Source: an uncultured Bacteroidales bacterium (GTDB lineage: Bacteria > Bacteroidota > Bacteroidia > Bacteroidales > UBA932). Taken from it: a DNA stretch of 64,000 nt. The stretch lies in the NCBI GenBank assembly GCA_944322585.1, contig CALUPB010000001.1, positions 248,001 through 312,000 on the forward strand, read 5' to 3'. The notes beneath the pieces are model-generated. The model ran no database searches. It had not been told where the DNA came from and was given only the letters and a program-made list of their open reading frames with translations. Both the position numbers and the translations under genes were made by a program. Positions 1 through 64,000 of the stretch are shown in pieces. The stretch's first letter is position 1. Every line of letters starts with the position of its first letter.

Positions 1-857
1 CATATCATCGCCACAATCCCTTCCGTTATCATTGCCCCGTAAAACACCGGACGTCCGTACTTCTCATTCTTGAGACATCTGGACATCAGAGGTGACTGGG
101 TGGAATGGAATCCTGATATGGCTCCGCATGAAATGACCACGAACAACATCGGTATCAGGACATTGTTCTGCGGATCCGAATGGAAATTACGGAACGAAGA
201 CCATGTCATCTCCTCCATCACAACGGTCCCCCGCACATCCCCCACTACGAGAGCGCCGAATATTCCCACCGCCATGAACAGGAGCACGGCCCCGAACAGA
301 GGATAGACTGATCCTATTATCTTGTCTATGGGAAGAAGAGTGGCAAGTATATAATAGATGAATACAATGTACAGCCATATGCTCTTGTCCCATCCGGTCA
401 GAGTCTGCAGCAGGTCGGCCGGTCCTGTAACGAAGGAAACGCCTACGGCAAGCAGAAGAAAACACACAAGGATGATCAAGGCTTTCTTCACTCCCGGCCC
501 CAGATAGCGGCCCACAAGATCAGGCATGTTCACCCCTCCGTTCCTCATGGACAGCATCCCGGAGAAATAGTCATGGACAGCACCCATGAAAATACAGCCG
601 ATCACAATCCAGAGATAGGCCATGGGACCATATGCAGCACCCATTATGGCACCGAATACGGGCCCCAGTCCAGCTATATTAAGAAACTGTATCACAAACA
701 CTTTCCACGTCGGAAGCGGGATATAGTCAACGCCGTCGGACTTGGATACGGCCGGTGTCTCACGGTTCCTGTCCGCTCCGAAGAACCTGTCCACGAATTT
801 TCCGTACACGAAAAAACCGGCCACAAGAGCCAGAATACAGAGAAGAAATGTAACCAT
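1..857 (-). CDS. cstA: CstA-family carbon starvation / peptide transporter (3' part outside window)
   Basis: The visible N-terminal 285 residues form a polytopic inner-membrane protein with hydrophobic segments from residue 1 on, and conserved CstA stretches such as GPVFGAIMGAAYGP and GAVHDYFSGMLSMRNGG. CstA proteins are proton-coupled peptide (or pyruvate) uptake carriers induced by carbon starvation. The gene continues beyond base 1; the family is usually about 480-700 residues long. The start at 857 fits a full Bacteroidetes promoter about 20 bp upstream. The AAA ATPase gene is transcribed divergently. Identification rests on motif and topology recognition. Confidence 0.9.
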   Translation of the reverse strand, partial: MVTFLLCILALVAGFFVYGKFVDRFFGADRNRETPAVSKSDGVDYIPLPTWKVFVIQFLNIAGLGPVFGAIMGAAYGPMAYLWIVIGCIFMGAVHDYFSGMLSMRNGGVNMPDLVGRYLGPGVKKALIILVCFLLLAVGVSFVTGPADLLQTLTGWDKSIWLYIVFIYYILATLLPIDKIIGSVYPLFGAVLLFMAVGIFGALVVGDVRGTVVMEEMTWSSFRNFHSDPQNNVLIPMLFVVISCGAISGFHSTQSPLMSRCLKNEKYGRPVFYGAMITEGIVAMI

Positions 858-879
858 AACCGCACATTTATTTCAACGG

Positions 880-910
880 CAAATATACTTTTATTATTTT
901 TGTCATCAAA
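880..910 (-). promoter_or_regulatory. Bacteroidetes promoter of cstA
   Basis: On the minus strand a TTTG (-33 box, 910-907) is followed after exactly 19 bp by TATATTTG (-7 box, 887-880). This matches the Bacteroidetes consensus TTTG/TAnnTTTG. The predicted transcript would start about 15-20 nt before the cstA ATG. Confidence 0.7.
895..902 (+). promoter_or_regulatory. -7 box of the AAA ATPase-sirtuin operon
   Basis: TATTTTTG matches the -7 consensus TAnnTTTG and lies 23 bp upstream of the ATPase ATG. No clear -33 TTTG is seen at the right distance. The box sits inside the spacer of the divergent cstA promoter, so the two promoters overlap physically. Confidence 0.45.
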
Positions 911-925
911 TAATTTTCCGCGGAT

Positions 926-2077
926 ATGGATATCCCTTTCATATATGACAGATATGTGACCAACAAGGATTTCGCCGGCAGAAAAAGCGAATGCCTTGCC
1001 CTGTCGAGCCTCATAGCGGCAGATGAGAACATTGTCCTGTCCGAACCTCCCAAAAGCGGCAAGAAATCACTTGTACAGCAGACCATGTTCGAGATGAGGA
1101 TTGCAGGGAAGAACTTCTGCGCCGCGGCGGTCGACATGTTCAATATCCGGTCGTCTGAAATGTTCCTGACGAAATTGGGGAATGCCGTCATAAGAAGCAT
1201 GGCAGCATCTCCGGACGAATATGAAAAGGCTGTCCGGGAACACCTCGGAGGGACATGCTTCACATTCGACAGACAGCTGTTTGCAGACTATGACAAGGTG
1301 ATATCGCTCACCGGGATTCCTGACGGGAATGACATGGACGCCATGTTCTCACTTCCCTACAGGATGGCGGAGGCTTCGGGGATAAAGATGATCGTCACCA
1401 TAGACGAATTCCAGTCCATACTGTACATGAAGGATTGCGACAACTTACTGAAAGTCATGGAGAATGTATTCAGACGATATTCCGAGGTACGTCCTTCACT
1501 GTGCAGCTACATAATCTCCGGTTCACATGTAAATGCCATGAAAGAGATATTCTGCCACAGGAAATTCTTCTGGCGCACCGTGGAGCATCTGCCGCTGAGC
1601 CGTATCGACGACAGGGATCTGGCGGAACACATCAGAAGAGGCTTCCTGAAGGGAGGCAAGGACATAGAGCGGGACCAGGCCATCGGAATATGCAGCCTGT
1701 TCAAGGGCAACATATGGTATATCAATCATTTCTGCGCCATATGCGACTCCATGTCGAAAGGATATATCAACGAAGGGATAATGCTGGATGCCCTGAACAT
1801 ACTGACAGGGATCCATGAAGTCAGGTTCATGGACATGATGGACAGCCTGACGGGACACCAGATCAGTTTCCTGAAGGCTGCTCTCGACGGGGAGACGAAA
1901 TTCAGTTCCTCGGACATCATTGCCAGATACGGGCTGAACTCTTCCGCCAATGTAAGAAGGGTCAAGGACGCCCTGCTGAAAAAGGAAATCCTGACATTCA
2001 ACGAGAAAGAGGAACCGGTAATACTTGACCCGCTGTTTGAATACTGGGTACGTAAATATTATTTTGAAGAGACATGA
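926..2077 (+). CDS. AAA ATPase (archaeal ATPase_2-like) with C-terminal winged-helix
   Basis: A 383-residue cytoplasmic P-loop ATPase. The Walker A is the slightly unusual PPKSGKKS at residues 41-48 and the Walker B is MIVTIDE ending at D160/E161. The C-terminal 100 residues (after about residue 285) look like a winged-helix module that ends in DPLFEYWVRKYYF, typical of the archaeal-type ATPase_2 family. Its function is unknown. Its last codons overlap the start of the sirtuin gene by 4 bp (ATGA), so the two are translationally coupled. No Shine-Dalgarno is visible. It could be a STAND-like regulator, but no sensor repeats are present. Confidence 0.8.
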   Translation: MDIPFIYDRYVTNKDFAGRKSECLALSSLIAADENIVLSEPPKSGKKSLVQQTMFEMRIAGKNFCAAAVDMFNIRSSEMFLTKLGNAVIRSMAASPDEYEKAVREHLGGTCFTFDRQLFADYDKVISLTGIPDGNDMDAMFSLPYRMAEASGIKMIVTIDEFQSILYMKDCDNLLKVMENVFRRYSEVRPSLCSYIISGSHVNAMKEIFCHRKFFWRTVEHLPLSRIDDRDLAEHIRRGFLKGGKDIERDQAIGICSLFKGNIWYINHFCAICDSMSKGYINEGIMLDALNILTGIHEVRFMDMMDSLTGHQISFLKAALDGETKFSSSDIIARYGLNSSANVRRVKDALLKKEILTFNEKEEPVILDPLFEYWVRKYYFEET

Positions 2078-2790
2078 AACGGAAAATCGCCGTACTGACA
2101 GGAGCCGGAGTCAGTGCCGAAAGCGGGATCAGCACATTCAGGGACAGCGGAGGTCTCTGGGAAAACTACAATGTGAATGACGTGGCCTCCATCGAAGGAT
2201 GGTACAGGAATCCCGGACTTGTCCTCGACTTCTACAACCACCGACGCAAGGAACTCGCTTCAGCCATGCCCAATGCTGCCCATATGGACATAGCCGCCCT
2301 CGAAAAGGACTATGAGGTTACAGTCATCACCCAGAATGTGGACAATCTCCATGAAAGGGCAGGAAGCACAAGGATAATTCATCTTCACGGAGAGCTGACC
2401 AAGGTAAGGCCGGAAGACTGCTGCAATGAACGGGACGGCTTCTCGGAAGCATCCGTATTCGACATAGGCTACGGGGAAATCCATCTGGGAGACCTTGCTC
2501 CGGACGGGGCGCAGCTCAGGCCGCACATAGTGTGGTTCGGGGAAGCGGTGCCGAAAATCGAAGCCGCAATCGATGCCGTGGAAGCTGCCGATATCCTGTT
2601 GATTGTAGGGACATCCCTTCAGGTCTATCCTGCGGCCGGGCTGTACCGCTACGCCAGACGTAACACTCCTATATATATTATAGACCCCAAGGATGTCCCT
2701 GTCCAGGACAGCCGCATCACCCACATCCGCGATGTCGCCACCAAAGGCGTGGACACCTTCCGCAAATTCCTTGACAGTGATCGGGAATAG
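2074..2790 (+). CDS. cobB: NAD-dependent protein deacylase (Sir2/CobB family)
   Basis: A 238-residue sirtuin. It would remove acyl groups from lysines using NAD+, giving nicotinamide and O-acyl-ADP-ribose. Visible motifs: GAGVSAESGIS (residues 10-20), the FYNHRR segment that in class III sirtuins binds acidic acyl groups, TQNVDNLH (Q87, N88, D90), catalytic His105 in HLHGEL, and HIVWFGE. The zinc ribbon appears degenerate: only a CC pair (DCCNERD) is present in place of two C-x-x-C pairs. It overlaps the upstream ATPase gene by 4 bp. A palindrome follows the stop directly and may end the transcript. Confidence 0.9.
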   Translation: MKRKIAVLTGAGVSAESGISTFRDSGGLWENYNVNDVASIEGWYRNPGLVLDFYNHRRKELASAMPNAAHMDIAALEKDYEVTVITQNVDNLHERAGSTRIIHLHGELTKVRPEDCCNERDGFSEASVFDIGYGEIHLGDLAPDGAQLRPHIVWFGEAVPKIEAAIDAVEAADILLIVGTSLQVYPAAGLYRYARRNTPIYIIDPKDVPVQDSRITHIRDVATKGVDTFRKFLDSDRE

Positions 2791-2793
2791 GGT

Positions 2794-2844
2794 ATGCAAG
2801 GTAAATATTTTTTGGAGGTTTCCAAAAAATATTTACCTTTGCAT
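2794..2844. repeat. Near-perfect 23/24-bp inverted repeat between cobB and rpsU
   Basis: The left arm (2794-2816) and right arm (2821-2844) are complementary except for one extra A in the right arm, around a 4-nt centre. In the cobB transcript it would fold into a long AT-rich hairpin. It contains both boxes of the rpsU promoter. The single-base difference falls exactly in the -7 box, so that only the plus strand carries an intact TTTG. Confidence 0.85.
2811..2841 (+). promoter_or_regulatory. Promoter of rpsU
   Basis: TTTG at 2811-2814 and TACCTTTG at 2834-2841 are separated by 19 bp, the standard Bacteroidetes spacing. Transcription would begin about base 2848, just outside the palindrome, leaving a leader of roughly 20-25 nt that carries the Shine-Dalgarno. 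Confidence 0.75.
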
Positions 2845-2854
2845 CCGCTAATAA

Positions 2855-2866
2855 AAGGAGGTGATT
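2855..2866 (+). promoter_or_regulatory. Extended Shine-Dalgarno of rpsU
   Basis: AAGGAGGTGATT is complementary to essentially the whole 3' tail of 16S rRNA (AUCACCUCCUU) and ends 5 nt before the ATG. Almost no other gene in this window has such a site. In Bacteroidetes, bS21 is known to help hide the anti-Shine-Dalgarno, so this site fits autogenous control of rpsU. Confidence 0.8.
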
Positions 2867-2871
2867 AAGCT

Positions 2872-3066
2872 ATGATTATTGTGCCTGTAAAAGAAGGAGA
2901 GAACATCGAGAAGGCCCTGAAGAAATTCAAGAGGAAATTCGAGAAGACCGGTGCCATCCGCGAACTCCGCGCAAGGAAGGCTTTCGTAAAGCCGTCCGTA
3001 AAGAGGAGAGACGAGATCAAGAAGGCCATCTATGTTCAGCACATGAGGCTTCTGGACGAGCAGTAG
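2872..3066 (+). CDS. rpsU: 30S ribosomal protein bS21
   Basis: A 64-residue basic protein beginning MIIVPVKEGENIEKALKKF, with the typical RELRARKAFVKPSVKRR core. It is the bS21 protein of the small ribosomal subunit and sits near the 16S 3' end. It is monocistronic: it has its own promoter in a palindrome, a perfect Shine-Dalgarno at 2855-2866 and a terminator at 3093. Length and sequence are normal for the family. Confidence 0.97.
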   Translation: MIIVPVKEGENIEKALKKFKRKFEKTGAIRELRARKAFVKPSVKRRDEIKKAIYVQHMRLLDEQ

Positions 3067-3092
3067 GACGTTTCTTACATACATTATAAGTT

Positions 3093-3120
3093 GACCGGCC
3101 CGGAATGAGCCGGTCTTTTT
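3093..3120 (+). terminator. Intrinsic terminator of rpsU
   Basis: A 7-bp stem GACCGGC/GCCGGTC (3093-3099 with 3109-3115) is followed by five T residues, 26 nt after the rpsU stop. Confidence 0.85.
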
Positions 3121-3219
3121 GTCTATGATCCGCCGCCACAGGCATGTTCCTCCCCGGCTGTCAGGAAAGATGCATACAGAATTTTGACAAAATTTTAAAC
3201 AGCTTCTCAAAACAGTTTC

Positions 3220-3227
3220 TAAATTTG
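3220..3227 (+). promoter_or_regulatory. -7 box upstream of the AsmA-like gene
   Basis: TAAATTTG matches TAnnTTTG, 40 bp before the ATG at 3268. I see no convincing -33 box at 19-21 bp distance. Confidence 0.45.
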
Positions 3228-3267
3228 TATCCGGTAGCAATACAGACTGACATCAATTCATATCTAT

Positions 3268-6200
3268 ATGGACAACGGAAGGATACCGGCTGCCGATACA
3301 GGCGGCAGGACAAAAGCCACAGGGCCGGATACATCCGGGAGACATGATTCCGGAAGGAACGGAAAACCCTGGAAACGGGCAAGGATACTGGCAAAGGCCG
3401 TATTATGGATTGTCGTAATATGCATAGTACTGATGGCCACCGTACAGATTGTCCTGTCGCCGTCGGTACTGACCGGGATAGTCGACAGATTCGCAGGACA
3501 ATATGTCGACGGAAAACTGGAATTCAGCAAAGTGTCCGTATCGGTCATACGCAGTTTCCCTTTCCTTAATGTTACACTCGACAGCCTGAGCGTCACTTAT
3601 CCGTCCGGAAGGTTTGAAAGTCTCGAAAACGGAGACAGCCGCGCCAAGCTGCTCCGGGCCGGCACGTCGGAGACCGCGGACACACTGGTGTCTTTCAGCA
3701 GATTCTCCGCCTCCGTAGACCTTGCCGCCCTTGTCGGGGGTACCATACACATCCCCAACATAGAACTTACACGGCCGCGAATTTTCGCCAAAAGCTATAA
3801 TGATTCCACTGCCAACTGGAACATATTCAAAAGTACGTCAGGAGTATCGGCAGAGACGGGCATTCCTGCCTCAGATGCAGAAGGCATCGCTGCAGAAGCG
3901 GACAGCACCTCCTCCGGTTCAGGCACGCTTCTCAGGATAGTACTGGAACGCATATCTCTGGACGGACGTCCGTTCATCGTGTTCTGCAGCAGCGAAGACA
4001 CCCTGTTCGCAGCCCTCAACCTCAAAGAGATGAAATTCAGGGGCAGACTCTCGACACACGACCCGAGGCGCAACAGGATAGGCTTCATGATCGACAGCCT
4101 GTTCGTGGGAGGACGGATGGCATCGGACACCCTTGCTTTCGGACTGCAGGAACTGAGAATGAGGGAACAGAGAGGGGATTTCGCGCTCAAGGCAAAGGCA
4201 GGTGCCGCACTTGCCACCCGCTCCTTCGGCAGGATTTTTCTTCCTGTGGAAATCGATTCAAGGGTCAGATTCCTCAGGGACACTGTCCCTTCCGTATCCA
4301 TAAGCAGATTCAGGGCTGATATAGCCGGACTGCCCGTCAATGCCAGGGCAGACATGAAATTCTGTTCCGACAGCATTTGGGTGCAGGGGAATGCGGCAAT
4401 AGAGCAATGCCGGGTAAATGATCTCCTCAGATTCTGGGGAAGGAACATATTCCCTGCCATGGCGGAGCTGAGGACTGATGCCGTCATCAATCTGAATGCG
4501 GCATTCGACGGCTGGTACGATCCCGCAGATGGTCGCCTGCCCGCCTTCGACATCAGCCTCAACATTCCTGAGAGCCCCATCAGGCACAGCATCATAAGGC
4601 TGGACAGCAATATAGCCGCCGACATCTGGGCCAAGGGAGGAAACGGTGCGCCCGTGAATGCAGGAGTCAATGATTTCCACATGAGAGGAAAAGCCCTGGA
4701 CATTTTTCTGAAAGGTTCCGTATCCGACCTGCTCGGAGAAGACCCGCTCCTTGACGTGAACGGAGGCATCGGCATATCACTCGACACACTGGGGCGATTC
4801 ATAAGGAAAAGCACAGGCATGGATGTATCCGGCCGCCTGGAAGCCGAAGTGAAAGGGGCTGTACGCAGATCCCAGATGACGCCATACACCTTGGCGTCTG
4901 CCGACCTGACGGCAAAAGCAAGGAGCGACATGCTGAGGATATATTCGGACAAGGACAGCATAGACGTGCATATAGACAGTCTGGACATCCTTCTGGCCAC
5001 CGTCGGCAACAGGCACGACAGGGCCGTGGAGGAAGGGACACGAATGATAGCGCTCTCCGCACGTCTCGACAGTGCCCGCGTAAGATACAGAGACATGTTC
5101 TCCGCATCGGGGAGCAATCTCTCATTGAAAGCCCGGAACGATGCGGCCATTCTGGACGACAGGGACTCCTCATCCTACTACCCTTTCGGAGGCCGTCTGG
5201 AAATAGGCAGGCTCGTATTGACAGATCGGGATTCAAACCGTGTAACATTGAGGAATTCGGACAATACATTCAGGATATCCCCTTCACGGGCAGACAAGGA
5301 GATACCGGTACTCTCTCTCAAAAGCGACAACGGGGCGATACGTCTCCGGTCCGCATTCGACAGGTTGTCGTTGAGAGGCCTCGGCATCAACATAATAGCG
5401 ACCAAAAGCGATGCCCGGCGCAAAAGGATGGCAAAAGCCTTCATCGATTCCCTTTCAAGAAAATACCCGGAAATACCGAGGGATTCCCTGTTCGGACACC
5501 TTCGGAACCTAAGGGGCAAAGCGGCACTCCCAGACTGGCTTACAGAGGAGGATTTCAGAAAGAATGACCTCGACTTCAGGCTCGACAGCTCGATGGCCAA
5601 ATATTTCAGGGAATGGGATTTCTACGGAGACCTCAAATTCAGACGGGCATCTCTGATGACACCTTCGTTCCCTCTGCGTACCAGCCTCAACGGTTTCGAC
5701 GGATACATAACCAACAACAAACTCACACTCAAGAGTTTCACTCTCAGGAGCGGAAAATCGGACATCAGGGCGAAAGGAGAACTGTCCGGACTCCGGGGGG
5801 CTCTGCTCGCCAACAGGCCCGTTTCCCTGAACATGGACATACGTTCAGACAGGCTGAATATCAATGAACTGCTTGGAGCATACACATTCGGAAAGAAATT
5901 CAGGGAAAGGGCAGACTCATTGAAGGCGGCCGCCGACACCCTTAATGACGAAAGCTATGAAGACATCATAGCCATAGACACTCTCGCTGCCGCAGACATC
6001 CCTGAACCGGCATTGATTGTCGTCCCTGCCAATATCACAGCCGACATTTCGGTCGAAGCATCCGATGTCTCGTTCGCGAAAATGGACATGGACACCCTGA
6101 GCGCGAAAATGATGATAAGGGAGAGATGCGTACAGCTCACCGGCATCAAGGCCACATCCAATGTGGGAAATCTGGCTTTCGACGGTTTCTATTCAACCCG

Positions 6201-7098
6201 TACCAAAGAAGACATTACCGCAGGGTTCAGTCTCAACCTCAATGACATCACTGCCGAGAAAATCATCGAAATGATACCTGCGGTGGACAGTCTGATGCCG
6301 ATGCTGCAGTCTTTCTACGGCAAGCTCGACTGCGAACTGGCAGCCACTGCACAGATCGACACTTCCATGAACATAATCATGCCGAGCCTCAACGGGGTGC
6401 TGCGCATCAAGGGGCAGGATCTTGCACTTGTAGAGAGCGAAGACCTGTTCAAGATAGCGAAAATACTGAAATTCAATGATATCCACAATATCCATATCAA
6501 CGACATGTCTGTCGAAGGACTTATCGGGGACAACCGTGTGGAAATATTCCCGTTCGTTCTTGCCGTAGACAGGTACTCTCTCGCATTGAGCGGAATACAG
6601 GGACTCGACCAGTCATTCAAATACCATATCTCCATCCTGAAATCCCCTCTGCTGATAAGATTCGGAGTAGACCTGTGGGGACCTGATTTCGACAACATGA
6701 AATTCAGGATAGGCCGGGCAAAATACAAGGACGCCAATGTCCCGGTATTCTCCGCCGTCATAGACGAGACCAGGCTCAATCTTCTGCAGTCGATAAGGAA
6801 CATTTTCACAAAAGGAGTGGAAGCAGCCGTGAAGGAAAATGAAAGCAGTGAGGCAATCACGGAATACAAGGAAAAAATCGACTACCGGAATGCCGCCGAA
6901 ACGGACATGGAGTCTCTGTCGGCAGCGGAATCCGCTTCCCTTGAAGCCGCAGACGACAGCGGGCAGTCCGGAACAGACAATCCGGACAGTCATGACGGGC
7001 AGGTCTCTGAAGAGAAGACAACAGTCGGAGCAGACATGGCACAGTCGGCTACGGACACACTGACGTCATCCGGGAAAAAGGACTGGAACCAACAATAA
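3268..7098 (+). CDS. AsmA-like envelope biogenesis protein
   Basis: A 1276-residue protein with a cytoplasmic basic N-terminus of about 40 residues, a single membrane segment at about residues 41-63, and a long periplasmic region rich in alternating beta strands, typical of AsmA/TamB-like proteins. These form bridge-like lipid conduits between the inner and outer membranes. The C-terminal third, containing VEGLIGDNRVEIFPFVLAVD and FRIGRAKYKDANVPVF, matches AsmA-family C-terminal domains of Bacteroidetes. The final 90 residues are acidic and low-complexity. prmA follows after 13 bp, probably in one transcript. A specific role here is inference from the family. Confidence 0.8.
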   Translation: MDNGRIPAADTGGRTKATGPDTSGRHDSGRNGKPWKRARILAKAVLWIVVICIVLMATVQIVLSPSVLTGIVDRFAGQYVDGKLEFSKVSVSVIRSFPFLNVTLDSLSVTYPSGRFESLENGDSRAKLLRAGTSETADTLVSFSRFSASVDLAALVGGTIHIPNIELTRPRIFAKSYNDSTANWNIFKSTSGVSAETGIPASDAEGIAAEADSTSSGSGTLLRIVLERISLDGRPFIVFCSSEDTLFAALNLKEMKFRGRLSTHDPRRNRIGFMIDSLFVGGRMASDTLAFGLQELRMREQRGDFALKAKAGAALATRSFGRIFLPVEIDSRVRFLRDTVPSVSISRFRADIAGLPVNARADMKFCSDSIWVQGNAAIEQCRVNDLLRFWGRNIFPAMAELRTDAVINLNAAFDGWYDPADGRLPAFDISLNIPESPIRHSIIRLDSNIAADIWAKGGNGAPVNAGVNDFHMRGKALDIFLKGSVSDLLGEDPLLDVNGGIGISLDTLGRFIRKSTGMDVSGRLEAEVKGAVRRSQMTPYTLASADLTAKARSDMLRIYSDKDSIDVHIDSLDILLATVGNRHDRAVEEGTRMIALSARLDSARVRYRDMFSASGSNLSLKARNDAAILDDRDSSSYYPFGGRLEIGRLVLTDRDSNRVTLRNSDNTFRISPSRADKEIPVLSLKSDNGAIRLRSAFDRLSLRGLGINIIATKSDARRKRMAKAFIDSLSRKYPEIPRDSLFGHLRNLRGKAALPDWLTEEDFRKNDLDFRLDSSMAKYFREWDFYGDLKFRRASLMTPSFPLRTSLNGFDGYITNNKLTLKSFTLRSGKSDIRAKGELSGLRGALLANRPVSLNMDIRSDRLNINELLGAYTFGKKFRERADSLKAAADTLNDESYEDIIAIDTLAAADIPEPALIVVPANITADISVEASDVSFAKMDMDTLSAKMMIRERCVQLTGIKATSNVGNLAFDGFYSTRTKEDITAGFSLNLNDITAEKIIEMIPAVDSLMPMLQSFYGKLDCELAATAQIDTSMNIIMPSLNGVLRIKGQDLALVESEDLFKIAKILKFNDIHNIHINDMSVEGLIGDNRVEIFPFVLAVDRYSLALSGIQGLDQSFKYHISILKSPLLIRFGVDLWGPDFDNMKFRIGRAKYKDANVPVFSAVIDETRLNLLQSIRNIFTKGVEAAVKENESSEAITEYKEKIDYRNAAETDMESLSAAESASLEAADDSGQSGTDNPDSHDGQVSEEKTTVGADMAQSATDTLTSSGKKDWNQQ

Positions 7099-7111
7099 AC
7101 CGAACATTATA

Positions 7112-7966
7112 ATGAACAGTCAGGAATACATAGAGGTCTCAATAAAAATCGACCCCTACACGGAAGAAAACGCGGAAATACTGATAGCGGAAATAGAAGA
7201 CCTGCCGTTCGAGTCTTTTCTGGAAGAGGCTCCATACCTGAAATGCTATATCCAGAAAGAGAAATACGACCCGCGGATGCTCAAGCTCGTACTGAGCGGC
7301 CTCGACTACGGGTTCACGACAGGATTCTCTGCCGCCCTCATGCCGCAGACAAACTGGAATGCAGTGTGGGAAAGCCAGTTCTCCCCTATCGTGGTGGACG
7401 GACAGTGTACAGTCAAGGCAACATTCCACAAAGGGCTCAAAAGGACAAGGTTCAACATTACCATAGACCCGAAAATGGCATTCGGTACAGGCCATCATCA
7501 GACTACATACATGATGTGCAGGGCACTTCTCAAGCATGAGAAAGATATCAGGGAGAAGGTGGTCATGGACATGGGCTGCGGCACTGCAATCCTTGCAATT
7601 CTGGCGGCCAAGATGGGGGCCGGGCACACCTACGGAATCGACATCGATGCAGTCGCGGCTGCTTCTGCATTCGACAATGCCCGCATCAACAGGGTTTCCC
7701 GCAAGGTGGAGACCTACTGCGGGGACGCCTCGCTCCTGCAACGGGGCAAATACGACATCCTGCTTGCCAACATCAACAGGAATATCCTGCTTGAAGACAT
7801 CCCGACCTATGCGGTGAGCCTCCGGAAAGAAGGACTCCTGTTTGTAAGCGGCTTCTATACCGAAGATCTTCCGATGATATGCTCCTGCGCACAGAGAGCC
7901 GGACTTACCTACATTGAAGATGATTCGATGGACAACTGGTGCTGTGCAGGTTTCAGGAAGCAGTAA
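7112..7966 (+). CDS. prmA: Ribosomal protein L11 methyltransferase
   Basis: A 284-residue SAM-dependent methyltransferase that trimethylates ribosomal protein uL11. An N-terminal recognition domain (residues 1-100) precedes the catalytic Rossmann domain. Visible motifs are FGTGHHQTT, the SAM-binding VMDMGCGTAIL (residues 151-161), GIDIDAVA, and LLANINRN near residue 220, which is the PrmA catalytic signature. It lies 13 bp after the AsmA-like gene. Length is normal. Confidence 0.95.
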   Translation: MNSQEYIEVSIKIDPYTEENAEILIAEIEDLPFESFLEEAPYLKCYIQKEKYDPRMLKLVLSGLDYGFTTGFSAALMPQTNWNAVWESQFSPIVVDGQCTVKATFHKGLKRTRFNITIDPKMAFGTGHHQTTYMMCRALLKHEKDIREKVVMDMGCGTAILAILAAKMGAGHTYGIDIDAVAAASAFDNARINRVSRKVETYCGDASLLQRGKYDILLANINRNILLEDIPTYAVSLRKEGLLFVSGFYTEDLPMICSCAQRAGLTYIEDDSMDNWCCAGFRKQ

Positions 7967-8068
7967 CCCTTCCGGCCATCCATGACCTGACACCGTTCCC
8001 GAGAGATGCCTGTTCACGGATATGAGCCGGCGGATTCCATAAGAATCAAGCCAAAGTACGGAGAATGA

Positions 8069-8099
8069 TTTGCCGTTTGAAAATTAGTTCCTATCTTTG
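8069..8099 (+). promoter_or_regulatory. Promoter of tRNA-Leu(TAG)
   Basis: TTTG at 8069-8072 and TATCTTTG at 8092-8099 are separated by 19 bp. This predicts a 5' leader of about 55 nt before the tRNA. Confidence 0.75.
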
Positions 8100-8161
8100 C
8101 AATCCTTACGGACCATGCTTCTCTGAATGATATTGGAGGCACTTCATAGTATGGCCGACAA

Positions 8162-8243
8162 GCGGGCGTGTTGTAATTGGTAGCCAAGCCAGACTTAGGA
8201 TCTGGTGCCGCAAGGCGTATGGGTTCGAGTCCCTTCGCCCGCA
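8162..8243 (+). tRNA. tRNA-Leu (anticodon TAG)
   Basis: The acceptor stem GCGGGCG pairs with CGCCCGC (8236-8242) and the discriminator is A. The anticodon loop CTTAGGA gives anticodon TAG. The long class II variable arm (TGCCGCAAGGCGT) and the T-arm GGGTTCGAGTCCC are present. The 3' CCA is not encoded. Confidence 0.95.
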
Positions 8244-8294
8244 CAAAATTTCCAGCGGTGTTTTCTCCGGACATCCCGAAAGCAATGAACGGAA

Positions 8295-9647
8295 ATGAAG
8301 GTTCTATGGGTAACGAACACTCCGTGTTCCAGTATTGAACGAAACGGGGACCGGGCAATATCCGGCGGATGGCTTTCATCTTTGGAGAAGGCCGTCAGGG
8401 ATGATATCGAACTGGAAATCGCTTTCCTGTCCTCAGGACAGAGGCAGGAAGAATTCCTTTACGAAGGGGTAAAATACCATTCCATCGCCCCGTACAGTTC
8501 CGGAAACTACTTCATATTCCGTCTCAGACGGCTGTTTATGCCATGGTCGAGACAGGACGCACTCATTCTGGAAAGGCTGGAACATATCATAAAGGATGTC
8601 AGGCCGGATATTATCCATATCCACGGCACGGAAAAATGTTTCGGGCTCATATACGGCAGGATGAACGGTGCAGAGGGCTGCATAGAGACAGGAGGCGTCA
8701 GAATTCCCGTAGCAATCTCCATACAGGGCATAATGGCATTTTGCCATATTAAATATTTTGCCGGCATATCCAGGCATGATGTCAGGAAATACGAAAGACT
8801 CGGATGCAGACTGAAGAAACAGTCCGCTCTCAGGATGTACGGACAGATCCGCCATCAGGCACACAACGAGGCCGGAATGCTCATGGATATCAGATATATA
8901 ATCGGCCGGACCGCATGGGACAAGGAATATACGGGGAAAATGAATCCCGACAGGATATATTTCACCGTCGGGGAAATCATGCGGACACCATTTTACGGCG
9001 CCGATGACAATAGCCGGACAGCTGCCCAAGAGGGAAAACCGGGCAGCGCAAACCCGGAGAAAGCGCCGGAGGGAACCGGAGACAGACCGATCAGGATAGC
9101 CACCACGATATCTGACGGCATCTACAAGGGCTATGAACTGCTGCTTGAAGTCGCCGCCAGGCTCAGGGCAAAAGGGGTGGGATATATCTGGACTGTCATA
9201 GGCTATGGTGCTGACAATGAAGCGGTATCTGTATCGGAGAAGTCAACCGGGCTGAATTCATCGGAACTCGGCATAAGGCTGGCCGGCAGACTGGATGCCG
9301 AAGAGATAGTCAGAGAACTGTCCGGAGCCGATATCTACTGTCAGGTCAGTCATATCGAGAACAGTCCCAACAGCCTGTGCGAGGCGATGCTGCTCGGGCT
9401 GCCGTCAGTAGCTACCGAAGTCGGAGGGACCTCGTCTCTTATAGACAGCGGCAGGACAGGCATCCTTGTATCAGACACTGCCCCTGACGGATTTGCGGAT
9501 GCAATCATCAGCCTCGCTTCCGACAGGGCTGCCGCAGCATGTATGGGACATGCAGCACGGCAGGCTGCCCTGGCAAGGCATGACCCTGCAAAGGTAAAAC
9601 GGCAACTGCTGGATACATATAAGGAAATCATCTTGTCAATCAGGTAA
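8295..9647 (+). CDS. Glycosyltransferase family 4-like protein
   Basis: A 450-residue GT-B fold glycosyltransferase. The N-terminal half begins MKVLWVTNTP with a GGW acceptor-loop motif and PDIIHIHGTEK near residue 112. The C-terminal half has the nucleotide-sugar binding region, including HIENSPNSLCEAMLLGLPSVATEVGG, where the first E of the family's E-x7-E motif appears as SLCEA. It is followed after 10 bp by a hexapeptide acyltransferase, so both probably act on the same surface glycan. No promoter or terminator is visible between it and the tRNA-Leu gene 51 bp upstream. Confidence 0.85.
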   Translation: MKVLWVTNTPCSSIERNGDRAISGGWLSSLEKAVRDDIELEIAFLSSGQRQEEFLYEGVKYHSIAPYSSGNYFIFRLRRLFMPWSRQDALILERLEHIIKDVRPDIIHIHGTEKCFGLIYGRMNGAEGCIETGGVRIPVAISIQGIMAFCHIKYFAGISRHDVRKYERLGCRLKKQSALRMYGQIRHQAHNEAGMLMDIRYIIGRTAWDKEYTGKMNPDRIYFTVGEIMRTPFYGADDNSRTAAQEGKPGSANPEKAPEGTGDRPIRIATTISDGIYKGYELLLEVAARLRAKGVGYIWTVIGYGADNEAVSVSEKSTGLNSSELGIRLAGRLDAEEIVRELSGADIYCQVSHIENSPNSLCEAMLLGLPSVATEVGGTSSLIDSGRTGILVSDTAPDGFADAIISLASDRAAAACMGHAARQAALARHDPAKVKRQLLDTYKEIILSIR

Positions 9648-9657
9648 ATTCAATCGA

Positions 9658-10254
9658 ATGATATTGCAAAGGATATACAGAGGTCTGTGGGCTGTCAGGA
9701 TCCGACTCGACGGGATGCTTCTCGGATGCCTTCTGAGACTGTACGGAGCCAAGTACGGGACTTTGAGGACTACAGGACTGCCTCATCTGACAATACGTAA
9801 AGGAGCCCGGGTGACAATCGGGAACGGATTACGACTCAACAACTGCTTCTACGGCAATGCCTTGAGCACGCACAGATGTGCCATATGGGTCGGGGAAAAC
9901 GCACGGCTCGATATCGGCAGGGATGTCGGGATCAGCAGCAGTCATATCGTTGCATCCGATTCGGTCACAATAGAAGACAACGTAAAAATCGGAGGAGGCT
10001 GCTATGTCATGGATACGGATTTCCACAGCATGTCACCTTTGGAAAGGCTGTCCCCCGACACAGACCGGACAGGCACGAAGACCGCTCCGGTAACGATACG
10101 TGAAAATGCCTTCATCGGCGCGGCAAGCATTATCCTGAAAGGCGTCACCATAGGGAAGAATTCAATCATCGGAGCAGGCTCCGTCGTAACAGGGAACATT
10201 CCGGACAACCAGCTTTGGGCAGGCAATCCGGCACGCTTCATAAAGGATCTGTAA
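9658..10254 (+). CDS. Left-handed beta-helix acyltransferase (WcaF/NodL-like)
   Basis: A 198-residue protein with hexapeptide repeats from about residue 40 to the end, for example TIEDNVKIGGGCYVMDTDFH, whose His is the usual catalytic residue, then NAFIGAASIILKGVTIGKNSIIGAGSVV and the closing GNPARFIKDL. Such enzymes transfer acetyl or other acyl groups from CoA to sugars. The partner gene is the glycosyltransferase 10 bp upstream, so glycan acetylation is likely. The exact acceptor cannot be told. Confidence 0.85.
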   Translation: MILQRIYRGLWAVRIRLDGMLLGCLLRLYGAKYGTLRTTGLPHLTIRKGARVTIGNGLRLNNCFYGNALSTHRCAIWVGENARLDIGRDVGISSSHIVASDSVTIEDNVKIGGGCYVMDTDFHSMSPLERLSPDTDRTGTKTAPVTIRENAFIGAASIILKGVTIGKNSIIGAGSVVTGNIPDNQLWAGNPARFIKDL

Positions 10255-10335
10255 TACTCCGGGGATCCGATCCAGACAAAGTCCGTCACTCACGGTCCAT
10301 GCGAGCCCGACATTTTACAGTTCAAGCGGAACCCG

Positions 10336-11880
10336 TCACTTCGTGGCAAGGCCGGCAGCAGTCTCCGCATCAAGAATTTTCTTCAGTGCGGCAGCCTTCT
10401 CCGGAAATTCAGAAATGCAGTTGTATCTTTCATATTTTGCCTCCGACACATTGTACAACTGTCCTTCCGGACTGTTGCCGAGTTCCATCCCAGTATAGAA
10501 TTCGATGGCAGGCGCATCGGACGGAGTGATATATTTCCAACCCTCCGTATCCATTACCGACAACGTTGAATTGACATTCTGTTCTATGACATAATCCCTT
10601 CCTGTCATATCCCTGTATGTAAGGACATCCAAGGCATTCCTGCTGTCAGGGGCCGCACCTTCAGGAATATCCGCCCCTATGAGAGCAGCAAGCGAAGCGA
10701 AGAAATCGATATGCGAGAACAGTGCATCCGAAACCTTGCCTCTGAAACGGTCCCCCCAATGCACAATCATAGGCACCCTCGTCCCGGCCTCGAACGCACT
10801 GTACTTTCCGCCCCTGAAATCTCCCCATGGCCGGTGCTCTCCAAGCAGCTCCCATGCCTGATCCTGATAGCCGTCATCCACCACCGGACCGTTATCACTG
10901 CTGAGAATCACTACGGTATCATCATCCAGGCCGAGTTCCCGCAGACATGACATTACCTTTCCTACAGTCTCGTCGAACGAAAGCAGGGCATCACCCCTCG
11001 GCCCCATACCGCTCTTCCCGGCAAACCGCTCATGCGGCACTCTCGGCACATGTATGTCATTCGTCCCGAGATACAGGAAAAACGGTTCGTCCTTATGACG
11101 CGATATGAAATCAATTGCCTTTACCGTAATGCTGTCCGCTATATCCTCATCCCTCCACAGGGCCGACTTGCCGCCTTTCATATATCCTATGCGCGGTATC
11201 CCGTTAACAATCGCCTGGTCATGTCCCTGTGAAGGATGGATTCTGAGAAGCTCGGGATGATCCCTGGCGACAGGCTCCCCTGCAAAAGGTTCATCATAAC
11301 TCACCTGTATGGGATCCGCGGGATCCAGCCCCACTACTTTACCGTTCTCGATGAAGACACAAGGCACCCGGTCCCCGGTAGCGGCCATTATATATGAATA
11401 GCCGAAACCTATATCCGCGAGAGCCGGAGCCACTGTCCCGTTCCAGTCCTGCGTTCCTGTCTTGTCCCCGAGCCCGAGATGCCATTTGCCGACAGCCCCT
11501 GTCGCATAACCGGCATCCCTGAACATGTCAGCCATGGTATACTGTTCCGGCCGGATAATCATCCCCGCATCACCTGTGGCGATACCGGTCCCTTCCCTGC
11601 GCCATGGATACTGTCCTGTCAGAAGTCCGTAACGGGACGGCGTACTGACAGACGATGTAGTGTGGGAGTTGGTGAAACGTATGCCGTTCCCGGCAAGGGA
11701 ATCCACATTGGGAGTGCTGATGGCAGCAGTGCCGTTACAGCTGAGATCGCCGTATCCGATGTCATCGGCATATATGATTATCACATTCGGGCTGTGGCTC
11801 CGGATTTCCGCGCATCCCGTCGCAGCCACAATGGCTCCTGCAAAAGGAATCGCTACAGTCAGTTTCCTGTTCTTCATCAT
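10336..11880 (-). CDS. Serine-type sulfatase, secreted lipoprotein
   Basis: A 514-residue arylsulfatase-superfamily enzyme. A signal peptide ends in a lipobox with Cys23. PNVIIIYADDIGYGD holds metal-ligand Asp residues D39/D40, and the formylglycine motif S-T-P-S-R spans residues 79-83, with Ser79 in place of Cys. Serine-type sulfatases need a radical-SAM maturase (anSME) to form formylglycine; none is in this window. It would hydrolyse sulfate esters on host or dietary glycans in the periplasm or at the cell surface. It is convergent with the acyltransferase gene and is not part of a visible polysaccharide locus. Confidence 0.92.
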   Translation of the reverse strand: MMKNRKLTVAIPFAGAIVAATGCAEIRSHSPNVIIIYADDIGYGDLSCNGTAAISTPNVDSLAGNGIRFTNSHTTSSVSTPSRYGLLTGQYPWRREGTGIATGDAGMIIRPEQYTMADMFRDAGYATGAVGKWHLGLGDKTGTQDWNGTVAPALADIGFGYSYIMAATGDRVPCVFIENGKVVGLDPADPIQVSYDEPFAGEPVARDHPELLRIHPSQGHDQAIVNGIPRIGYMKGGKSALWRDEDIADSITVKAIDFISRHKDEPFFLYLGTNDIHVPRVPHERFAGKSGMGPRGDALLSFDETVGKVMSCLRELGLDDDTVVILSSDNGPVVDDGYQDQAWELLGEHRPWGDFRGGKYSAFEAGTRVPMIVHWGDRFRGKVSDALFSHIDFFASLAALIGADIPEGAAPDSRNALDVLTYRDMTGRDYVIEQNVNSTLSVMDTEGWKYITPSDAPAIEFYTGMELGNSPEGQLYNVSEAKYERYNCISEFPEKAAALKKILDAETAAGLATK

Positions 11881-11989
11881 ACCGGGTTACGTTTTTTCAA
11901 CTCATTTTATCACCCCAAATGTCCAGGTGACCTAAAAACAATAAAAGCAGCAACATTATGATACACATAACATTACTGCAATTTTCCAG

Positions 11990-12064
11990 GGTGCCAGGTG
12001 GGGCTCGAACCCACGACCTTCGGAACCACAATCCGACATTCTAACCAACTGAACTATTGGCACC
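11990..12064 (-). tRNA. tRNA-His (anticodon GTG)
   Basis: The 75-nt transcript starts with the extra G(-1) opposite C73, the hallmark of tRNA-His. The acceptor GTGCCA pairs with TGGCAC, the anticodon loop is TTGTGGT, and the T-arm is GTGGGTTCGAGCCCCAC. CCA is not encoded. Confidence 0.95.
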
Positions 12065-12081
12065 ATATTTATTTCGGACTG

Positions 12082-12112
12082 CAAAGGTAGAAAAATTTTT
12101 CCACTCTGCAAA
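12082..12112 (-). promoter_or_regulatory. Promoter of tRNA-His
   Basis: On the minus strand TTTG (12112-12109) precedes TACCTTTG (12089-12082) with a 19-bp spacer. It lies 17 bp upstream of the tRNA. Confidence 0.75.
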
Positions 12113-12321
12113 AATTTTGTTTACCTCCCGTTCAGACCATTAATCCCCCGTGTTTTCAAATTATCCTTTATACACACAATAATGTTTTACATGAGTATTG
12201 GACTTATAGCAAAAGTAGAGAAAAATATCCGTAATCCAGGCGTCCATTCCGGTGAACTTGATACTACCCGAACGACTTGCATTATTTCTCCTGAATCTAT
12301 CGGTATGTGAGCGTTTTTTTG

Positions 12322-12329
12322 TATATTTG
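12322..12329 (+). promoter_or_regulatory. -7 box upstream of the nuclease lipoprotein gene
   Basis: TATATTTG matches TAnnTTTG, 68 bp upstream of the ATG at 12398. No good -33 box is seen. Confidence 0.4.
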
Positions 12330-12397
12330 CCTTTTGGAAACATACTGTCCGACAACAAGTAACCATAAACATTCAACCGACATTATATAATCAAGCA

Positions 12398-14284
12398 ATG
12401 AAAAGATTGTTTTTCCTGCCGGGAATTCTGCTTTCCCTGCTTTACTGCCTGACAGCCTGTGATCCTACAGAGATTGACGGCAGTGCCGATGAGGAGCCGA
12501 TGCTCGAAGTCACGCCGTTGGAACTCGACTACGATGCCGGGAATCCTTCACAGAACATCATAACGGTCAAGTCGAATGTCTTCTGGAACATAGATCTGGA
12601 TAAAGGTCTGTCCACCGACCGGAGGTCAGGCAAGGGAGACGGGATCACTGTCACCGTAACTGAAGCGCCGGCCGGAGAATCCGTCCTGACGGTCACATCC
12701 GTACCGAGAAGCAGTTCGGAGAAACCGATAGTGAGGGAAGTCGTCGTCCACAATGACGCACAAGGAGAAGAACCCGATCCGGAACCTGAACCAGATCCGG
12801 AAACGGAACTTATATATTATGACGACCTGGACGGAGGCACACCTTCAGGCAGTACATGGATAGACACATGGCAGGGATTCATCAATGCCACGGGAAGCGG
12901 AGCGGCAGATGTCGCATATTCAGGGACTGGCTTCCAGAGCAGAAACAGCTATCCTTCACAGAGCTATGAGGGCGCTTCAGGGAAAAATGCATTCTATTCC
13001 GCCTATGAAGGAGCCAACGTTACGGTCAGCGGCATAACGCTTCCTGCCGGAGCCACGACATTCAGGTTTTCATTCGGCTCGCTCGGGAACGTGAACAAAG
13101 GATCGTTTACAGTCAACGAAGACATCGTCCTGAGCATCGGGAACGGGAACGGCAGAATGCAGACGCTCGAATATCGCAGAACCTCCGCCACCCAGCAATG
13201 GGCCCTGTGTGAAGTCATATTCTCCATTAACGGGACACTGCCGCAGTCAATCAGTTTCCGGTTCATGGCAAGTTCAGAGTACATAAGGATCGATGACATC
13301 CGTTTGGAAACGGCAAGCGGGACTCCTGACTGCGAGGTATCTTTCGAAGACGGGCCTTCGGGGAATGTCTATCCTTGGGCGGAACTGCCTGAAACCGTTA
13401 CCGGAAATGACGACTACAGGTATATCACACATTATTCCACTACCGTCAGGAGCGAACAGCGAGTCAGGAACTATGTTTCCTGCTATGACGTGCGCAGACA
13501 TAATCCTATGTGGGTCGCACACATCCATCACGACTGCTATTACGAAGGAGGATGGAGCAGATCCGATCCGGACCCTTGGAGGCCGGATCCGGAACTGGAA
13601 GAACACGAACAGTCCATAATATATCCGTATGACTGGAACGATTGGTATTCAGGCATCAGCAACTGGCCGGCAGACGAAAAATATTACTGGTCACCTGACA
13701 ACTTCGACCTTCCGGTCAAGCCTGACGGTGGCGAAAAGACAATTACGAAAGGACATATGCTGAGGTCTGCCGACAGGGGCGGGGCAGGAAAAGAGATCAA
13801 TATCCAGACATTCTACCCTACCAATGTCTCCCCGGAACTTTATCTGCATTCGAATACCTGGGACATAGTGGAAGAAAAGCTTTCCGACGACTGGAAATGT
13901 TCCGACACGACATATGTGGTGACAGGCTGCTACTACGGAGACGACAGTTACAAACTCATCGATGCCAGCAGCTGGGGTTCAGCGACTCCAGGCAAGTCGA
14001 AGACCTGCATCATGCCGGTAGCAAGATACAGGGTAATACTGAGGACGAAATCCGGCATCACAGGGAAACCTGTAGCGGAATGTTCTGCCGATGAACTGAT
14101 TTCCATCGGTTTCTGGTTCCCTCAGGCATTTGACGGACAGAGAATATACGAAGAGACTGACGAATCCCAGTGGATATTCTCCGTCGCCGATATCGAGGAA
14201 AAGATCGGCGGGGAATTCAGGTTCTTCCCGACCGTTCCGGAAAATGTGAAACAGCAGAGAAACCTCTCCGACTGGGGGTTGTAG
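12398..14284 (+). CDS. Surface lipoprotein: BACON + beta-sandwich + DNA/RNA non-specific endonuclease
   Basis: A 628-residue lipoprotein with lipobox LTAC (Cys21). A BACON-like domain spans about residues 30-125, followed by an acidic proline linker (EPDPEPEPDPE). A jelly-roll-like module follows (about 140-305, starting LIYYDDLDGG). The C-terminal part (about 345-628) resembles NucA/EndoG-type non-specific nucleases: TKGHMLRSADRGG with catalytic His453, and FYPTNVSPELYLHSNTW, which supplies the Asn metal ligand. The usual D-R-G-H motif reads I-T-K-G-H here, so activity is not certain. It probably degrades extracellular nucleic acid. First gene of a lipoprotein cluster reaching 17740. Confidence 0.75.
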   Translation: MKRLFFLPGILLSLLYCLTACDPTEIDGSADEEPMLEVTPLELDYDAGNPSQNIITVKSNVFWNIDLDKGLSTDRRSGKGDGITVTVTEAPAGESVLTVTSVPRSSSEKPIVREVVVHNDAQGEEPDPEPEPDPETELIYYDDLDGGTPSGSTWIDTWQGFINATGSGAADVAYSGTGFQSRNSYPSQSYEGASGKNAFYSAYEGANVTVSGITLPAGATTFRFSFGSLGNVNKGSFTVNEDIVLSIGNGNGRMQTLEYRRTSATQQWALCEVIFSINGTLPQSISFRFMASSEYIRIDDIRLETASGTPDCEVSFEDGPSGNVYPWAELPETVTGNDDYRYITHYSTTVRSEQRVRNYVSCYDVRRHNPMWVAHIHHDCYYEGGWSRSDPDPWRPDPELEEHEQSIIYPYDWNDWYSGISNWPADEKYYWSPDNFDLPVKPDGGEKTITKGHMLRSADRGGAGKEINIQTFYPTNVSPELYLHSNTWDIVEEKLSDDWKCSDTTYVVTGCYYGDDSYKLIDASSWGSATPGKSKTCIMPVARYRVILRTKSGITGKPVAECSADELISIGFWFPQAFDGQRIYEETDESQWIFSVADIEEKIGGEFRFFPTVPENVKQQRNLSDWGL

Positions 14285-14974
14285 GAATTGACTCCGGACA
14301 ACTGTCCGAACGACAGGCTGCTATACCGGCACATAAACGCATTATGAGGCCGACCTCAAATATGTTCTCCCGAGCACTGAATTTTCAAATTATTTGCTAC
14401 ATTTGCGACAAATTTGATTCAAGAAGCGTTTGCTTCATTCCCGGACGACGAATCTGGTAAATTCTATGATGAAGGGAATGTGCAGGCCTCTCTCACGTTT
14501 ATCTATGACCATATCGTAGCATAGCGTGGGGCTGTTGCTTGTTTTGTCATCAGGCTTTACCAGAGCCAGTCGTCCAGAATATGCCAATGGTTCCACGCTT
14601 CTTTATGTGTGTTTTATGCCGTCCCGGAACCAGACGGAAAAAACAACCTTATGAAAACTTATCATCTTATCCTGGCTGCAACCGCCATGTGCCTCGTATC
14701 CGGATGTGTCACATTCAAACCATCTATGCTGAGAGTGGAAAACGACCCTATCCCGGAAAAGCTCCACAAACTCGCTGTCATCACCCCGTCGACCCAGGTC
14801 GGGAATGTAAGGTATGTCCAGACTGCGGTATTGTGAACCAGTCGCACAGCCACGACCGCTGTCCGGCCTGCTCAGGCAAAGGATACAGGTAATTGCACCT
14901 GCACACTACCAGTGAACCGGCAACCTGCCCAAGCGGGATTTAAGTCAGCTACAAGTAAAACCGTCAAATAAGAC
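14285..14974 (+). other. 690-bp region with small lipoprotein fragment and gene remnants
   Basis: No full-length gene. A -7-like TACATTTG lies at 14398-14405. An open frame at 14381-14521 encodes a coherent peptide ending SLTFIYDHIVA but has no good start. A short lipoprotein frame follows (14651-14836). Immediately after it, in another frame, comes a zinc-ribbon-like tail CPDCG...CPACSGKG that stops at 14892. Together these look like pieces of decayed or recombined genes. Confidence 0.5.
14651..14836 (+). CDS. Short lipoprotein, possibly truncated
   Basis: A 61-residue product starting MKTYHLILAATAMCLVSGC, a textbook lipoprotein signal peptide with the lipobox Cys at position 19. It is followed by TFKPSMLRVENDPIPEKL and an abrupt end. 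I do not recognise the family. The body is unusually short for a lipoprotein, and a zinc-ribbon frame continues out of phase beyond its stop. This suggests a frameshift or deletion that truncated a longer gene. Confidence 0.45.
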   Translation: MKTYHLILAATAMCLVSGCVTFKPSMLRVENDPIPEKLHKLAVITPSTQVGNVRYVQTAVL

Positions 14975-16657
14975 CTGAAACGAACAATCATACCGTTGCT
15001 GTTCGCAGCCGCTGCACTGACGGGGTGCGACCTGCTCGGCATCGGGGGCGATGAAAATGTGGGCGCCATCTCTCTCAGCTCACAGATGCTGGAAGTCCCG
15101 GCCGAAGGAGGTTCCTACAACATCAGCGTCTACTGCAATGATGACTGGACCACAGAGTCCGGAGCATCATGGGTCTATGTATCCAAAGACAGCTACAGCC
15201 CCGGCGATGCTACAGTCAACATATCCCCCAACACTCCTGACGGTAACGGAAACGTCTACGACAGGGAAACGAAGATCACTTTCCGGAGCGGAGAATCGAG
15301 TGCCGTACTCTCTGTCAAGCAGTCAGCTTCATCCGACAACACCATATCCATCAGCCAGAACGAAGCATCATTCGGCTCCGAAGGAGGAAGGGTCGATGTC
15401 ATGGTCCACTGTACCGGCGAATGGACTCTGCACGGAGACTGGAACGTAAGCTGGACAAGTCCGTCCGAAGAAGACGGATATGATGGCAGTATTGTCACAT
15501 TCCTGATCGACTACAATCCGGACACCGGAAGAAGAATTACCACATACACATTCTCCTGCGGAGTAGCGGAAGCGACGCTGGCTATAACCCAGACCGGGGA
15601 CAACAGCGAAGCCATCCAATTCAAGGACCCGTATTTCGAGGAAGCCCTGCTCTATGCCGGAGCCGACATGAACAGGGACGGCCAGATCAGGATAAACGAA
15701 GCCTCAGCAGTCACAACGCTTGACATATCCGACAGGAACATCCGGAATATGGACGAAATCAGGTATTTCACATCACTTGTCAGCATAGACTGCAGCGGGA
15801 ACGACCTCGAAGGCTTTCCTGATTTCAGCAATTGTACGAACCTTGAGAAGCTGATATGCTACAGTAACGGCCTTACCGGTCTTGACCTCAACACATGCCC
15901 CGGGCTGACATATCTGAACTGCGAGCGTAACCCGCTCGGTACCATAGACCTGTCTGCCGTTCCGGGACTGGAAATACTGCAATGCAACGGCTGCCGTCTC
16001 ACTTCACTCGATTTTTCCGGCAATCCTCGGATACGGGACATATATGCTGTCGACAACGTAAACATGACGGACATCAACCTAAGCGGATGCAGAATGCTCG
16101 AAACCGTGTCGCTCTCCAACACTGCCATTACTGCACTGGAGTTCTCTGGGCTTCCTGTCCTGGACGATGTCTTTGTTTCAGGCAACAGACTCCAGTCCCT
16201 CATATTCCGCGACTGTCCGTCATTGACTTACATATCATGCGAAAGCAATGATATCAGCACGCTTGTTACAGACAACTGTCCTTCCCTCGAAAGGCTGTTC
16301 TGTAACGACAACAGCATAACTTCGCTCGACATCGTATCGGACAGGATGTGGCATATAGAATGCGGCAACAACGGAATAACATCGCTTGACCTTTCCGGTT
16401 GTCCGAACCTTGAAGATCTCGACTGCAACAACAATGAAATCACTTCCCTGGATGTGAGCGGCCTGCCGCTTCTCCAGTCACTCGACTGCAGTTCCAATTC
16501 CATCAGCGAACTCAACCTTACGAATAACAGCGACCTCGAAAGCCTCGATTGCCGCGACAACGGCAAGATGACAGTCACGGTCTACCGGTACCACACAATA
16601 GGAAATTTCCGTCTCACCGAAAACGATGAGGACATAACCGTAGTTTATGTGGATTAA
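14975..16657 (+). CDS. BACON-LRR surface lipoprotein (apparent CTG start)
   Basis: About 560 residues. Two BACON domains (about 30-120 and 122-205, each with an ATLAITQTG-like end) are followed by a short N-R-D-G-Q segment and about 13 leucine-rich repeats of 21 residues of the form LxxLDCSxNxITSLDLSxCPx. BACON modules bind glycans or mucin; the repeats suggest protein or surface binding. The only start giving a proper signal peptide (KRTIIPLLFAAAALTGC) is the CTG at 14975. An in-frame TTG at 14996 would leave MLFAAAALTGC without a basic n-region. A stop codon lies 6 nt upstream of the CTG. An ATG-to-CTG change may have weakened this gene. Confidence 0.7.
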   Translation: MKRTIIPLLFAAAALTGCDLLGIGGDENVGAISLSSQMLEVPAEGGSYNISVYCNDDWTTESGASWVYVSKDSYSPGDATVNISPNTPDGNGNVYDRETKITFRSGESSAVLSVKQSASSDNTISISQNEASFGSEGGRVDVMVHCTGEWTLHGDWNVSWTSPSEEDGYDGSIVTFLIDYNPDTGRRITTYTFSCGVAEATLAITQTGDNSEAIQFKDPYFEEALLYAGADMNRDGQIRINEASAVTTLDISDRNIRNMDEIRYFTSLVSIDCSGNDLEGFPDFSNCTNLEKLICYSNGLTGLDLNTCPGLTYLNCERNPLGTIDLSAVPGLEILQCNGCRLTSLDFSGNPRIRDIYAVDNVNMTDINLSGCRMLETVSLSNTAITALEFSGLPVLDDVFVSGNRLQSLIFRDCPSLTYISCESNDISTLVTDNCPSLERLFCNDNSITSLDIVSDRMWHIECGNNGITSLDLSGCPNLEDLDCNNNEITSLDVSGLPLLQSLDCSSNSISELNLTNNSDLESLDCRDNGKMTVTVYRYHTIGNFRLTENDEDITVVYVD

Positions 16658-16669
16658 ATACAAAACCTT

Positions 16670-17740
16670 ATGAAAACATTGCAGGTCATTATAAAATCAT
16701 TCGCTATCGTCTCTTTGTCTGCTGGTGTCCTGATGTCATGCGCAAACGGAGATGACAATACACACTACTTCGATGAATACGGAAACCTGATCATGGATCT
16801 TCAGTTTGATGAAAGATTTGCCGGGTTGTGGGTGAACGTATACAACGGCACATACTCCGAATATTCCGAAGACGCCGAGACGGATGAAGCGGGAACCATA
16901 TATGAATTCAAGGAAAGCGGATTATTCAACATCTATTACCGTGAGACTCCCGGCTCTCTGACGGACGGTATAGTCAAAGGCTGTTCATTGGAAGATTTCG
17001 AACTTGCGGATTCATATTATGCCACCTGCGAAGACGGGATGATGTATGATCTTGCGGCAGCATATTTCTACGGCAGGTACAGTTTCCCCGACGAGGGGAC
17101 ATTCATCCTCGATCAGGACGGCTATTGCAGGATGTTCCGGAAAGTAAGCGGATTCGAGGACAATATCCTTGTCAGGTCTATAAATGACGAGATATTCTTA
17201 GGATACGACAATGCAGACAGACTCTCGGCAATATCCGTCATCAGGGACGGCATATCTACAGAATACCGGATCTCGTACGGACGGGATATTCTGATAACTT
17301 CTGCCTCAGGCAATGGCTCACAGCAATGGCTCTGCACTTTATCCATGTATAATGACAGGCTCGATACCATTGAATATCAAGACCGGACGACTGAATATGA
17401 ATATTCCGAAGACACGGGACTGCTCGAAAGCATGGCCGGGAACAGGTACAGATGGGAAGACGGCAACCTCATTTCAGGAGGTGAGACAGTGGAGTCGGTC
17501 TACCTCGAAACGGAGAACAGGATGAACATCGACATCTACGGAGACTGTCCGTTCGGTCTGAAGCTCGACGGACTTGCAAGCCGCGACTATGTCAAGTCAA
17601 GGATATGTACGGAAGGAGGACAGACCGTCACCAGAACCTATGAATACGAATTCACCGAAGACGGCATGGTGGATGTCATGACCGTCACCACCGTTTCCGG
17701 AGAAAACAGGGACATCAAAACCTACAGATTTTCATATTGA
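16670..17740 (+). CDS. DUF4595-like lipoprotein of unknown function
   Basis: A 356-residue lipoprotein with signal peptide ending LMSC (Cys24). The second half consists of short strands with repeated Y-E-Y-x-E/D and DG turns (TTEYEYSEDTGLLESM, YEYEFTEDGMVDVMTV), resembling the porin-like-fold DUF4595 domain of Bacteroidetes. It lies 12 bp after the BACON-LRR gene, probably in the same transcript. No catalytic motif is seen. Confidence 0.6.
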   Translation: MKTLQVIIKSFAIVSLSAGVLMSCANGDDNTHYFDEYGNLIMDLQFDERFAGLWVNVYNGTYSEYSEDAETDEAGTIYEFKESGLFNIYYRETPGSLTDGIVKGCSLEDFELADSYYATCEDGMMYDLAAAYFYGRYSFPDEGTFILDQDGYCRMFRKVSGFEDNILVRSINDEIFLGYDNADRLSAISVIRDGISTEYRISYGRDILITSASGNGSQQWLCTLSMYNDRLDTIEYQDRTTEYEYSEDTGLLESMAGNRYRWEDGNLISGGETVESVYLETENRMNIDIYGDCPFGLKLDGLASRDYVKSRICTEGGQTVTRTYEYEFTEDGMVDVMTVTTVSGENRDIKTYRFSY

Positions 17741-17871
17741 TACAACTCGTCAAAGGCACTCAGCCTATGTTGGCAGAAAGGGAACATCCTATGACAATGA
17801 ACAACCGGGCTAATTATCCGGACTCCATTAGACGCATCGGCAACATGGGAAAGCAGGAAGACTGCTAAAGA

Positions 17872-18080
17872 GTGAGCGTTCCAGGTCTGCCAAAACCGCG
17901 CAGACCTGGAACAGTGACAGACCACAGAGAGCACTCTGACAGGGGTGAGCGTTCCAGGTCTGTTGAAAACGCGCAGACTTGGAACGGTGAGAGGCTGCAG
18001 GAAGCACTCTGGCAGGGGTAAGCGTTCCAGGTCTGTCGAAAACGTGCAGACCGGGAACGGCGAAAGGCTGCAGATGGGGC
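17872..18080. repeat. Three tandem 73-bp repeats, each with a 12-bp hairpin
   Basis: Units start at 17872, 17945 and 18018, exactly 73 bp apart; the third is cut short after about 55 bp. Each contains GTTCCAGGTCTG, an 11-nt loop and a complementary arm. Unit 2 keeps pairing through a G-T wobble, and unit 3 has one mismatch. The period is not a multiple of three, so it is not coding. It lies between the DUF4595-like gene and the decarboxylase promoter. Confidence 0.85.
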
Positions 18081-18234
18081 TCCGGACGCAATTGCAAAAG
18101 CAGACTATGGGAAAGGTTATTCGAGCTTCCCTCTCTTTGGAATATCTTCGCGAACTGTTCATCAATGCCAATATTTGATGCGGTTACCCGGGCGGCAGAG
18201 ACGGGCGATTAGGAAAGTGTTTGTAAAAAATGAC

Positions 18235-18242
18235 TATCTTTG
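18235..18242 (+). promoter_or_regulatory. -7 box of the carboxyltransferase gene
   Basis: TATCTTTG matches TAnnTTTG. It lies downstream of a possible ATG at 18230, so that ATG cannot be on this transcript. This supports the start at 18272. Confidence 0.6.
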
Positions 18243-18271
18243 CAGGATTGGAAAATCAAAAACACAGAAAC

Positions 18272-20053
18272 ATGGCACGTGAAATCAAATTTTCTTTAGT
18301 CTACAGAGATATGTGGCAGTCTTCGGGAAAATATGTCCCGACAGTCAGCCAGCTCAAGGAAGTGGCTCCTGCAATAATCGACATGGGATGCTTCGACAGG
18401 GTCGAGACCAACGGCGGGGCATTCGAGCAGGTCAACCTTCTTTTCGGCGAGAACCCTAACAAGGCTGTCCGCGAATGGACCGCTCCTTTCAACAAGGCAG
18501 GCATCCAGACGCACATGCTTGAAAGAGGTCTCAACGCATTGAGGATGAATCCTGTTCCTGCCGATGTCCGGGAACTCATGTATAAGGTCAAATGCAAACA
18601 GGGCACCAACATATCAAGGTCTTTCTGCGGTCTGAATGACCACAGGAACCTGCGCCTTTCCGTGGAATATGCCAAGAAGGGAGGCATGATTTCCCAGGTG
18701 GCCCTTTCCATCACCAATTCTCCTGTCCATACAATCGAATACTATATGGGTATCGTGGACAAGGTGGTTGAATACGGTTGCGACGAGATCTGCCTCAAGG
18801 ATATGGCGGGAATCGGCCGCCCTACATTCCTCGGACAGCTGACATCACAGATCAAGAAGAAATATCCTCACATCAAAGTCCAGTACCACGGACATTGCGG
18901 TCCGGGATTCTCCCCTGCTTCCATGCTGGAGGTGGCCCGTGCAGGCGCTGACTATCTTGATGTGGCTGTCGAACCTCTCAGCTGGGGGAAAGTCCATCCT
19001 GACGTAATCACTATCCGCGAAATGATGAAAGCCGACGGGTTCAAGGTGAAGGATCTGAACATGAACGCATACATGGAAGTCCGCCGTCTGACCCAGAAAT
19101 TCATCGACGAGTTCCTCGGATACTGGATCGACCCTAACAACTCGCATATGAGTTCTCTGCTTGTAGGCTGCGGTCTGCCGGGCGGTATGATGGGCTCCAT
19201 GATGGCTGACCTGAAAGGCTTCCATGGGGCTATCAATGCATCGCTCAGGGCTCAGGGCAAGAATGAGCTCAGCCTTGATGAGCTGATGGTCATGCTGTTC
19301 CAGGAAGTAGAATATGTATGGCCTCGTCTCGGTTATCCGCCACTCGTGACACCTTTCAGCCAGTATGTGAAGAACACCGCCCTGATGAACCTGATGAACA
19401 TCCTCAAGGGTCAGCCTCGCTGGTCTACAATCGACAAGGATACATGGAACATGATTCTCGGCAAGATGGGAAAACTGCCGGGAGAGCTTGCGCCTGAGAT
19501 TGTGGAACTTGCCAAGAGCAAAGGTCTTGAGTTCTACACCGGCAACCCTCAGGATGCATTCCCTGACGAGCTCGACAAGTTCAGGGCAATGATGAAGGAA
19601 GAAGGATGGGATGAGGGAGAAGACCAGGAGGAACTCTTCGAATTCGCAATGCACGAAAGGCAGTACCGCGACTACAAGAGCGGAATTGCCAAGGAACGTT
19701 TCCAGAAAGACCTTGCAGCAGCCAAGGAAAAGGCGGGAGCACCTATAGTTATCGTGCGTCCTGTCGTGGAAATGCCTAAGTACGATGTGGAGAAGATTGC
19801 AGAGAAATATCCGCATGCCAAGCCTGTCCAGGCTCCTGTAAAGGGCCAGCTCATCTGGCAGGTGGATGTGGATGACGCTTCTACCGCTCCTGTCGTGGGC
19901 ACTGAGGTCAAGGCCGGGCAGGCTATGAGTTATGTCCAGACTTATTACGGTATGGAAGAGGTTGTCCCTGCTGTGGACGGAAGGATTGTCGCCATCTGCT
20001 GCAAACAGGGGGATAATGTTGCCAAAGGAGAGATTGTCGCCTTTGTAGAATAG
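18272..20053 (+). CDS. Oxaloacetate decarboxylase alpha / pyruvate carboxylase subunit B-like protein
   Basis: A 593-residue biotin-dependent carboxyltransferase type protein. The TIM-barrel transferase domain has Asp13 (RDMWQS), the carbamylated-lysine motif ICLKDMAG with Lys176, and zinc ligands His206 and His208 in YHGHCGPG. A PYC_OADA-type helical domain follows, including PRLGYPPLVTPFSQYVKN. The C-terminal 75 residues have a biotinyl/lipoyl fold, but the A-M-K-M hairpin reads YVQTYYGMEE: Tyr559 replaces the biotin-accepting lysine. The enzyme must then use a separate carrier protein or a different mechanism. Start chosen at 18272 because the -7 box overlaps the upstream ATG. Monocistronic, followed by a structured repeat region. 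Confidence 0.85.
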   Translation: MAREIKFSLVYRDMWQSSGKYVPTVSQLKEVAPAIIDMGCFDRVETNGGAFEQVNLLFGENPNKAVREWTAPFNKAGIQTHMLERGLNALRMNPVPADVRELMYKVKCKQGTNISRSFCGLNDHRNLRLSVEYAKKGGMISQVALSITNSPVHTIEYYMGIVDKVVEYGCDEICLKDMAGIGRPTFLGQLTSQIKKKYPHIKVQYHGHCGPGFSPASMLEVARAGADYLDVAVEPLSWGKVHPDVITIREMMKADGFKVKDLNMNAYMEVRRLTQKFIDEFLGYWIDPNNSHMSSLLVGCGLPGGMMGSMMADLKGFHGAINASLRAQGKNELSLDELMVMLFQEVEYVWPRLGYPPLVTPFSQYVKNTALMNLMNILKGQPRWSTIDKDTWNMILGKMGKLPGELAPEIVELAKSKGLEFYTGNPQDAFPDELDKFRAMMKEEGWDEGEDQEELFEFAMHERQYRDYKSGIAKERFQKDLAAAKEKAGAPIVIVRPVVEMPKYDVEKIAEKYPHAKPVQAPVKGQLIWQVDVDDASTAPVVGTEVKAGQAMSYVQTYYGMEEVVPAVDGRIVAICCKQGDNVAKGEIVAFVE

Positions 20054-20070
20054 ATATATTATACAACAGG

Positions 20071-20149
20071 ATAGTCTGAGTGTTTCCGGTCCTCCCCGCA
20101 AGCGGGTCCCCTCCCGTTTCGGGAGCCAATGCCGGAACACTCAGACTAT
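20071..20149. repeat. Complex inverted repeat after the carboxyltransferase gene
   Basis: Outer arms ATAGTCTGAGTGTTTCCGG (from 20071) and CCGGAACACTCAGACTAT (to 20149) pair over 18 bp with one bulge. Between them sit two small hairpins, CCCGCAAGCGGG and CTCCCGTTTCGGGAG. A second, shorter element with the same CTCCC...GGGAGCCAATG core lies at about 20180-20234. No T-run follows the outer stem, so it is not a classic terminator. Confidence 0.7.
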
Positions 20150-20175
20150 TCTGTTTAAAGGCAATATATCATTCA
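20120..20175. repeat. 56-bp direct repeat, copy 1
   Basis: This 56-bp block recurs at 20291-20346 with two differences (54/56 identical). It contains the right arm of the complex inverted repeat. In between lie two copies of a shorter ATTCAAAGGCTAT block, so the region is built from shuffled sub-repeats. Confidence 0.85.
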
Positions 20176-20290
20176 AAGGCTATCGCAAAAATTATCACGA
20201 TCCCTCCCTTTTCGGGAGCCAATGTCTGCGATACCTGACAATCTTATTACATTTACTCTATGCTATTCAAAGGCTATTGCAGAAAATATT

Positions 20291-20346
20291 CGGGAACCAA
20301 TGCCGGAACACTCAGACTATTCTGTTTAAAGGCAATATAGCATTCA
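20291..20346. repeat. 56-bp direct repeat, copy 2
   Basis: Second copy of the block at 20120-20175, starting CGGGAACCAATGCCGG. It ends 38 bp before the radC stop codon. No complementary left arm precedes it, so it cannot form the same long stem. Confidence 0.85.
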
Positions 20347-20384
20347 CAGAGTCTTACAGTCGGTTATCAAAGGATGTCAAGACT

Positions 20385-21071
20385 TTAGAGGGATGGGTCG
20401 CCGCTGTCGGAGAAACTGTAGTAGCGTCCGTCCGCTATAATGACATGGTCGAGCAGGGATATGTCGAACGTATCCAGAGCTTTTTTGAGATTGCGTGTAA
20501 GCCGGATATCGGAATTGCCCGGATGTGGATCGCCTGACGGATGATTGTGTGAAATTATTACGGACGAAGCCCTGAGATCGATTGCCCTGCGCACAACGGA
20601 CTTGATCTCCACTATGGTCTCACTCTGTCCTCCGATACTGAGCCTTTCCTTGGATATGACCTTATTGTTTCTGGAAAGATACAGCATCCAGCATTCTTCA
20701 TGCTGAAGCCCCCGCATGAACGGGGACAGTTCCCTGCAGACATCCTCCGCAGAACGTATTGTCGGACGGGTATTGTCCGGCACTTCGGCGCACAGTCTCC
20801 TGCCCAGTTCGAGAGCAGCTCCAAGAGTGACAGCCTTGCCCGGTCCTATTCCTTCGATACGGCAGAGTTCATCAATCGAGAGGCGTGAGGCTTTCGTCAG
20901 ACTGCCCTCCGAAACGATAAGCACCGTCTGGGCTACTTCAAGGACATTCTTTCCTTCTGTGCCCGTCCTGAGAAGGATTGCCATCAGCTCTGCGTTGCTC
21001 AATGCGGATGCACCCTTTTCAAGCATCTTCTCCCTCGGTCTTTCATCCACGCATAAATCCTTAATCTTCAT
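20385..21071 (-). CDS. radC: RadC-like JAB-domain protein
   Basis: A 228-residue protein with an N-terminal helix-hairpin-helix region (IDELCRIEGIGPGKAVTLGAA) and a C-terminal JAB1/MPN metalloprotease-like domain carrying HNHPSGDPHPGNSD, the full JAMM zinc motif. RadC proteins are named for DNA repair, but their biochemical role is unsettled. The start at 21071 is preferred over an upstream ATG at 21098 because a strong Shine-Dalgarno lies 7 nt before it. Confidence 0.9.
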   Translation of the reverse strand: MKIKDLCVDERPREKMLEKGASALSNAELMAILLRTGTEGKNVLEVAQTVLIVSEGSLTKASRLSIDELCRIEGIGPGKAVTLGAALELGRRLCAEVPDNTRPTIRSAEDVCRELSPFMRGLQHEECWMLYLSRNNKVISKERLSIGGQSETIVEIKSVVRRAIDLRASSVIISHNHPSGDPHPGNSDIRLTRNLKKALDTFDISLLDHVIIADGRYYSFSDSGDPSL

Positions 21072-21078
21072 AGACTTT

Positions 21079-21086
21079 CCTCCTTT
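21079..21086 (-). promoter_or_regulatory. Shine-Dalgarno of radC
   Basis: AAAGGAGG on the minus strand, 7 nt before the ATG at 21071. It is one of only four GGAGG-type sites found directly before a start codon in the window, and it decides the start. Confidence 0.6.
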
Positions 21087-21157
21087 CCTCCTCCGCACAT
21101 CAACGACATCGCCACAGTAAAGATACGCAAAAGTCGGAAATGTTCGCCAAAAACAGC

Positions 21158-21165
21158 TATCTTTG
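21158..21165 (+). promoter_or_regulatory. -7 box of upp
   Basis: TATCTTTG matches TAnnTTTG, 58 bp before the chosen upp ATG. Upstream in-frame ATGs at 21140 and 21167 lie before or at the predicted transcription start and are therefore rejected. Confidence 0.55.
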
Positions 21166-21223
21166 TATGAAACGGGCGGTCACTGACGGCCTTCACACTG
21201 ACAAAAGGATAATACATACATTT

Positions 21224-21874
21224 ATGGAAGTCATCAACCTCGGCAACAGCAACAGCATCCTCAACAACTTCATGGCACAACTGCGTGACAAGACTGTACA
21301 GAAAGACAGGATGCGTTTCAGGATAAATCTCGAAAGGATAGGGGGAATATTCGCCTACGAGATCAGCAAAAGACTGTCATATACTGTAAAACAGGTCGTG
21401 ACACCGCTCGGGATAGCCGATGTGCCTGTCCTTGATACCCCTATCGTGGCCGCTGCCATCCTCAGGGCAGGTCTCCCGCTGCACAAGGGCATCCTGAATT
21501 TTTTCGAAGATGCACAGAATGCCTTCGTGGCTGCATACAGGAAATACGACAAGGGAGACAGCTTCCATATCAACATAGAGTATTCCAGCTCACCCGGACT
21601 TTCAGGCAAGACACTCATTCTCGCCGACACAATGCTTGCAACCGGGGCATCGCTTAAAATAGCATATGACAGGCTGTGCGAAGACGGAGACCCTGTTCAC
21701 ACCCATCTTGTCTGCCCCGTATCGTCGGCCGATGCCGTGGAACATCTGATGAAGAACATGAGCAAGGATGTCACTCTCTGGGTCGCTGCCATAGATGAAG
21801 AACTCACCAGCCACTCCTACATCGTTCCGGGACTCGGAGATGCCGGAGACCTGGCATTCGGGGAAAAGATCTGA
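21224..21874 (+). CDS. upp: Uracil phosphoribosyltransferase
   Basis: A 216-residue type I phosphoribosyltransferase making UMP from uracil and PRPP (pyrimidine salvage, cytoplasm). The PRPP-binding loop is ILADTMLATGAS (about residues 128-139), and the uracil-binding end is SYIVPGLGDAGD. The start MEVINLGNSNSILN matches the usual length of Bacteroidales enzymes and lies downstream of the -7 box. Convergent with rpoN; no clear terminator is seen in the 79 bp between them. Confidence 0.93.
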   Translation: MEVINLGNSNSILNNFMAQLRDKTVQKDRMRFRINLERIGGIFAYEISKRLSYTVKQVVTPLGIADVPVLDTPIVAAAILRAGLPLHKGILNFFEDAQNAFVAAYRKYDKGDSFHINIEYSSSPGLSGKTLILADTMLATGASLKIAYDRLCEDGDPVHTHLVCPVSSADAVEHLMKNMSKDVTLWVAAIDEELTSHSYIVPGLGDAGDLAFGEKI

Positions 21875-21953
21875 CAGGTCTCTCTCCGGACTCTGTTCAT
21901 CTCAAGCACGGGACACGACTGACCTCACATGAAACGGTTTCCGGAAAGACATC

Positions 21954-23378
21954 CTACAGTTCCTTTCTGAGCCGGGCTTTCGGAATATTGAGCTGGTCAC
22001 GGTACTTGGCGATTGTCCTCCGGGCCACTTTATATCCGCGTCTTGTCATCTCGGCGACAAGCTGGTCATCCGTAAGAGGTTTTCTCTTGTCCTCCGCATC
22101 GATACAGTCCTGAAGAGCCTTCTTGAGTTCTCTTGTGGAAACCTCCTCTCCCTCCTGGTTCTCGAGACCTTCAGAGAAGAAATACTTGAGAGGGTATATG
22201 CCGAAATGAGTCTCGATATACTTGCTGTTCACGACCCGGGATATAGTGGATATGTCGAACCCTGTCTTCTCGGCTATATCTTTGAGTACCATCGGTTTGA
22301 GATGAGTCTCGTCCCCGTCCATGAAATAGTCGTGCTGATAGTCTATTATGGCCTGCATCGTACTCTGGAGAGTATTGTGACGCTGTTTGATGGCCTCGAC
22401 AAACCATTTGGCGGAATCAAGTTTCTTCTTGACGAATACTGCCGCCTCCTTCTTCTCCCTTTCAGACGAATTCGCCGCTTCCATCAGGATATCCGCATAT
22501 TTCCTGTTGACCCTCAATTCCGGAATGGAAAAGCGGGGCATCGTAAGTTTGAGCTGGCCGTTATCAAGGGTAAGTACAAAGTCCGGCACTATCTGCTGGG
22601 CCTGGTCGCTGTAGGAATCATCTATCTGGCCCCCCGGAGAAGGATTGAGTTTCAGTATCTTTGCCATTGCGGCCTTGAGCTCCTCCTCGGAAAGGTTCAT
22701 CCTTGACATTATCTTCTGGAAATGCTTGCTAGTAAACTCCTGGAAATAATCCTGAAGTATCGTCATGGCATTGACGACATCCGGAGTCTTCTTCATGTTC
22801 CTTATCTGGAGCAGCAGACATTCCCTCAGATCCCTCGCCCCGACTCCGGGAGGGTCGAATTCCTGGATGATCTTCAGCATATCCAGCACTTCCTTCCCGT
22901 CGGTCTCTATCCCGGCCCTGAAGGCTATATCGTCCACAAGACTCTCGATGTCCCTGCGCAGATAGCCGTCATCATCCAGACTGCCGATGATAAACGCCGC
23001 CACCTTGTACTGATGTTCGGAAAGATTTCTGAACCCGAGCTGGTCCATCAGGCTCTGCGAAAAACTCTCCTTTACGGAAAAGGTATTGTACTGCGGACGT
23101 TCATCCTTGCCGTAGTTGTTGACTCTCAGCTTATAGCTCGGAATCGTGTCGTCTTCCTTGTATTCAGAGAGGGACACCTCCCTCGGTGCATCCTCTTCAT
23201 CTTCCTCCCTCTCCTTGGAAACATCTTCGTCCAGTACGGGATTCTCTTCGAGTTCCTTACGTATCCGCTGCTCGAGTTCCTGGGTCGGCAGTTCTATCAG
23301 CTTTATCGTCTGTATCTGCAGAGGTGAAAGTTTCTGCGTCTGCTTGAGTTCGAGCCCCTGTTTGAGCATATCTCCCAT
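21954..23378 (-). CDS. rpoN: RNA polymerase sigma-54 factor
   Basis: A 474-residue sigma factor. Region I starts MLKQGLELKQTQKLSPLQIQTIKLIELPT, with the Gln/Leu-rich activator-interacting segment. An acidic region II covers about residues 50-85, then comes the core-binding domain, and the C-terminal RpoN box ARRTIAKYR recognises the -24 promoter element. Its own translation signal is an extended Shine-Dalgarno (23381-23391), which is exceptional in this window. It is the third gene of an operon after the LEA-like and SPOR genes, with a 16-bp gap. Confidence 0.96.
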   Translation of the reverse strand: MGDMLKQGLELKQTQKLSPLQIQTIKLIELPTQELEQRIRKELEENPVLDEDVSKEREEDEEDAPREVSLSEYKEDDTIPSYKLRVNNYGKDERPQYNTFSVKESFSQSLMDQLGFRNLSEHQYKVAAFIIGSLDDDGYLRRDIESLVDDIAFRAGIETDGKEVLDMLKIIQEFDPPGVGARDLRECLLLQIRNMKKTPDVVNAMTILQDYFQEFTSKHFQKIMSRMNLSEEELKAAMAKILKLNPSPGGQIDDSYSDQAQQIVPDFVLTLDNGQLKLTMPRFSIPELRVNRKYADILMEAANSSEREKKEAAVFVKKKLDSAKWFVEAIKQRHNTLQSTMQAIIDYQHDYFMDGDETHLKPMVLKDIAEKTGFDISTISRVVNSKYIETHFGIYPLKYFFSEGLENQEGEEVSTRELKKALQDCIDAEDKRKPLTDDQLVAEMTRRGYKVARRTIAKYRDQLNIPKARLRKEL

Positions 23379-23380
23379 AT

Positions 23381-23391
23381 ATCACCTCCTT
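23381..23391 (-). promoter_or_regulatory. Extended Shine-Dalgarno of rpoN
   Basis: AAGGAGGTGAT on the minus strand, ending 2 nt before the ATG (6 nt from GGAGG to ATG). It is the same 11-nt 16S-tail complement as in front of rpsU. Confidence 0.8.
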
Positions 23392-23394
23392 GAT

Positions 23395-24021
23395 CTACTG
23401 TACATCCTCTTTTACAGGCCTCAGCACCTGCAGGGTATCGGTAAAGACAGCCCTGTCCCGGTCCACCACGGGATAATTGATATGCTCCTTCACTATAAAC
23501 GCAGCGGGGAACTCGTTCTTGATTTTCCGTAGCAGCTGCATTGCCTCCGACTTGGTCCTGAAATCGCCTACAGTCACCTTGAAATAAGGATTGACATAGC
23601 TCCTGTATGCGGCTGTATCATGATACTTTGAGGTAAAATTCCTGACGACAGCCTCCGAATCCATCCTCGCAGACTGTCTGTTATCGAAGAATATCCTGAC
23701 ACGGTAACCTTCGACAGGTTTCGACGAATTCTCGAAGAAATGCCTGTTCATGGCGGTGGATATGGCCAGCGACTGGTGAACCCTCACATCAGCAGGGGCC
23801 CCGAGTATCTTCAGAGGCATCACCGTAAAGATATTCTTGCCTGCAAGCGTCGAATCCATCACCGCCGCCCGGATATACACGACCGTATCCACGAGCTCAT
23901 AGCCTTCCGGTATAGAATCCGCGACGTGGACTGCCGTCCCCTCCCCAGGGACAGGAACCTGTGCAGAAGCCAGACCGCATGCCAGAACAACAGCGGCAGC
24001 CGATATAATCAATTTTCTCAT
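23395..24021 (-). CDS. Periplasmic SPOR-domain protein
   Basis: A 208-residue secreted protein with a cleavable signal peptide (cut after GLASA). The C-terminal region (about 120-195: VEGYRVRIFFDNRQSARM ... YFKVTVGDFRTKSEAMQLLRKIK) is a SPOR fold that typically binds denuded peptidoglycan. The middle segment is unassigned. It overlaps the LEA-like gene upstream by 4 bp and precedes rpoN by 16 bp, so all three are cotranscribed. Confidence 0.75.
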   Translation of the reverse strand: MRKLIISAAAVVLACGLASAQVPVPGEGTAVHVADSIPEGYELVDTVVYIRAAVMDSTLAGKNIFTVMPLKILGAPADVRVHQSLAISTAMNRHFFENSSKPVEGYRVRIFFDNRQSARMDSEAVVRNFTSKYHDTAAYRSYVNPYFKVTVGDFRTKSEAMQLLRKIKNEFPAAFIVKEHINYPVVDRDRAVFTDTLQVLRPVKEDVQ

Positions 24022-24494
24022 ATGTTTCCTGATCTCATTATATCCATTACCCTCCTGACCGGAATATCCTTCATCCGGAACTTCTGCGGAGCCCCTCCTT
24101 TCGCCTTGACTGTCAGAAACACATCCACCGTAAGATCATCCATGTCAAAGTTCTGCAGCATGCCGAGCAGCCCGACCAAAGACACTCCCTGACTCAAGGA
24201 CATCTCCGCATTGAGAGTATAGTCTCCCTCCGACCTTGCCCTGACCGTCACCGGCTCCACGGAGAAATTGCCGAGTTCCCTGCCTTCATGCCTTACCGTC
24301 CCGCCGATATCATATACGGTAAAACCTACGGAACGGTTATCCACAGTCGCCGTTGCCACCCCTGTAACAGAACGGAATCCTGCAGGAGTGACGGAATCCA
24401 CATGAAATGCCGTCAATTCAAGCCTGTTGAAATTGACGCATCCGGCAAGCGACACCACGGCTGCCAGCAGAACTGTTCGCCAGAATTTTTCCAT
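24018..24494 (-). CDS. LEA type-2-like lipoprotein
   Basis: A 158-residue lipoprotein starting MEKFWRTVLLAAVVSLAGC with lipobox Cys19. The mature part has a single beta-sandwich feel with SVGFTVYDIGGTVRHEGRELG, like LEA14/WHy-type domains. The function is unknown. A -7 box at 24532-24525 falls inside the longer reading frame that begins at 24527, so the start at 24494 is preferred. It is coupled to the SPOR gene through an ATGA overlap. Confidence 0.6.
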   Translation of the reverse strand: MEKFWRTVLLAAVVSLAGCVNFNRLELTAFHVDSVTPAGFRSVTGVATATVDNRSVGFTVYDIGGTVRHEGRELGNFSVEPVTVRARSEGDYTLNAEMSLSQGVSLVGLLGMLQNFDMDDLTVDVFLTVKAKGGAPQKFRMKDIPVRRVMDIMRSGNI

Positions 24495-24524
24495 ACTGCC
24501 AACAATATTGCTTCTCCATCTTCG

Positions 24525-24532
24525 CAAAGATA
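24525..24532 (-). promoter_or_regulatory. -7 box of the LEA-SPOR-rpoN operon
   Basis: TATCTTTG on the minus strand, 31 bp before the ATG at 24494. It is only 11 bp from the divergent -7 box of miaB. Confidence 0.55.
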
Positions 24533-24543
24533 ATAAAAACTCC

Positions 24544-24551
24544 TATATTTG
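24544..24551 (+). promoter_or_regulatory. -7 box of miaB
   Basis: TATATTTG matches TAnnTTTG and ends only 5 nt before the ATG at 24557. Either the mRNA is leaderless or translation starts at the in-frame ATG at 24575. Confidence 0.5.
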
Positions 24552-24556
24552 CAGCT

Positions 24557-26041
24557 ATGGCAGATACAAAACACATGGATATACGGCCGGTCACGGATCC
24601 GGCACGTCCGAAAATATATATCGAGACATACGGATGTCAGATGAATGTCAATGACAGCGAAGTAATCCTGAGGATAATGCAGGATGCAGGCTACGCATTG
24701 ACGGAAGACATGGGGGAAGCCTCGGTAATTCTCGCGAACACATGTTCAATAAGGGACAATGCGGAACAGAGGGTATGGGGAAGGATAGAACAGTTCAGAC
24801 TGCAGAAGAGGAGACGCGCAGGCGTAACGGTCGGCATAGTCGGGTGCATGGCTGAAAGGCTCAAGGACAAACTGCTGGAAAGCCATACCGTAGACCTTGT
24901 GGCCGGGCCCGATGCCTACAGGTCGCTTCCTGACATGATACGTGCCGTCACACCTGACAGTCCCCAGATAAACGTCCTGCTTTCGCAGGAGGAGACATAT
25001 GCAGACATCTCCCCTGTAAGGATGGACAGAAACGGTGTATCCGCCTACATTTCCATCATGAGAGGATGCAACAATGTCTGCTCCTACTGCGTGGTCCCGT
25101 ATACCCGCGGCTCCGAAAGAAGCCGGGACCCGGAAAGCATACTGCGGGAAGTGAGGGAACTCGCGGAAAACGGATACAGGGAAATAACCCTGCTCGGACA
25201 GAATGTCGATTCCTACCTCTGGAAAGGAGCTCCCGGCTGTTCTGTCCGGACAACAGCGGACATGCCCGGCGGGGACAGGACGAAGGATGGGACCGCCGTC
25301 GGAAATACCGAGACAGTGAATTTTGCCGGACTGCTGGAAACGGTGGCACGCGTCAGTCCTGATGTAAGGATACGGTTCTCGACCTCACACCCCAAGGATA
25401 TCAGCGACGAGGTGATCTCCGCCATGGCAAGGCATGATAACATATGCAGGCATATCCACCTTCCGGTCCAGTCCGGAAGCGATGCGATGCTGGAAAAGAT
25501 GCGCAGGAAATACACCAGGGAATGGTATCTGGAACGAGTGAGGAAAATCCGCTCCATAATCCCGGACTGCGGACTTTCCACCGACATAATCGCAGGGTTC
25601 TGCGGAGAAACGCCGCAGGATCACCGTGACACTCTCTCGCTTATGGAGGAGGCCGGATTCGATTCGGCTTTCATGTTCCAGTATTCAGAAAGGCCCGGCA
25701 CCCTTGCCGCAAGGAAATATCCCGATGACGTCCCGCCTGAAGTGAAGACGGCACGGCTCAATGAAATCATAGCCCTGCAGAACAGGCTGAGCCTTGAAAG
25801 CAACAGGAGAGATGTCGGCAAACGGTTCCGGGTCCTGATAGACGGGATATCCAAAAGGAACGGCTCGGAGTTCTGCGGCCGGACAAGCACCAACAAGGTG
25901 TGCGTGTTCTCCGCCCCCGGATACAGAATCGGAGACTATGCTGAAGTGGAAGTCCTGTCATGCACATCCGCGACACTCATATCACGGCTTGCAGGCAACC
26001 CGCCGGATGATGCATGCAGGAAACGGCTGAAAACAGATTAA
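24557..26041 (+). CDS. miaB: tRNA (N6-isopentenyl adenosine37-C2) methylthiotransferase MiaB
   Basis: A 494-residue radical-SAM enzyme that adds a methylthio group to i6A37 of tRNAs. It has an N-terminal UPF0004 domain (IYIETYGCQMNVNDSE, with cluster-binding Cys), the radical-SAM cluster motif CNNVCSYC (C171, C175, C178), and a C-terminal TRAM domain. A serine/glycine-rich stretch (TTADMPGGDRTKDGTAVGN) at about residue 235 looks like an insertion. The start may be the internal ATG at 24575, because the -7 box lies very close to 24557. Confidence 0.95.
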   Translation: MADTKHMDIRPVTDPARPKIYIETYGCQMNVNDSEVILRIMQDAGYALTEDMGEASVILANTCSIRDNAEQRVWGRIEQFRLQKRRRAGVTVGIVGCMAERLKDKLLESHTVDLVAGPDAYRSLPDMIRAVTPDSPQINVLLSQEETYADISPVRMDRNGVSAYISIMRGCNNVCSYCVVPYTRGSERSRDPESILREVRELAENGYREITLLGQNVDSYLWKGAPGCSVRTTADMPGGDRTKDGTAVGNTETVNFAGLLETVARVSPDVRIRFSTSHPKDISDEVISAMARHDNICRHIHLPVQSGSDAMLEKMRRKYTREWYLERVRKIRSIIPDCGLSTDIIAGFCGETPQDHRDTLSLMEEAGFDSAFMFQYSERPGTLAARKYPDDVPPEVKTARLNEIIALQNRLSLESNRRDVGKRFRVLIDGISKRNGSEFCGRTSTNKVCVFSAPGYRIGDYAEVEVLSCTSATLISRLAGNPPDDACRKRLKTD

Positions 26042-26060
26042 CATGAATTCTATATAACCG

Positions 26061-27503
26061 ATGGAACAGGCACTGTCATTAATATGGTCTGTTCTGCTTA
26101 TCCTCATGATATGCGGAACCATATTCGTTATCCTGAGCAGCAACAGCGATGCCGGCAAGAAAATATCTTGGGTACTCGTGATTGCCATCCTTCCTGTCAT
26201 CGGTATTGTCCTTTATATAGTCTTCGGGTTGGACATGAGACATCCCGGATACTATCTGAAAAAGCACAGGACATTTTTCGAGACGTTCTCCCGTAATGCG
26301 GACAACAGGACAAAGAGACTCCTGTTCGGGAAAGAGACCGAAGAGAAGATACGGGAAGGGTACCGGGAACTTTCAAGACTGCTGACACGGGGAAACGGGA
26401 CCACTGTATGCGAAGACAACAGGATCGAGGTCATAACTTCCGGGAAAAGGAAATTCGATGCCCTCGTCAATGACATCCTGAATGCCAGGCATCACATCCA
26501 CATGGAATATTTCTATTTCAAGCAGGATGACGGCAGCAGGAAAATAAGGGAACTGCTGATGCAGAAGGCAAGGGAAGGAGTCAAAGTAAGGTTCATCTAC
26601 GAGAATATAGCCAATATCAAGATCGCTCCGCGCTATTACTACGAAATGAAGAAAGCCGGAGTGGAAGTGGTACGTTTCACCAATCCGAAATTCTCCCTGT
26701 TCCGCCTCAGTGCCCAGCTCAACTATCGCGACCACAGGAAAATAGTGGTGATCGACGGCAATATAGGCTATACGGGCGGAATGAACATCAGCGACGATTA
26801 TTTCCTCAGATGGAGGGACACCCACCTGCGCATTACCGGCAATGCGGTATCCAGCCTGCAGTACAGCTTCATGAATTCCTTCATATCCTCAGGAGGACGG
26901 ATCGAAGAGGACTTCTCTCCGTATTTCCCGGAACACGAAGCCTTCGAGACAGACGACCGGCTTGTCCAGATAGTGCCTGACGAACCGGATTCACGGTGGC
27001 CTGTCCTGCATATGGGTGCAGTATGGACAGTCCAGCACGCAAGCGACTATCTCTATATACAGACGCCATATTTCGTCCCTCCGGAACCGCTTCTCCACGC
27101 TCTGAAAACCACTGCCCTCAAAGGTACCGATGTCAGGATAATGCTGCCGGCAAAGGCGGACCTTTTTTTCATGGGGCCTGCAAACAGAGCCTATTTCCAG
27201 GAATGTCTGGAGGCGGGGATCAAGATATATGAAAAGACAGGCAGCTTCATACATTCCAAGACAATCGTGGCGGACGACTACCTGTCTGTCATCGGTTCTG
27301 CCAATATGGACTACAGATCCCTCGAACTGAACTACGAAATCAATACATATATCTATGACAGTAACATGGCCGTAATGAACAGGGAAATCTTCCTCAAGGA
27401 TCAGGAAGAATGCCGCCAGATTTTCCTGAAGGACTGGATACGCCGGCCGTGGTACAGAAAAGCCGCCCAGACCATAATGAAACTGTTCTCTCCCCTGCTG
27501 TAG
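26061..27503 (+). CDS. cls: Cardiolipin synthase (phospholipase D family)
   Basis: A 480-residue membrane enzyme that condenses two phosphatidylglycerols to cardiolipin. Two N-terminal membrane helices (residues 5-27 and 35-57) are followed by two HKD motifs: HRKIVVIDGNIGYTGGMN (about 229) and HSKTIVADDYLSVIGSANMD (about 398). Length is normal. It lies 19 bp after miaB and is probably cotranscribed. Confidence 0.94.
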   Translation: MEQALSLIWSVLLILMICGTIFVILSSNSDAGKKISWVLVIAILPVIGIVLYIVFGLDMRHPGYYLKKHRTFFETFSRNADNRTKRLLFGKETEEKIREGYRELSRLLTRGNGTTVCEDNRIEVITSGKRKFDALVNDILNARHHIHMEYFYFKQDDGSRKIRELLMQKAREGVKVRFIYENIANIKIAPRYYYEMKKAGVEVVRFTNPKFSLFRLSAQLNYRDHRKIVVIDGNIGYTGGMNISDDYFLRWRDTHLRITGNAVSSLQYSFMNSFISSGGRIEEDFSPYFPEHEAFETDDRLVQIVPDEPDSRWPVLHMGAVWTVQHASDYLYIQTPYFVPPEPLLHALKTTALKGTDVRIMLPAKADLFFMGPANRAYFQECLEAGIKIYEKTGSFIHSKTIVADDYLSVIGSANMDYRSLELNYEINTYIYDSNMAVMNREIFLKDQEECRQIFLKDWIRRPWYRKAAQTIMKLFSPLL

Positions 27504-27829
27504 CATATCCTGCCCCGGTCTGTCAATGGCTCAGGGATGGATATATATTTTAGAACAATTCCAAATTAGAGCGACAAATTGTCATAAATCCGGACACATT
27601 GTCCTTCCTGAAAAGTCTTTTCTGCCAAAACGTCCGTTCCTGACGCTTCCGGATGCAGTTTCCGGCATTGGTCTGCAATTTGACTGTATCTCTGCCGAAA
27701 CCGGCAAGGTTCCGGGCCAGGGTTCCGGAAAAGCCGGAGGGAGAAATCCCCCGACAGGAACAGGCTCCGGGAGGCCGGCAGAATATTAACCCGTTGCAAT
27801 GGGAGCGAGTCGCTCCCGGAACAACAAAA
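27504..27829 (+). other. 326-bp intergenic region upstream of hsp20
   Basis: I see no gene here. The second half is GC-rich with several short inverted repeats, for example TGCCGAAACCGGCA near 27696, and ends in the 17-bp palindrome described separately. No TAnnTTTG box was found, so hsp20 may use another promoter type. Confidence 0.5.
27801..27817. promoter_or_regulatory. Palindrome in front of hsp20
   Basis: GGGAGCGAGTCGCTCCC is a perfect 8-bp inverted repeat around one base, flanked by GTTG and CAAC that extend the symmetry. It lies 14 bp before the GGAGG of hsp20. It could be a repressor operator or a structured leader element. It is not the CIRCE sequence. Confidence 0.5.
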
Positions 27830-27844
27830 ATGGAGGACAAAATT

Positions 27845-28285
27845 ATGGCTATAGTAAGATCACAGAACTGGTTACCGAGTATTTTCAATGATTTCTTCAA
27901 TGATGAATGGCTTGCACCGAGAACCCGTCAGGGAGTGCCTGCAGTAAACATCATGGAGAACGAGAAAGACTATAAGATAGAGCTTGCTGCTCCCGGTATG
28001 GGAAAGGAAGACCTGCATGTATCTATCAACGACGACAACGAACTCGTAATCGCTTTCGAGAAGAAAACCGAAAACGGGAACGAAGACAAGGAAAACAGGA
28101 AGAAAGGGACCTATCTCCGCAGGGAATTCTCTTACAATTCATTCCGTCAGAGTTTCACGTTGCCGGACGATGTGGACAGGGAAAACATCGCAGCTTCAAT
28201 GGAACATGGCGTCCTGACTGTGGAACTGCCCAAGAAAGACATGAGCAAAGAAGTTCCTGCCTCAAGACAGATTGAAATCAGGTAA
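27845..28285 (+). CDS. Small heat-shock protein Hsp20
   Basis: A 146-residue alpha-crystallin family chaperone that holds unfolding proteins. An N-terminal segment AIVRSQNWLPSIFNDFF, typical of Bacteroidetes Hsp20s, is followed by the alpha-crystallin domain (about 35-130), including ELAAPGMGKEDL and the signature HGVLTVELPKK. The start at 27845 fits family members and has GGAGG 8 nt upstream. An in-frame ATG at 27830 overlaps that Shine-Dalgarno. Monocistronic, with a strong terminator downstream. Confidence 0.93.
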   Translation: MAIVRSQNWLPSIFNDFFNDEWLAPRTRQGVPAVNIMENEKDYKIELAAPGMGKEDLHVSINDDNELVIAFEKKTENGNEDKENRKKGTYLRREFSYNSFRQSFTLPDDVDRENIAASMEHGVLTVELPKKDMSKEVPASRQIEIR

Positions 28286-28359
28286 CATCTCTTGCTATTC
28301 TGATTTACAAGACGCATCTCCAAACAGATGAGCATCATTACTGATCAACATAGCAAGCG

Positions 28360-28402
28360 GGCTCCGGGGAATGCCGACGGCAATCCCCGGAGCCTTTGTG
28401 TT
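28360..28402 (+). terminator. Terminator of hsp20
   Basis: An 11-bp stem GGCTCCGGGGA/TCCCCGGAGCC (28360-28370 with 28384-28394), with inner pairing GCCGACGGC, is followed by TTTGTGTTTT. It lies 75 nt after the hsp20 stop. Confidence 0.75.
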
Positions 28403-28413
28403 TTACAGACATC

Positions 28414-29109
28414 ATGGACATGATCGTTACGACAGACATCGAAAGGCATCCCTGGGAACCGTTCATCCCGCCCCGGACAAAAGTACTGATGCTCGGCAGC
28501 TTCCCACCCAAGAAAGAACGGTGGTCAATGGATTTCTTCTACCCGAATTTCAACAACGACATGTGGCGCATAATCGGAGCCATCTTTTTCGGGGACAAGG
28601 AATACTTCATCGACAGAGGAGGGACGGACAGGGACGGCTCCATCCGGGGAAAAGCGGCTTCCGGCAGGCTGAAGCCGAGATTCGACAGGGACAGGATCAC
28701 CGCCTTCTGCAACTCTGCGGGGCTTGCCCTGTACGACACGGCTCTTGAAGTCAGAAGACTGGCGGACAACGCATCCGACAAGTTCCTGGAAGTCGTCACT
28801 CCTGTAGACATCCGGGCCATGCTTGACAGGATGCCTGAATGCACGGCAATAATATCCACGGGAGAAAAAGCCTCCGGCATAATAGCGGCAGAATTCGGCT
28901 GCCCGATACCGAAAGTCGGCAGCTATATGGAACTGCCAGATTTCCGGCCTGCCCACCGCCCGGGACATGATGAAGAAGCCACTGCCGGCAATACACCGGC
29001 AGTCAGGTTCTACCGTCTCCCGTCATCATCCCGTGCCTATCCCCTGGCTTTGGACAGGAAAATCCAGGCCTACTCGATACTGAAGGGACTTCTGCTTCCG
29101 GCAGAGTGA
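28414..29109 (+). CDS. Uracil-DNA glycosylase superfamily protein
   Basis: A 231-residue protein of the UDG fold. The N-terminal motif is LMLGSFPPKKERWSMDFFYPN, corresponding to the catalytic loop, and the C-terminal motif is RLPSSSRAYPL, corresponding to the DNA-intercalation loop. Family members of this kind are annotated as MUG/SMUG-like DNA glycosylases that remove uracil or damaged bases. The substrate here is not known. A TTG-start extension would overlap the hsp20 terminator and is rejected. An alternative ATG lies at 28420. Confidence 0.75.
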   Translation: MDMIVTTDIERHPWEPFIPPRTKVLMLGSFPPKKERWSMDFFYPNFNNDMWRIIGAIFFGDKEYFIDRGGTDRDGSIRGKAASGRLKPRFDRDRITAFCNSAGLALYDTALEVRRLADNASDKFLEVVTPVDIRAMLDRMPECTAIISTGEKASGIIAAEFGCPIPKVGSYMELPDFRPAHRPGHDEEATAGNTPAVRFYRLPSSSRAYPLALDRKIQAYSILKGLLLPAE

Positions 29110-29131
29110 TATCCGGACACTCTTGCAGATG

Positions 29132-30073
29132 TCAACCTATTGATGCGGAGCAAGCAGCTGAGATATTGTCAGCAATCATGGAAACGAGCCGCTCTCTGGC
29201 CTCGATGCTTGCCCAGCCGATATGCGGGGTAAGGACAAGACGGTCCCTGTTCCTTACTTTCATAAGAGGATTGTCGGCAGGGAGAGGTTCTGAAGTGAAG
29301 ACATCCACACCTGCCCCTGCAATCCGGCCTTCATCGATTGCCTTTGCCAGGGCGGACTCATCTATGATCCCCCCTCTGCCCATATTGATGATATAGGCTG
29401 ACGGCTTCATCTTCCCGAGTTCGGATCCTCCGACAAGTCCGGCTGTCCTTTCATTATAGGGAGCATGTATCGAAACGATGTCCGACGTGGACATCAGCTC
29501 ATCGAGAGATATGCTCGGATACTCCCGTGAATGGGATGTCCCCGAAGTGGAGAAGTAGCTCACTTCCATGCCGAACGCCTCACCTACGCGTGCCACACGG
29601 CTTCCGATATTTCCCAGACCGATAATTCCGAGACGTTTCCCCTTAAGTTCGAAAAACATCCTGCTGACATCCGTGAACAGTCCGCTGCGGGAATATTCGC
29701 CGGACCTGACGAAATCATCAAAATAACGGCATTTCCCGACAAGAGCAAGAATCATCATGAATGTCGTCTGCACCACGGAATCCGTAGAATATCCGACTGC
29801 ATTACGGACAGGGATACCCTTGGATGCTGCATACCCGAGGTCTATATTGTTGACACCCGTCGCCGCCTCACAGATCAGCCTTAGCCGAGGGGCAGCGTCC
29901 ACAAGGGTCTTGTCTACCCTGACCTTGTTCACGATAAGGACCTCAGCTTCCGCGACCCTGGCAATGGCCTCTTCCCTTGAGGAAGTCCGATAACATACCA
30001 GTTCACCAAGAGCGGATATCGGCTCCAATGAGACATTCCCCAAAGTAGCCGCATCAAGAAATACTATCTTCAT
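29132..30073 (-). CDS. D-2-hydroxyacid dehydrogenase (NAD-dependent)
   Basis: A 313-residue oxidoreductase interconverting a 2-oxoacid and a D-2-hydroxyacid. Visible: the NAD-binding GLGNIGSRVARVG (about 155), MGRGGIIDE with the active-site Arg, the Glu of AGAGVDVFTSEP, and catalytic His in LTPHIGWAS. The substrate (hydroxypyruvate, glycerate or other) cannot be told. Its ATG follows an intrinsic terminator by only about 12 nt, so its own promoter is unclear. Convergent with the UDG-like gene. Confidence 0.9.
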   Translation of the reverse strand: MKIVFLDAATLGNVSLEPISALGELVCYRTSSREEAIARVAEAEVLIVNKVRVDKTLVDAAPRLRLICEAATGVNNIDLGYAASKGIPVRNAVGYSTDSVVQTTFMMILALVGKCRYFDDFVRSGEYSRSGLFTDVSRMFFELKGKRLGIIGLGNIGSRVARVGEAFGMEVSYFSTSGTSHSREYPSISLDELMSTSDIVSIHAPYNERTAGLVGGSELGKMKPSAYIINMGRGGIIDESALAKAIDEGRIAGAGVDVFTSEPLPADNPLMKVRNRDRLVLTPHIGWASIEARERLVSMIADNISAACSASIG

Positions 30074-30084
30074 AATTCCAAGAA

Positions 30085-30119
30085 GCTAAAAAGGGGATGA
30101 CGGTTGTCCGCCATCCCCC
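30085..30119 (-). terminator. Terminator of tRNA-Leu(CAG)
   Basis: On the minus strand GGGGATG ... CATCCCC (30118-30112 with 30099-30093) is followed by TTTTTAG. It begins 3 nt after the tRNA 3' end. Confidence 0.85.
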
Positions 30120-30121
30120 GG

Positions 30122-30205
30122 TGCGCAGGATCAGAGTCGAACTGACATGCCATTTCTGGCACTACCTCCTGAGAGTAGCGCGTCTACCAATTTCGCCACC
30201 TGCGC
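30122..30205 (-). tRNA. tRNA-Leu (anticodon CAG)
   Basis: The acceptor GCGCAGG pairs with CCTGCGC, the discriminator is A, the anticodon stem is CTACT/GGTAG with loop CTCAGGA (anticodon CAG), and there is a long class II variable arm. 84 nt. CCA is not encoded. Confidence 0.95.
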
Positions 30206-30219
30206 CTCAAAAGTGACTG

Positions 30220-30250
30220 CAAAGATAGCAAATCTTTTTCAGTTAGCAAC
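30220..30250 (-). promoter_or_regulatory. Promoter of tRNA-Leu(CAG)
   Basis: On the minus strand GTTG (30250-30247, a one-base variant of TTTG) precedes TATCTTTG (30227-30220) with a 19-bp spacer, 14 bp upstream of the tRNA. Confidence 0.7.
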
Positions 30251-30306
30251 TTTTTTTCATGCCGGAGGAATATTTTTTACATGGTACCGGCTCCCGGCTT
30301 CCCGTA

Positions 30307-31113
30307 TCATATCTCCACCTCCATGTCAATCGTCATTTCCCACTCGTTGACTATGAAAGTCACGTCAGCCTTGGAATAATCGATATCTATGGTCACATCT
30401 TCAAGATCATATGCCGTCCAGTCATATCCGCTGCCGATGATATATTCCCCTATCGCGAACTCCCTCAGGATGCCGTCGCCATCGGAAATGACAAGCCTGA
30501 GCGATCCGTCCGTCTGTCTCGGAATCCTGACATCGCAATATCCTTCTTCATCAGGATACAGGGCACAGTGGAAGTCGCCTGCAGCAGGACGGCCGTCTTT
30601 CCCGTAACCGCACACCGTACCGTCAACGGCAAGAGAAAGCTCCGACAGGGGATCGGCAAGCATATGTATCATCAGAGTACAATAGTTCTTGCCCGGAATA
30701 ACCGGGACATACAGAGTTTCGGATGCAGTATCGGCAAAATACGAGAATTTGTCTACAGCCGGACATTCATCCCCGAGAGGTATCGACAAAGACGCCCCGT
30801 CCGGAGACATCATTGAAGAAAAATCCTCATAGCCGTTCTCCACCGAATAGACATTGACCCACACTCCGGACTTAGGGACTTCCACACTGTAAACATCCTG
30901 ATAGCTATGGCTGTACACCACATCACCATGATAGAAGTCGTCCGCCGACAGGACACTCAATGAGACAGAGTCGGCCCTGCCGGGATCCACCCGGCTGAAA
31001 TCAAGCATCAATACACAGGGACATACACTCCTGTCCTCCTTCACCGTACACCCCGTGCAGGAAAGAATGACAACAATACCTAACGCCACTACGGACGACA
31101 ATCTTCTATACAT
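30307..31113 (-). CDS. FimB/Mfa2-type fimbrial anchor lipoprotein
   Basis: A 268-residue lipoprotein (lipobox Cys22). The mature N-terminus, DRSVCPCVLMLDFSRVD, has the CPC-x-L-x-L-D-F pattern of the FimB/Mfa2 family. Two beta-sandwich domains are expected. In Porphyromonas-type V pili this protein anchors the shaft to the outer membrane and limits its length. Last gene of the fimbrial operon, 11 bp after the FimA-like gene. Confidence 0.82.
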   Translation of the reverse strand: MYRRLSSVVALGIVVILSCTGCTVKEDRSVCPCVLMLDFSRVDPGRADSVSLSVLSADDFYHGDVVYSHSYQDVYSVEVPKSGVWVNVYSVENGYEDFSSMMSPDGASLSIPLGDECPAVDKFSYFADTASETLYVPVIPGKNYCTLMIHMLADPLSELSLAVDGTVCGYGKDGRPAAGDFHCALYPDEEGYCDVRIPRQTDGSLRLVISDGDGILREFAIGEYIIGSGYDWTAYDLEDVTIDIDYSKADVTFIVNEWEMTIDMEVEI

Positions 31114-31124
31114 GGTTACGTCTA

Positions 31125-32108
31125 TTATATTTCAACTGCGCTGGACATACCGTCATCCCACTGATCTACCGTCACCGTGAAAGACGCCTCATGCACCGAG
31201 ACAGGGATGTCAGGAGATTCCGAACCGAGCCTCGTTATCTTGAGTTCCGTTATCTCGTATTTGTGATTGCCGAGTATACCCGGCACTGACACCGGATAAT
31301 AATAGGTCTGCCCGTCCACAGATATCTCGACAACCAGTCTCGAATACCTCGGAGACCAGTCTTCTTCCGAAGAATCGGCTTCCGTCGGATTAGGATAGCA
31401 ATAGAAATAATGCGGCTGGGAATAGGAAGTGTTATACGCGATCTGCTCATTTATACCTTCACTCTGCAGAAGTCCCGGGACCTCGTTCTTGAGAGTGAGG
31501 GTATTGTGCCACACGGAAGGCTGCGACCCGCCTCCATACTGCACGTCTCCGGCCGCGTTCAGGAGGAAAATCCGGACGAGTTCCACCGTGGCGTCCTGAT
31601 ACTGTTCGAGGGTAAACGCATTGGTTATCTTATGGATACTGACACGCGCCACAAGACGGGCCACTTCCACCGTAACAGGAACCGACCCCACGACATCCAC
31701 ATCCTTCTTTCCATACATCACATACCTTCCCTTGGAGTTGTCCGACAGAAGCGAAACCGACTGCTCAAGAGAAGTCAGATCATGGATATCCGACAATTGC
31801 GGAGCATTCACCACCGCCACGACTTTCTTCTGTCCGGCAGTACAGCTTACAGAGACTTCGGATGCCTCTGCCGAAGAACTCGCATCCAATGTCCCGTCAG
31901 GCCGGAAAACGAAAACCTGCAATGACCCGACTGTCTCCTCTCCCTCACTGTCAGTGGCTTTCGTCACCGGACACGGGACAGAAACCTTAAGGACGACAGT
32001 CCTGTCAGAGGTCCGGGATTCAGAAGATACATCCGTTTTTTCAAGTGTGCAGGCCGCTGTACACAATGTCAGCACGGCAGCTGCGATAAACAAGTTTTTT
32101 TTCATCAT
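31125..32108 (-). CDS. FimA/Mfa-type major fimbrial subunit
   Basis: A 327-residue lipoprotein precursor starting MMKKNLFIAAAVLTLCTAAC. The mature region begins with Ser/Arg-rich SSESRTSDRTVVLKVSV and has the FimA pattern of a hydrophobic strand before VGSLQVFVFRPDGTL and KVVAVVNAP. Type V pilins are exported as lipoproteins, cleaved by an Arg-specific protease after the first strand, and polymerise by strand exchange. SESR and SDR offer such sites (inference). The C-terminal VTVDQWDDGMSSAVEI is a typical pilin end. An upstream extension to 32186 lacks a signal peptide and is rejected. Confidence 0.75.
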   Translation of the reverse strand: MMKKNLFIAAAVLTLCTAACTLEKTDVSSESRTSDRTVVLKVSVPCPVTKATDSEGEETVGSLQVFVFRPDGTLDASSSAEASEVSVSCTAGQKKVVAVVNAPQLSDIHDLTSLEQSVSLLSDNSKGRYVMYGKKDVDVVGSVPVTVEVARLVARVSIHKITNAFTLEQYQDATVELVRIFLLNAAGDVQYGGGSQPSVWHNTLTLKNEVPGLLQSEGINEQIAYNTSYSQPHYFYCYPNPTEADSSEEDWSPRYSRLVVEISVDGQTYYYPVSVPGILGNHKYEITELKITRLGSESPDIPVSVHEASFTVTVDQWDDGMSSAVEI

Positions 32109-32136
32109 ATATAAAGTTTTAAGTGATTGGTTACTG

Positions 32137-34026
32137 TCAATGGCCGCCATCCCCCGCACCGGCGAATTCCGAAAGTTCCGGATCAAGATTGGCCCTGAAA
32201 ACCATGGAAGGATCCAGTTCTATACTTGCCAGATATGACTCCAGAGCCTCTTTCTTCCTGCCGAGACGTGAAAGGGCCACGGCTTTCAGATAATATGTCT
32301 TCGCAGAACGTACATCCATCTTCTCCAGATCCTTCAATGCCGAATGATTGTATCCGGCGGAAAGATATGCAAGAGCCGTATTGTAGTCATGGTAAGGTCT
32401 CAACAGCTCTACCGCCTTCCTGTAATCAAGGTTTTTCAGGGCCTCGACCCCGGACATGTATACGGTATCCGGTTCCGTAGTGTGGACAGTATCCTTTTCC
32501 ATTCCCTTGCGGTGGAGGTAAAAGTCGAACCTGACTGTCCTGAGACGCGGATAGATTTTCTCCCGCAGATACCTGTATTCAGGAAGCGATGCCACTATCC
32601 GTTCCTCTGCCCTGTCCTTGTCATCCATATACGATGCTTCCAGTATCTTTCTGACAGATACGGGAGAAAGCACAGTGTCATGAGCCGCTATCCGGCACAG
32701 CTGATCCCAGTTCTCTGGGATGGAGCCGGCTCTGAGACTTTCTGCACTTGCGGTATCGATAATGTTCCCGATAAAGGATTTCATTGTCTCCGACCTGGCC
32801 ATAGAAAGTCTGGAATTATAATCATACGCGCCTTCGGGAGAACACGATGCCGTCACCACTAAGGAATCCAGCACGAACTCGTCTCTGGAGGCTATGCTTC
32901 TGACGCATTCCCTTATCCTTTCCAGTTCGGAAGCATTCCCGGGAAGAAGGGTGTCAAGTTCGGCCCTGCCCTGCGAAAAATCTATGAAAGCATGGGTATT
33001 GTCATAAACCTTCCTTTCGATGATCTTCATGACATACCGCGGAGTCATGTCTGCCAGAGTGGACAGCGAACTCACATAGAAGACAATGTCCTCGGGACGC
33101 TTTACGGTGCATATCCTTTCCCCGTACTCGTAAAGGCTTCCGTCAAGGGCGATTGAAATCCTTTTCAGTCCCGGTCTGCTGTTGACTTCCTGGACATATC
33201 TGTAGACCAGTCCTCCGTCCGCAGATGCCATTACAGTATCAAGCCTCAGTCCGCCCGAAAGCAGAGGATCCTTGACGAATTTGCGGAACATCCTTTCCTT
33301 TGCGGCTTTCTTCCTGTCGTTACGCTTCAGGAGATAATGTCTGGTATAATGTTCAAGTGCCTCCCGCTGGCTCACTCCGAAAACATTTTCCGCCACCGGC
33401 TCCGGGACGAATGATGAATCGTTCTTCATGGCATAGGTGTCGGGGAAATATCTCCTGATGAAGATCTCAAGCTGGCGTATTCTCACAAAGTCCGCACTGT
33501 CACCGACAATAGAGTCAAGAAAACGGGCATATCTCCTGTATCCTCTCATCTGTTCGTCCCGGTATCCCTGTCCGGTGATATACACCGGTTCAAGGCGCGT
33601 ACTGTCGCCGAGCATCTCCATCATCGGTATAAGTTCCAGTTTCCAGGATGAAGACAGCATTCCTGCCGGCACGCTTATGTCGAACTCGATATTCACCTTT
33701 CCGAAGCGTTCGGCCACATTGCGGAACCTTGCCACGACCCGCGAAGCGGATATGACATCCGTCGCCACCATCTCTCCGGTCCGGGCGTCCTTTATCGCAT
33801 TCATTATCAACGGTCCGTCAGCTTCGGACATTGCAGATGTATCCGCCGTCTCCATCTCCTGCAGAAGTTCCTCCCGGACTTTCTCGAAATCCATGTCAGA
33901 AGGTATCGAAAGGCCGGCACGCACCTCCCCTGTCCGGATACCGGACAGACGTCTCTCCGAGGCGCAGGAACATATCATCACAGACACCGCCAGCATCAGG
34001 ACCGGTATGATATTGTCAGAACACAT
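32137..34026 (-). CDS. Fimbrial-operon lipoprotein with OmpA-like and TPR regions
   Basis: A 629-residue lipoprotein (lipobox ICSC near residue 20). Residues about 80-190 (ARFRNVAERFGKVNIEFDISVPAGML ... ITGQGYRDEQMRGYRRY) form a conserved domain seen in Bacteroidales fimbrial operons next to DUF3575 proteins. Residues about 350-440 (DFSQGRAELDTLLPGNASEL ... GAYDYNSRLSMARSETMKSFI) resemble an OmpA-type peptidoglycan-binding domain. TPR-like helices lie at the C-terminus (about 530-615). It may tether the assembly to the cell wall. It overlaps the DUF3575 gene by 11 bp and precedes the FimA-like gene. Confidence 0.65.
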   Translation of the reverse strand: MCSDNIIPVLMLAVSVMICSCASERRLSGIRTGEVRAGLSIPSDMDFEKVREELLQEMETADTSAMSEADGPLIMNAIKDARTGEMVATDVISASRVVARFRNVAERFGKVNIEFDISVPAGMLSSSWKLELIPMMEMLGDSTRLEPVYITGQGYRDEQMRGYRRYARFLDSIVGDSADFVRIRQLEIFIRRYFPDTYAMKNDSSFVPEPVAENVFGVSQREALEHYTRHYLLKRNDRKKAAKERMFRKFVKDPLLSGGLRLDTVMASADGGLVYRYVQEVNSRPGLKRISIALDGSLYEYGERICTVKRPEDIVFYVSSLSTLADMTPRYVMKIIERKVYDNTHAFIDFSQGRAELDTLLPGNASELERIRECVRSIASRDEFVLDSLVVTASCSPEGAYDYNSRLSMARSETMKSFIGNIIDTASAESLRAGSIPENWDQLCRIAAHDTVLSPVSVRKILEASYMDDKDRAEERIVASLPEYRYLREKIYPRLRTVRFDFYLHRKGMEKDTVHTTEPDTVYMSGVEALKNLDYRKAVELLRPYHDYNTALAYLSAGYNHSALKDLEKMDVRSAKTYYLKAVALSRLGRKKEALESYLASIELDPSMVFRANLDPELSEFAGAGDGGH

Positions 34027-34570
34027 AGGAAATACCTATTATTACATCATTCGGAAGTAAGAACGCCTTCGTCCCTCTTTCTATGGTAAGTCCGCATTCC
34101 GGGCAGCTGTACCTTGCGTATTTACTGACTCCGGACCAGAAACCGAGACCGAATTCGAGGTTTATATGCGGATGGACCATATAGGTGTACCCTGCTGTCA
34201 GACCCGCTCCCCACCTGTCTCCTTCCTCCGTCTCCGGGGATATGACTCCTCCCATGCTGTATTCCTGATATTGCAGTTTGGCAGCCACCCACCATCCGGA
34301 ATAGATGTGCCATGGCCAGTATCTGGTCCCTATGCTATAGGACTGCTGCCTGTGCCTCATCGGCTGCCCGTCCCTTGAAAACGAGAAGGGATTATACCGG
34401 GCGGAGGCAGTAAGGCTCCAGTGCCTGTCCGGGGCGTATGACGCCTCGACATTCATGGTACCGAGATTCAGATACCCGACAATGTTGGTCGAAACCGAGA
34501 ATTCCTGTCCGGAAGCGGAGATTGTCACCAGACTGAATATCAGTACACCTATATACTTCATCCGCATCAT
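34016..34570 (-). CDS. DUF3575-like outer-membrane beta-barrel protein
   Basis: A 184-residue protein with a cleavable signal peptide (cut after SASG). An eight-stranded barrel pattern is seen: STNIVGYLNLGTMNVEASYA, YNPFSF, SIGTRYWPWHIYSGWWVAAKLQY, INLEFGLGFWSG, and a C-terminal aromatic VIIGISYVF. DUF3575 proteins regularly accompany Bacteroidales fimbrial genes. Two cysteines (CPEC) form a short loop. The start lies 5 bp after the metallopeptidase stop. Confidence 0.75.
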   Translation of the reverse strand: MMRMKYIGVLIFSLVTISASGQEFSVSTNIVGYLNLGTMNVEASYAPDRHWSLTASARYNPFSFSRDGQPMRHRQQSYSIGTRYWPWHIYSGWWVAAKLQYQEYSMGGVISPETEEGDRWGAGLTAGYTYMVHPHINLEFGLGFWSGVSKYARYSCPECGLTIERGTKAFLLPNDVIIGISYVF

Positions 34571-34575
34571 GAGAT

Positions 34576-36153
34576 CTACCTGTATCTGTTGAATACCTGC
34601 TCTATCATTATCTTCTTGTCCGGATAAAGCTCGACCAGCCTGTCTTTCAGAGCCTGCTTTCCCGACACATCGCTCTGGAGAGCGGCAAATATCTGGGATC
34701 TTGTCAGTCCCCGGTCTTCAAGATACCTGAATATCTGAGGATAGAACCACCACGAGGTACCGTATGCAGGCACGGCTCCTCCGTATCTTTCCTTATGCAT
34801 CATGCTCTCGACATAATAGGCCCACATCTCCCCCACTTCACAGTGGCCGGCATAGATTCCGTCTCCCGTGCCATAGGTCTCCCCTCCAGAGATGAGGAAT
34901 GACTCAAGTATATAGCAGATGTACTGTGTCCAGTAGTCAAGCCCGACCTGCGAGAAATGGCTTGCATGTGCAAGTTCATGTACCACGCTGTCATACAGTT
35001 CCATATAATTTCCGTGATCCTTGGTCCCGATAGTGATGTCGGGAGCGAAGAACTTTATCAGCATCGCATATATCCCGAGATATGACCTCAGTTTGCTGTT
35101 GTCCACCACGGCTCCATGATGGATCATGACAGCACTGCTCGCGGAGAGGGAATTGAACAGCCATATTCTCAGATCTCCCGGAGGAGCTGCGATATTCATG
35201 TCTGACGGTGCGCACCTTGTAATATAATCGTATGCAGCATTGTTCACGACCGCCCTCCTGTACAGCTTGTCATCGCTTGCCTGTGAAACCGTATAGCTGA
35301 TGCCCTGGGCCGGGCCCTTGCCGAGAGTGGAAGTGGAAGCCGGCACGAGAATAAGATTGAACCCTATTGAAAAACCGGCGGAATTCTTGAACACGAGCCT
35401 GTATCTCAACTTGGCCGAATATCTCTTCGGAATAGTGTAATACCCGTCCCTGTCCGTATAGGTCGAAGAAAACTTCACGAATGAATTGCACGAAATCCTG
35501 ACTCCTGCAAGGCCGAACGCCTGCCCTCCGTTTGCATTCTCATCCACTATCGTAATCCTTCCTGAAGGGTTGTATTTCGTAGCCCTGGTCAAGGCATTGC
35601 CGTCAAGCATGTCCTCATTTCCGGTAATCCTGTAGGCCTCCTCCTCCACAGCCGTCCAGTCGATACCGGTCATGGACTTGGTCGTCTCGCTGTTGTCAGC
35701 CAGAAAACATTCGTCAATTATCTCATAACGGATGTCAGGAAACCGGAAATCCTTGTCCACAACTGCATACTGCCACGTTATGTTGTCTTCCCCGACAGAA
35801 GGGTCGTGATAATAATCCCCCTCCGTAACAATCTCGAAATCGAGAGGATGGTCGAGCATTTCGACTCCAAGCCTCTCAAGTTCATCGAACTCTTCCTGGT
35901 CCGCCGGCAGGAACCTGACGTAAAGGTCGGTCGTCTGCACGACATCCCTGGATCTGGTAGGATATACTGCCGCGAAAGCCTTTCTCGCATTCTCGGTAGT
36001 ATAAGGGTTGTCCAGACGGTCTCCCAGCACTATCATGCCGTGCTGCAGGCCGTCATCCCCATAGAGAGAGCCGTTTCCCTCAAAATGCGTCCCTCCCTTG
36101 TCGCATGACACCATAGCAAGTGTCACCGCGAAGATTCCGATAAATTTTTTCAT
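34576..36153 (-). CDS. Secreted zinc metallopeptidase-like lipoprotein heading the fimbrial operon
   Basis: A 525-residue lipoprotein with lipobox VSC (Cys17). A carboxypeptidase-regulatory-like beta domain (about 200-260: GRITIVDENANGG ... YTDRDGYYTIPKRY) precedes the catalytic region with HELAHASH (His392, Glu393, His396); a downstream GEMWAYYVES could supply the third ligand. The protein family is unnamed to me. The gap to the DUF3575 gene is only 5 bp, so it belongs to the fimbrial operon and may process pilins or act on matrix proteins (inference). The upstream extension to 36324 lacks a signal peptide and runs past the -7 box, so 36153 is chosen. Confidence 0.72.
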   Translation of the reverse strand: MKKFIGIFAVTLAMVSCDKGGTHFEGNGSLYGDDGLQHGMIVLGDRLDNPYTTENARKAFAAVYPTRSRDVVQTTDLYVRFLPADQEEFDELERLGVEMLDHPLDFEIVTEGDYYHDPSVGEDNITWQYAVVDKDFRFPDIRYEIIDECFLADNSETTKSMTGIDWTAVEEEAYRITGNEDMLDGNALTRATKYNPSGRITIVDENANGGQAFGLAGVRISCNSFVKFSSTYTDRDGYYTIPKRYSAKLRYRLVFKNSAGFSIGFNLILVPASTSTLGKGPAQGISYTVSQASDDKLYRRAVVNNAAYDYITRCAPSDMNIAAPPGDLRIWLFNSLSASSAVMIHHGAVVDNSKLRSYLGIYAMLIKFFAPDITIGTKDHGNYMELYDSVVHELAHASHFSQVGLDYWTQYICYILESFLISGGETYGTGDGIYAGHCEVGEMWAYYVESMMHKERYGGAVPAYGTSWWFYPQIFRYLEDRGLTRSQIFAALQSDVSGKQALKDRLVELYPDKKIMIEQVFNRYR

Positions 36154-36179
36154 TGGCTCTGTGTTTTTGATTGCAGGGG

Positions 36180-36187
36180 CAAAAGTA
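36180..36187 (-). promoter_or_regulatory. -7 box of the metallopeptidase-fimbrial operon
   Basis: TACTTTTG on the minus strand matches TAnnTTTG, 26 bp before the ATG at 36153. No TTTG is found 19-21 bp further upstream. Confidence 0.5.
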
Positions 36188-36321
36188 CAGAGCAGTATCC
36201 GTGTTCTGAAAAAACAAACGTTTATCTTGCAAAATCGCAGACAGAGCGCCATGGGAAGGCGATTTCCAAATCTCCGGAATGGAATTTCGGCGCGAAAACG
36301 GGGGAAATCCTGCCGACATGT

Positions 36322-36358
36322 CAAAAAATCCCTGTCCTGACATACGCCGGACAGGGAT
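36322..36358 (-). terminator. Terminator after the deoC-OMP pair
   Basis: On the minus strand a 10-bp stem ATCCCTGTCC/GGACAGGGAT (36358-36349 with 36337-36328) is followed by a run of T residues. It lies about 54 nt after the stop of the OMP gene. Confidence 0.85.
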
Positions 36359-36411
36359 AAGGGAATTTATCCGTGTTTTATTTTCCGTGTCACGCCGTCC
36401 ATCGGAAAGGG

Positions 36412-36936
36412 CTATCTCCGCATCTGCGGCAGGACAAACCTGACCCCTACGGCAACGCTCTGAGGGACAAACCGCAACCAGTTCAGGAACTGCAATTTAG
36501 GGCTCCATTCAAAACAGAATACTATCGGTTTCCTTTCAAGGCAATATTCGACTCCTACAGGAAGATCGGCCGACATGAAATACGATATCCGTGTTTTCAT
36601 GGTCTTATTCCAGTGTCCGAACTGTACACCTGCAGAAAGGCCGCCTCCTATATACGGGGAAAGCCGCGCGACTCCCGTTCCGAAACTGTAATGATAGGCC
36701 GCCGATGCTATAAGGAACTGATATTCCGGATAAAACGGATTGACAACACCTACCGTGGCATCAACGGCACTGTGCCGGGAGATGCAATACCTGTAATCGG
36801 CAGCGAACAGATTTCCTATTTTCAGGCCTGCCGAATGCCTGTAATACTGTGCATCCGCATTGCCGGAGAAACAGAAAAGAATGACTCCGGCCAGGACAGC
36901 CGCAAAGGGAAATTTTCCGCACATGGTCGCAATCAT
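36412..36936 (-). CDS. Small outer-membrane beta-barrel protein
   Basis: A 174-residue secreted protein: signal peptide cut near NADA|QYYR, then an eight-strand barrel pattern with SAGLKIGNLFAADYRY, YIGGGLSAGVQFGHW and a closing AVGVRFVLP. OmpW/OmpX-like size; the function is unknown. Its ATG overlaps the deoC stop (TGATG), so it is translationally coupled to deoC. An alternative start is MCGKFPF at 36924. Confidence 0.7.
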   Translation of the reverse strand: MIATMCGKFPFAAVLAGVILFCFSGNADAQYYRHSAGLKIGNLFAADYRYCISRHSAVDATVGVVNPFYPEYQFLIASAAYHYSFGTGVARLSPYIGGGLSAGVQFGHWNKTMKTRISYFMSADLPVGVEYCLERKPIVFCFEWSPKLQFLNWLRFVPQSVAVGVRFVLPQMRR

Positions 36937-37829
36937 CAGAAATAATTGACGGTCTTCTGCTCGACATCGGACATGATGCTGTTTGCCAGACGGCTTACTC
37001 CGAGACGGAACAGAGACTTGTCAAGCCAGTCCTTGCCGAGGATCGTGGAAACAATCGAATAATAGGAGACTGCATCCATTGATGTGGAAATCCCGCCTGC
37101 GGGCTTGAAACCTACCTTTTTGCCGGTCGCTTCATAGTAGCTGCGGATACATTCGCACATCACGTATGCTGCGGCAGGAGTGGCATTCACATCCACCTTC
37201 CCTGTCGATGTCTTTATGAAATCCGCACCCGCTTCCATGGCAAGGAAAGATGCCTCCGCAATCGCTTCCACCGACCCGAGAAGTCCTGTCTCCAGTATGA
37301 CTTTCAGGACAATTTTCCTGCCCTGCAAATCTCCGGCCCTGTCGACCGCATCGCGCAATGTCCGGATCCCGGATGACGCAGTCTCATAATCCCCGTCCAG
37401 GAATGCACTGAGAGCCAGAACGATATCCACCTCATCCGCTCCGTCCGCCACAGCCATCTCACTCTCCTTTACCTTGACTTCTATGAAACTCTGGGATGCG
37501 GGGAAACATCCCGACACCACCGTAACATGCAAATCCTCAGAATTTCTCGTATCCCTTACGACAGATGCGAAATTGGGATATACGCATACGGACGCAGGAA
37601 GCGGATACGACGGATAAGCGGAAGCCAGTCCGTTCACCTTGCCCACGAGTTTCGAAATACCTGACGGAGTGTCATTCGCCCTTAAAGACGTGAGATCCAT
37701 CATGGAAAAGCACTCTTTCAATATGCAGTCTGTCTTTATGACATCCAGATTGGCTGCAATCCTGTCGATATCGTCCCTCATTTTCCCGCTGTCGGGAACA
37801 TATCCGTATTTTTTCAGTAAACCAGTCAT
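36936..37829 (-). CDS. deoC: Deoxyribose-phosphate aldolase
   Basis: A 297-residue class I aldolase cleaving 2-deoxyribose-5-phosphate to glyceraldehyde-3-phosphate and acetaldehyde (nucleoside catabolism). A TIM barrel with KVILETG, the Schiff-base lysine in FIKTSTGK (about residue 210) and the second active-site Lys in GFKPAGG. Length is as in other Bacteroidetes DeoC. Coupled to the downstream OMP gene. Confidence 0.93.
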   Translation of the reverse strand: MTGLLKKYGYVPDSGKMRDDIDRIAANLDVIKTDCILKECFSMMDLTSLRANDTPSGISKLVGKVNGLASAYPSYPLPASVCVYPNFASVVRDTRNSEDLHVTVVSGCFPASQSFIEVKVKESEMAVADGADEVDIVLALSAFLDGDYETASSGIRTLRDAVDRAGDLQGRKIVLKVILETGLLGSVEAIAEASFLAMEAGADFIKTSTGKVDVNATPAAAYVMCECIRSYYEATGKKVGFKPAGGISTSMDAVSYYSIVSTILGKDWLDKSLFRLGVSRLANSIMSDVEQKTVNYF

Positions 37830-37901
37830 ATATTATCATTTAACTTTCATTCAACCCGGTCGTCGTCCAGGCTGAAAAACAAATCCGTCAACATCTGCTT
37901 T

Positions 37902-38663
37902 TCAGCCTCGTATCTGTACATGGAAGCCCTCCTCCACAAGCGGATGCACCAAAGCCGCCATCCGCTCCACCGAAATCTTTTCAAGTCCTTTCTGCGGAGT
38001 CTCCCTGTCTATGGTATAGACCATTACCTCCCTCGGATGCAGCTCCCTTACTATGTCCGTCCATGCCTTGACACTGTCTTCCGCCGAGGAATCGAATCCG
38101 GGACCTTTCAGGAACATGGTCTGGAGGATGAAGTCTCCATCGAACCTCTTCAGGCTGCTGATCACACTATCCAAAGAATATGGACCTGACGGTCTGTTTA
38201 TTACCGCTACTCCGGCATCGGCAGGGGCGTCTATCTTGAGGATCGGATTGTCGACTTTCCTCAAAGCCAGGAAAATTTCCTCTTTGCCCGCCATCGTGGC
38301 ATTCGAGAGGACCGATACCTTCGCTTTCGGGAAATACCTGTTCCGAAGAGCTATGACATCATCTATTATTTCCGGGAAATCCGGATTAAGGGTCGGCTCG
38401 CCGTTCCCTGAAAATGTAATCGAGTCTATACCCGTCCCCGCCTCCCTGCATTCCGCAAGTTTCTTCTCCAGTGCCGTCCTGACATCGGCCGCCTTGGGAA
38501 GCACAGGGGCGGAGACGCGTCCATCCCTGTTCCAGCCGCATTCGCAGTATATACAGTCGAAATTGCACAGCTTCCCGTCACGGGGAAGAAGATTTATCCC
38601 GAGGGAAGATCCTAAACGCCGGCTGTGAATCGGACCGAAAACTATGTCCCCAAATCTTAACAT
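37902..38663 (-). CDS. Radical SAM protein
   Basis: A 253-residue enzyme with the cluster motif C33-x3-C37-x2-C40 (CNFDCIYC), the glycine motif SFSGNGEPTLNPDF, and a conserved start FGPIHSRRLGSSLGINLLP, typical of a widespread Bacteroidetes/Firmicutes radical-SAM group. The reaction is unknown. It lies 27 bp after the amidohydrolase gene, in the pheT-DUF4296-amidohydrolase-radical SAM transcript. Confidence 0.85.
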   Translation of the reverse strand: MLRFGDIVFGPIHSRRLGSSLGINLLPRDGKLCNFDCIYCECGWNRDGRVSAPVLPKAADVRTALEKKLAECREAGTGIDSITFSGNGEPTLNPDFPEIIDDVIALRNRYFPKAKVSVLSNATMAGKEEIFLALRKVDNPILKIDAPADAGVAVINRPSGPYSLDSVISSLKRFDGDFILQTMFLKGPGFDSSAEDSVKAWTDIVRELHPREVMVYTIDRETPQKGLEKISVERMAALVHPLVEEGFHVQIRG

Positions 38664-38690
38664 AATATCATCTCTCTCATTATCCCGCTA

Positions 38691-39878
38691 TCACACCAAT
38701 CTGACGGACCGGCTTCCGGATGTGAGACGCCCGTCTGCGGCAATATCGCTGATACCGACAATGCCGGGCCTCATACCGACAGCGATACGGCCCAGCGTAT
38801 CTTCCTTGCCGAGAAACCTCGCTCCGTTGAGACATGCCCAGGTCAATATCTCTCCTGTCTCCACCTCCGGGAAATTCTCCTGAAGGCAGAACATCTCGCG
38901 GACCATATCCAGACCGTCATTGCTGGAAAGGGAATCCGTCCCTACGCATATATCCAGTCCGAGACGTCTCATCAACGGCACAGGAGGGAGGGTATCATGG
39001 ATAAAGAGGTTGGAAAGGGGGCATACCGCCCAGAAGACATTCTCCATTACTCCAAGGGCAGCCCTTGCGGCCTCCTCTGTCAGACAGACATTGTGCACCA
39101 AAAGCACATGCTCCCCGAACGGGGCAGGATGCACCTCCACCAACCTGTCGATGAAATACATCAGAGACGGTTTTCCGGTCACCGGAGGAAGGCTCATCCC
39201 GGCCCTGCGCCTGTTCTCCGCCATCTCTCCGGTTCCGGAAGCGATCATCTCCTCCTCCTGGGCACTTTCCTGGGAATGATAGGACAGATAACCCGAAGCC
39301 AGACCTTCGGCAGAGGCGGCCGTGACGAGTTCCGGACTCATGGTATAGCAGGCATGAGGGGTTATGGAGGCATCAAGACCGCAGGACACAGCCTCTTCCC
39401 TCAGCGTCCTTGCCCCTTCGATCACCGCCGCACAATCCTCAGGCTCCGTTCCGAAGACCTCTATGAACGTCCTTGTATACATCGGAGAAGATGACTTCAC
39501 CTCAAAACTGTCATCGCAGTTGCTGATATCAGCCATGGCAGAGACTCCTGCACGCCACATACGGTCCATCTCACGGGACAGGGCCATTATCTTTTCCTCC
39601 CGTGAAGAGCTGTCCCTCATTGCATTTATCTGATCGATGAATCCGGCCATCCCGGAACCTTTCCTGAACTTTCCCTTGAGATGGGACAGCTCCACATGGC
39701 AATGGGCATTGACGAAACCCGGTACGACAGCCCCGTGCCATACAACCGGCTCCGATCCGAAATCTTCGCATTCGCCTACGCCGACAACAGTGCCCTCATC
39801 ATCCGTCTCCACGAAGCCGTTCACAATCGGGGCGAACCCGTCAAGAGTATAGATATACTTAGCCGCTATCCTTTTCAT
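38691..39878 (-). CDS. Amidohydrolase (chlorohydrolase / aminodeoxyfutalosine deaminase-like)
   Basis: A 395-residue TIM-barrel metal-dependent deaminase. Metal ligands are visible in NAHCHVELSH (H-x-H), LSYHSQES, LLVHNVCL and GTDSLSSND. Deamination of a purine-type nucleoside (S-adenosylhomocysteine or aminodeoxyfutalosine) is plausible from the family but not certain. The last 4 bases of its open frame overlap the end of DUF4296 (ATGA). Confidence 0.85.
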   Translation of the reverse strand: MKRIAAKYIYTLDGFAPIVNGFVETDDEGTVVGVGECEDFGSEPVVWHGAVVPGFVNAHCHVELSHLKGKFRKGSGMAGFIDQINAMRDSSSREEKIMALSREMDRMWRAGVSAMADISNCDDSFEVKSSSPMYTRTFIEVFGTEPEDCAAVIEGARTLREEAVSCGLDASITPHACYTMSPELVTAASAEGLASGYLSYHSQESAQEEEMIASGTGEMAENRRRAGMSLPPVTGKPSLMYFIDRLVEVHPAPFGEHVLLVHNVCLTEEAARAALGVMENVFWAVCPLSNLFIHDTLPPVPLMRRLGLDICVGTDSLSSNDGLDMVREMFCLQENFPEVETGEILTWACLNGARFLGKEDTLGRIAVGMRPGIVGISDIAADGRLTSGSRSVRLV

Positions 39879-40630
39879 TTCCTTATCAGTTTCCTTGCCG
39901 GGACGGCAGGCCTGCCGTCCGTGACCTTCATCGGAATTCCAGCGTCATTCACCTTGCCGTGACTGGCCGACGATACAGCAGTGACAGTTCCGGCAGCGTC
40001 TTCCGAAGGCTTTTTCTCATCCCTACCCTCAGCGGTATTCCTGTCAACAGCCAGACTGTCCGAAACTTCCCGGACGGCAAGGCTGTCAGTCCGGACGACT
40101 AATTCCGGTCCATAGAAAGCCGAGTCAAGCCATTCCCTTGCATCGAAAAATTCTTTTCCGCCTGCGGAATCCATATAGAAATTCAGGGAATCCTCATATA
40201 TGATTCCAGTATTTCCCACTCCAGTCATAAAGAATATCCTCTCCGGTTCAAAGGCCCAGACCGCATCCTGTGCATCCTCCATGGACTCGAGCAGCTTTTT
40301 CTCGGCCTTCAGCTGACGTATCTCATTCTCGAGTATGGTGGAACTCTCGCGCAGAATTCTGGCATATCTGTCGGCATCCTGTATATAATAGGCCATACTC
40401 GCCCTGTAATCATCTGAAGTGTAGCCGTATTTTTCGAAAATAGGTTCATACACGAGGGAAGTGTCGGCCATGGAACGGTACTTGCGGTCGGAAGCTATCT
40501 GCTGGTCCGCAACAAACATCTCTGCATATATATGCGCCATCTTCTTCCGGGGAATGACTTTCCCTTCCTGTCCGCATGACGTGGACAGGAGCAGCATCAG
40601 AAGAAAGGTATGCAGGATTCCGTTCTTCAT
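39875..40630 (-). CDS. DUF4296 lipoprotein
   Basis: A 251-residue lipoprotein starting MKNGILHTFLLMLLLSTSC (Cys19). The DUF4296 domain (about 25-120) includes KKMAHIYAEMFVADQQI and YEPIFEKYGYTSDDYRASMAYY. A charged low-complexity tail follows. The function is unknown. It starts 1 bp after pheT and overlaps the amidohydrolase gene, so it is tightly coupled. Confidence 0.85.
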   Translation of the reverse strand: MKNGILHTFLLMLLLSTSCGQEGKVIPRKKMAHIYAEMFVADQQIASDRKYRSMADTSLVYEPIFEKYGYTSDDYRASMAYYIQDADRYARILRESSTILENEIRQLKAEKKLLESMEDAQDAVWAFEPERIFFMTGVGNTGIIYEDSLNFYMDSAGGKEFFDAREWLDSAFYGPELVVRTDSLAVREVSDSLAVDRNTAEGRDEKKPSEDAAGTVTAVSSASHGKVNDAGIPMKVTDGRPAVPARKLIRK

Positions 40631-40631
40631 G

Positions 40632-43103
40632 CTATCTCAATGCGGCGCCGAACTCATGGCCGAATGCTGCGAGAAGCTTTTCCATCATTTTCTCCACATC
40701 ATTGTCAGTCAATGTCTTCTCCATATCCTGGAATACGAAACTCAGGGCATACTGTTTCTTGCCTTCAGGGATCTTGTCCCCCCGGTAGACATCGAACAGG
40801 TTCACATGCCTGAGCAGTTTCTTTCCTGTCCTGAAGGCACATTTGCGCAGCGAGGCATAGGAAACGCCCTCGTCAAGCAGCAGCGCCATGTCCCTGCGGA
40901 CTTCAGGGAATTTAGGGAGTTCCCTGTACTGTATCCTGTCCCTTTTCACAAGGGTGAAAAGGGTGTCCCATTGTATTTCAGCCGCATAGACCGGCTGGCG
41001 TATACCGAACCGTCTGCACAGGGCAGGAGCCACCGTCCCCATGACAGCCAGTGTCCGGCCGTCCCCGGGAAGCCTGTATACAAGGCCTTCGGAGAATATG
41101 TCCGAAGGAGCGGCGTCATAGTCCATAGTATTCAGATCGGCACCGAAACGGCGCAGAAGCAGTTCAAGATATCCCTTAAGCTGGAAATAGTCGCTCTTCC
41201 CGTAATCATGGCGCCATCCCTTTTCCGGAGTGCCGGTCATGAACATGGCATAGCACTGGTGCTCGTCGTAGGAATCGACGGTAGAACCGTCCCTGTCCGG
41301 CTTCAGAGAATACACCGCCCCGTACTCGAATGTCTTCATGGAGGTCATCTGCCTGTTGATATTGTATGCAATGACTTCAAGGCCGTTCAGTATAAGAGTC
41401 TGCCTCATCACGTTCAGGTCCGAACTCAGAGGATTGAGTATCCTGACACATTTCTCTTCCGGGAAAGTCTTCAGACCGGTATAATATTCCGACTTCGTGA
41501 GGGAATTGTTCATGGTCTCGACAAAGCCGTTGGATACCAGCAGCGCGGATATTTCGTCACGGATTTCTTCCGGTTCGGGCTTCTGCGTGGCATTCACCGA
41601 CATGCGGACGCCTGCAGGCAGTTCTATGTTATTGTACCCGTATATCCTGAGTATCTCCTCCACCACATCGCACTCCCTGTACACATCCACCATATAGGAC
41701 GGAACGGCGACCTTCGCCCCTCCCGGATGCTTCTCCACGAATTCGTAGGCGAGGTATGAAAGTATCCTTTCAATAGTGTCATGACCGATTTTCTTGCCGA
41801 TGAAAGCCTCTATCCTGTCATAGTCGAGGTCTACCGTCTTCTTCTCAGGCTGCCTGGAAATCACTTTCTGGACTTTGCCGACCACATGGCCTCCGGCAAG
41901 TCCGCATATCAGCAGAGCCGCACGACGGCCTGCCCAGTCGATTATTAACGGATCGGCACCCCTCTCGTACCGGAAAGATGCGTCCGTCTTCAGACCGTGT
42001 CTCTTGGAACTCATCCTGACGGATACAGGGTCGAAGTATGCGCTCTCAAGGAAGACCGTTTCCGTAGACTCTACGGTACCGGATTCCTCCCCTCCGAACA
42101 CTCCTGCAAGACACATCGGTTTTTCGGAATTGGCAATCATGAGGTCTGCTCCCGAAAGGGTCCGCTCCACTCCGTCAAGAGTGACGAATTTTTCTCCCTC
42201 TGCGGCCCTGCGGACGATAACCTTGCCTCCCGCTATCTTCGAAGCATCGAAGGCATGGAGAGGCTGGCCTATCTCCATAAGAACAAAATTGGTGACATCC
42301 ACAACATTGTTGATAGGACGCAGGCCTATGGAAAGCAGTTTCTTCTGGAGCCATTCGGGAGACGGCCCCACCCTGACCCCGGCAATAGTAATTCCGGAAT
42401 ATTCCGGAGCACCGTCCGGAGCCTGCACTTCCACAGGGATCGCCCCGTCCATCTCCTGCCCTCCGGAATAAAGGCCTTCATTCCCTTCCTGGAAAGAAGA
42501 CACGTCCGGGATATTGAGCCGGCACGGAATATCGTTGAGTTTCAGATATGCATACAGGTCACGGGCAACACCGATATGAGAGGCAGCATCCACCCTGTTT
42601 GCCGTCAGTCCTATCTCGATAACGGAATCTGTCTCCAGATGAAGATATTCCCTGGCCGGAGTCCCCACCACGGCATCCGGTTCCAACACCATAATCCCGT
42701 CATGCGACGTGCCGATACCGAGTTCGTCCTCCGCACAGATCATTCCGAAAGAATCCACACCGCGTATTCTCGATTTCTTAATCTTGAAATCCTCACCGAG
42801 GACAGTGCCGACCGTGGCAAGCAGGACTTTCTGTCCGGCAGCCACATTGGGGGCACCGCATACCACCTGAAGCAGCCCGGGGGCACCTGTGTTCACCTTC
42901 GTCACATGAAGATGGTCGGAATCAGGATGATCATAACATTCCACCACCTCAGCGACTATGACACCTTCCAGACCGCCGGGTATCTCTTCGACAGTCTCTA
43001 CGGAATCCACTTCAAGCCCTATGGAAGTCAGGGCATCTGCAATCTGCTGCGGATCAAGGTCGCACTCTATGTAATCCTTCAGCCAGTTGTAAGAAATCTT
43101 CAT
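40632..43103 (-). CDS. pheT: Phenylalanine-tRNA ligase beta subunit
   Basis: An 823-residue subunit of the alpha2-beta2 PheRS. An N-terminal tRNA-binding EMAP-like domain (about 40-150: EVVECYDHPDSDHLHVTKVN), a B3/B4 editing domain (about 215-405, VDVTNFVLMEIGQPLHAFD), B5, and a C-terminal ferredoxin-fold anticodon-binding domain (about 730-823, FPEVRRDMALLLDE). Full length. First gene of the pheT-DUF4296-amidohydrolase-radical SAM operon. Confidence 0.97.
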   Translation of the reverse strand: MKISYNWLKDYIECDLDPQQIADALTSIGLEVDSVETVEEIPGGLEGVIVAEVVECYDHPDSDHLHVTKVNTGAPGLLQVVCGAPNVAAGQKVLLATVGTVLGEDFKIKKSRIRGVDSFGMICAEDELGIGTSHDGIMVLEPDAVVGTPAREYLHLETDSVIEIGLTANRVDAASHIGVARDLYAYLKLNDIPCRLNIPDVSSFQEGNEGLYSGGQEMDGAIPVEVQAPDGAPEYSGITIAGVRVGPSPEWLQKKLLSIGLRPINNVVDVTNFVLMEIGQPLHAFDASKIAGGKVIVRRAAEGEKFVTLDGVERTLSGADLMIANSEKPMCLAGVFGGEESGTVESTETVFLESAYFDPVSVRMSSKRHGLKTDASFRYERGADPLIIDWAGRRAALLICGLAGGHVVGKVQKVISRQPEKKTVDLDYDRIEAFIGKKIGHDTIERILSYLAYEFVEKHPGGAKVAVPSYMVDVYRECDVVEEILRIYGYNNIELPAGVRMSVNATQKPEPEEIRDEISALLVSNGFVETMNNSLTKSEYYTGLKTFPEEKCVRILNPLSSDLNVMRQTLILNGLEVIAYNINRQMTSMKTFEYGAVYSLKPDRDGSTVDSYDEHQCYAMFMTGTPEKGWRHDYGKSDYFQLKGYLELLLRRFGADLNTMDYDAAPSDIFSEGLVYRLPGDGRTLAVMGTVAPALCRRFGIRQPVYAAEIQWDTLFTLVKRDRIQYRELPKFPEVRRDMALLLDEGVSYASLRKCAFRTGKKLLRHVNLFDVYRGDKIPEGKKQYALSFVFQDMEKTLTDNDVEKMMEKLLAAFGHEFGAALR

Positions 43104-43196
43104 ATTGTCCTGATATTATTATCTTATGTCCGGGCGTTTACGGACAGCTGCCGCCCCTCCACTCTTTCTCCGCCACTGCCCTTTCACGCCAATTTG

Positions 43197-43204
43197 CAAA
43201 GATA
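43197..43204 (-). promoter_or_regulatory. -7 box of the pheT operon
   Basis: TATCTTTG on the minus strand, 93 bp before the pheT ATG. A TTTG lies only 14 bp further upstream, which is too near for a standard -33 box. Confidence 0.5.
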
Positions 43205-43270
43205 ATAATTTCTTTCAACAAACCGTCATTGACTCACGCCTTAAGATTTGCTCACATGCAAATTACAGAC

Positions 43271-44750
43271 TTACGGATTATACTTCTCAGCCCTCCAGCT
43301 GCCGACAGTACGTGTGGACGAATCGAAATTGACACCTATCTTGACGAGTTTTCTTCCATCCGCCTCGTATGGCACAAGATATCCTTTTCTGTCAATCTGT
43401 TCCAATGCTTCATCCGCACTGCCGTCAAGTTTAAATTCAAAGACATATATATGACTCTCTGTCCTGATCACGGCATCAGCCCTCCCGACAGCACTTCTGA
43501 CCTCACTTTCAACATATTGTCCCATCATTGAGAACAGCAGATAGAAAATCGTATGATAATGCTTTTCCTCTTTATTATTCAAAGTATAAGGTATAGAGGC
43601 GAAATATGCTGTCAACCGCTCCATACAATCCTGTATATCATTGCGGCGCAAAGCTTTCACAAGCCCTACGACAAGAGAATTCGATGATATTCCTGAAGAG
43701 CCGGTATAATTAGGGAGCAATGACCCGATAAATCCGAGACGGACTTCCTCATTAGGATATGCCAGAGTATATTCCATATATTCCGGATCATAATCCTTAA
43801 TAGTCAGGTATCCGCTCTGATACATGAATGGCAACGGATCCTTAATCTGCTCTATCGGGACATCGAAATCCTCTGCGGCAGCCCTGATCCCAGACTCCAG
43901 ACTTTCCACATCCAATTCACTCCTGTCCAGAAGATCTATCAGGAAAGAAGGCGTGCCTGTAGAAAACCAGTATCTTTCATACCGTAGTCTCCCCGTTTTC
44001 CCGCGCCAGCACCTCCACATCATGATGCAACTGGGAGGCGAGTTCATCTGCCGTAATACCGCATATCGCACTGAAACAATCTTTCATGCTGATATTCTGA
44101 AGACTGTTCAATTCGCTGAATATACTCATCTGACTGTATTTCGTAACTCCTGTAATGAAGACGAACCTCAGATACGGATCATTTTTCTTTATAACGCTGT
44201 AAAAGCTACGCAACATATTCCTCAACCGGGCCTGCAATTGCGGATTGTCTGCACTATCCAAAAGAGGAGCATCGTATTCATCGACGAGAAAGACCACTTG
44301 CCTACCGGTCATCGCGTATGCTCTGCGGATAATTCCCTGCATCCGTTCAGCCGGTGTCTTCTCCAGAGGGTCACTGCCATAGAGTCGCTCCCATTCCGTA
44401 AGCTGAATACGGAATTGTCCTTCCAGATCTTCCAGACTGAAATATTTCGTACCGCTGAAATCAAAATGCAGTACAGGATACTCAACCCAATCCTTTTCAA
44501 GACCTGCTATTGCAAGGCCTTCGAACAGTTCTTTCCTGCCGGAAAAATAAGCATCCAGAGTCGACACCAGAAGACTTTTCCCGAACCAGCGCGGACGGCT
44601 CAAAAAATAAATGCTGTTAACAGAGACAAGATCATAAATGACAGCCGTCTTGTCCACATATACAAAACCTTCCTTACGTATCTTCTCGAATGTCTGTATC
44701 CCTATAGGGTAACGTCTCCTCTCCTGTTCCATGATAGTGTCTTTTCGCAT
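43271..44750 (-). pseudogene. Broken AAA-ATPase_like / PD-(D/E)XK nuclease protein
   Basis: Two overlapping frames together give one family member of about 500 residues. The first (44750-43977) has RPRWFGKSLLVSTLDAYF (Walker A region), FLVDEYDAP (Walker B) and FVFITGVTKYS, and stops after ARENGETTV. The second resumes with YWFSTGTPSFLIDLL and ends in the PDDEXK_9 nuclease domain (YHTIFYLLFSMMGQYVESE, VFEFKLDGSADEAL). The family's YDGYxF...NPFSLL segment of about 40 residues is missing at the junction (base about 43985), with a frameshift. Composition is more AT-rich than its neighbours, in keeping with acquired DNA. Function of the intact family is unknown. Confidence 0.85.
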
Positions 44751-44803
44751 ACATACAAAGTAAACAAATTATTTCCACTTGGACAACCGGCATGGAATGA
44801 TAA

Positions 44804-44841
44804 CATAAAAGGGCCGGGCGGGGTACAAACCCGGCCCGGCC
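44804..44841 (-). terminator. GC-rich hairpin after the SusCD operon
   Basis: On the minus strand GGGCCGGG (44837-44830) pairs with CCCGGCCC (44818-44811), followed by TTTTATG. It lies about 150 nt beyond the last stop of the operon and probably ends it. Confidence 0.65.
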
Positions 44842-44989
44842 ACCGACATTATATACTAAATCATACTTATGAAATAGCCTTATTGAAAACTCAAATTCCG
44901 CAAGCTCTCAATCACACTGATATTCGTGGGCCAGTACGGTTTGCGAAAATTGAGTCAAAACAGCCGCCGCTGCAGTTCCGGCATTCGGA

Positions 44990-47900
44990 TTATAACGTGC
45001 GGACCTGCGAAGCCCCTTTCCGGACAGAAACTGCCGCCGGTTTACTCCGGGTACCGGTCTGCAACTGTATGAAACCGGCCTCGGAGGATGACGGCATACC
45101 TGCTCCGGCATATGCGGATGACCCGGCAAAGCCTGATCCGGCTCGTACTGAAGCCGCCTTGCGGACAGCTCCGGACGCCTCTCCGCTACGTGTAAGAGTG
45201 TACGGGCCTACACTGTAGTCGCTGACGGTGTATCCTGGCTTGAACAGATCCAGAGACTCATAATATTGGCCTCCGCTGTAAAGGGTATAGTCCATTCCCG
45301 TCACCTGATATTCCTTACCGTCAGAAGGCAGGGTGAACTTGCCCATCGTAAGGGTGACAGAGCCGTCACTTCCGTACGTACCCGTACAAAGGGCATTGTC
45401 TGTCACCCAGACATACGGCTTGCCGTTCTGCTGGAAACGGTATCTGAGATATACATAGTACATGCCTACCATTCCGTAATAATCGCCGGTAGAGACCGAA
45501 ACGTTGCCGTCCGCATAGTCCATGATGAACGGTGCGGTATCCCTGTCTCCCATTGTGGTGATACCCCAGCCGGACACGAGGAAACTCTCGTTCACCCTGT
45601 AAGGCTCGACAGTGACAGTGAATGTCTGCGGCTGCCCGGTAATCTCTGAGGATGCCGAGGTAACAGTCCACGTCCCTATATATCTCTCATAGTCAGCCTC
45701 TCCTTCAGGTGCCGGTTCAGTGCTGGCCGTGACTGCCTCGATCGTGGTACCATGGACATTCTTCGCCATGACCACCAACATATATTCGGTACCGGCTTCC
45801 AGATCGGTAGCAGAGATGGAATATCCTGTCTCGGAATTGATATTGTCGATATTGGCATCAGAGAAAGAAGCCCCGTACCGGTTGCAGAGCTGCTCGTATC
45901 CGCCCATCTCTTCAACTCTGAGCTCCACTATTTCCTTGGTACCCAACACATACCTGCATGACTTCACATCAGTTCCCTTGATATTGACATCGAACTCATA
46001 GTATCCCGTCCCGGATTTCGGGGTCATCGAAAGAACCAGAACGGGCACATCCTTGGTTCCGTCGCTGATCCCGCCCCAATCGAGCGGAATATAAGAATAG
46101 TCCGCCATCTTCTCGCATCCTGCGAATGTATCGTTGTGATTCTTGATCACGGCGAATCCATTCTCGGTTGACCTTTCATACAGATGCACCTTCACACCGT
46201 CCACGACAGTATACGGTGACTCACCGGTAAAATTGGAACAGCCGTTGAACACAAGATTGGCGGAAGTGACTTTGACCATGCTGTCGAAAATACCAGTCGG
46301 CAAAGAGGCAAGGGACGTACAGTTCTCGAACATCTGGTTCATCGTAGTGACGGAAGCAAAGTCATCGAACAGTCCTTCCGGGACACTGACAAGTGAGGTA
46401 CAGTTCTGGAACATATACGCAGCCGATGTACCGGTGCTTACGCTTGACGGGAAATAGTCTGCCGGAACGGTTGTGATAGCTGAACAGCCTTTCCACATTC
46501 CCGGAACGGTTTTCAATGATGTCATATGACTGATGGACGGAAATTCCGTCATCCTGACACAATCTTCGTACAGATAGCTTGCCGTAGTGACAGCAGAAAG
46601 GTTTTTGAACACATCCGAAGGAAGATTTCCAAGAGAAGAACACCCGCTGAACAGGCTGTTGATATTGGTCACTTTCGTAAACACATCCAACAACCCTTCA
46701 GGAACTGTCTCCAGAGCGGAACAGCCCTTGAACATGGTGGCAATGTTCGTCACGGACGACATACCGGCGAACAGTCCGGCAGGGACAGACTTCAACGAAG
46801 AACACAGATTGAACATGCTTGAAATATTTGTCACTTTCGTCTGCGAAGCGAACAGGTTTTCCGGAACGGTCTCTATGGCGGTGCATTCCTTGAAAAGATT
46901 TGCCATATTGGTGACTTCGGTCTGCTTAGAGAACAGGTCAGCCGGGATTTCCTTCAATGACGCACACCCGACAAAAAGGCTTGACATGTCCGTAATGGCA
47001 GGACATGACGCAAACAAACCGGCAGGGATTGCCGTCAGGGAGGCGCAGTCGTTGAACATGGAGCCGACATCGGTCAGACCTGTCGCGGCTGAGAGCAGGT
47101 TTTCAGGGACACTGAGCAGAGAGGTACATCCGTCGAACATGTTGCCTGCCTTGGTGACGGCAGCGAACGCCCCGTCCGAAGGCTCAGGTACGGAAGTGAT
47201 CGAAGTATTGTACCGGAAAGCCCCGTCAAGGGATGTGGCTCCGAGAGTACCCCACTGGAGGACAGCCGTAATGGCCGGAGCGATATTCTTGTTGATGTTG
47301 CTTCCGTTGATTTCCTCCGCTGTCCCCTTGATTGTCACATAATATGTTCCGGATTCCGCATAAGTGTGGAAAGCCCTTGCGTTTACAGTGGTTATATCCT
47401 TCTGTACGGTCTCGGAAGTGCCGTCACCCCAGTTGACCGTGACATCCACATTGCCGTACAGAGGAAGGTATACCTGATTGGAATACTTTGCCGCGGATGA
47501 AGATGTATATTCCTGGGCATTCACCTGAAGCACCATGACATCAGGCTCATAGTCCGCAATCTGGAATATCAGTATCGTCTCCACTGTCGCGCCTCCCGAT
47601 ACAAGCCCGACCTCCGCCTGACGCGGGAAGTCAGTGTCATTGGCAGATACCGAGAACGAGATTGTCTCCTCACGCAACTCACCCTTCGTATCGACAACGG
47701 ATATCCAGCTCTGCGCATCCTCAGGTATTGACACCTCATAATCCATATCAGTCTCGACATCGACCGACACTGCCCCCCCTGACGCAGGGACCTCGACAGA
47801 AGATGTGCTTATGTTCAGAACACCTGTTATGAAAGTCAGTGTACGCATCACTGTCTTGTAGCCGCCGTCGTTGGCAAGGACAATGACCTTGCCCGTAGAC

Positions 47901-48682
47901 CCCTCGGCAGGAGCCGTAATCTCTATGGTGCCTGACAGGCCGTCTTCCGCGAGTTTCACTTCCGCCTTCCAGCCTTCACCAGCAATGGCCTCCACGACTG
48001 CATTTTCATCCGCACCTGTAAGACTGAACGGAACAGAAACCGTCTCTCCCGGACCTACGAATTCTTCCGACGGCTCGAACACGATACCGAACTGCCGGTA
48101 TATCTCTAAAGTGAGCACAGAATCATCCGCCAAAGTGATATGGACAAGTTTTCCGTCCTCGCTGAGTTCCACTCCCTTGAAAACAGACGGATCTGCATCG
48201 GCCTGAGCCTTGCCGCATTCCTGCCATGAAGTACCGTTGTCATAAGAGACATACCAGTATCCTTCCTCTATCTTGAACTGAGGCGTGACTCCGTCATTTC
48301 CGTCCTCGCCGACCACAGGCAGTTTCTGTCCCTCATCGTCCAGGACAAACTCCCCGTCTACGGTCCAATACTTGACACCGTCCTCCTCTTTCACACCTAT
48401 CTGCGGAGAACTGCCGGCATCCCCGTCCTTGACAGTAATGCTCGACTGGACTCCTGCCGAATTGATGATCAGAAGAGTGTAACTGCCGTCTTCGTTCTCC
48501 CTGACATCGGATATGAACTTCTTGCCCGAAATCAGGTTCTGGAGGTCATCGACTTTGGACTGCAGAGCCTCTACCTGAGACTCGAGAGCCGTCAGACGGT
48601 CGTCAAGCTCTCCGATCTGCTCCTTCATGCCGGCACATCCGCAGACAAACAGCACAAAGGCCAATAAGAAGAATTTTTTCAT
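44990..48682 (-). CDS. Giant surface lipoprotein: DUF4988-like stalk, BACON, PKD-like, 27-residue BspA/DUF285-like repeats
   Basis: 1230 residues. Lipobox CGC (Cys16), then a coiled coil (about 20-52, LDDRLTALESQVEALQSKVD), a DUF4988/PL29-N-like region with GxDG repeats (about 70-165), Ig/BACON-like modules (about 205-380), a PKD-like WGDGTSETV segment, and about 12 repeats of the form SSMFNxCSSLKSVPAGLFAGMSSVTNI (46215-47160). A FN3-like domain and a GTWTVTS beta-domain follow, and then a basic Ala/Ser/Gly tail. No catalytic motif; likely binding or adhesion. The start at 48682 gives the signal peptide. Last gene of the SusCD operon. Confidence 0.7.
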   Translation of the reverse strand: MKKFFLLAFVLFVCGCAGMKEQIGELDDRLTALESQVEALQSKVDDLQNLISGKKFISDVRENEDGSYTLLIINSAGVQSSITVKDGDAGSSPQIGVKEEDGVKYWTVDGEFVLDDEGQKLPVVGEDGNDGVTPQFKIEEGYWYVSYDNGTSWQECGKAQADADPSVFKGVELSEDGKLVHITLADDSVLTLEIYRQFGIVFEPSEEFVGPGETVSVPFSLTGADENAVVEAIAGEGWKAEVKLAEDGLSGTIEITAPAEGSTGKVIVLANDGGYKTVMRTLTFITGVLNISTSSVEVPASGGAVSVDVETDMDYEVSIPEDAQSWISVVDTKGELREETISFSVSANDTDFPRQAEVGLVSGGATVETILIFQIADYEPDVMVLQVNAQEYTSSSAAKYSNQVYLPLYGNVDVTVNWGDGTSETVQKDITTVNARAFHTYAESGTYYVTIKGTAEEINGSNINKNIAPAITAVLQWGTLGATSLDGAFRYNTSITSVPEPSDGAFAAVTKAGNMFDGCTSLLSVPENLLSAATGLTDVGSMFNDCASLTAIPAGLFASCPAITDMSSLFVGCASLKEIPADLFSKQTEVTNMANLFKECTAIETVPENLFASQTKVTNISSMFNLCSSLKSVPAGLFAGMSSVTNIATMFKGCSALETVPEGLLDVFTKVTNINSLFSGCSSLGNLPSDVFKNLSAVTTASYLYEDCVRMTEFPSISHMTSLKTVPGMWKGCSAITTVPADYFPSSVSTGTSAAYMFQNCTSLVSVPEGLFDDFASVTTMNQMFENCTSLASLPTGIFDSMVKVTSANLVFNGCSNFTGESPYTVVDGVKVHLYERSTENGFAVIKNHNDTFAGCEKMADYSYIPLDWGGISDGTKDVPVLVLSMTPKSGTGYYEFDVNIKGTDVKSCRYVLGTKEIVELRVEEMGGYEQLCNRYGASFSDANIDNINSETGYSISATDLEAGTEYMLVVMAKNVHGTTIEAVTASTEPAPEGEADYERYIGTWTVTSASSEITGQPQTFTVTVEPYRVNESFLVSGWGITTMGDRDTAPFIMDYADGNVSVSTGDYYGMVGMYYVYLRYRFQQNGKPYVWVTDNALCTGTYGSDGSVTLTMGKFTLPSDGKEYQVTGMDYTLYSGGQYYESLDLFKPGYTVSDYSVGPYTLTRSGEASGAVRKAASVRAGSGFAGSSAYAGAGMPSSSEAGFIQLQTGTRSKPAAVSVRKGASQVRTL

Positions 48683-48709
48683 AATAATAGTGTTATTAAA
48701 ATAATATAA

Positions 48710-48735
48710 GGCCGGGCGAATGTCTCCGCCCGGCC
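48710..48735 (-). terminator. Internal GC hairpin, possible attenuator in the operon
   Basis: A perfect 9-bp stem GGCCGGGCG/CGCCCGGCC with an 8-nt loop lies in the 87-bp gap between the two BspA-like genes. On the minus strand it is followed by the T/A-rich TTATATTATTTT. It resembles the hairpin at 44811 and may reduce transcription into the last gene. Confidence 0.55.
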
Positions 48736-48769
48736 ATAATACCCTATCGGTCATGATGTCCGGACGGGA

Positions 48770-51139
48770 CTACAGCCAGCCGGAATAGGATTCCGCAATG
48801 GTGGAATAGTCCGTCAGTCCGGTGCAGCCTTCAAAGCATCCGGCAGTGGTCTTCACTGCAGAGAATACATCGCTGTCACCTCTCTCATAAAGGTGATATT
48901 TCACTCCTTCTATCTCAGAGTACGGTGACTCTCCCGTCAAAGCCGTACATCCGGAGAATGTATCTCCGAAATTGGTGACTTTCATACAGTCATCGAAAAC
49001 AGAGACCGGCACTGAAGCCAACGAAGTACAGCCCATGAAAGCCGCATTACAGTTCGTCACCTTGGACATCCCGGCAAAAATCCCCTCCGGGACGGATGTC
49101 AGAGAAGTACAGTTCATGAACACATCGGAAAGATTGGTTACTGCTGTCATCCCGCTGAAAATGCCGGCCGATATCGACTGCAGAGCAGTACATCCGCTGA
49201 ACGCAGCTGAGATATTCGTCACGGCTGTCATACCGGCAAAAATATTGTCCGGTACATTTTCAAAAAGTACACAGTCCGCAAACACACTTGATATATTCTT
49301 GTTTGCAGTCTGCTCCCTGAAGATACCTGCCGGAATGGATGTCAGTGAGGTACATCCACTGAACGCTGCAGAAACGCTTGTCACTGCCGTAAGTCCGGAA
49401 AATATGTTCTCCGGAATGGAAGCAAGTCCTGTACAGCCCTTGAATACGTTTGCCAGGGTAGTGGCTGATGTCTGGTTCCTGAAGATACCTTCAGGGATGG
49501 AAGTAAGGCCGGTGCATCCGTTGAATGCTCCGGAGACATTGGTCACTGATGTCAAATCGGCGAAAATATCTTCAGGAACGGATTTCAGGCCGGTACAGCC
49601 GCTGAAAATGTTGCTGATATTAGTCACTGTTGACATTTGAGCCGTAAATACATCCGGCACAGACGTCAGGCTTGTACACCCGCTGAACAGGCTGGACAGA
49701 TTTGTCACTGCCGTAAGCCCTTCAAACAGATTTTCAGGCACACTTGTCAAAGACGTACAATTGCCGAACAGGAAAGAGAAATTCTCGGCACTTGTGCAAT
49801 CTTTAAACAGTCCTTCAGGGAAAGAAGTTATCGCAGTCCCGTAAAATCCCTGAAGGAATCCATCTTCAGGATTACAGCCTTCGAAGGCATCCGGAGCGAT
49901 GGTCGTCAGCGAGCTGCAGTTCTTGAATATCATACTGAACCTCGTGGCCTGCGAACATCCTGCGAAAAGCCGTGCAGGAACTTCCTTCAAGGACGAACAA
50001 CCCAAAAAAGCTGAATATGTATCGATCAACGGCACACCTGCAAACATTGCTTCAGGAATTGACTCAAGGGATTCATTCCCGACAAAGCAATTGTAAATAT
50101 CCGTCAACAGGGCAAAGGAATCTTCTGCCGGAGGAGCTATAGTCCTAAGATTGGAACAATATGCAAAAGCATAGCGCATCTGCTCAAGGCCTATGTTCCC
50201 CCACTGCTTGATGGCAGTAACATAATCCCTATAAGGGACGAAACCGTTTGTATCATTTCCACGGAGACTCGACACCTTGCCGACTATGCTGATGTCATAT
50301 ACTCCAGCCTCGGCATACTGATGGACAGGATAACCGGCAAGGACACGGGTCATGCTTCCGTCACCCCAATCGACAAGACAATTGATATAGGCAGAAGTGT
50401 TGTCGATAGGAAGAGCCATCATGTTATTCGTTTCCGAGCCGACAGTGACTTCGATAATCATGGCAGAGGACGATGTCGTGAACTGGGAAACCGGAAGCAC
50501 GACAGGATTGTCCCCTTCACCTGTGGCGATAGTGACGGAACCCTCACGTATTCCTATGGTATTGTTCTCTCCGGCAGTAATGGTAAATCCCGTCTCATCC
50601 TGTTCGACGGAGATCCAGTTCGCATCCGGGGTAACGGTCCAGCTTTCGGCCGAAGAGACGCCTACCCTGTACTCGTCCCCCTCCGCTGCAAGGATCACAT
50701 CGGTATCCTCACCTTCCAGAGCAAGGTCAATCTGCACCGGAGCCTCTTCCCCGGCCACAGCCTGAAGGATTACCACATTCGCAGAGACCGAACCTGCACC
50801 ATTGGAAGCGACCACCTTGAAATTGGCTACACGGCCGAGGCTCTGTCCGTTTTCGGATGCGACTATCCTCAATACGGAATTGTCCGCCTCCGCTGCACAC
50901 CACTGTCCCGTGCCTCCCTCGACCGTCCATGCGCAGTTGGATGTCACAGTCAGTTCGACGGTACCTCCGGTGGCAGAGAAAGTCACATCTGCCCCGAGGC
51001 CGTCCTCGTCCACTGTTGTCCCCGCAGAAGAGGATGCCAGCTGAAGCTGCGGCTGTTCATCAGGCTGCTCTGTCTTGGAACATGCCAGTGCAAGCCCCAA
51101 GGCCATGCACACTGTAATAAATCTGAATATGTTTTTCAT
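48770..51139 (-). CDS. BACON / BspA-like repeat surface lipoprotein
   Basis: 789 residues. Lipobox LAC (Cys20), two BACON-like domains (about 45-130 and 135-225), a PKD-like segment with VDWGDGSMTRV, then about 16 repeats of 27 residues (48935-50185), typified by SSLFSGCTSLTSVPENLFEGLTAVTNL, ending in TGESPY and DYSTIAESYSGWL. It is a paralogue of the downstream 1230-residue protein, but lacks its stalk and C-terminal domains. Such Cys-containing repeats form solenoids that bind proteins or glycans. No catalytic motif. Confidence 0.75.
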   Translation of the reverse strand: MKNIFRFITVCMALGLALACSKTEQPDEQPQLQLASSSAGTTVDEDGLGADVTFSATGGTVELTVTSNCAWTVEGGTGQWCAAEADNSVLRIVASENGQSLGRVANFKVVASNGAGSVSANVVILQAVAGEEAPVQIDLALEGEDTDVILAAEGDEYRVGVSSAESWTVTPDANWISVEQDETGFTITAGENNTIGIREGSVTIATGEGDNPVVLPVSQFTTSSSAMIIEVTVGSETNNMMALPIDNTSAYINCLVDWGDGSMTRVLAGYPVHQYAEAGVYDISIVGKVSSLRGNDTNGFVPYRDYVTAIKQWGNIGLEQMRYAFAYCSNLRTIAPPAEDSFALLTDIYNCFVGNESLESIPEAMFAGVPLIDTYSAFLGCSSLKEVPARLFAGCSQATRFSMIFKNCSSLTTIAPDAFEGCNPEDGFLQGFYGTAITSFPEGLFKDCTSAENFSFLFGNCTSLTSVPENLFEGLTAVTNLSSLFSGCTSLTSVPDVFTAQMSTVTNISNIFSGCTGLKSVPEDIFADLTSVTNVSGAFNGCTGLTSIPEGIFRNQTSATTLANVFKGCTGLASIPENIFSGLTAVTSVSAAFSGCTSLTSIPAGIFREQTANKNISSVFADCVLFENVPDNIFAGMTAVTNISAAFSGCTALQSISAGIFSGMTAVTNLSDVFMNCTSLTSVPEGIFAGMSKVTNCNAAFMGCTSLASVPVSVFDDCMKVTNFGDTFSGCTALTGESPYSEIEGVKYHLYERGDSDVFSAVKTTAGCFEGCTGLTDYSTIAESYSGWL

Positions 51140-51151
51140 GACTCTTCTGCT

Positions 51152-52573
51152 TTAACGTTTGATTGGTATTATTTCCGTTATGCTCTCCGCCGGAACGAAT
51201 TCATCGACCTGATGGACTTCGATGTTGCCCTTCAGCCTTACAGGAGCAGCCGTCACGGTTTCTCCGCCAGCCGCTTCAGGCCTTGTAATCGTCGGAAGAT
51301 AGACAAACGGCCAGTTGGAGAACATCGTATATTGTCCGGTCGATATATTCGCACCTATAAGCCCGAGATATTCGTATTTCCTTTCTTCTCCATCCACTTC
51401 GGCATATACGCCCGATATGGACATAGAACTGTAATCAGCGGACAAGACTATAGGTGCTTCACTCAAAATAAAGCCTTTCGTTGCCGGATCGAACAGAGTG
51501 ACAAACAGGTAATATGACGAAGCGCCGGATGATACTCGGGCTACCGGATTGGTTTCGTATGAACATGGAATAAACAGGGAATTCTCCGCCGCGATGTCCA
51601 CTCCGGTCAGGAAAGAAAAAGAATCGTCGAACAGCCCGCTCATCAGCATATAATGATAGTTAGGGACTCCGACAGCGGTGAACGCGTCTTCATATGCCTC
51701 ATCAGAATATCCCCATGTCTTCGAAGCGCTGTCATAGACATACTGTCTGTCGGAAGTCATGACCCAGTCACCCGCAAGGACGGTATAGAGGTCCGGATAC
51801 ATCATTTCCGGTGAAAAAATCGCACCGGTGTATGTACCCCTGTATTCAAACGTCATATCCCCCTCACCGTACGAGCCGTATGCCCCGAGGACATATCCGC
51901 CTGATACACGGTCGACACTCAATACCCCTTCCACCGGATAACCCGTGCCAGCCACTACGGTGACGGCATCTGTCAGGTCATAGGTACCTGCCTGCAGGGT
52001 GACATCGGCAGGATCCGCCGCGAGAGCAGCCTGAAGATAAAAATCACCGCTCATGAGATACAGAGTATAGACTCCGTCACGGAATTCCCCGTATGCCGCA
52101 TCAACCACCACAGGAGTCGTTATGGAATGAGTGAAAGATACATTGTCGCAGGAAAATCCCATCACATTGCCCTCGGCATCCGTCAGCTCTCCGTTCATCC
52201 TGCAGCTGCCGTCGGAAGCGATTACATAGACCGTTGCCTCCACGGCAGCATGTACTCCGTCTTCCCAGATCCACATGGCACCCGGTTCCACCGCATATTC
52301 TTCTTCTGAAGAAGACATCCTGTAAGAGCCCGTCATCGGGACAGGAGCTTCCGAAAGAAGCCCCTCCCTCTGACTGGAAAGTGTAAACTCAACCGTCTGG
52401 TCTGCTCCCCCTAAAGAGACGGAATAGGAGCCGTCCGCATCATTGTAGACGGCGGACACGACATCCACCGTACCGGTCTCGGTAACAGGACCTCCGGCAG
52501 GTTCCTCGGTACATGCCGCCATTGTCATCAGGGACAGTACCGGCACTATCATGTATTTGAATTGTAATGACAT
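51152..52573 (-). CDS. SusCD-operon lipoprotein of unknown function
   Basis: A 473-residue lipoprotein with signal peptide ending TMAAC (Cys21). It is rich in short beta strands, with repeated GSYSVSLGGADQTVEF- and YTLYLMSGDFYLQAAL-like units that look like two related beta domains, then a C-terminal region starting LAGDWVMTSDRQYVYD. It resembles no enzyme I know. The position (12 bp before the BspA-like gene, 44 bp after the BACON gene) suggests a surface substrate-binding lipoprotein. Confidence 0.6.
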   Translation of the reverse strand: MSLQFKYMIVPVLSLMTMAACTEEPAGGPVTETGTVDVVSAVYNDADGSYSVSLGGADQTVEFTLSSQREGLLSEAPVPMTGSYRMSSSEEEYAVEPGAMWIWEDGVHAAVEATVYVIASDGSCRMNGELTDAEGNVMGFSCDNVSFTHSITTPVVVDAAYGEFRDGVYTLYLMSGDFYLQAALAADPADVTLQAGTYDLTDAVTVVAGTGYPVEGVLSVDRVSGGYVLGAYGSYGEGDMTFEYRGTYTGAIFSPEMMYPDLYTVLAGDWVMTSDRQYVYDSASKTWGYSDEAYEDAFTAVGVPNYHYMLMSGLFDDSFSFLTGVDIAAENSLFIPCSYETNPVARVSSGASSYYLFVTLFDPATKGFILSEAPIVLSADYSSMSISGVYAEVDGEERKYEYLGLIGANISTGQYTMFSNWPFVYLPTITRPEAAGGETVTAAPVRLKGNIEVHQVDEFVPAESITEIIPIKR

Positions 52574-52617
52574 ATGTCAAAGTTTTTTCTTGGTTATATC
52601 AATAAGTCATCATGTAA

Positions 52618-53961
52618 TTATTCTCCGGCAGGATCAGACACCCGGGTCATGGAAACCAACAGAGACATCGCATCGTACATAGACGGCTTCTCAGTACGGT
52701 CAGTAGGATCCTGAGTATCGAATCCAAGCATGTAGAACCCGCAGGTACTGCCGGATTCAGAGTTGAGATACATCTGTTCAAAAGTCAATGTCTGATCCGT
52801 CTCGTCCATATTGTATACAAGAGTCAAACCTGCAGCTGTATCCCATGTATAATAACCGTTTGTCGTATAAGGGCACCACCATACATACCCCTGCGTACCG
52901 AAATTACCCACATATTGTGCGCCCCAGAACATCGTACCTTCGGCATCATCATAAGTCAGATTGGCAGACATATAAATCACCTCATTACCGGTCAGGACAT
53001 AACCTGTACCTGCTTCATCCTCTTGGAGTATCACGATATCTGTCGCAGTCTGTTCGCTCCCATACGGAACATACGTAAGAGTCCATGTACCGAGGAAGAA
53101 TCTGTAACTGTAGATACGCTGGCTCACAGTGACGGTCTCCATCACATTATTGTCAGCATCGAGCATACTGATTGTTCCTGTACGCAGTTCACCGGTAGTG
53201 TTTTCACCGAATGAAAATGAAATTCCCTCCGGAGTCTTTTCCGCAGTTATCCACTCATCATTTGCAAGGACCGACCACTCCATATCTGCACTGACATATT
53301 CAGTGGTAGATACAGTCTGTGATCCGGCATCGCGGGAGAATTCGAATTCCGTCTGCTCCAGCAGCGGCACACGGGTCTGGGAGACGGAGAGCGACATGGT
53401 CTTCCAGCCGGCTGCGACACTTACTTCCGTGCTTCTGTCGGCTCCGGAAAGATTGGCTTCCGCGGAGAGGGTGACTGTCCCGTCTGCAACCGTACAGGAC
53501 AGCCAGTTGTCCGTTTCCGGAATTGTAATTACCGGCTCCTGTCCGGTGGTGGAATATGTGAAGGAAACACTTCCGCCTGCCGCAGCGATTTCAAGTCCGT
53601 CGGAGAGTTCATCGGAAGTGATGTCGAAAATCAACCCCATCTGGGATATCGTCACCTCCTGGCTTACACCGTCAGCAGTAATGGTAAGGTTGGCCACCCG
53701 GGAAAATTCCCTGTCACTCGAAGACACGGTGAAACGGACACTCTCGGAACTCGTACCGTCGACTGTAACCCAGGACTTGTCGGACGATGCCTCAACGGAA
53801 GCCGCATTGGTGGAGATAAGTATCTCGCCAGACCCTCCTGCAGCATCGAAATCTATGTCAGACTGCACTATCTGCAGGTAGGTCTCCGGGGATTCCTCCT
53901 CGACGCAGGATACGGCGACAAGGAGAACTCCGGCAAATATCGTGTATATAATCTTTTTCAT
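52618..53961 (-). CDS. BACON-domain lipoprotein of the SusCD operon
   Basis: A 447-residue lipoprotein (MKKIIYTIFAGVLLVAVSC). Three consecutive BACON-like domains (about 25-110, 110-205, 205-285), each ending in a strand such as VSVSQ, precede a C-terminal beta domain beginning FFLGTWTLTYVPYG. BACON modules are thought to bind carbohydrate or mucin. The start is moved to 53961 because the four residues before it do not belong to the signal peptide. It starts 11 bp after DUF4302. Confidence 0.75.
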   Translation of the reverse strand: MKKIIYTIFAGVLLVAVSCVEEESPETYLQIVQSDIDFDAAGGSGEILISTNAASVEASSDKSWVTVDGTSSESVRFTVSSSDREFSRVANLTITADGVSQEVTISQMGLIFDITSDELSDGLEIAAAGGSVSFTYSTTGQEPVITIPETDNWLSCTVADGTVTLSAEANLSGADRSTEVSVAAGWKTMSLSVSQTRVPLLEQTEFEFSRDAGSQTVSTTEYVSADMEWSVLANDEWITAEKTPEGISFSFGENTTGELRTGTISMLDADNNVMETVTVSQRIYSYRFFLGTWTLTYVPYGSEQTATDIVILQEDEAGTGYVLTGNEVIYMSANLTYDDAEGTMFWGAQYVGNFGTQGYVWWCPYTTNGYYTWDTAAGLTLVYNMDETDQTLTFEQMYLNSESGSTCGFYMLGFDTQDPTDRTEKPSMYDAMSLLVSMTRVSDPAGE

Positions 53962-53972
53962 AACTGGAAACA

Positions 53973-55271
53973 TTATTGTTTAATAAGATAACCTGGAATA
54001 AACCTCATCAGATACCCAGCCTGTTCGTTTAACTGCTGATCAAAAAATCCATACAGCATCATACACATAATTTCATCCCATGCACCGTTATCCTCAAACA
54101 TCCACACCTGCCCATCACCGGACATATCAGGAACGATATTATACCCTGTTTCAGATGATACTGAAAAGAAACCTGACGAACTCAAAGGACACATCATCAC
54201 AAAAAGATCCTGATACAGGCCAAGATATTGTGTATTAAAAGTCATATAGCCATATGGAGTCCAACCCACTGAAATATCAAATCCTGCGAACGGCATAGTA
54301 TATGAATATCCATCTTCATTCAGCTCTAATGTAACCGGATAATTGGTTATAGAACCATCACCATCGACATCCATAAAACCGAATATATAATTCCCTTCAA
54401 AATCTTCATACGGCACATAAGTATCCGCTTGACTTGCAGTCACTTTGACGGAGGTCTTCTCCCCGGTTTCATCAAGGGCGACAAGACTTCCGTCATCCTC
54501 GAACACGAAATCCTGGAATGTCTCCCCTGCTACCTCGACGGGCTCATACAGGCTGATGCCGTCTGCAGTGAATGAAAACGGATAATCTACGGCCTCCCAG
54601 TCCTCGGCACCCTCCGGAAGATAGGTCAGCACATTATAGAGCTTTCCATACAGGAAAGAAGATGCCGAAAGAGATGCGATAGGGATATTGTCCCCCGCAA
54701 CGATGTCGTACTCAGTGTTGAATTTGTTCTTGTAGTCGATTATTCCCTGAATAATGGTTTCCATGTCCTGGTCTTCGGTAAGGGCTGTAAAGACTATACG
54801 GTTACCGGTCTTGGTACCCCGGAAGACCAGCCGGTTCTCATCTCCGCTGACAAAGGCCAGCTCGAAGTCCCCGCCGTATTCATTCCCGGAAAACATGTCC
54901 GGGTCAGACCAGAAATGGATATACTCGTTATAGGTGTCGAAAGTCAGCACCACACTTGATGAAGTAGTGATGGAATAGTGGCTTACGGCAGTATCCGATG
55001 CCTTGTCCGCAAGCTCACTGGCAACGGTGACTTTGCCGTCCGGGTCGAAGACCATCACATAGGTGCATCCTCCGAACTCCTGATTGGCAGACGGATAATA
55101 CTGCACAAGCCATCCGCGCAGAGACGAAGTCAGGAGTTCCTGACATTCAAGGGCTTTCCCGTTGACCCTCTCCGACGCATTCTGCGGGAAGACATCCTCT
55201 ATCTCATAGACACAGGAGCTTGCCGCCGCAGCCACAGCAAGGGCCGCGAATATTTTATATACATTCTTCAT
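53973..55271 (-). CDS. DUF4302 lipoprotein
   Basis: A 432-residue lipoprotein (lipobox SSC, Cys20) with the DUF4302 signature region LLTSSLRGWLVQYYPSANQEFGGCTYVMVFD and FDTYNEYIHFWSDPD. DUF4302 proteins occur next to SusCD pairs with zinc metallohydrolases. The function is unknown; a surface binding role is inferred. The 3' third of the gene (53975-54440) is markedly AT-richer than the rest. It lies 3 bp after the metallohydrolase gene. Confidence 0.85.
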   Translation of the reverse strand: MKNVYKIFAALAVAAAASSCVYEIEDVFPQNASERVNGKALECQELLTSSLRGWLVQYYPSANQEFGGCTYVMVFDPDGKVTVASELADKASDTAVSHYSITTSSSVVLTFDTYNEYIHFWSDPDMFSGNEYGGDFELAFVSGDENRLVFRGTKTGNRIVFTALTEDQDMETIIQGIIDYKNKFNTEYDIVAGDNIPIASLSASSFLYGKLYNVLTYLPEGAEDWEAVDYPFSFTADGISLYEPVEVAGETFQDFVFEDDGSLVALDETGEKTSVKVTASQADTYVPYEDFEGNYIFGFMDVDGDGSITNYPVTLELNEDGYSYTMPFAGFDISVGWTPYGYMTFNTQYLGLYQDLFVMMCPLSSSGFFSVSSETGYNIVPDMSGDGQVWMFEDNGAWDEIMCMMLYGFFDQQLNEQAGYLMRFIPGYLIKQ

Positions 55272-55274
55272 AAG

Positions 55275-56216
55275 CTATTCCTCCGTTGTGAAATCAGACC
55301 AGTCGATGCCGTCTATCTCGCTGTAACGCCTCATCAGGATAGCACGCATCTCGTCGAGGTCGACATTCCAGGCATCAACCATATAGTCCTTTACTATTGC
55401 CAGTTTGCGCTCGATTATCTCCCTGCCGGTCGCACCGCCCTGGGCCAGACGTGCATTCCATTCCTCCTCGGAAAGGGTGATGTAGTATGAAAGCACCTCC
55501 ACGAAATCCTCACCGGGAGCACTTGAGGCATATGCGCTTATAAATCCCATCTGAAGAGCCTGGGCATCTGTGATGGATGTCCACTGGGCAGTATAGTCAT
55601 TCTGGGTAATGGTGTTGTAGTCCACCGGGTAGGCCTTGTTCTGATTCAGAATATGGGCGAATTCATGGTGCATGGTATGCAGGAAATAATAGTTCACGTC
55701 ATCCATACTGTTGATGGTCACGCTGTATCCCTCGCTCTCATCCACTCCGTTGTTATAGGTAACCGTAACGAAATTATTGTCTATAAGCCAGTTGGCCACA
55801 TAGAGAGTCACCTTAAGGCCTCCCTCGGCGGTACCGAGGTTGAGAGAGCCGATATTGTAGGCACCTGAGCCGATTACCGGAATGACGCGCGGGGCGTTCT
55901 GTCTCATGAAGTTCGCTCCCGCAATCTCGGTATAAGGGTCGAGCCAGAGGAACTTGACCATCTTGGCAAGTATCCTGGCGCAGATCTCCTTGGCCGGCAC
56001 GAGGTCGTAGTCATGGTCTGTCTCGATGTCCTCGTAGCGGTAGATGAAATTGATGTTGTACGGAGCACGGTAGTTCTCCTCAAGCCACCTGTCAAACTCT
56101 GTCTCGGCATTGACAGGGTCCGCTATGACACTCGTACTGCTGAGCTCCTCCTTGTTGCAGGAAGAAAGGAGGACGGCAGCCGTCACAGCCAATATATATG
56201 TTGCAATTCTTTTCAT
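55275..56216 (-). CDS. Substrate import-associated zinc metallohydrolase lipoprotein
   Basis: A 313-residue lipoprotein (lipobox SSC, Cys20) with the zincin motif HHEFAHILNQ (His184, Glu185, His188) and a downstream EDFVEVLSYY that may give the third ligand. The N-terminal ETEFDRWLEENYRAPYNINFIYRYED is typical of the SusD-associated putative metallopeptidase family. It probably cleaves peptide or another amide substrate at the cell surface before import (inference). It lies 22 bp after susD and 3 bp before DUF4302. Confidence 0.85.
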   Translation of the reverse strand: MKRIATYILAVTAAVLLSSCNKEELSSTSVIADPVNAETEFDRWLEENYRAPYNINFIYRYEDIETDHDYDLVPAKEICARILAKMVKFLWLDPYTEIAGANFMRQNAPRVIPVIGSGAYNIGSLNLGTAEGGLKVTLYVANWLIDNNFVTVTYNNGVDESEGYSVTINSMDDVNYYFLHTMHHEFAHILNQNKAYPVDYNTITQNDYTAQWTSITDAQALQMGFISAYASSAPGEDFVEVLSYYITLSEEEWNARLAQGGATGREIIERKLAIVKDYMVDAWNVDLDEMRAILMRRYSEIDGIDWSDFTTEE

Positions 56217-56238
56217 AATGATATTTCTAACAAGTTGA

Positions 56239-57741
56239 CTATCTCGGATTAGGAGTCATTCCGGCACTTACTACGGCACTCGGCAGCTGTATGGCAAGAC
56301 GGAGGTCGTATGGCTGGATATTGACCGGTGCCTCGCCGTCAAGGACATGGGTATAGGCGATGCCGTAACGTTTGAGGTCAAGCAGACGTCCTCCCTCCTG
56401 GACTGTCATAATACGGCGGGCATGGATGCATGCCTTGACGAGATTGGTCTGCAGCCCGTCCGACAGAGCCAGACCTTTCGGCGCAAGCACCGGATTGTTG
56501 ACCGTCGCCGTACTGTAATAAGCGGATATTTCATCGGCTGTCAGAGTGGCAGTAAGGCCGAGGCTGTGATAGAAATGGTTCAGATCCGTTGCGGCAGCAC
56601 CGTAGTTCCCGTCAAGAGCATAGGCCTCTGCCCTGTCTATCATGGTCTTCTCGGATGTGAACACCACGTTTACGCAATAAGGAGTGCCTGTCTGGGACAC
56701 GGCATCCGTGATTATGAAGTACTCTGTCTGCTTAGGAAGGAGATATGCTCTTGAAGAGTAGGAATACGCCGTCCCGATATCCAAGGACGCGACATTGCCC
56801 CATGGAGTGCTACCGAGTATCTCGCTGGTTGCGATTGGTTCAGTCATAATGAAACGCCCCATCACTATACGGTTTGCAATCGAATTGTATCCCTGATTCA
56901 GGAAATTGGCAGCCTCGTCGGTAGAGATGTAGGCATTGGCATACTCATCCACCGAAGTTCCCGTATAGAGAGACCAGTCGCGGTAAAGAGGGGTCGGATC
57001 AGTACCTATAGCTTCAGTCGCATAATAGACTGCCTTCTCATAATCACCGTAATAAAGGAAGAACTGGGCGGCGAATGCAGCGGCGGCGGCCTTGTTGAAA
57101 TGATATTTAGGCTGGGTGAAACGGGTATCGTCTATGAGAGGATAGCCGTCCTCAATGTCATCTGCAATCTTTGCGTAGACATCAGCCACGGTTCCCCGCT
57201 CCCTGTCCACATACACAGTTGTCTCCGGTTCGGTGACATAAGGAACGCCCATGTCCTCATCGCTGCTTTCTGTATTGTATGCCTGACAGAAAGTGGTCAC
57301 AAGGGTAAAATGTCCGTAGGCACGACAGAGAAGGGCTTCGCCCTTGATATAGTCCATATCCTCTCCTCCGCCGAGATTTTCAATGGCCTGGAGGGCGGCA
57401 TTGGCGGCAGCTATGGCATTGTAGTTGGCTTCCCAGATGACAGCCGGAGAATCGATTCCGTCTCCAGTCACATCCTGGAAGCGGTAAGCCTGTTCATAAT
57501 AAGTCTGATAGACATCGATTTCACGCCCGTAGTCGGTCAGATTGTCCGACATGAGTTCCATGATGGTGGAAGGAAGGGCGGACGCATAGGCAGACACGAG
57601 TATCTGCGCTATCTTGTCAGGCGTGTCGAGCTCCGTACGGTTGTCCGGCATCTCGTCCAGGAACTTGTTGCACGAGAGCGGGAGGACAGCCACGGCAGAC
57701 AACAGCACGACCTTATATATACTGTAGAATATCCTTTTCAT
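56239..57741 (-). CDS. RagB/SusD-family nutrient-binding lipoprotein
   Basis: 500 residues, lipobox LSC (Cys24), start of mature protein NKFLDEMPDNRTELDTPDKI. TPR-like helices typical of SusD, including EALLCRAYGHFTLVTTFCQAYN, and the ending LPSAVVSAGMTPNPR. SusD lids the SusC barrel and captures substrate. It follows susC by 11 bp. Confidence 0.95.
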   Translation of the reverse strand: MKRIFYSIYKVVLLSAVAVLPLSCNKFLDEMPDNRTELDTPDKIAQILVSAYASALPSTIMELMSDNLTDYGREIDVYQTYYEQAYRFQDVTGDGIDSPAVIWEANYNAIAAANAALQAIENLGGGEDMDYIKGEALLCRAYGHFTLVTTFCQAYNTESSDEDMGVPYVTEPETTVYVDRERGTVADVYAKIADDIEDGYPLIDDTRFTQPKYHFNKAAAAAFAAQFFLYYGDYEKAVYYATEAIGTDPTPLYRDWSLYTGTSVDEYANAYISTDEAANFLNQGYNSIANRIVMGRFIMTEPIATSEILGSTPWGNVASLDIGTAYSYSSRAYLLPKQTEYFIITDAVSQTGTPYCVNVVFTSEKTMIDRAEAYALDGNYGAAATDLNHFYHSLGLTATLTADEISAYYSTATVNNPVLAPKGLALSDGLQTNLVKACIHARRIMTVQEGGRLLDLKRYGIAYTHVLDGEAPVNIQPYDLRLAIQLPSAVVSAGMTPNPR

Positions 57742-57752
57742 TGTATCTTGGT

Positions 57753-60700
57753 TTAGAATCCGAATTTAAGGGTAAACGTAAACTGGCGGGCCAAAGGCGA
57801 TGACACACCGCCTGACATGTAGTATTCAGGATCCTGCCCTCCGAGAGCCTTGTCGGCATAGATGAGGAACGGGTTCGTCACCTGGAGCTTCAGCGAGAGG
57901 TTGTCGAACTTGGCCTTGCTTATCAGAGCCTTAGGGAAAGTATAGGTAAGGGATATCTCCTTCATGCGGATGAAGTCGCCCTTTGCCACCCTTGCACTCG
58001 AATAGTTGTAGGCATTGTAGCCAGTACGCAGCTCTGTGGAACCGTATACCTGATTGTCACGCGTACTTGCAATGACCGGCACATTGGTCGTGTTCTCGTC
58101 TCCAGACACCATCCAGCGGTTCTTGAACTCGTTGGACATGGCGTAGAAGTCGGAATACTCGGACTTGAAGATAGGATTGAGCCTTATCACATTGCCGAAA
58201 CCGTAGGTCATGAAGACATTCAGACGGAAATTCTTCCATGTGAAGGTGTTCCCGAATCCTCCGGTATAGACAGGGTCGGTCGGGCCTTCATATTTGAGGG
58301 TCTTCATCAGTTCCTCATCCGTCGTCTGGAAGTCGATAGAAGTGTAGTTGGCCTTTGTTATGGTCTCGCCTCCGAGCTCGAATACAGGGAAACCTTCGGA
58401 ATCAAGTCCTGCAAACGGTATAGAGAACAGGGAGTAAGGCGCATACCCCTCCAGATTGTATCCTGTACCTGCCACAAGATCCATGATGTTGGCATCTGTG
58501 GTAAGGTTGGTGATCTTCTGCTCGCTCCATGAGAATGTCAGGTCGGTGGTCCAGCGGAAATCCTTGGATTCTATGTTCCTCGTAGAGAGTGTGAACTCGA
58601 CTCCGTTGGACTTCATGTCGGCGACGTTGGCATATTTCCATATCTCACCGCCGGCACCCATGGTATTGGTACGTCCGAGAAGGTCGAAGTTGTTCCTCCA
58701 GTAAGCGTCCAGTTCGAGGTTGATCCTGTTGTTGACGAAACCCGCACTCAGTCCGATGTTCAGCTCATGCTTTTTCTCGTATGTAAGGTCGCTGTTACCC
58801 AGCATGTTGATGGAGAGTCCGGTCTCCTTGTCGTCGGCTGAAGGACGGTACGGAGTATTGATACTCGTATAGATGGCAGTCGCGTTGGAAATCCAGTCAG
58901 GACCGGCATCCGCGGTAAGGGAATAGGACGCCTTGAGACTCAGGTGCGAGAGGGCTTTCGGATTGACATTCAGGAAGAAGTCCTCCTCATGCACGTTCCA
59001 TGCGGCCCCCACGTTCCATGTAGGGAGCCAGCGGGCCGAACGGGCGCGTCCGAGCCGGTTGGTTCCTTCGTAACGGAATGTGCCGTTGAGAGAATAGCGC
59101 CCCTTGTAGGAATAGTTCAGCATGGCGAAGAAGGCGGCAGTCTTGCGGACTGTGTTCTCGAGGGTGAAATAGTCCGAATTGTCCTCGGAAGCCTTCTTGA
59201 ATGCCAGATAGTTGGAAAAGGCCTGCTCTCCCTTGTCATACTGCATGCCCCATCCGCGGAACCAGTCGTTGGAACGTCTTACCTGCGTGATCTCCATACC
59301 TCCATAAAGATGTATGAGATGCACGTCGTTGAAATCATGGTTCCAGGTGAGGGTGTTACGTATGGTGTAGCTCGGTGAGCGGTATTCCCTCTTCTCGAAG
59401 ATACCTCCGTCAGGAAGGATGGTGACAGGCAGCTGGTTGAGCTGGTCCGGGTCGTCATACAGGAAAGGGTTGTTCTCCTGGATGACGGCATCCGACATCT
59501 CGCGGTAGGCCCTTGCCTGGTTGGACTGGTCCTTGATATGATGCTGCATAGAGGTCTGGTTGTAACGGAAGGATGCGAGGGAATTGAACTGCAGCCCCGG
59601 GATAATCTCCCATTTGAGCTCTCCCTGGAAGCGCAGGTCAGTCGCATTGATGTCCATATAGTTGTTTTCCAGCTCCTCGAAGATATTGAATGAAGTGTAG
59701 TTGCGCACATAGTACTCCTCAGGGTCCATGGTGCGGGAAGTGTTCATCGCGAAACTGAACGGGTTGATGTCAAAATCCCTGTTCACCTCGCCGAAAACGA
59801 CATCCACATCCTGGCTGAGGGTACCCGGAGCCTCCTGCCGGCGATAGCTTCCGTTGGCAAGAAGGGTGAAGCTAAGGTTGTCGAGGATGTTGAAAGTAGT
59901 GTTGGCATTGAAAGTGTAACGCTCCACGGAACTCCTTTCGTACCAGCCCGGATCATCCATCACACTCAGGGAAATATAGGACGAAGCCTTCTCGCTTCCG
60001 AGAGACACGCTCACGGAATGGTTCATCATTATGGAGTTGCTGAAAAGAGCGTCGAACCAGTCGGTGTTGCGGTATTCCGCCTGACGGAGATATGCCGCCA
60101 TTGCCGCATCCGTATAAGGCAGGCCGAACTGCCCGGTAGTCTCGTTGTAGGTGTTGATAAGTTCGTACATCTTACCGTACACACCGTATTCGTTGGCACG
60201 GACGGTCTCCGCCAGATTGAGGTATCCCTTGGAAGCAAGCTCCTGGTAGACACCCATCTGATCCTGGGAGTTCATCACGTTGTAGTCCCTGTAGGACGGT
60301 TTCAGACGCATGGTGAACTCTCCCGTATAGTTGATGCGGGCCGAGCCGGGACGGCCTTTCTTGGTAGTGATGACAATCACTCCGGCCATGGCCTTGGCTC
60401 CGTAGATGGAAGTCGCTGAACCGTCCTTGAGGATATTGATGCTCTCGATGTCGTCAGAGTTGAGACCGGCGATGGCAGAGCTGACCATGGTCACGGCATC
60501 TCCGGACGAAAGTTCGTCAGTGTTGACTTCAGTGACATCCTCGATGATGACACCGTCGACAACCCACAGAGGCTTTGAATTTCCGAGGATTGAAGTGGCA
60601 CCGCGGACTCTGATTTTCGGAGCGGTACCGAATGTCGAGGAAACGTTCTGGACAGAGACTCCGGCTGCACGGCCTTCGAGAGAACGGCTGATGTCGGCAA

Positions 60701-61103
60701 CTCCGCTGAGCACCATGTCTTCAGCCTCCAGCCTGTCCGACGCACCTGTGAAAAGGCGCTTGTCGATGTTTGTCATACCCGTTGAGACGACTGCGGCCTC
60801 AAGGGATTCCGAATCCGGCTCAAGGGAGATGTTCACCTCCGGAGCCACAGGAACTTCCTGTTCCTTATAACCGAGATAGGTTACATGCAATACCCCCCCC
60901 AGAGGAGCGGTCAAGGAGAATTTCCCGTCGACATCAGTGACGGCACCCACATTCTTCGCGCCTTTCAGCATGACTGCGGCGCCTATTGCGGGTTCGCCAT
61001 TCTCATCGACAACACGCCCGCGGACATTGACTTCCTGCTCCTGAGCAAAAACACAGACAGCAAGCAACGCGCAGAAAACCGATAAGAAGATTTTTCTGAC
61101 CAT
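57753..61103 (-). CDS. SusC/RagA-family TonB-linked outer-membrane transporter
   Basis: 1116 residues. Signal peptide (VCVFA|QEQEV), carboxypeptidase-regulatory-like domain (about 24-100: VNVRGRVVDENGEPAIGA), TonB box region around VVSTGMTNIDKR, plug domain with IRVRGATSILGNSKPLWVVDGV, then a 22-strand barrel ending in FTFTLKFGF. There is no N-terminal STN domain, so signalling to an anti-sigma factor is not expected. First gene of an eight-gene operon reaching 44990. The substrate is unknown; no glycoside hydrolase is nearby. Confidence 0.96.
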   Translation of the reverse strand: MVRKIFLSVFCALLAVCVFAQEQEVNVRGRVVDENGEPAIGAAVMLKGAKNVGAVTDVDGKFSLTAPLGGVLHVTYLGYKEQEVPVAPEVNISLEPDSESLEAAVVSTGMTNIDKRLFTGASDRLEAEDMVLSGVADISRSLEGRAAGVSVQNVSSTFGTAPKIRVRGATSILGNSKPLWVVDGVIIEDVTEVNTDELSSGDAVTMVSSAIAGLNSDDIESINILKDGSATSIYGAKAMAGVIVITTKKGRPGSARINYTGEFTMRLKPSYRDYNVMNSQDQMGVYQELASKGYLNLAETVRANEYGVYGKMYELINTYNETTGQFGLPYTDAAMAAYLRQAEYRNTDWFDALFSNSIMMNHSVSVSLGSEKASSYISLSVMDDPGWYERSSVERYTFNANTTFNILDNLSFTLLANGSYRRQEAPGTLSQDVDVVFGEVNRDFDINPFSFAMNTSRTMDPEEYYVRNYTSFNIFEELENNYMDINATDLRFQGELKWEIIPGLQFNSLASFRYNQTSMQHHIKDQSNQARAYREMSDAVIQENNPFLYDDPDQLNQLPVTILPDGGIFEKREYRSPSYTIRNTLTWNHDFNDVHLIHLYGGMEITQVRRSNDWFRGWGMQYDKGEQAFSNYLAFKKASEDNSDYFTLENTVRKTAAFFAMLNYSYKGRYSLNGTFRYEGTNRLGRARSARWLPTWNVGAAWNVHEEDFFLNVNPKALSHLSLKASYSLTADAGPDWISNATAIYTSINTPYRPSADDKETGLSINMLGNSDLTYEKKHELNIGLSAGFVNNRINLELDAYWRNNFDLLGRTNTMGAGGEIWKYANVADMKSNGVEFTLSTRNIESKDFRWTTDLTFSWSEQKITNLTTDANIMDLVAGTGYNLEGYAPYSLFSIPFAGLDSEGFPVFELGGETITKANYTSIDFQTTDEELMKTLKYEGPTDPVYTGGFGNTFTWKNFRLNVFMTYGFGNVIRLNPIFKSEYSDFYAMSNEFKNRWMVSGDENTTNVPVIASTRDNQVYGSTELRTGYNAYNYSSARVAKGDFIRMKEISLTYTFPKALISKAKFDNLSLKLQVTNPFLIYADKALGGQDPEYYMSGGVSSPLARQFTFTLKFGF

Positions 61104-61190
61104 AGGCTAGTCAAAATTTAATTGTTAATAATATATAACACGTATGAAATCAGGTGAACCAACCGGTCACACATTCATCTAACCAATTAG

Positions 61191-61198
61191 CAAAGCTA
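61191..61198 (-). promoter_or_regulatory. -7 box of the SusCD operon
   Basis: TAGCTTTG on the minus strand matches TAnnTTTG, with a CTTG 20 bp further upstream as a weak -33 box. The predicted leader is about 80 nt. Confidence 0.5.
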
Positions 61199-61233
61199 AA
61201 AATATACAATGATAAATGCAAGAAAAAAATTCA

Positions 61234-61272
61234 CAAAAAACGGCCTCCGTAACAATACAGAGGCCGTTTTTC
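61234..61272 (-). terminator. Terminator of the rpmB-rpmG-DUF4295-ftsY operon
   Basis: An 8-bp stem ACGGCCTC/GAGGCCGT (61240-61247 with 61260-61267) is flanked by A- and T-runs on both sides; on the minus strand TTTTTT follows the stem. It lies about 70 nt after the ftsY stop. Confidence 0.85.
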
Positions 61273-61340
61273 AAAAATACATTCAAATATATAAGCAGAT
61301 TTACAATTTCACTTACAATCCTTAAGAAATTTCGAATATT

Positions 61341-62282
61341 TTATTTCCTGAAATCATTTTCGGAGAATAACGAATTTACGAATTCTCTCTTATTGAACAC
61401 TTTAAGATCATCGACACCCTCTCCGATGCCAATAAACTTGATTGGAATTCTGAACTGGTCCACAATTCCGATGACCACTCCACCTTTGGCCGAGCCGTCC
61501 AGCTTGGTGACGGCAAGCGCCGTCACATCCGTCGCCCTGGAAAACTCCTTTGCCTGCTGGAACGCATTCTGTCCGGTGGAACCGTCAAGGACTAAAAGCA
61601 CTTCATGAGGAGCATCCGGAATGACCTTGCGCATCACATTGCGGATCTTGGTGAGTTCGTTCATCAGGTCGACCCTGTTGTGAAGCCTTCCCGCCGTATC
61701 TATGATGACCGCATCGGCTCCCCTGGCGACAGCGGAGCGTACCGTATCGTACGCCACCGAAGCGGGGTCTGCTCCCATGCCCTGTTTTACGATGTCGGCA
61801 CCTGACCTTTCCGCCCATATGGTCAGCTGATCCACGGCGGCAGCACGGAAAGTGTCCGCTGCTCCGAGGACGACCTTTTTCCCTTGTGCCGCAAGGCGGC
61901 TGGCAAGCTTGCCGATAGTCGTGGTCTTGCCGACCCCGTTGACTCCCACTACAAGGATGACATATGGTTTCTTCGAGAAGTCGAACGGCATGACTTCGTC
62001 TTCGGAGGTCTCTCCCTCCCGTATATTCAACAGGGAAGCTATCTCCTCCCGGAGCATCCCTGTCAGTTCCTCGAGAGAAACATACCTGTCCCTCTCCACC
62101 CTGTCCTGCAGGGCATCAACTATCTTGAGAGTGGTATCCACCCCCATATCCGAAGCTATCAGAGCCTCCTCTATAGCATCAAGAAGGTCGTCATCGACCT
62201 TTGACTTGCCGACCACGACCCTCGAAAGACGCTCGAAGAAACTCCGTTTCGTCTTCGCTGTCCCTTTATCGAAAATTCCCAA
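61341..62282 (-). CDS. ftsY: Signal recognition particle receptor FtsY
   Basis: A 313-residue SRP GTPase with an N-domain (about 10-90) and a G-domain with P-loop VGVNGVGKTTTIGKLA, DTFRAAAVDQL, DTAGRLHNR and TKLDGSAKGG. It docks ribosome-SRP complexes at the inner membrane. No acidic A-domain is present, as usual in Bacteroidetes. The start is a TTG at 62282 (reading MGIFDKGTAKTKRS), in the same frame as DUF4295 and separated from its TAG stop by one codon. Confidence 0.95.
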   Translation of the reverse strand: MGIFDKGTAKTKRSFFERLSRVVVGKSKVDDDLLDAIEEALIASDMGVDTTLKIVDALQDRVERDRYVSLEELTGMLREEIASLLNIREGETSEDEVMPFDFSKKPYVILVVGVNGVGKTTTIGKLASRLAAQGKKVVLGAADTFRAAAVDQLTIWAERSGADIVKQGMGADPASVAYDTVRSAVARGADAVIIDTAGRLHNRVDLMNELTKIRNVMRKVIPDAPHEVLLVLDGSTGQNAFQQAKEFSRATDVTALAVTKLDGSAKGGVVIGIVDQFRIPIKFIGIGEGVDDLKVFNKREFVNSLFSENDFRK

Positions 62283-62285
62283 ATC

Positions 62286-62444
62286 CTATTTCTTTGCGAA
62301 GAAATCCTTTACCTTTTCGGTCTCGACAAGTTCCTCCTTGAATACATATGCACCTGTCTTTGGAGACTTGTCCATACGGATGCATTTCACCATGCTCTTT
62401 GCGCCTGACTTGGCACTGAAGGTTGCGACTGCTTTCTTTGCCAT
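62286..62444 (-). CDS. DUF4295 small protein
   Basis: A 52-residue basic protein, MAKKAVATFSAKSGAKSMVK...KVKDFFAKK, of the DUF4295 family found only in Bacteroidetes, always between rpmG and ftsY. It is probably a ribosome-associated small protein (recent structures place it on the 50S subunit in the phylum), but that is from memory and not visible here. Ends in TAG, in frame with ftsY. Confidence 0.9.
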   Translation of the reverse strand: MAKKAVATFSAKSGAKSMVKCIRMDKSPKTGAYVFKEELVETEKVKDFFAKK

Positions 62445-62456
62445 AACTCAATCCTT

Positions 62457-62645
62457 TTATTTGATCTCACGATGAACAGTCACCCTCTTGAGGTACGGAT
62501 TGTACTTCTTGCGCTCAAGGCGTTCAGTCGTGTTCTTCTTGTTCTTGGTTGTGATATATCTTGATATACCCGGTACACCGCTCTCTCTCTGCTCGGTGCA
62601 CTCAAGGATGACCTGCACCCTGTTACCTTTTGCTTTCTTTGCCAT
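62457..62645 (-). CDS. rpmG: 50S ribosomal protein bL33
   Basis: A 62-residue basic protein starting [19 protein letters not shown], with the bL33 core [21 protein letters not shown]. Cysteine pairs of the zinc-binding type are absent (C- form). It lies 12 bp before DUF4295 and 11 bp after rpmB. Confidence 0.96.
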
Positions 62646-62656
62646 AACACTGAAAA

Positions 62657-62899
62657 TTAGACAAGGTTAATATATCCTTTGCTCTGTGCTTCCTTCACGG
62701 CAGCATCCACTCCGAGCTTTTCGATGGTCTTCATGCCCTTGCAGGTCACCTTCAAGGTAATGAACCTCTGCTCTGCTTCAGACCAGAATTTCTTGGTCTT
62801 GAGGTTCAGGGCAAATATGCGCTTCGTACGCCTTTTGGAATGGGAGACATTGTTGCCCACCATCCTCTTTCTTCCTGTTATTTGACAAACCTTTGCCAT
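62657..62899 (-). CDS. rpmB: 50S ribosomal protein bL28
   Basis: An 80-residue protein starting [29 protein letters not shown], the bL28 signature. First gene of the rpmB-rpmG-DUF4295-ftsY operon. A weak -7-like GATATTTG lies about 50 bp upstream. Confidence 0.97.
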
Positions 62900-62976
62900 T
62901 GTATATACTTTTTAATTATTTCAAATTATTTTTGCGGGCTGCAAATATCGCGTAAATATTTCTAAAAAACAAGTAT

Positions 62977-64000
62977 CTACACGAATTTGAATATTCTGCG
63001 CCACCTGATATTGTCAGGGAAAGACCTGTTCCTGTCTACGGAGAACCATATCACGGACGGTTTGCCGACTATATGGTCTTCCGGCACAAAGCCCCAGTAT
63101 CTCGAATCGAGGGAGTTGTGCCTGTTGTCCCCCATCATGAAGTAGTAATCCTGCCTGAAAGTATAGCTCGTCGCGACTTCACCGTTTATCAGGATATTCC
63201 CGTCCGCATCCACTTTCAGATCATTATGTTCATAATCCCTGATGATCCTTTCATAAAGCGGAAGGTTGTCCGTGTCAAGTCCTACGGTAACCCCTGCCTG
63301 CGGTATCCAGAGAGGTCCGAAATTGTCTCTGGTCCATCTGAAATTCTCCGAGAAAGGGAAAATCGTCAGATAGGAATCCGGATAGTCGGGCGGATATACA
63401 TCGATATTCTCCTCGACCGAGACCACATTCGGAAAATTCCGGACCGTTTCAAGCATCTGCCGCGTCAGAGGCAATGCAGGATATCCGGGAAGACGGTCGC
63501 TGAACCCGCCGTTGTACCCGAGCTCACCGATATTGATACCGAGCCTGTCGAGATTTTTCGGATTGATCTTCTGACCGTTGGTAATTACAGTATACGAACT
63601 CTGTACTCCGTCCCATACTTCCTGCGGCTGTCCGTCGATATGGACCCTGCCGTCAATTATCCGGAGAGTATCCCCCGCAACTGCGACACACCTCTTTACG
63701 TAATGGTCTTTCTTGTCCATCGGACGGACCTTGACCGGACCGAAATTGCTGACGGCATAATCCCTTCCGGCAGTCCTGCACATGGTGTAGTAATCCTCGG
63801 CAGGCGCCTTGGCGAGGACTGTATCCCCGTTAGGAAATCCGAAAACCACGTAATCGCCGCGCTCCACATGTCCGAAACCGCGAAGCCTCCTGTACTTGTT
63901 CTGGATCAGCGTGGAGTAGGACTCCTTCCGCCCTCCGGGAAGCACATTGTGGGTAAACGGTACTGTCAGCGGAGTCTGCGGGACTCTCGGCCCGTATGCC
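62977..64000 (-). CDS. lepB: Signal peptidase I (N-terminal part outside window)
   Basis: The visible C-terminal 341 residues start within YGPRVPQTPLTVPFTHN, the segment that follows the catalytic S-M-x-P-T motif in Bacteroidetes signal peptidase I; the catalytic Ser itself lies beyond base 64000. The general-base Lys is in KRCVAVAGDTLRI, and the conserved YYFMMGDNRHNSLDSRYWGFVPEDHIVGK box is present. A long insert (about 120 residues) between the two boxes is usual for this phylum. It cleaves signal peptides at the inner membrane. A GTG at 63945 is internal and is not the start. Confidence 0.92.
   Translation of the reverse strand, partial: AYGPRVPQTPLTVPFTHNVLPGGRKESYSTLIQNKYRRLRGFGHVERGDYVVFGFPNGDTVLAKAPAEDYYTMCRTAGRDYAVSNFGPVKVRPMDKKDHYVKRCVAVAGDTLRIIDGRVHIDGQPQEVWDGVQSSYTVITNGQKINPKNLDRLGINIGELGYNGGFSDRLPGYPALPLTRQMLETVRNFPNVVSVEENIDVYPPDYPDSYLTIFPFSENFRWTRDNFGPLWIPQAGVTVGLDTDNLPLYERIIRDYEHNDLKVDADGNILINGEVATSYTFRQDYYFMMGDNRHNSLDSRYWGFVPEDHIVGKPSVIWFSVDRNRSFPDNIRWRRIFKFV

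Follow-up and report, generated by a model that had tools for sequence, protein, structure and literature searches.

The closest described system is the autoregulation of bS21 in Flavobacterium johnsoniae, in which ribosomes without bS21 act on rpsU (McNutt et al., 2023, PMC9976891). According to the main text of that work, the native rpsU leader is 25 nt long; among the reporters, a weak AGGA was unresponsive and a 7-nt AGGAGGU rose more than 2-fold with bS21 delta-C. The survey described in the same text sampled complete genomes only and asked that rpsU be the strongest among ribosomal protein genes. According to this survey, rpsU stood out clearly as the winner, with an energy below −13 kcal/mol, in four orders, none of them Bacteroidales. 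Because only complete genomes entered the survey, the genus studied here, which we know as draft genomes, was probably missed. The gene rpoN is unmentioned in the main text. In Bacteroidales, a strong Shine-Dalgarno has been reported for rpsR (bS18) (Jha et al., as cited in PMC9976891, PMC8710568). Our literature search, which covered mainly papers outside subscription journals, found no paper on Shine-Dalgarno sites in Cryptobacteroides and, by titles and abstract openings, no work on an rpoN Shine-Dalgarno or on rpsU/bS21 in the genus.

The window, that is, the whole stretch of DNA analysed, spans 64,000 nucleotides of an uncultured Bacteroidales bacterium. Its genome has 2.87 Mb in 33 contigs, and the named records closest to it are Candidatus Cryptobacteroides and other uncultured Bacteroidales. 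The original prediction placed the same 11-mer, AAGGAGGTGAT, before rpsU and before rpoN, and we find it at both positions: at 2855–2865 on the plus strand, 6 nt ahead of the rpsU ATG (2872), and at 23381–23391 on the minus strand, 2 nt ahead of the rpoN ATG (23378). Both gene identities hold by their Pfam domains. The features of the two loci and of radC are as follows.

2798–2839, no strand assigned: perfect 19-nt inverted repeat with a 4-nt loop, overlapping the TAnnTTTG box (from the sequence)
2834–2841, plus: TAnnTTTG box, likely the rpsU promoter (read from the sequence)
2854–2865, plus: extended Shine-Dalgarno of rpsU; AAAAGGAGGTG pairs, the AT after the run is unpaired; −17.2 kcal/mol
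2872–3066, plus: rpsU, bS21, 64 aa, Tyr54 present (PF01165, E 8e-19)
20385–21071, minus: radC (PF04002), start with a AAAGGAGG site, −13.6 kcal/mol, kept in the nearest species
21954–23378, minus: rpoN, sigma-54, 474 aa (PF00309, PF04963, PF04552)
23381–23391, minus: Shine-Dalgarno of rpoN; AAGGAGGTG, 9 nt, pairs, the AT after the run is unpaired; −15.5 kcal/mol
23395–24021, minus: SPOR-domain gene (PF05036), its stop 16 nt before the rpoN start

The sites that had been noted at radC and at an hsp20-like gene are likewise present, the latter as TGGAGGA upstream of the gene starting at 27845, for which we keep the name hsp20 from the original prediction.

The 11-mer had also been described as an 11-nt complement of the 16S tail, which does not survive comparison with the 16S gene of the source genome. 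The tail assumed at first, GGCTGGATCACCTCCTTT, matched 0 of 61 genomes. The source 16S ends in GGAACACCTCC (tail GGCTGGAACACCTCCTTTTT, longer form GGCTGGAACACCTCCTTTTTGGAG) and carries the canonical CCUCC core; full 11-nt pairing would require a tail ending GATCACCTCC. Because of the actual tail, unbroken pairing covers 9 nt at rpoN and a shifted 11 nt at rpsU, where the run consists of the rpoN run plus extra 5′ A's. An A·A mismatch follows the run at both sites. When any base was allowed at the variable place of the tail, we obtained 117 matches, spread over 113 of the 400 genus genomes searched, and 116 of these matches read GGAACACC (hand count). One genome, G379, has two 16S tails, GGAACACC and GGATCACC, on contigs 52 and 68, and the second may be a contaminant. 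Energies were calculated with RNAduplex instead of free_scan, using the tail ACACCUCCUUUUU for all species; they rest on a gene-derived tail, with the mature 16S 3′ end assumed. Start positions were assigned by a simple gene caller and by alignment.

Among 454 starts scored in 714 kb of the genome, rpsU is the strongest and passes the −13 kcal/mol mark; outside this sample it is surpassed by a primase-like gene at −18.3 kcal/mol. The TAnnTTTG box upstream is what we take to be the Bacteroidetes promoter motif, and from the position of this putative promoter the rpsU leader would be about 25 nt long. The inverted repeat that overlaps the box raises the question of an operator, or of a terminator of the upstream Sir2-family gene. 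Among 99 rpsU loci, including this one, we notice an inverted repeat of at least 10 nt near the promoter at one other locus (10 nt).

The rpsU site is shared by the genus. The gene is present in 112 of 121 genus genomes, at 117 places, the second places being partly read. AAGGRGGTG is kept in 111 of 111 readable start regions, one of the 112 being cut by a contig end. The longer pattern AAGGRGGTGAT-N1-9-ATG stands at rpsU in 67 genomes; of the other 45 start regions 44 are readable, and all 44 carry AAGGAGGTG, followed by other letters or a GTG start. The pairing energy lies between −15.0 and −19.3 kcal/mol in 78 of 78 scored loci (70 distinct start regions). Many members have GGGGG for GGAGG in the site (for example loci L114, L115 and L122), a variant that still pairs via a G·U pair. 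Outside the genus, we scored rpsU in one genome from each of 22 other Bacteroidales families, and none has a site at −9 or better. The TAnnTTTG box occurs within 60 nt upstream of rpsU in 75 of 77 genus loci; for 69 of these its distance to the ATG is 30–36 nt. Of the 22 other families, 18 have the box as well. Tyr54 of bS21 is found in 76 of 77 genus loci, the remaining one being cut, and in 22/22 of the other families; it is therefore not discriminating, since it also occurs in all of the families without the rpsU site.

On the basis of these comparisons, the extended Shine-Dalgarno of rpsU is a genus-wide new case of a known type, in an order for which the survey of complete genomes reported none. 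Like F. johnsoniae, the genus combines an extended rpsU site with a CCUCC core, Tyr54 in bS21 and a likely short leader. Unlike F. johnsoniae, the host belongs to Bacteroidales, the core of the source 16S tail ends in A where U would stand, and strong sites are also present before several other genes. The site resembles that of Bacteroidales rpsR in standing on a gene of the tail-hiding pocket, but it stands on rpsU. A short bS18 motif matched nothing in the genome stretches scanned, so that rpsR was not found there.

In order to judge the claim that nearly all other starts lack such sites, we compared the 454 starts with mock regions upstream, regions inside genes and shuffled starts. At −7 or better there are 32 starts, 43 upstream mock regions, 51 regions inside genes and 27 shuffled starts; at −9 the numbers are 19, 12, 22 and 7, and at −13 they are 4, 0, 2 and 0. 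In the window, 6 of 43 scored starts reach −7. The bulk of starts is without Shine-Dalgarno use, but a small strong tail exists, and the claim that the genome otherwise lacks such sites is partly wrong. Genome-wide, AAGGAGGT-N3-11-ATG has 24 matches versus 19 for the reversed pattern, and 7 of the 24 resemble real starts, namely rpsU, rpoN and the genes listed below other than the V-ATPase subunit I-like one. Plain AGGAGG-N3-11-ATG shows a weak excess (415 versus 311 reversed), with many matches inside genes. The further starts of interest, with energies in kcal/mol, are listed below.

Contig 7, region of about 4.3–5.8 kb: D5_N/DUF5906 gene, primase-like, the strongest start met in the genome (−18.3)
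Contig 7, same region: DUF6371 gene, the fourth strongest start met in the genome (−15.2)
V-ATPase subunit I-like gene, from the 454-start sample (−14.1)
Gene without Pfam match (−13.5)
DUF4251 gene (−13.3)
Transporter-like gene, named by eye (−12.6)

At least six starts besides rpsU and rpoN, that of radC included, reach −13 or better, and their functions are unrelated. This total is a lower bound, as sites without AAGGAGGT beyond the 714-kb sample escape the count. The Flavobacteriales pattern, with a strong site at rpsU alone, is therefore not what we see: at least seven other starts, rpoN included, lie at −13 or better. The D5_N/DUF5906 and DUF6371 genes are 1.5 kb apart (L348 and L347) and probably belong to a mobile element; their sites raise the question of whether a preference for Shine-Dalgarno sites is common among mobile elements in such hosts.

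A further gene that recurrently carries AAGGRGGTGAT-N1-9-ATG was sought and not found. The 129 matches listed for the 121 genus genomes divide into 67 at rpsU and 62 elsewhere; the reversed control gave 10 matches (hand count). Two of the 62 belong to the source genome, namely the rpoN site and the copy within an open frame. We read 54 of the remaining 60 loci: 4 pass the start rule (1 doubtful), 3 more are start-like by eye, and no gene recurs among these 54 loci. By-eye comparison found no rpoN among the 60.

At −15.5 kcal/mol, the rpoN start is the second strongest of the 454 sampled starts, above the −13 mark. The window holds the 11-mer itself twice; the rest of the genome adds one more copy, on contig 6 within a 567-codon open frame, for a total of three. 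Random 18-mers reach an energy of −15.5 in 12 of 60000 cases, and shuffled start regions do so in 1 of 27240. Multiplied by our estimate of about 2400 genes, these rates give about 0.1 to 0.5 expected starts like rpoN genome-wide; the excess over chance is clear for rpsU, and for rpoN it has to be read against this expectation.

Comparison with relatives revealed that the full-strength rpoN site occurs in the source genome only. The five nearest species, whose RpoN proteins are 90.5–92.6% identical to ours and which form one branch with the source species (support 100/91, tree of 81 RpoN proteins), have sites of −9.8 to −11.3 kcal/mol. The spacer letters and lengths vary among these five, and the site stays at −9.8 or better in all. 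With the best candidate start scored, 0 of 80 named relatives reach −13, 9 reach −9 and 14 reach −7. The recurrence at rpoN that the original prediction proposed as its test therefore fails in its strong form. The nine at −9 are the five nearest species and four scattered ones, and the site label requires five changes on the RpoN tree. We notice that RpoN of the six-species clade starts three codons further upstream (MGDMLKQ; window positions 23370–23378) than in most of the genus (MLKQ). Codon 2 varies among the six species at its third base alone (GGA, GGC, GGT, GGG), which supports the upstream start. Three genus genomes have a single TAG within the rpoN match (G073:C145, G300:C129, G274:C42); these may be broken genes, errors or read-through.

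Meanwhile, rpoN is not the only start of the clade with a kept site. At radC, which has no same-strand gene within 880 nt upstream, the energy is −10.0 to −13.0 in 4 of 4 readable nearest species, and −9 is reached in 7 of 51 named relatives. Among 14 window genes compared with the nearest species, a −9 site stands at rpsU, radC and rpoN in the source genome and at all 10 of their 10 orthologous starts, and for the other 11 genes the count is 0 of 24; SPOR (0/4), LEA_2-like (0/5) and miaB-like (0/5) starts lack it. We further compared 94 orthologous starts from the own-genome sample with one sister species, G124. Starts with a site at −7 also have one in the sister in 8 of 11 cases, versus 6 of 83 of the remaining starts (Fisher p ~4e-6); in mock regions the numbers are 1 of 11 versus 9 of 83 (Fisher p ~1.0). 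At −9, 4 of 8 are shared versus 3 of 86 (p ~7e-4). The eight kept sites are those of rpoN, radC, dnaJ, pdxJ, recN, rbfA, a grpE-like gene and the V-ATPase subunit I-like gene, the last two scoring below NCBIfam cut-offs. The site is absent at −7 in the sister for tyrS and two others. The rpsU gene, cut by the stretch boundary, was omitted from this comparison; it has −15.9 kcal/mol in G124. These results show that the rpoN site is a clade-level site, one of several such sites, and strongest in one species.

We consider it probable that a genus-wide rpsU Shine-Dalgarno, autoregulatory by analogy, exists beside a separate, clade-level rpoN Shine-Dalgarno, with no dedicated circuit needed. Following the model of F. 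johnsoniae, ribosomes free of bS21 would expose the 16S tail, which would pair with the rpsU site over about 10–12 bp so that more bS21 is made, and bS21-bearing ribosomes would keep the tail hidden. We infer that such a regulatory loop operates at rpsU in the genus; this half of the original interpretation fits the published autoregulation (PMC9976891, main text) and holds nearly genus-wide, and the rpoN half does not recur at full strength. The six-species clade, on the same reading, would have a Shine-Dalgarno at the operon-internal rpoN start, likewise at radC, and the rpoN site would have grown to its 9-nt run in the source species. Its probable role is to help initiation at rpoN directly behind the upstream stop. 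In the source species, rpoN may also respond passively when bS21 is lost, since the 7-nt AGGAGGU already responded in F. johnsoniae.

A dedicated regulon, in which sigma-54 has become tied by evolution to the composition of the ribosome, so that bS21-poor ribosomes raise bS21 and sigma-54 jointly, could draw on the first and second ranks of rpsU and rpoN, on an rpoN energy beyond the −13 mark used for rpsU, on the response of the 7-nt reporter to bS21 loss (PMC9976891, main text) and on the weaker site retained in the five nearest species. However, the full-strength site is confined to one species and absent at −13 from all 80 named relatives, and none of the 60 pattern matches from other genomes away from rpsU lies at rpoN by eye. 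Moreover, six further starts lie at −13 to −18, with unrelated functions, which leaves rpsU and rpoN without special standing as a pair. Our data do not support a regulon peculiar to these two genes, and we regard the joint control of bS21 and sigma-54 as very unlikely. Chance, by which drift lengthened a shorter site to the 9-nt run or produced the run from scratch, would suit the 0.1 to 0.5 starts expected from the estimated gene number and the 8-mer search that barely exceeds its control. It is an unlikely account of the whole site, as all five nearest species keep −9.8 or better despite differing spacers and conservation between species exceeds that of mock regions, but the strengthening from about −10 to −15.5 may itself be chance.

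On the other hand, the rpoN site might serve a general re-initiation device that restarts ribosomes finishing the SPOR gene. The short distance to the SPOR stop speaks for such a device, as does the overlap or abutment of site and upstream stop in 4 of 5 nearest species (by eye). We tried translational coupling as a general cause of the sites and rejected it: −7 sites occur at 11 of the 122 starts that are coupled, at 15 of 197 where the gap is longer, and at 6 of the 135 that are first or divergent. As coupled starts are without clear excess, post-stop help is not a general use here; in addition, the conserved radC site has no same-strand gene close upstream. We therefore hold the general device to be possible but doubtful, and retain separate rpsU and clade-level rpoN sites as our explanation.

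A wider reading would let the bS21 level set the translation of rpsU, rpoN, radC, dnaJ, grpE-like, recN, rbfA and others in the six-species clade. We think this quite improbable; if it were true, loss of bS21 would increase bS21 itself along with a sigma factor, chaperones and repair proteins, and specialised ribosomes would have more than one target. With their graded strengths, the further conserved sites of the clade offer a natural series for finding the strength from which ribosomes without bS21 begin to use a site. The distribution of the rpsU site raises the question of whether the genus acquired it or the other families lost theirs. A large gut genus with the site in nearly every genome read would fill the Bacteroidales gap that the survey left for rpsU sites.
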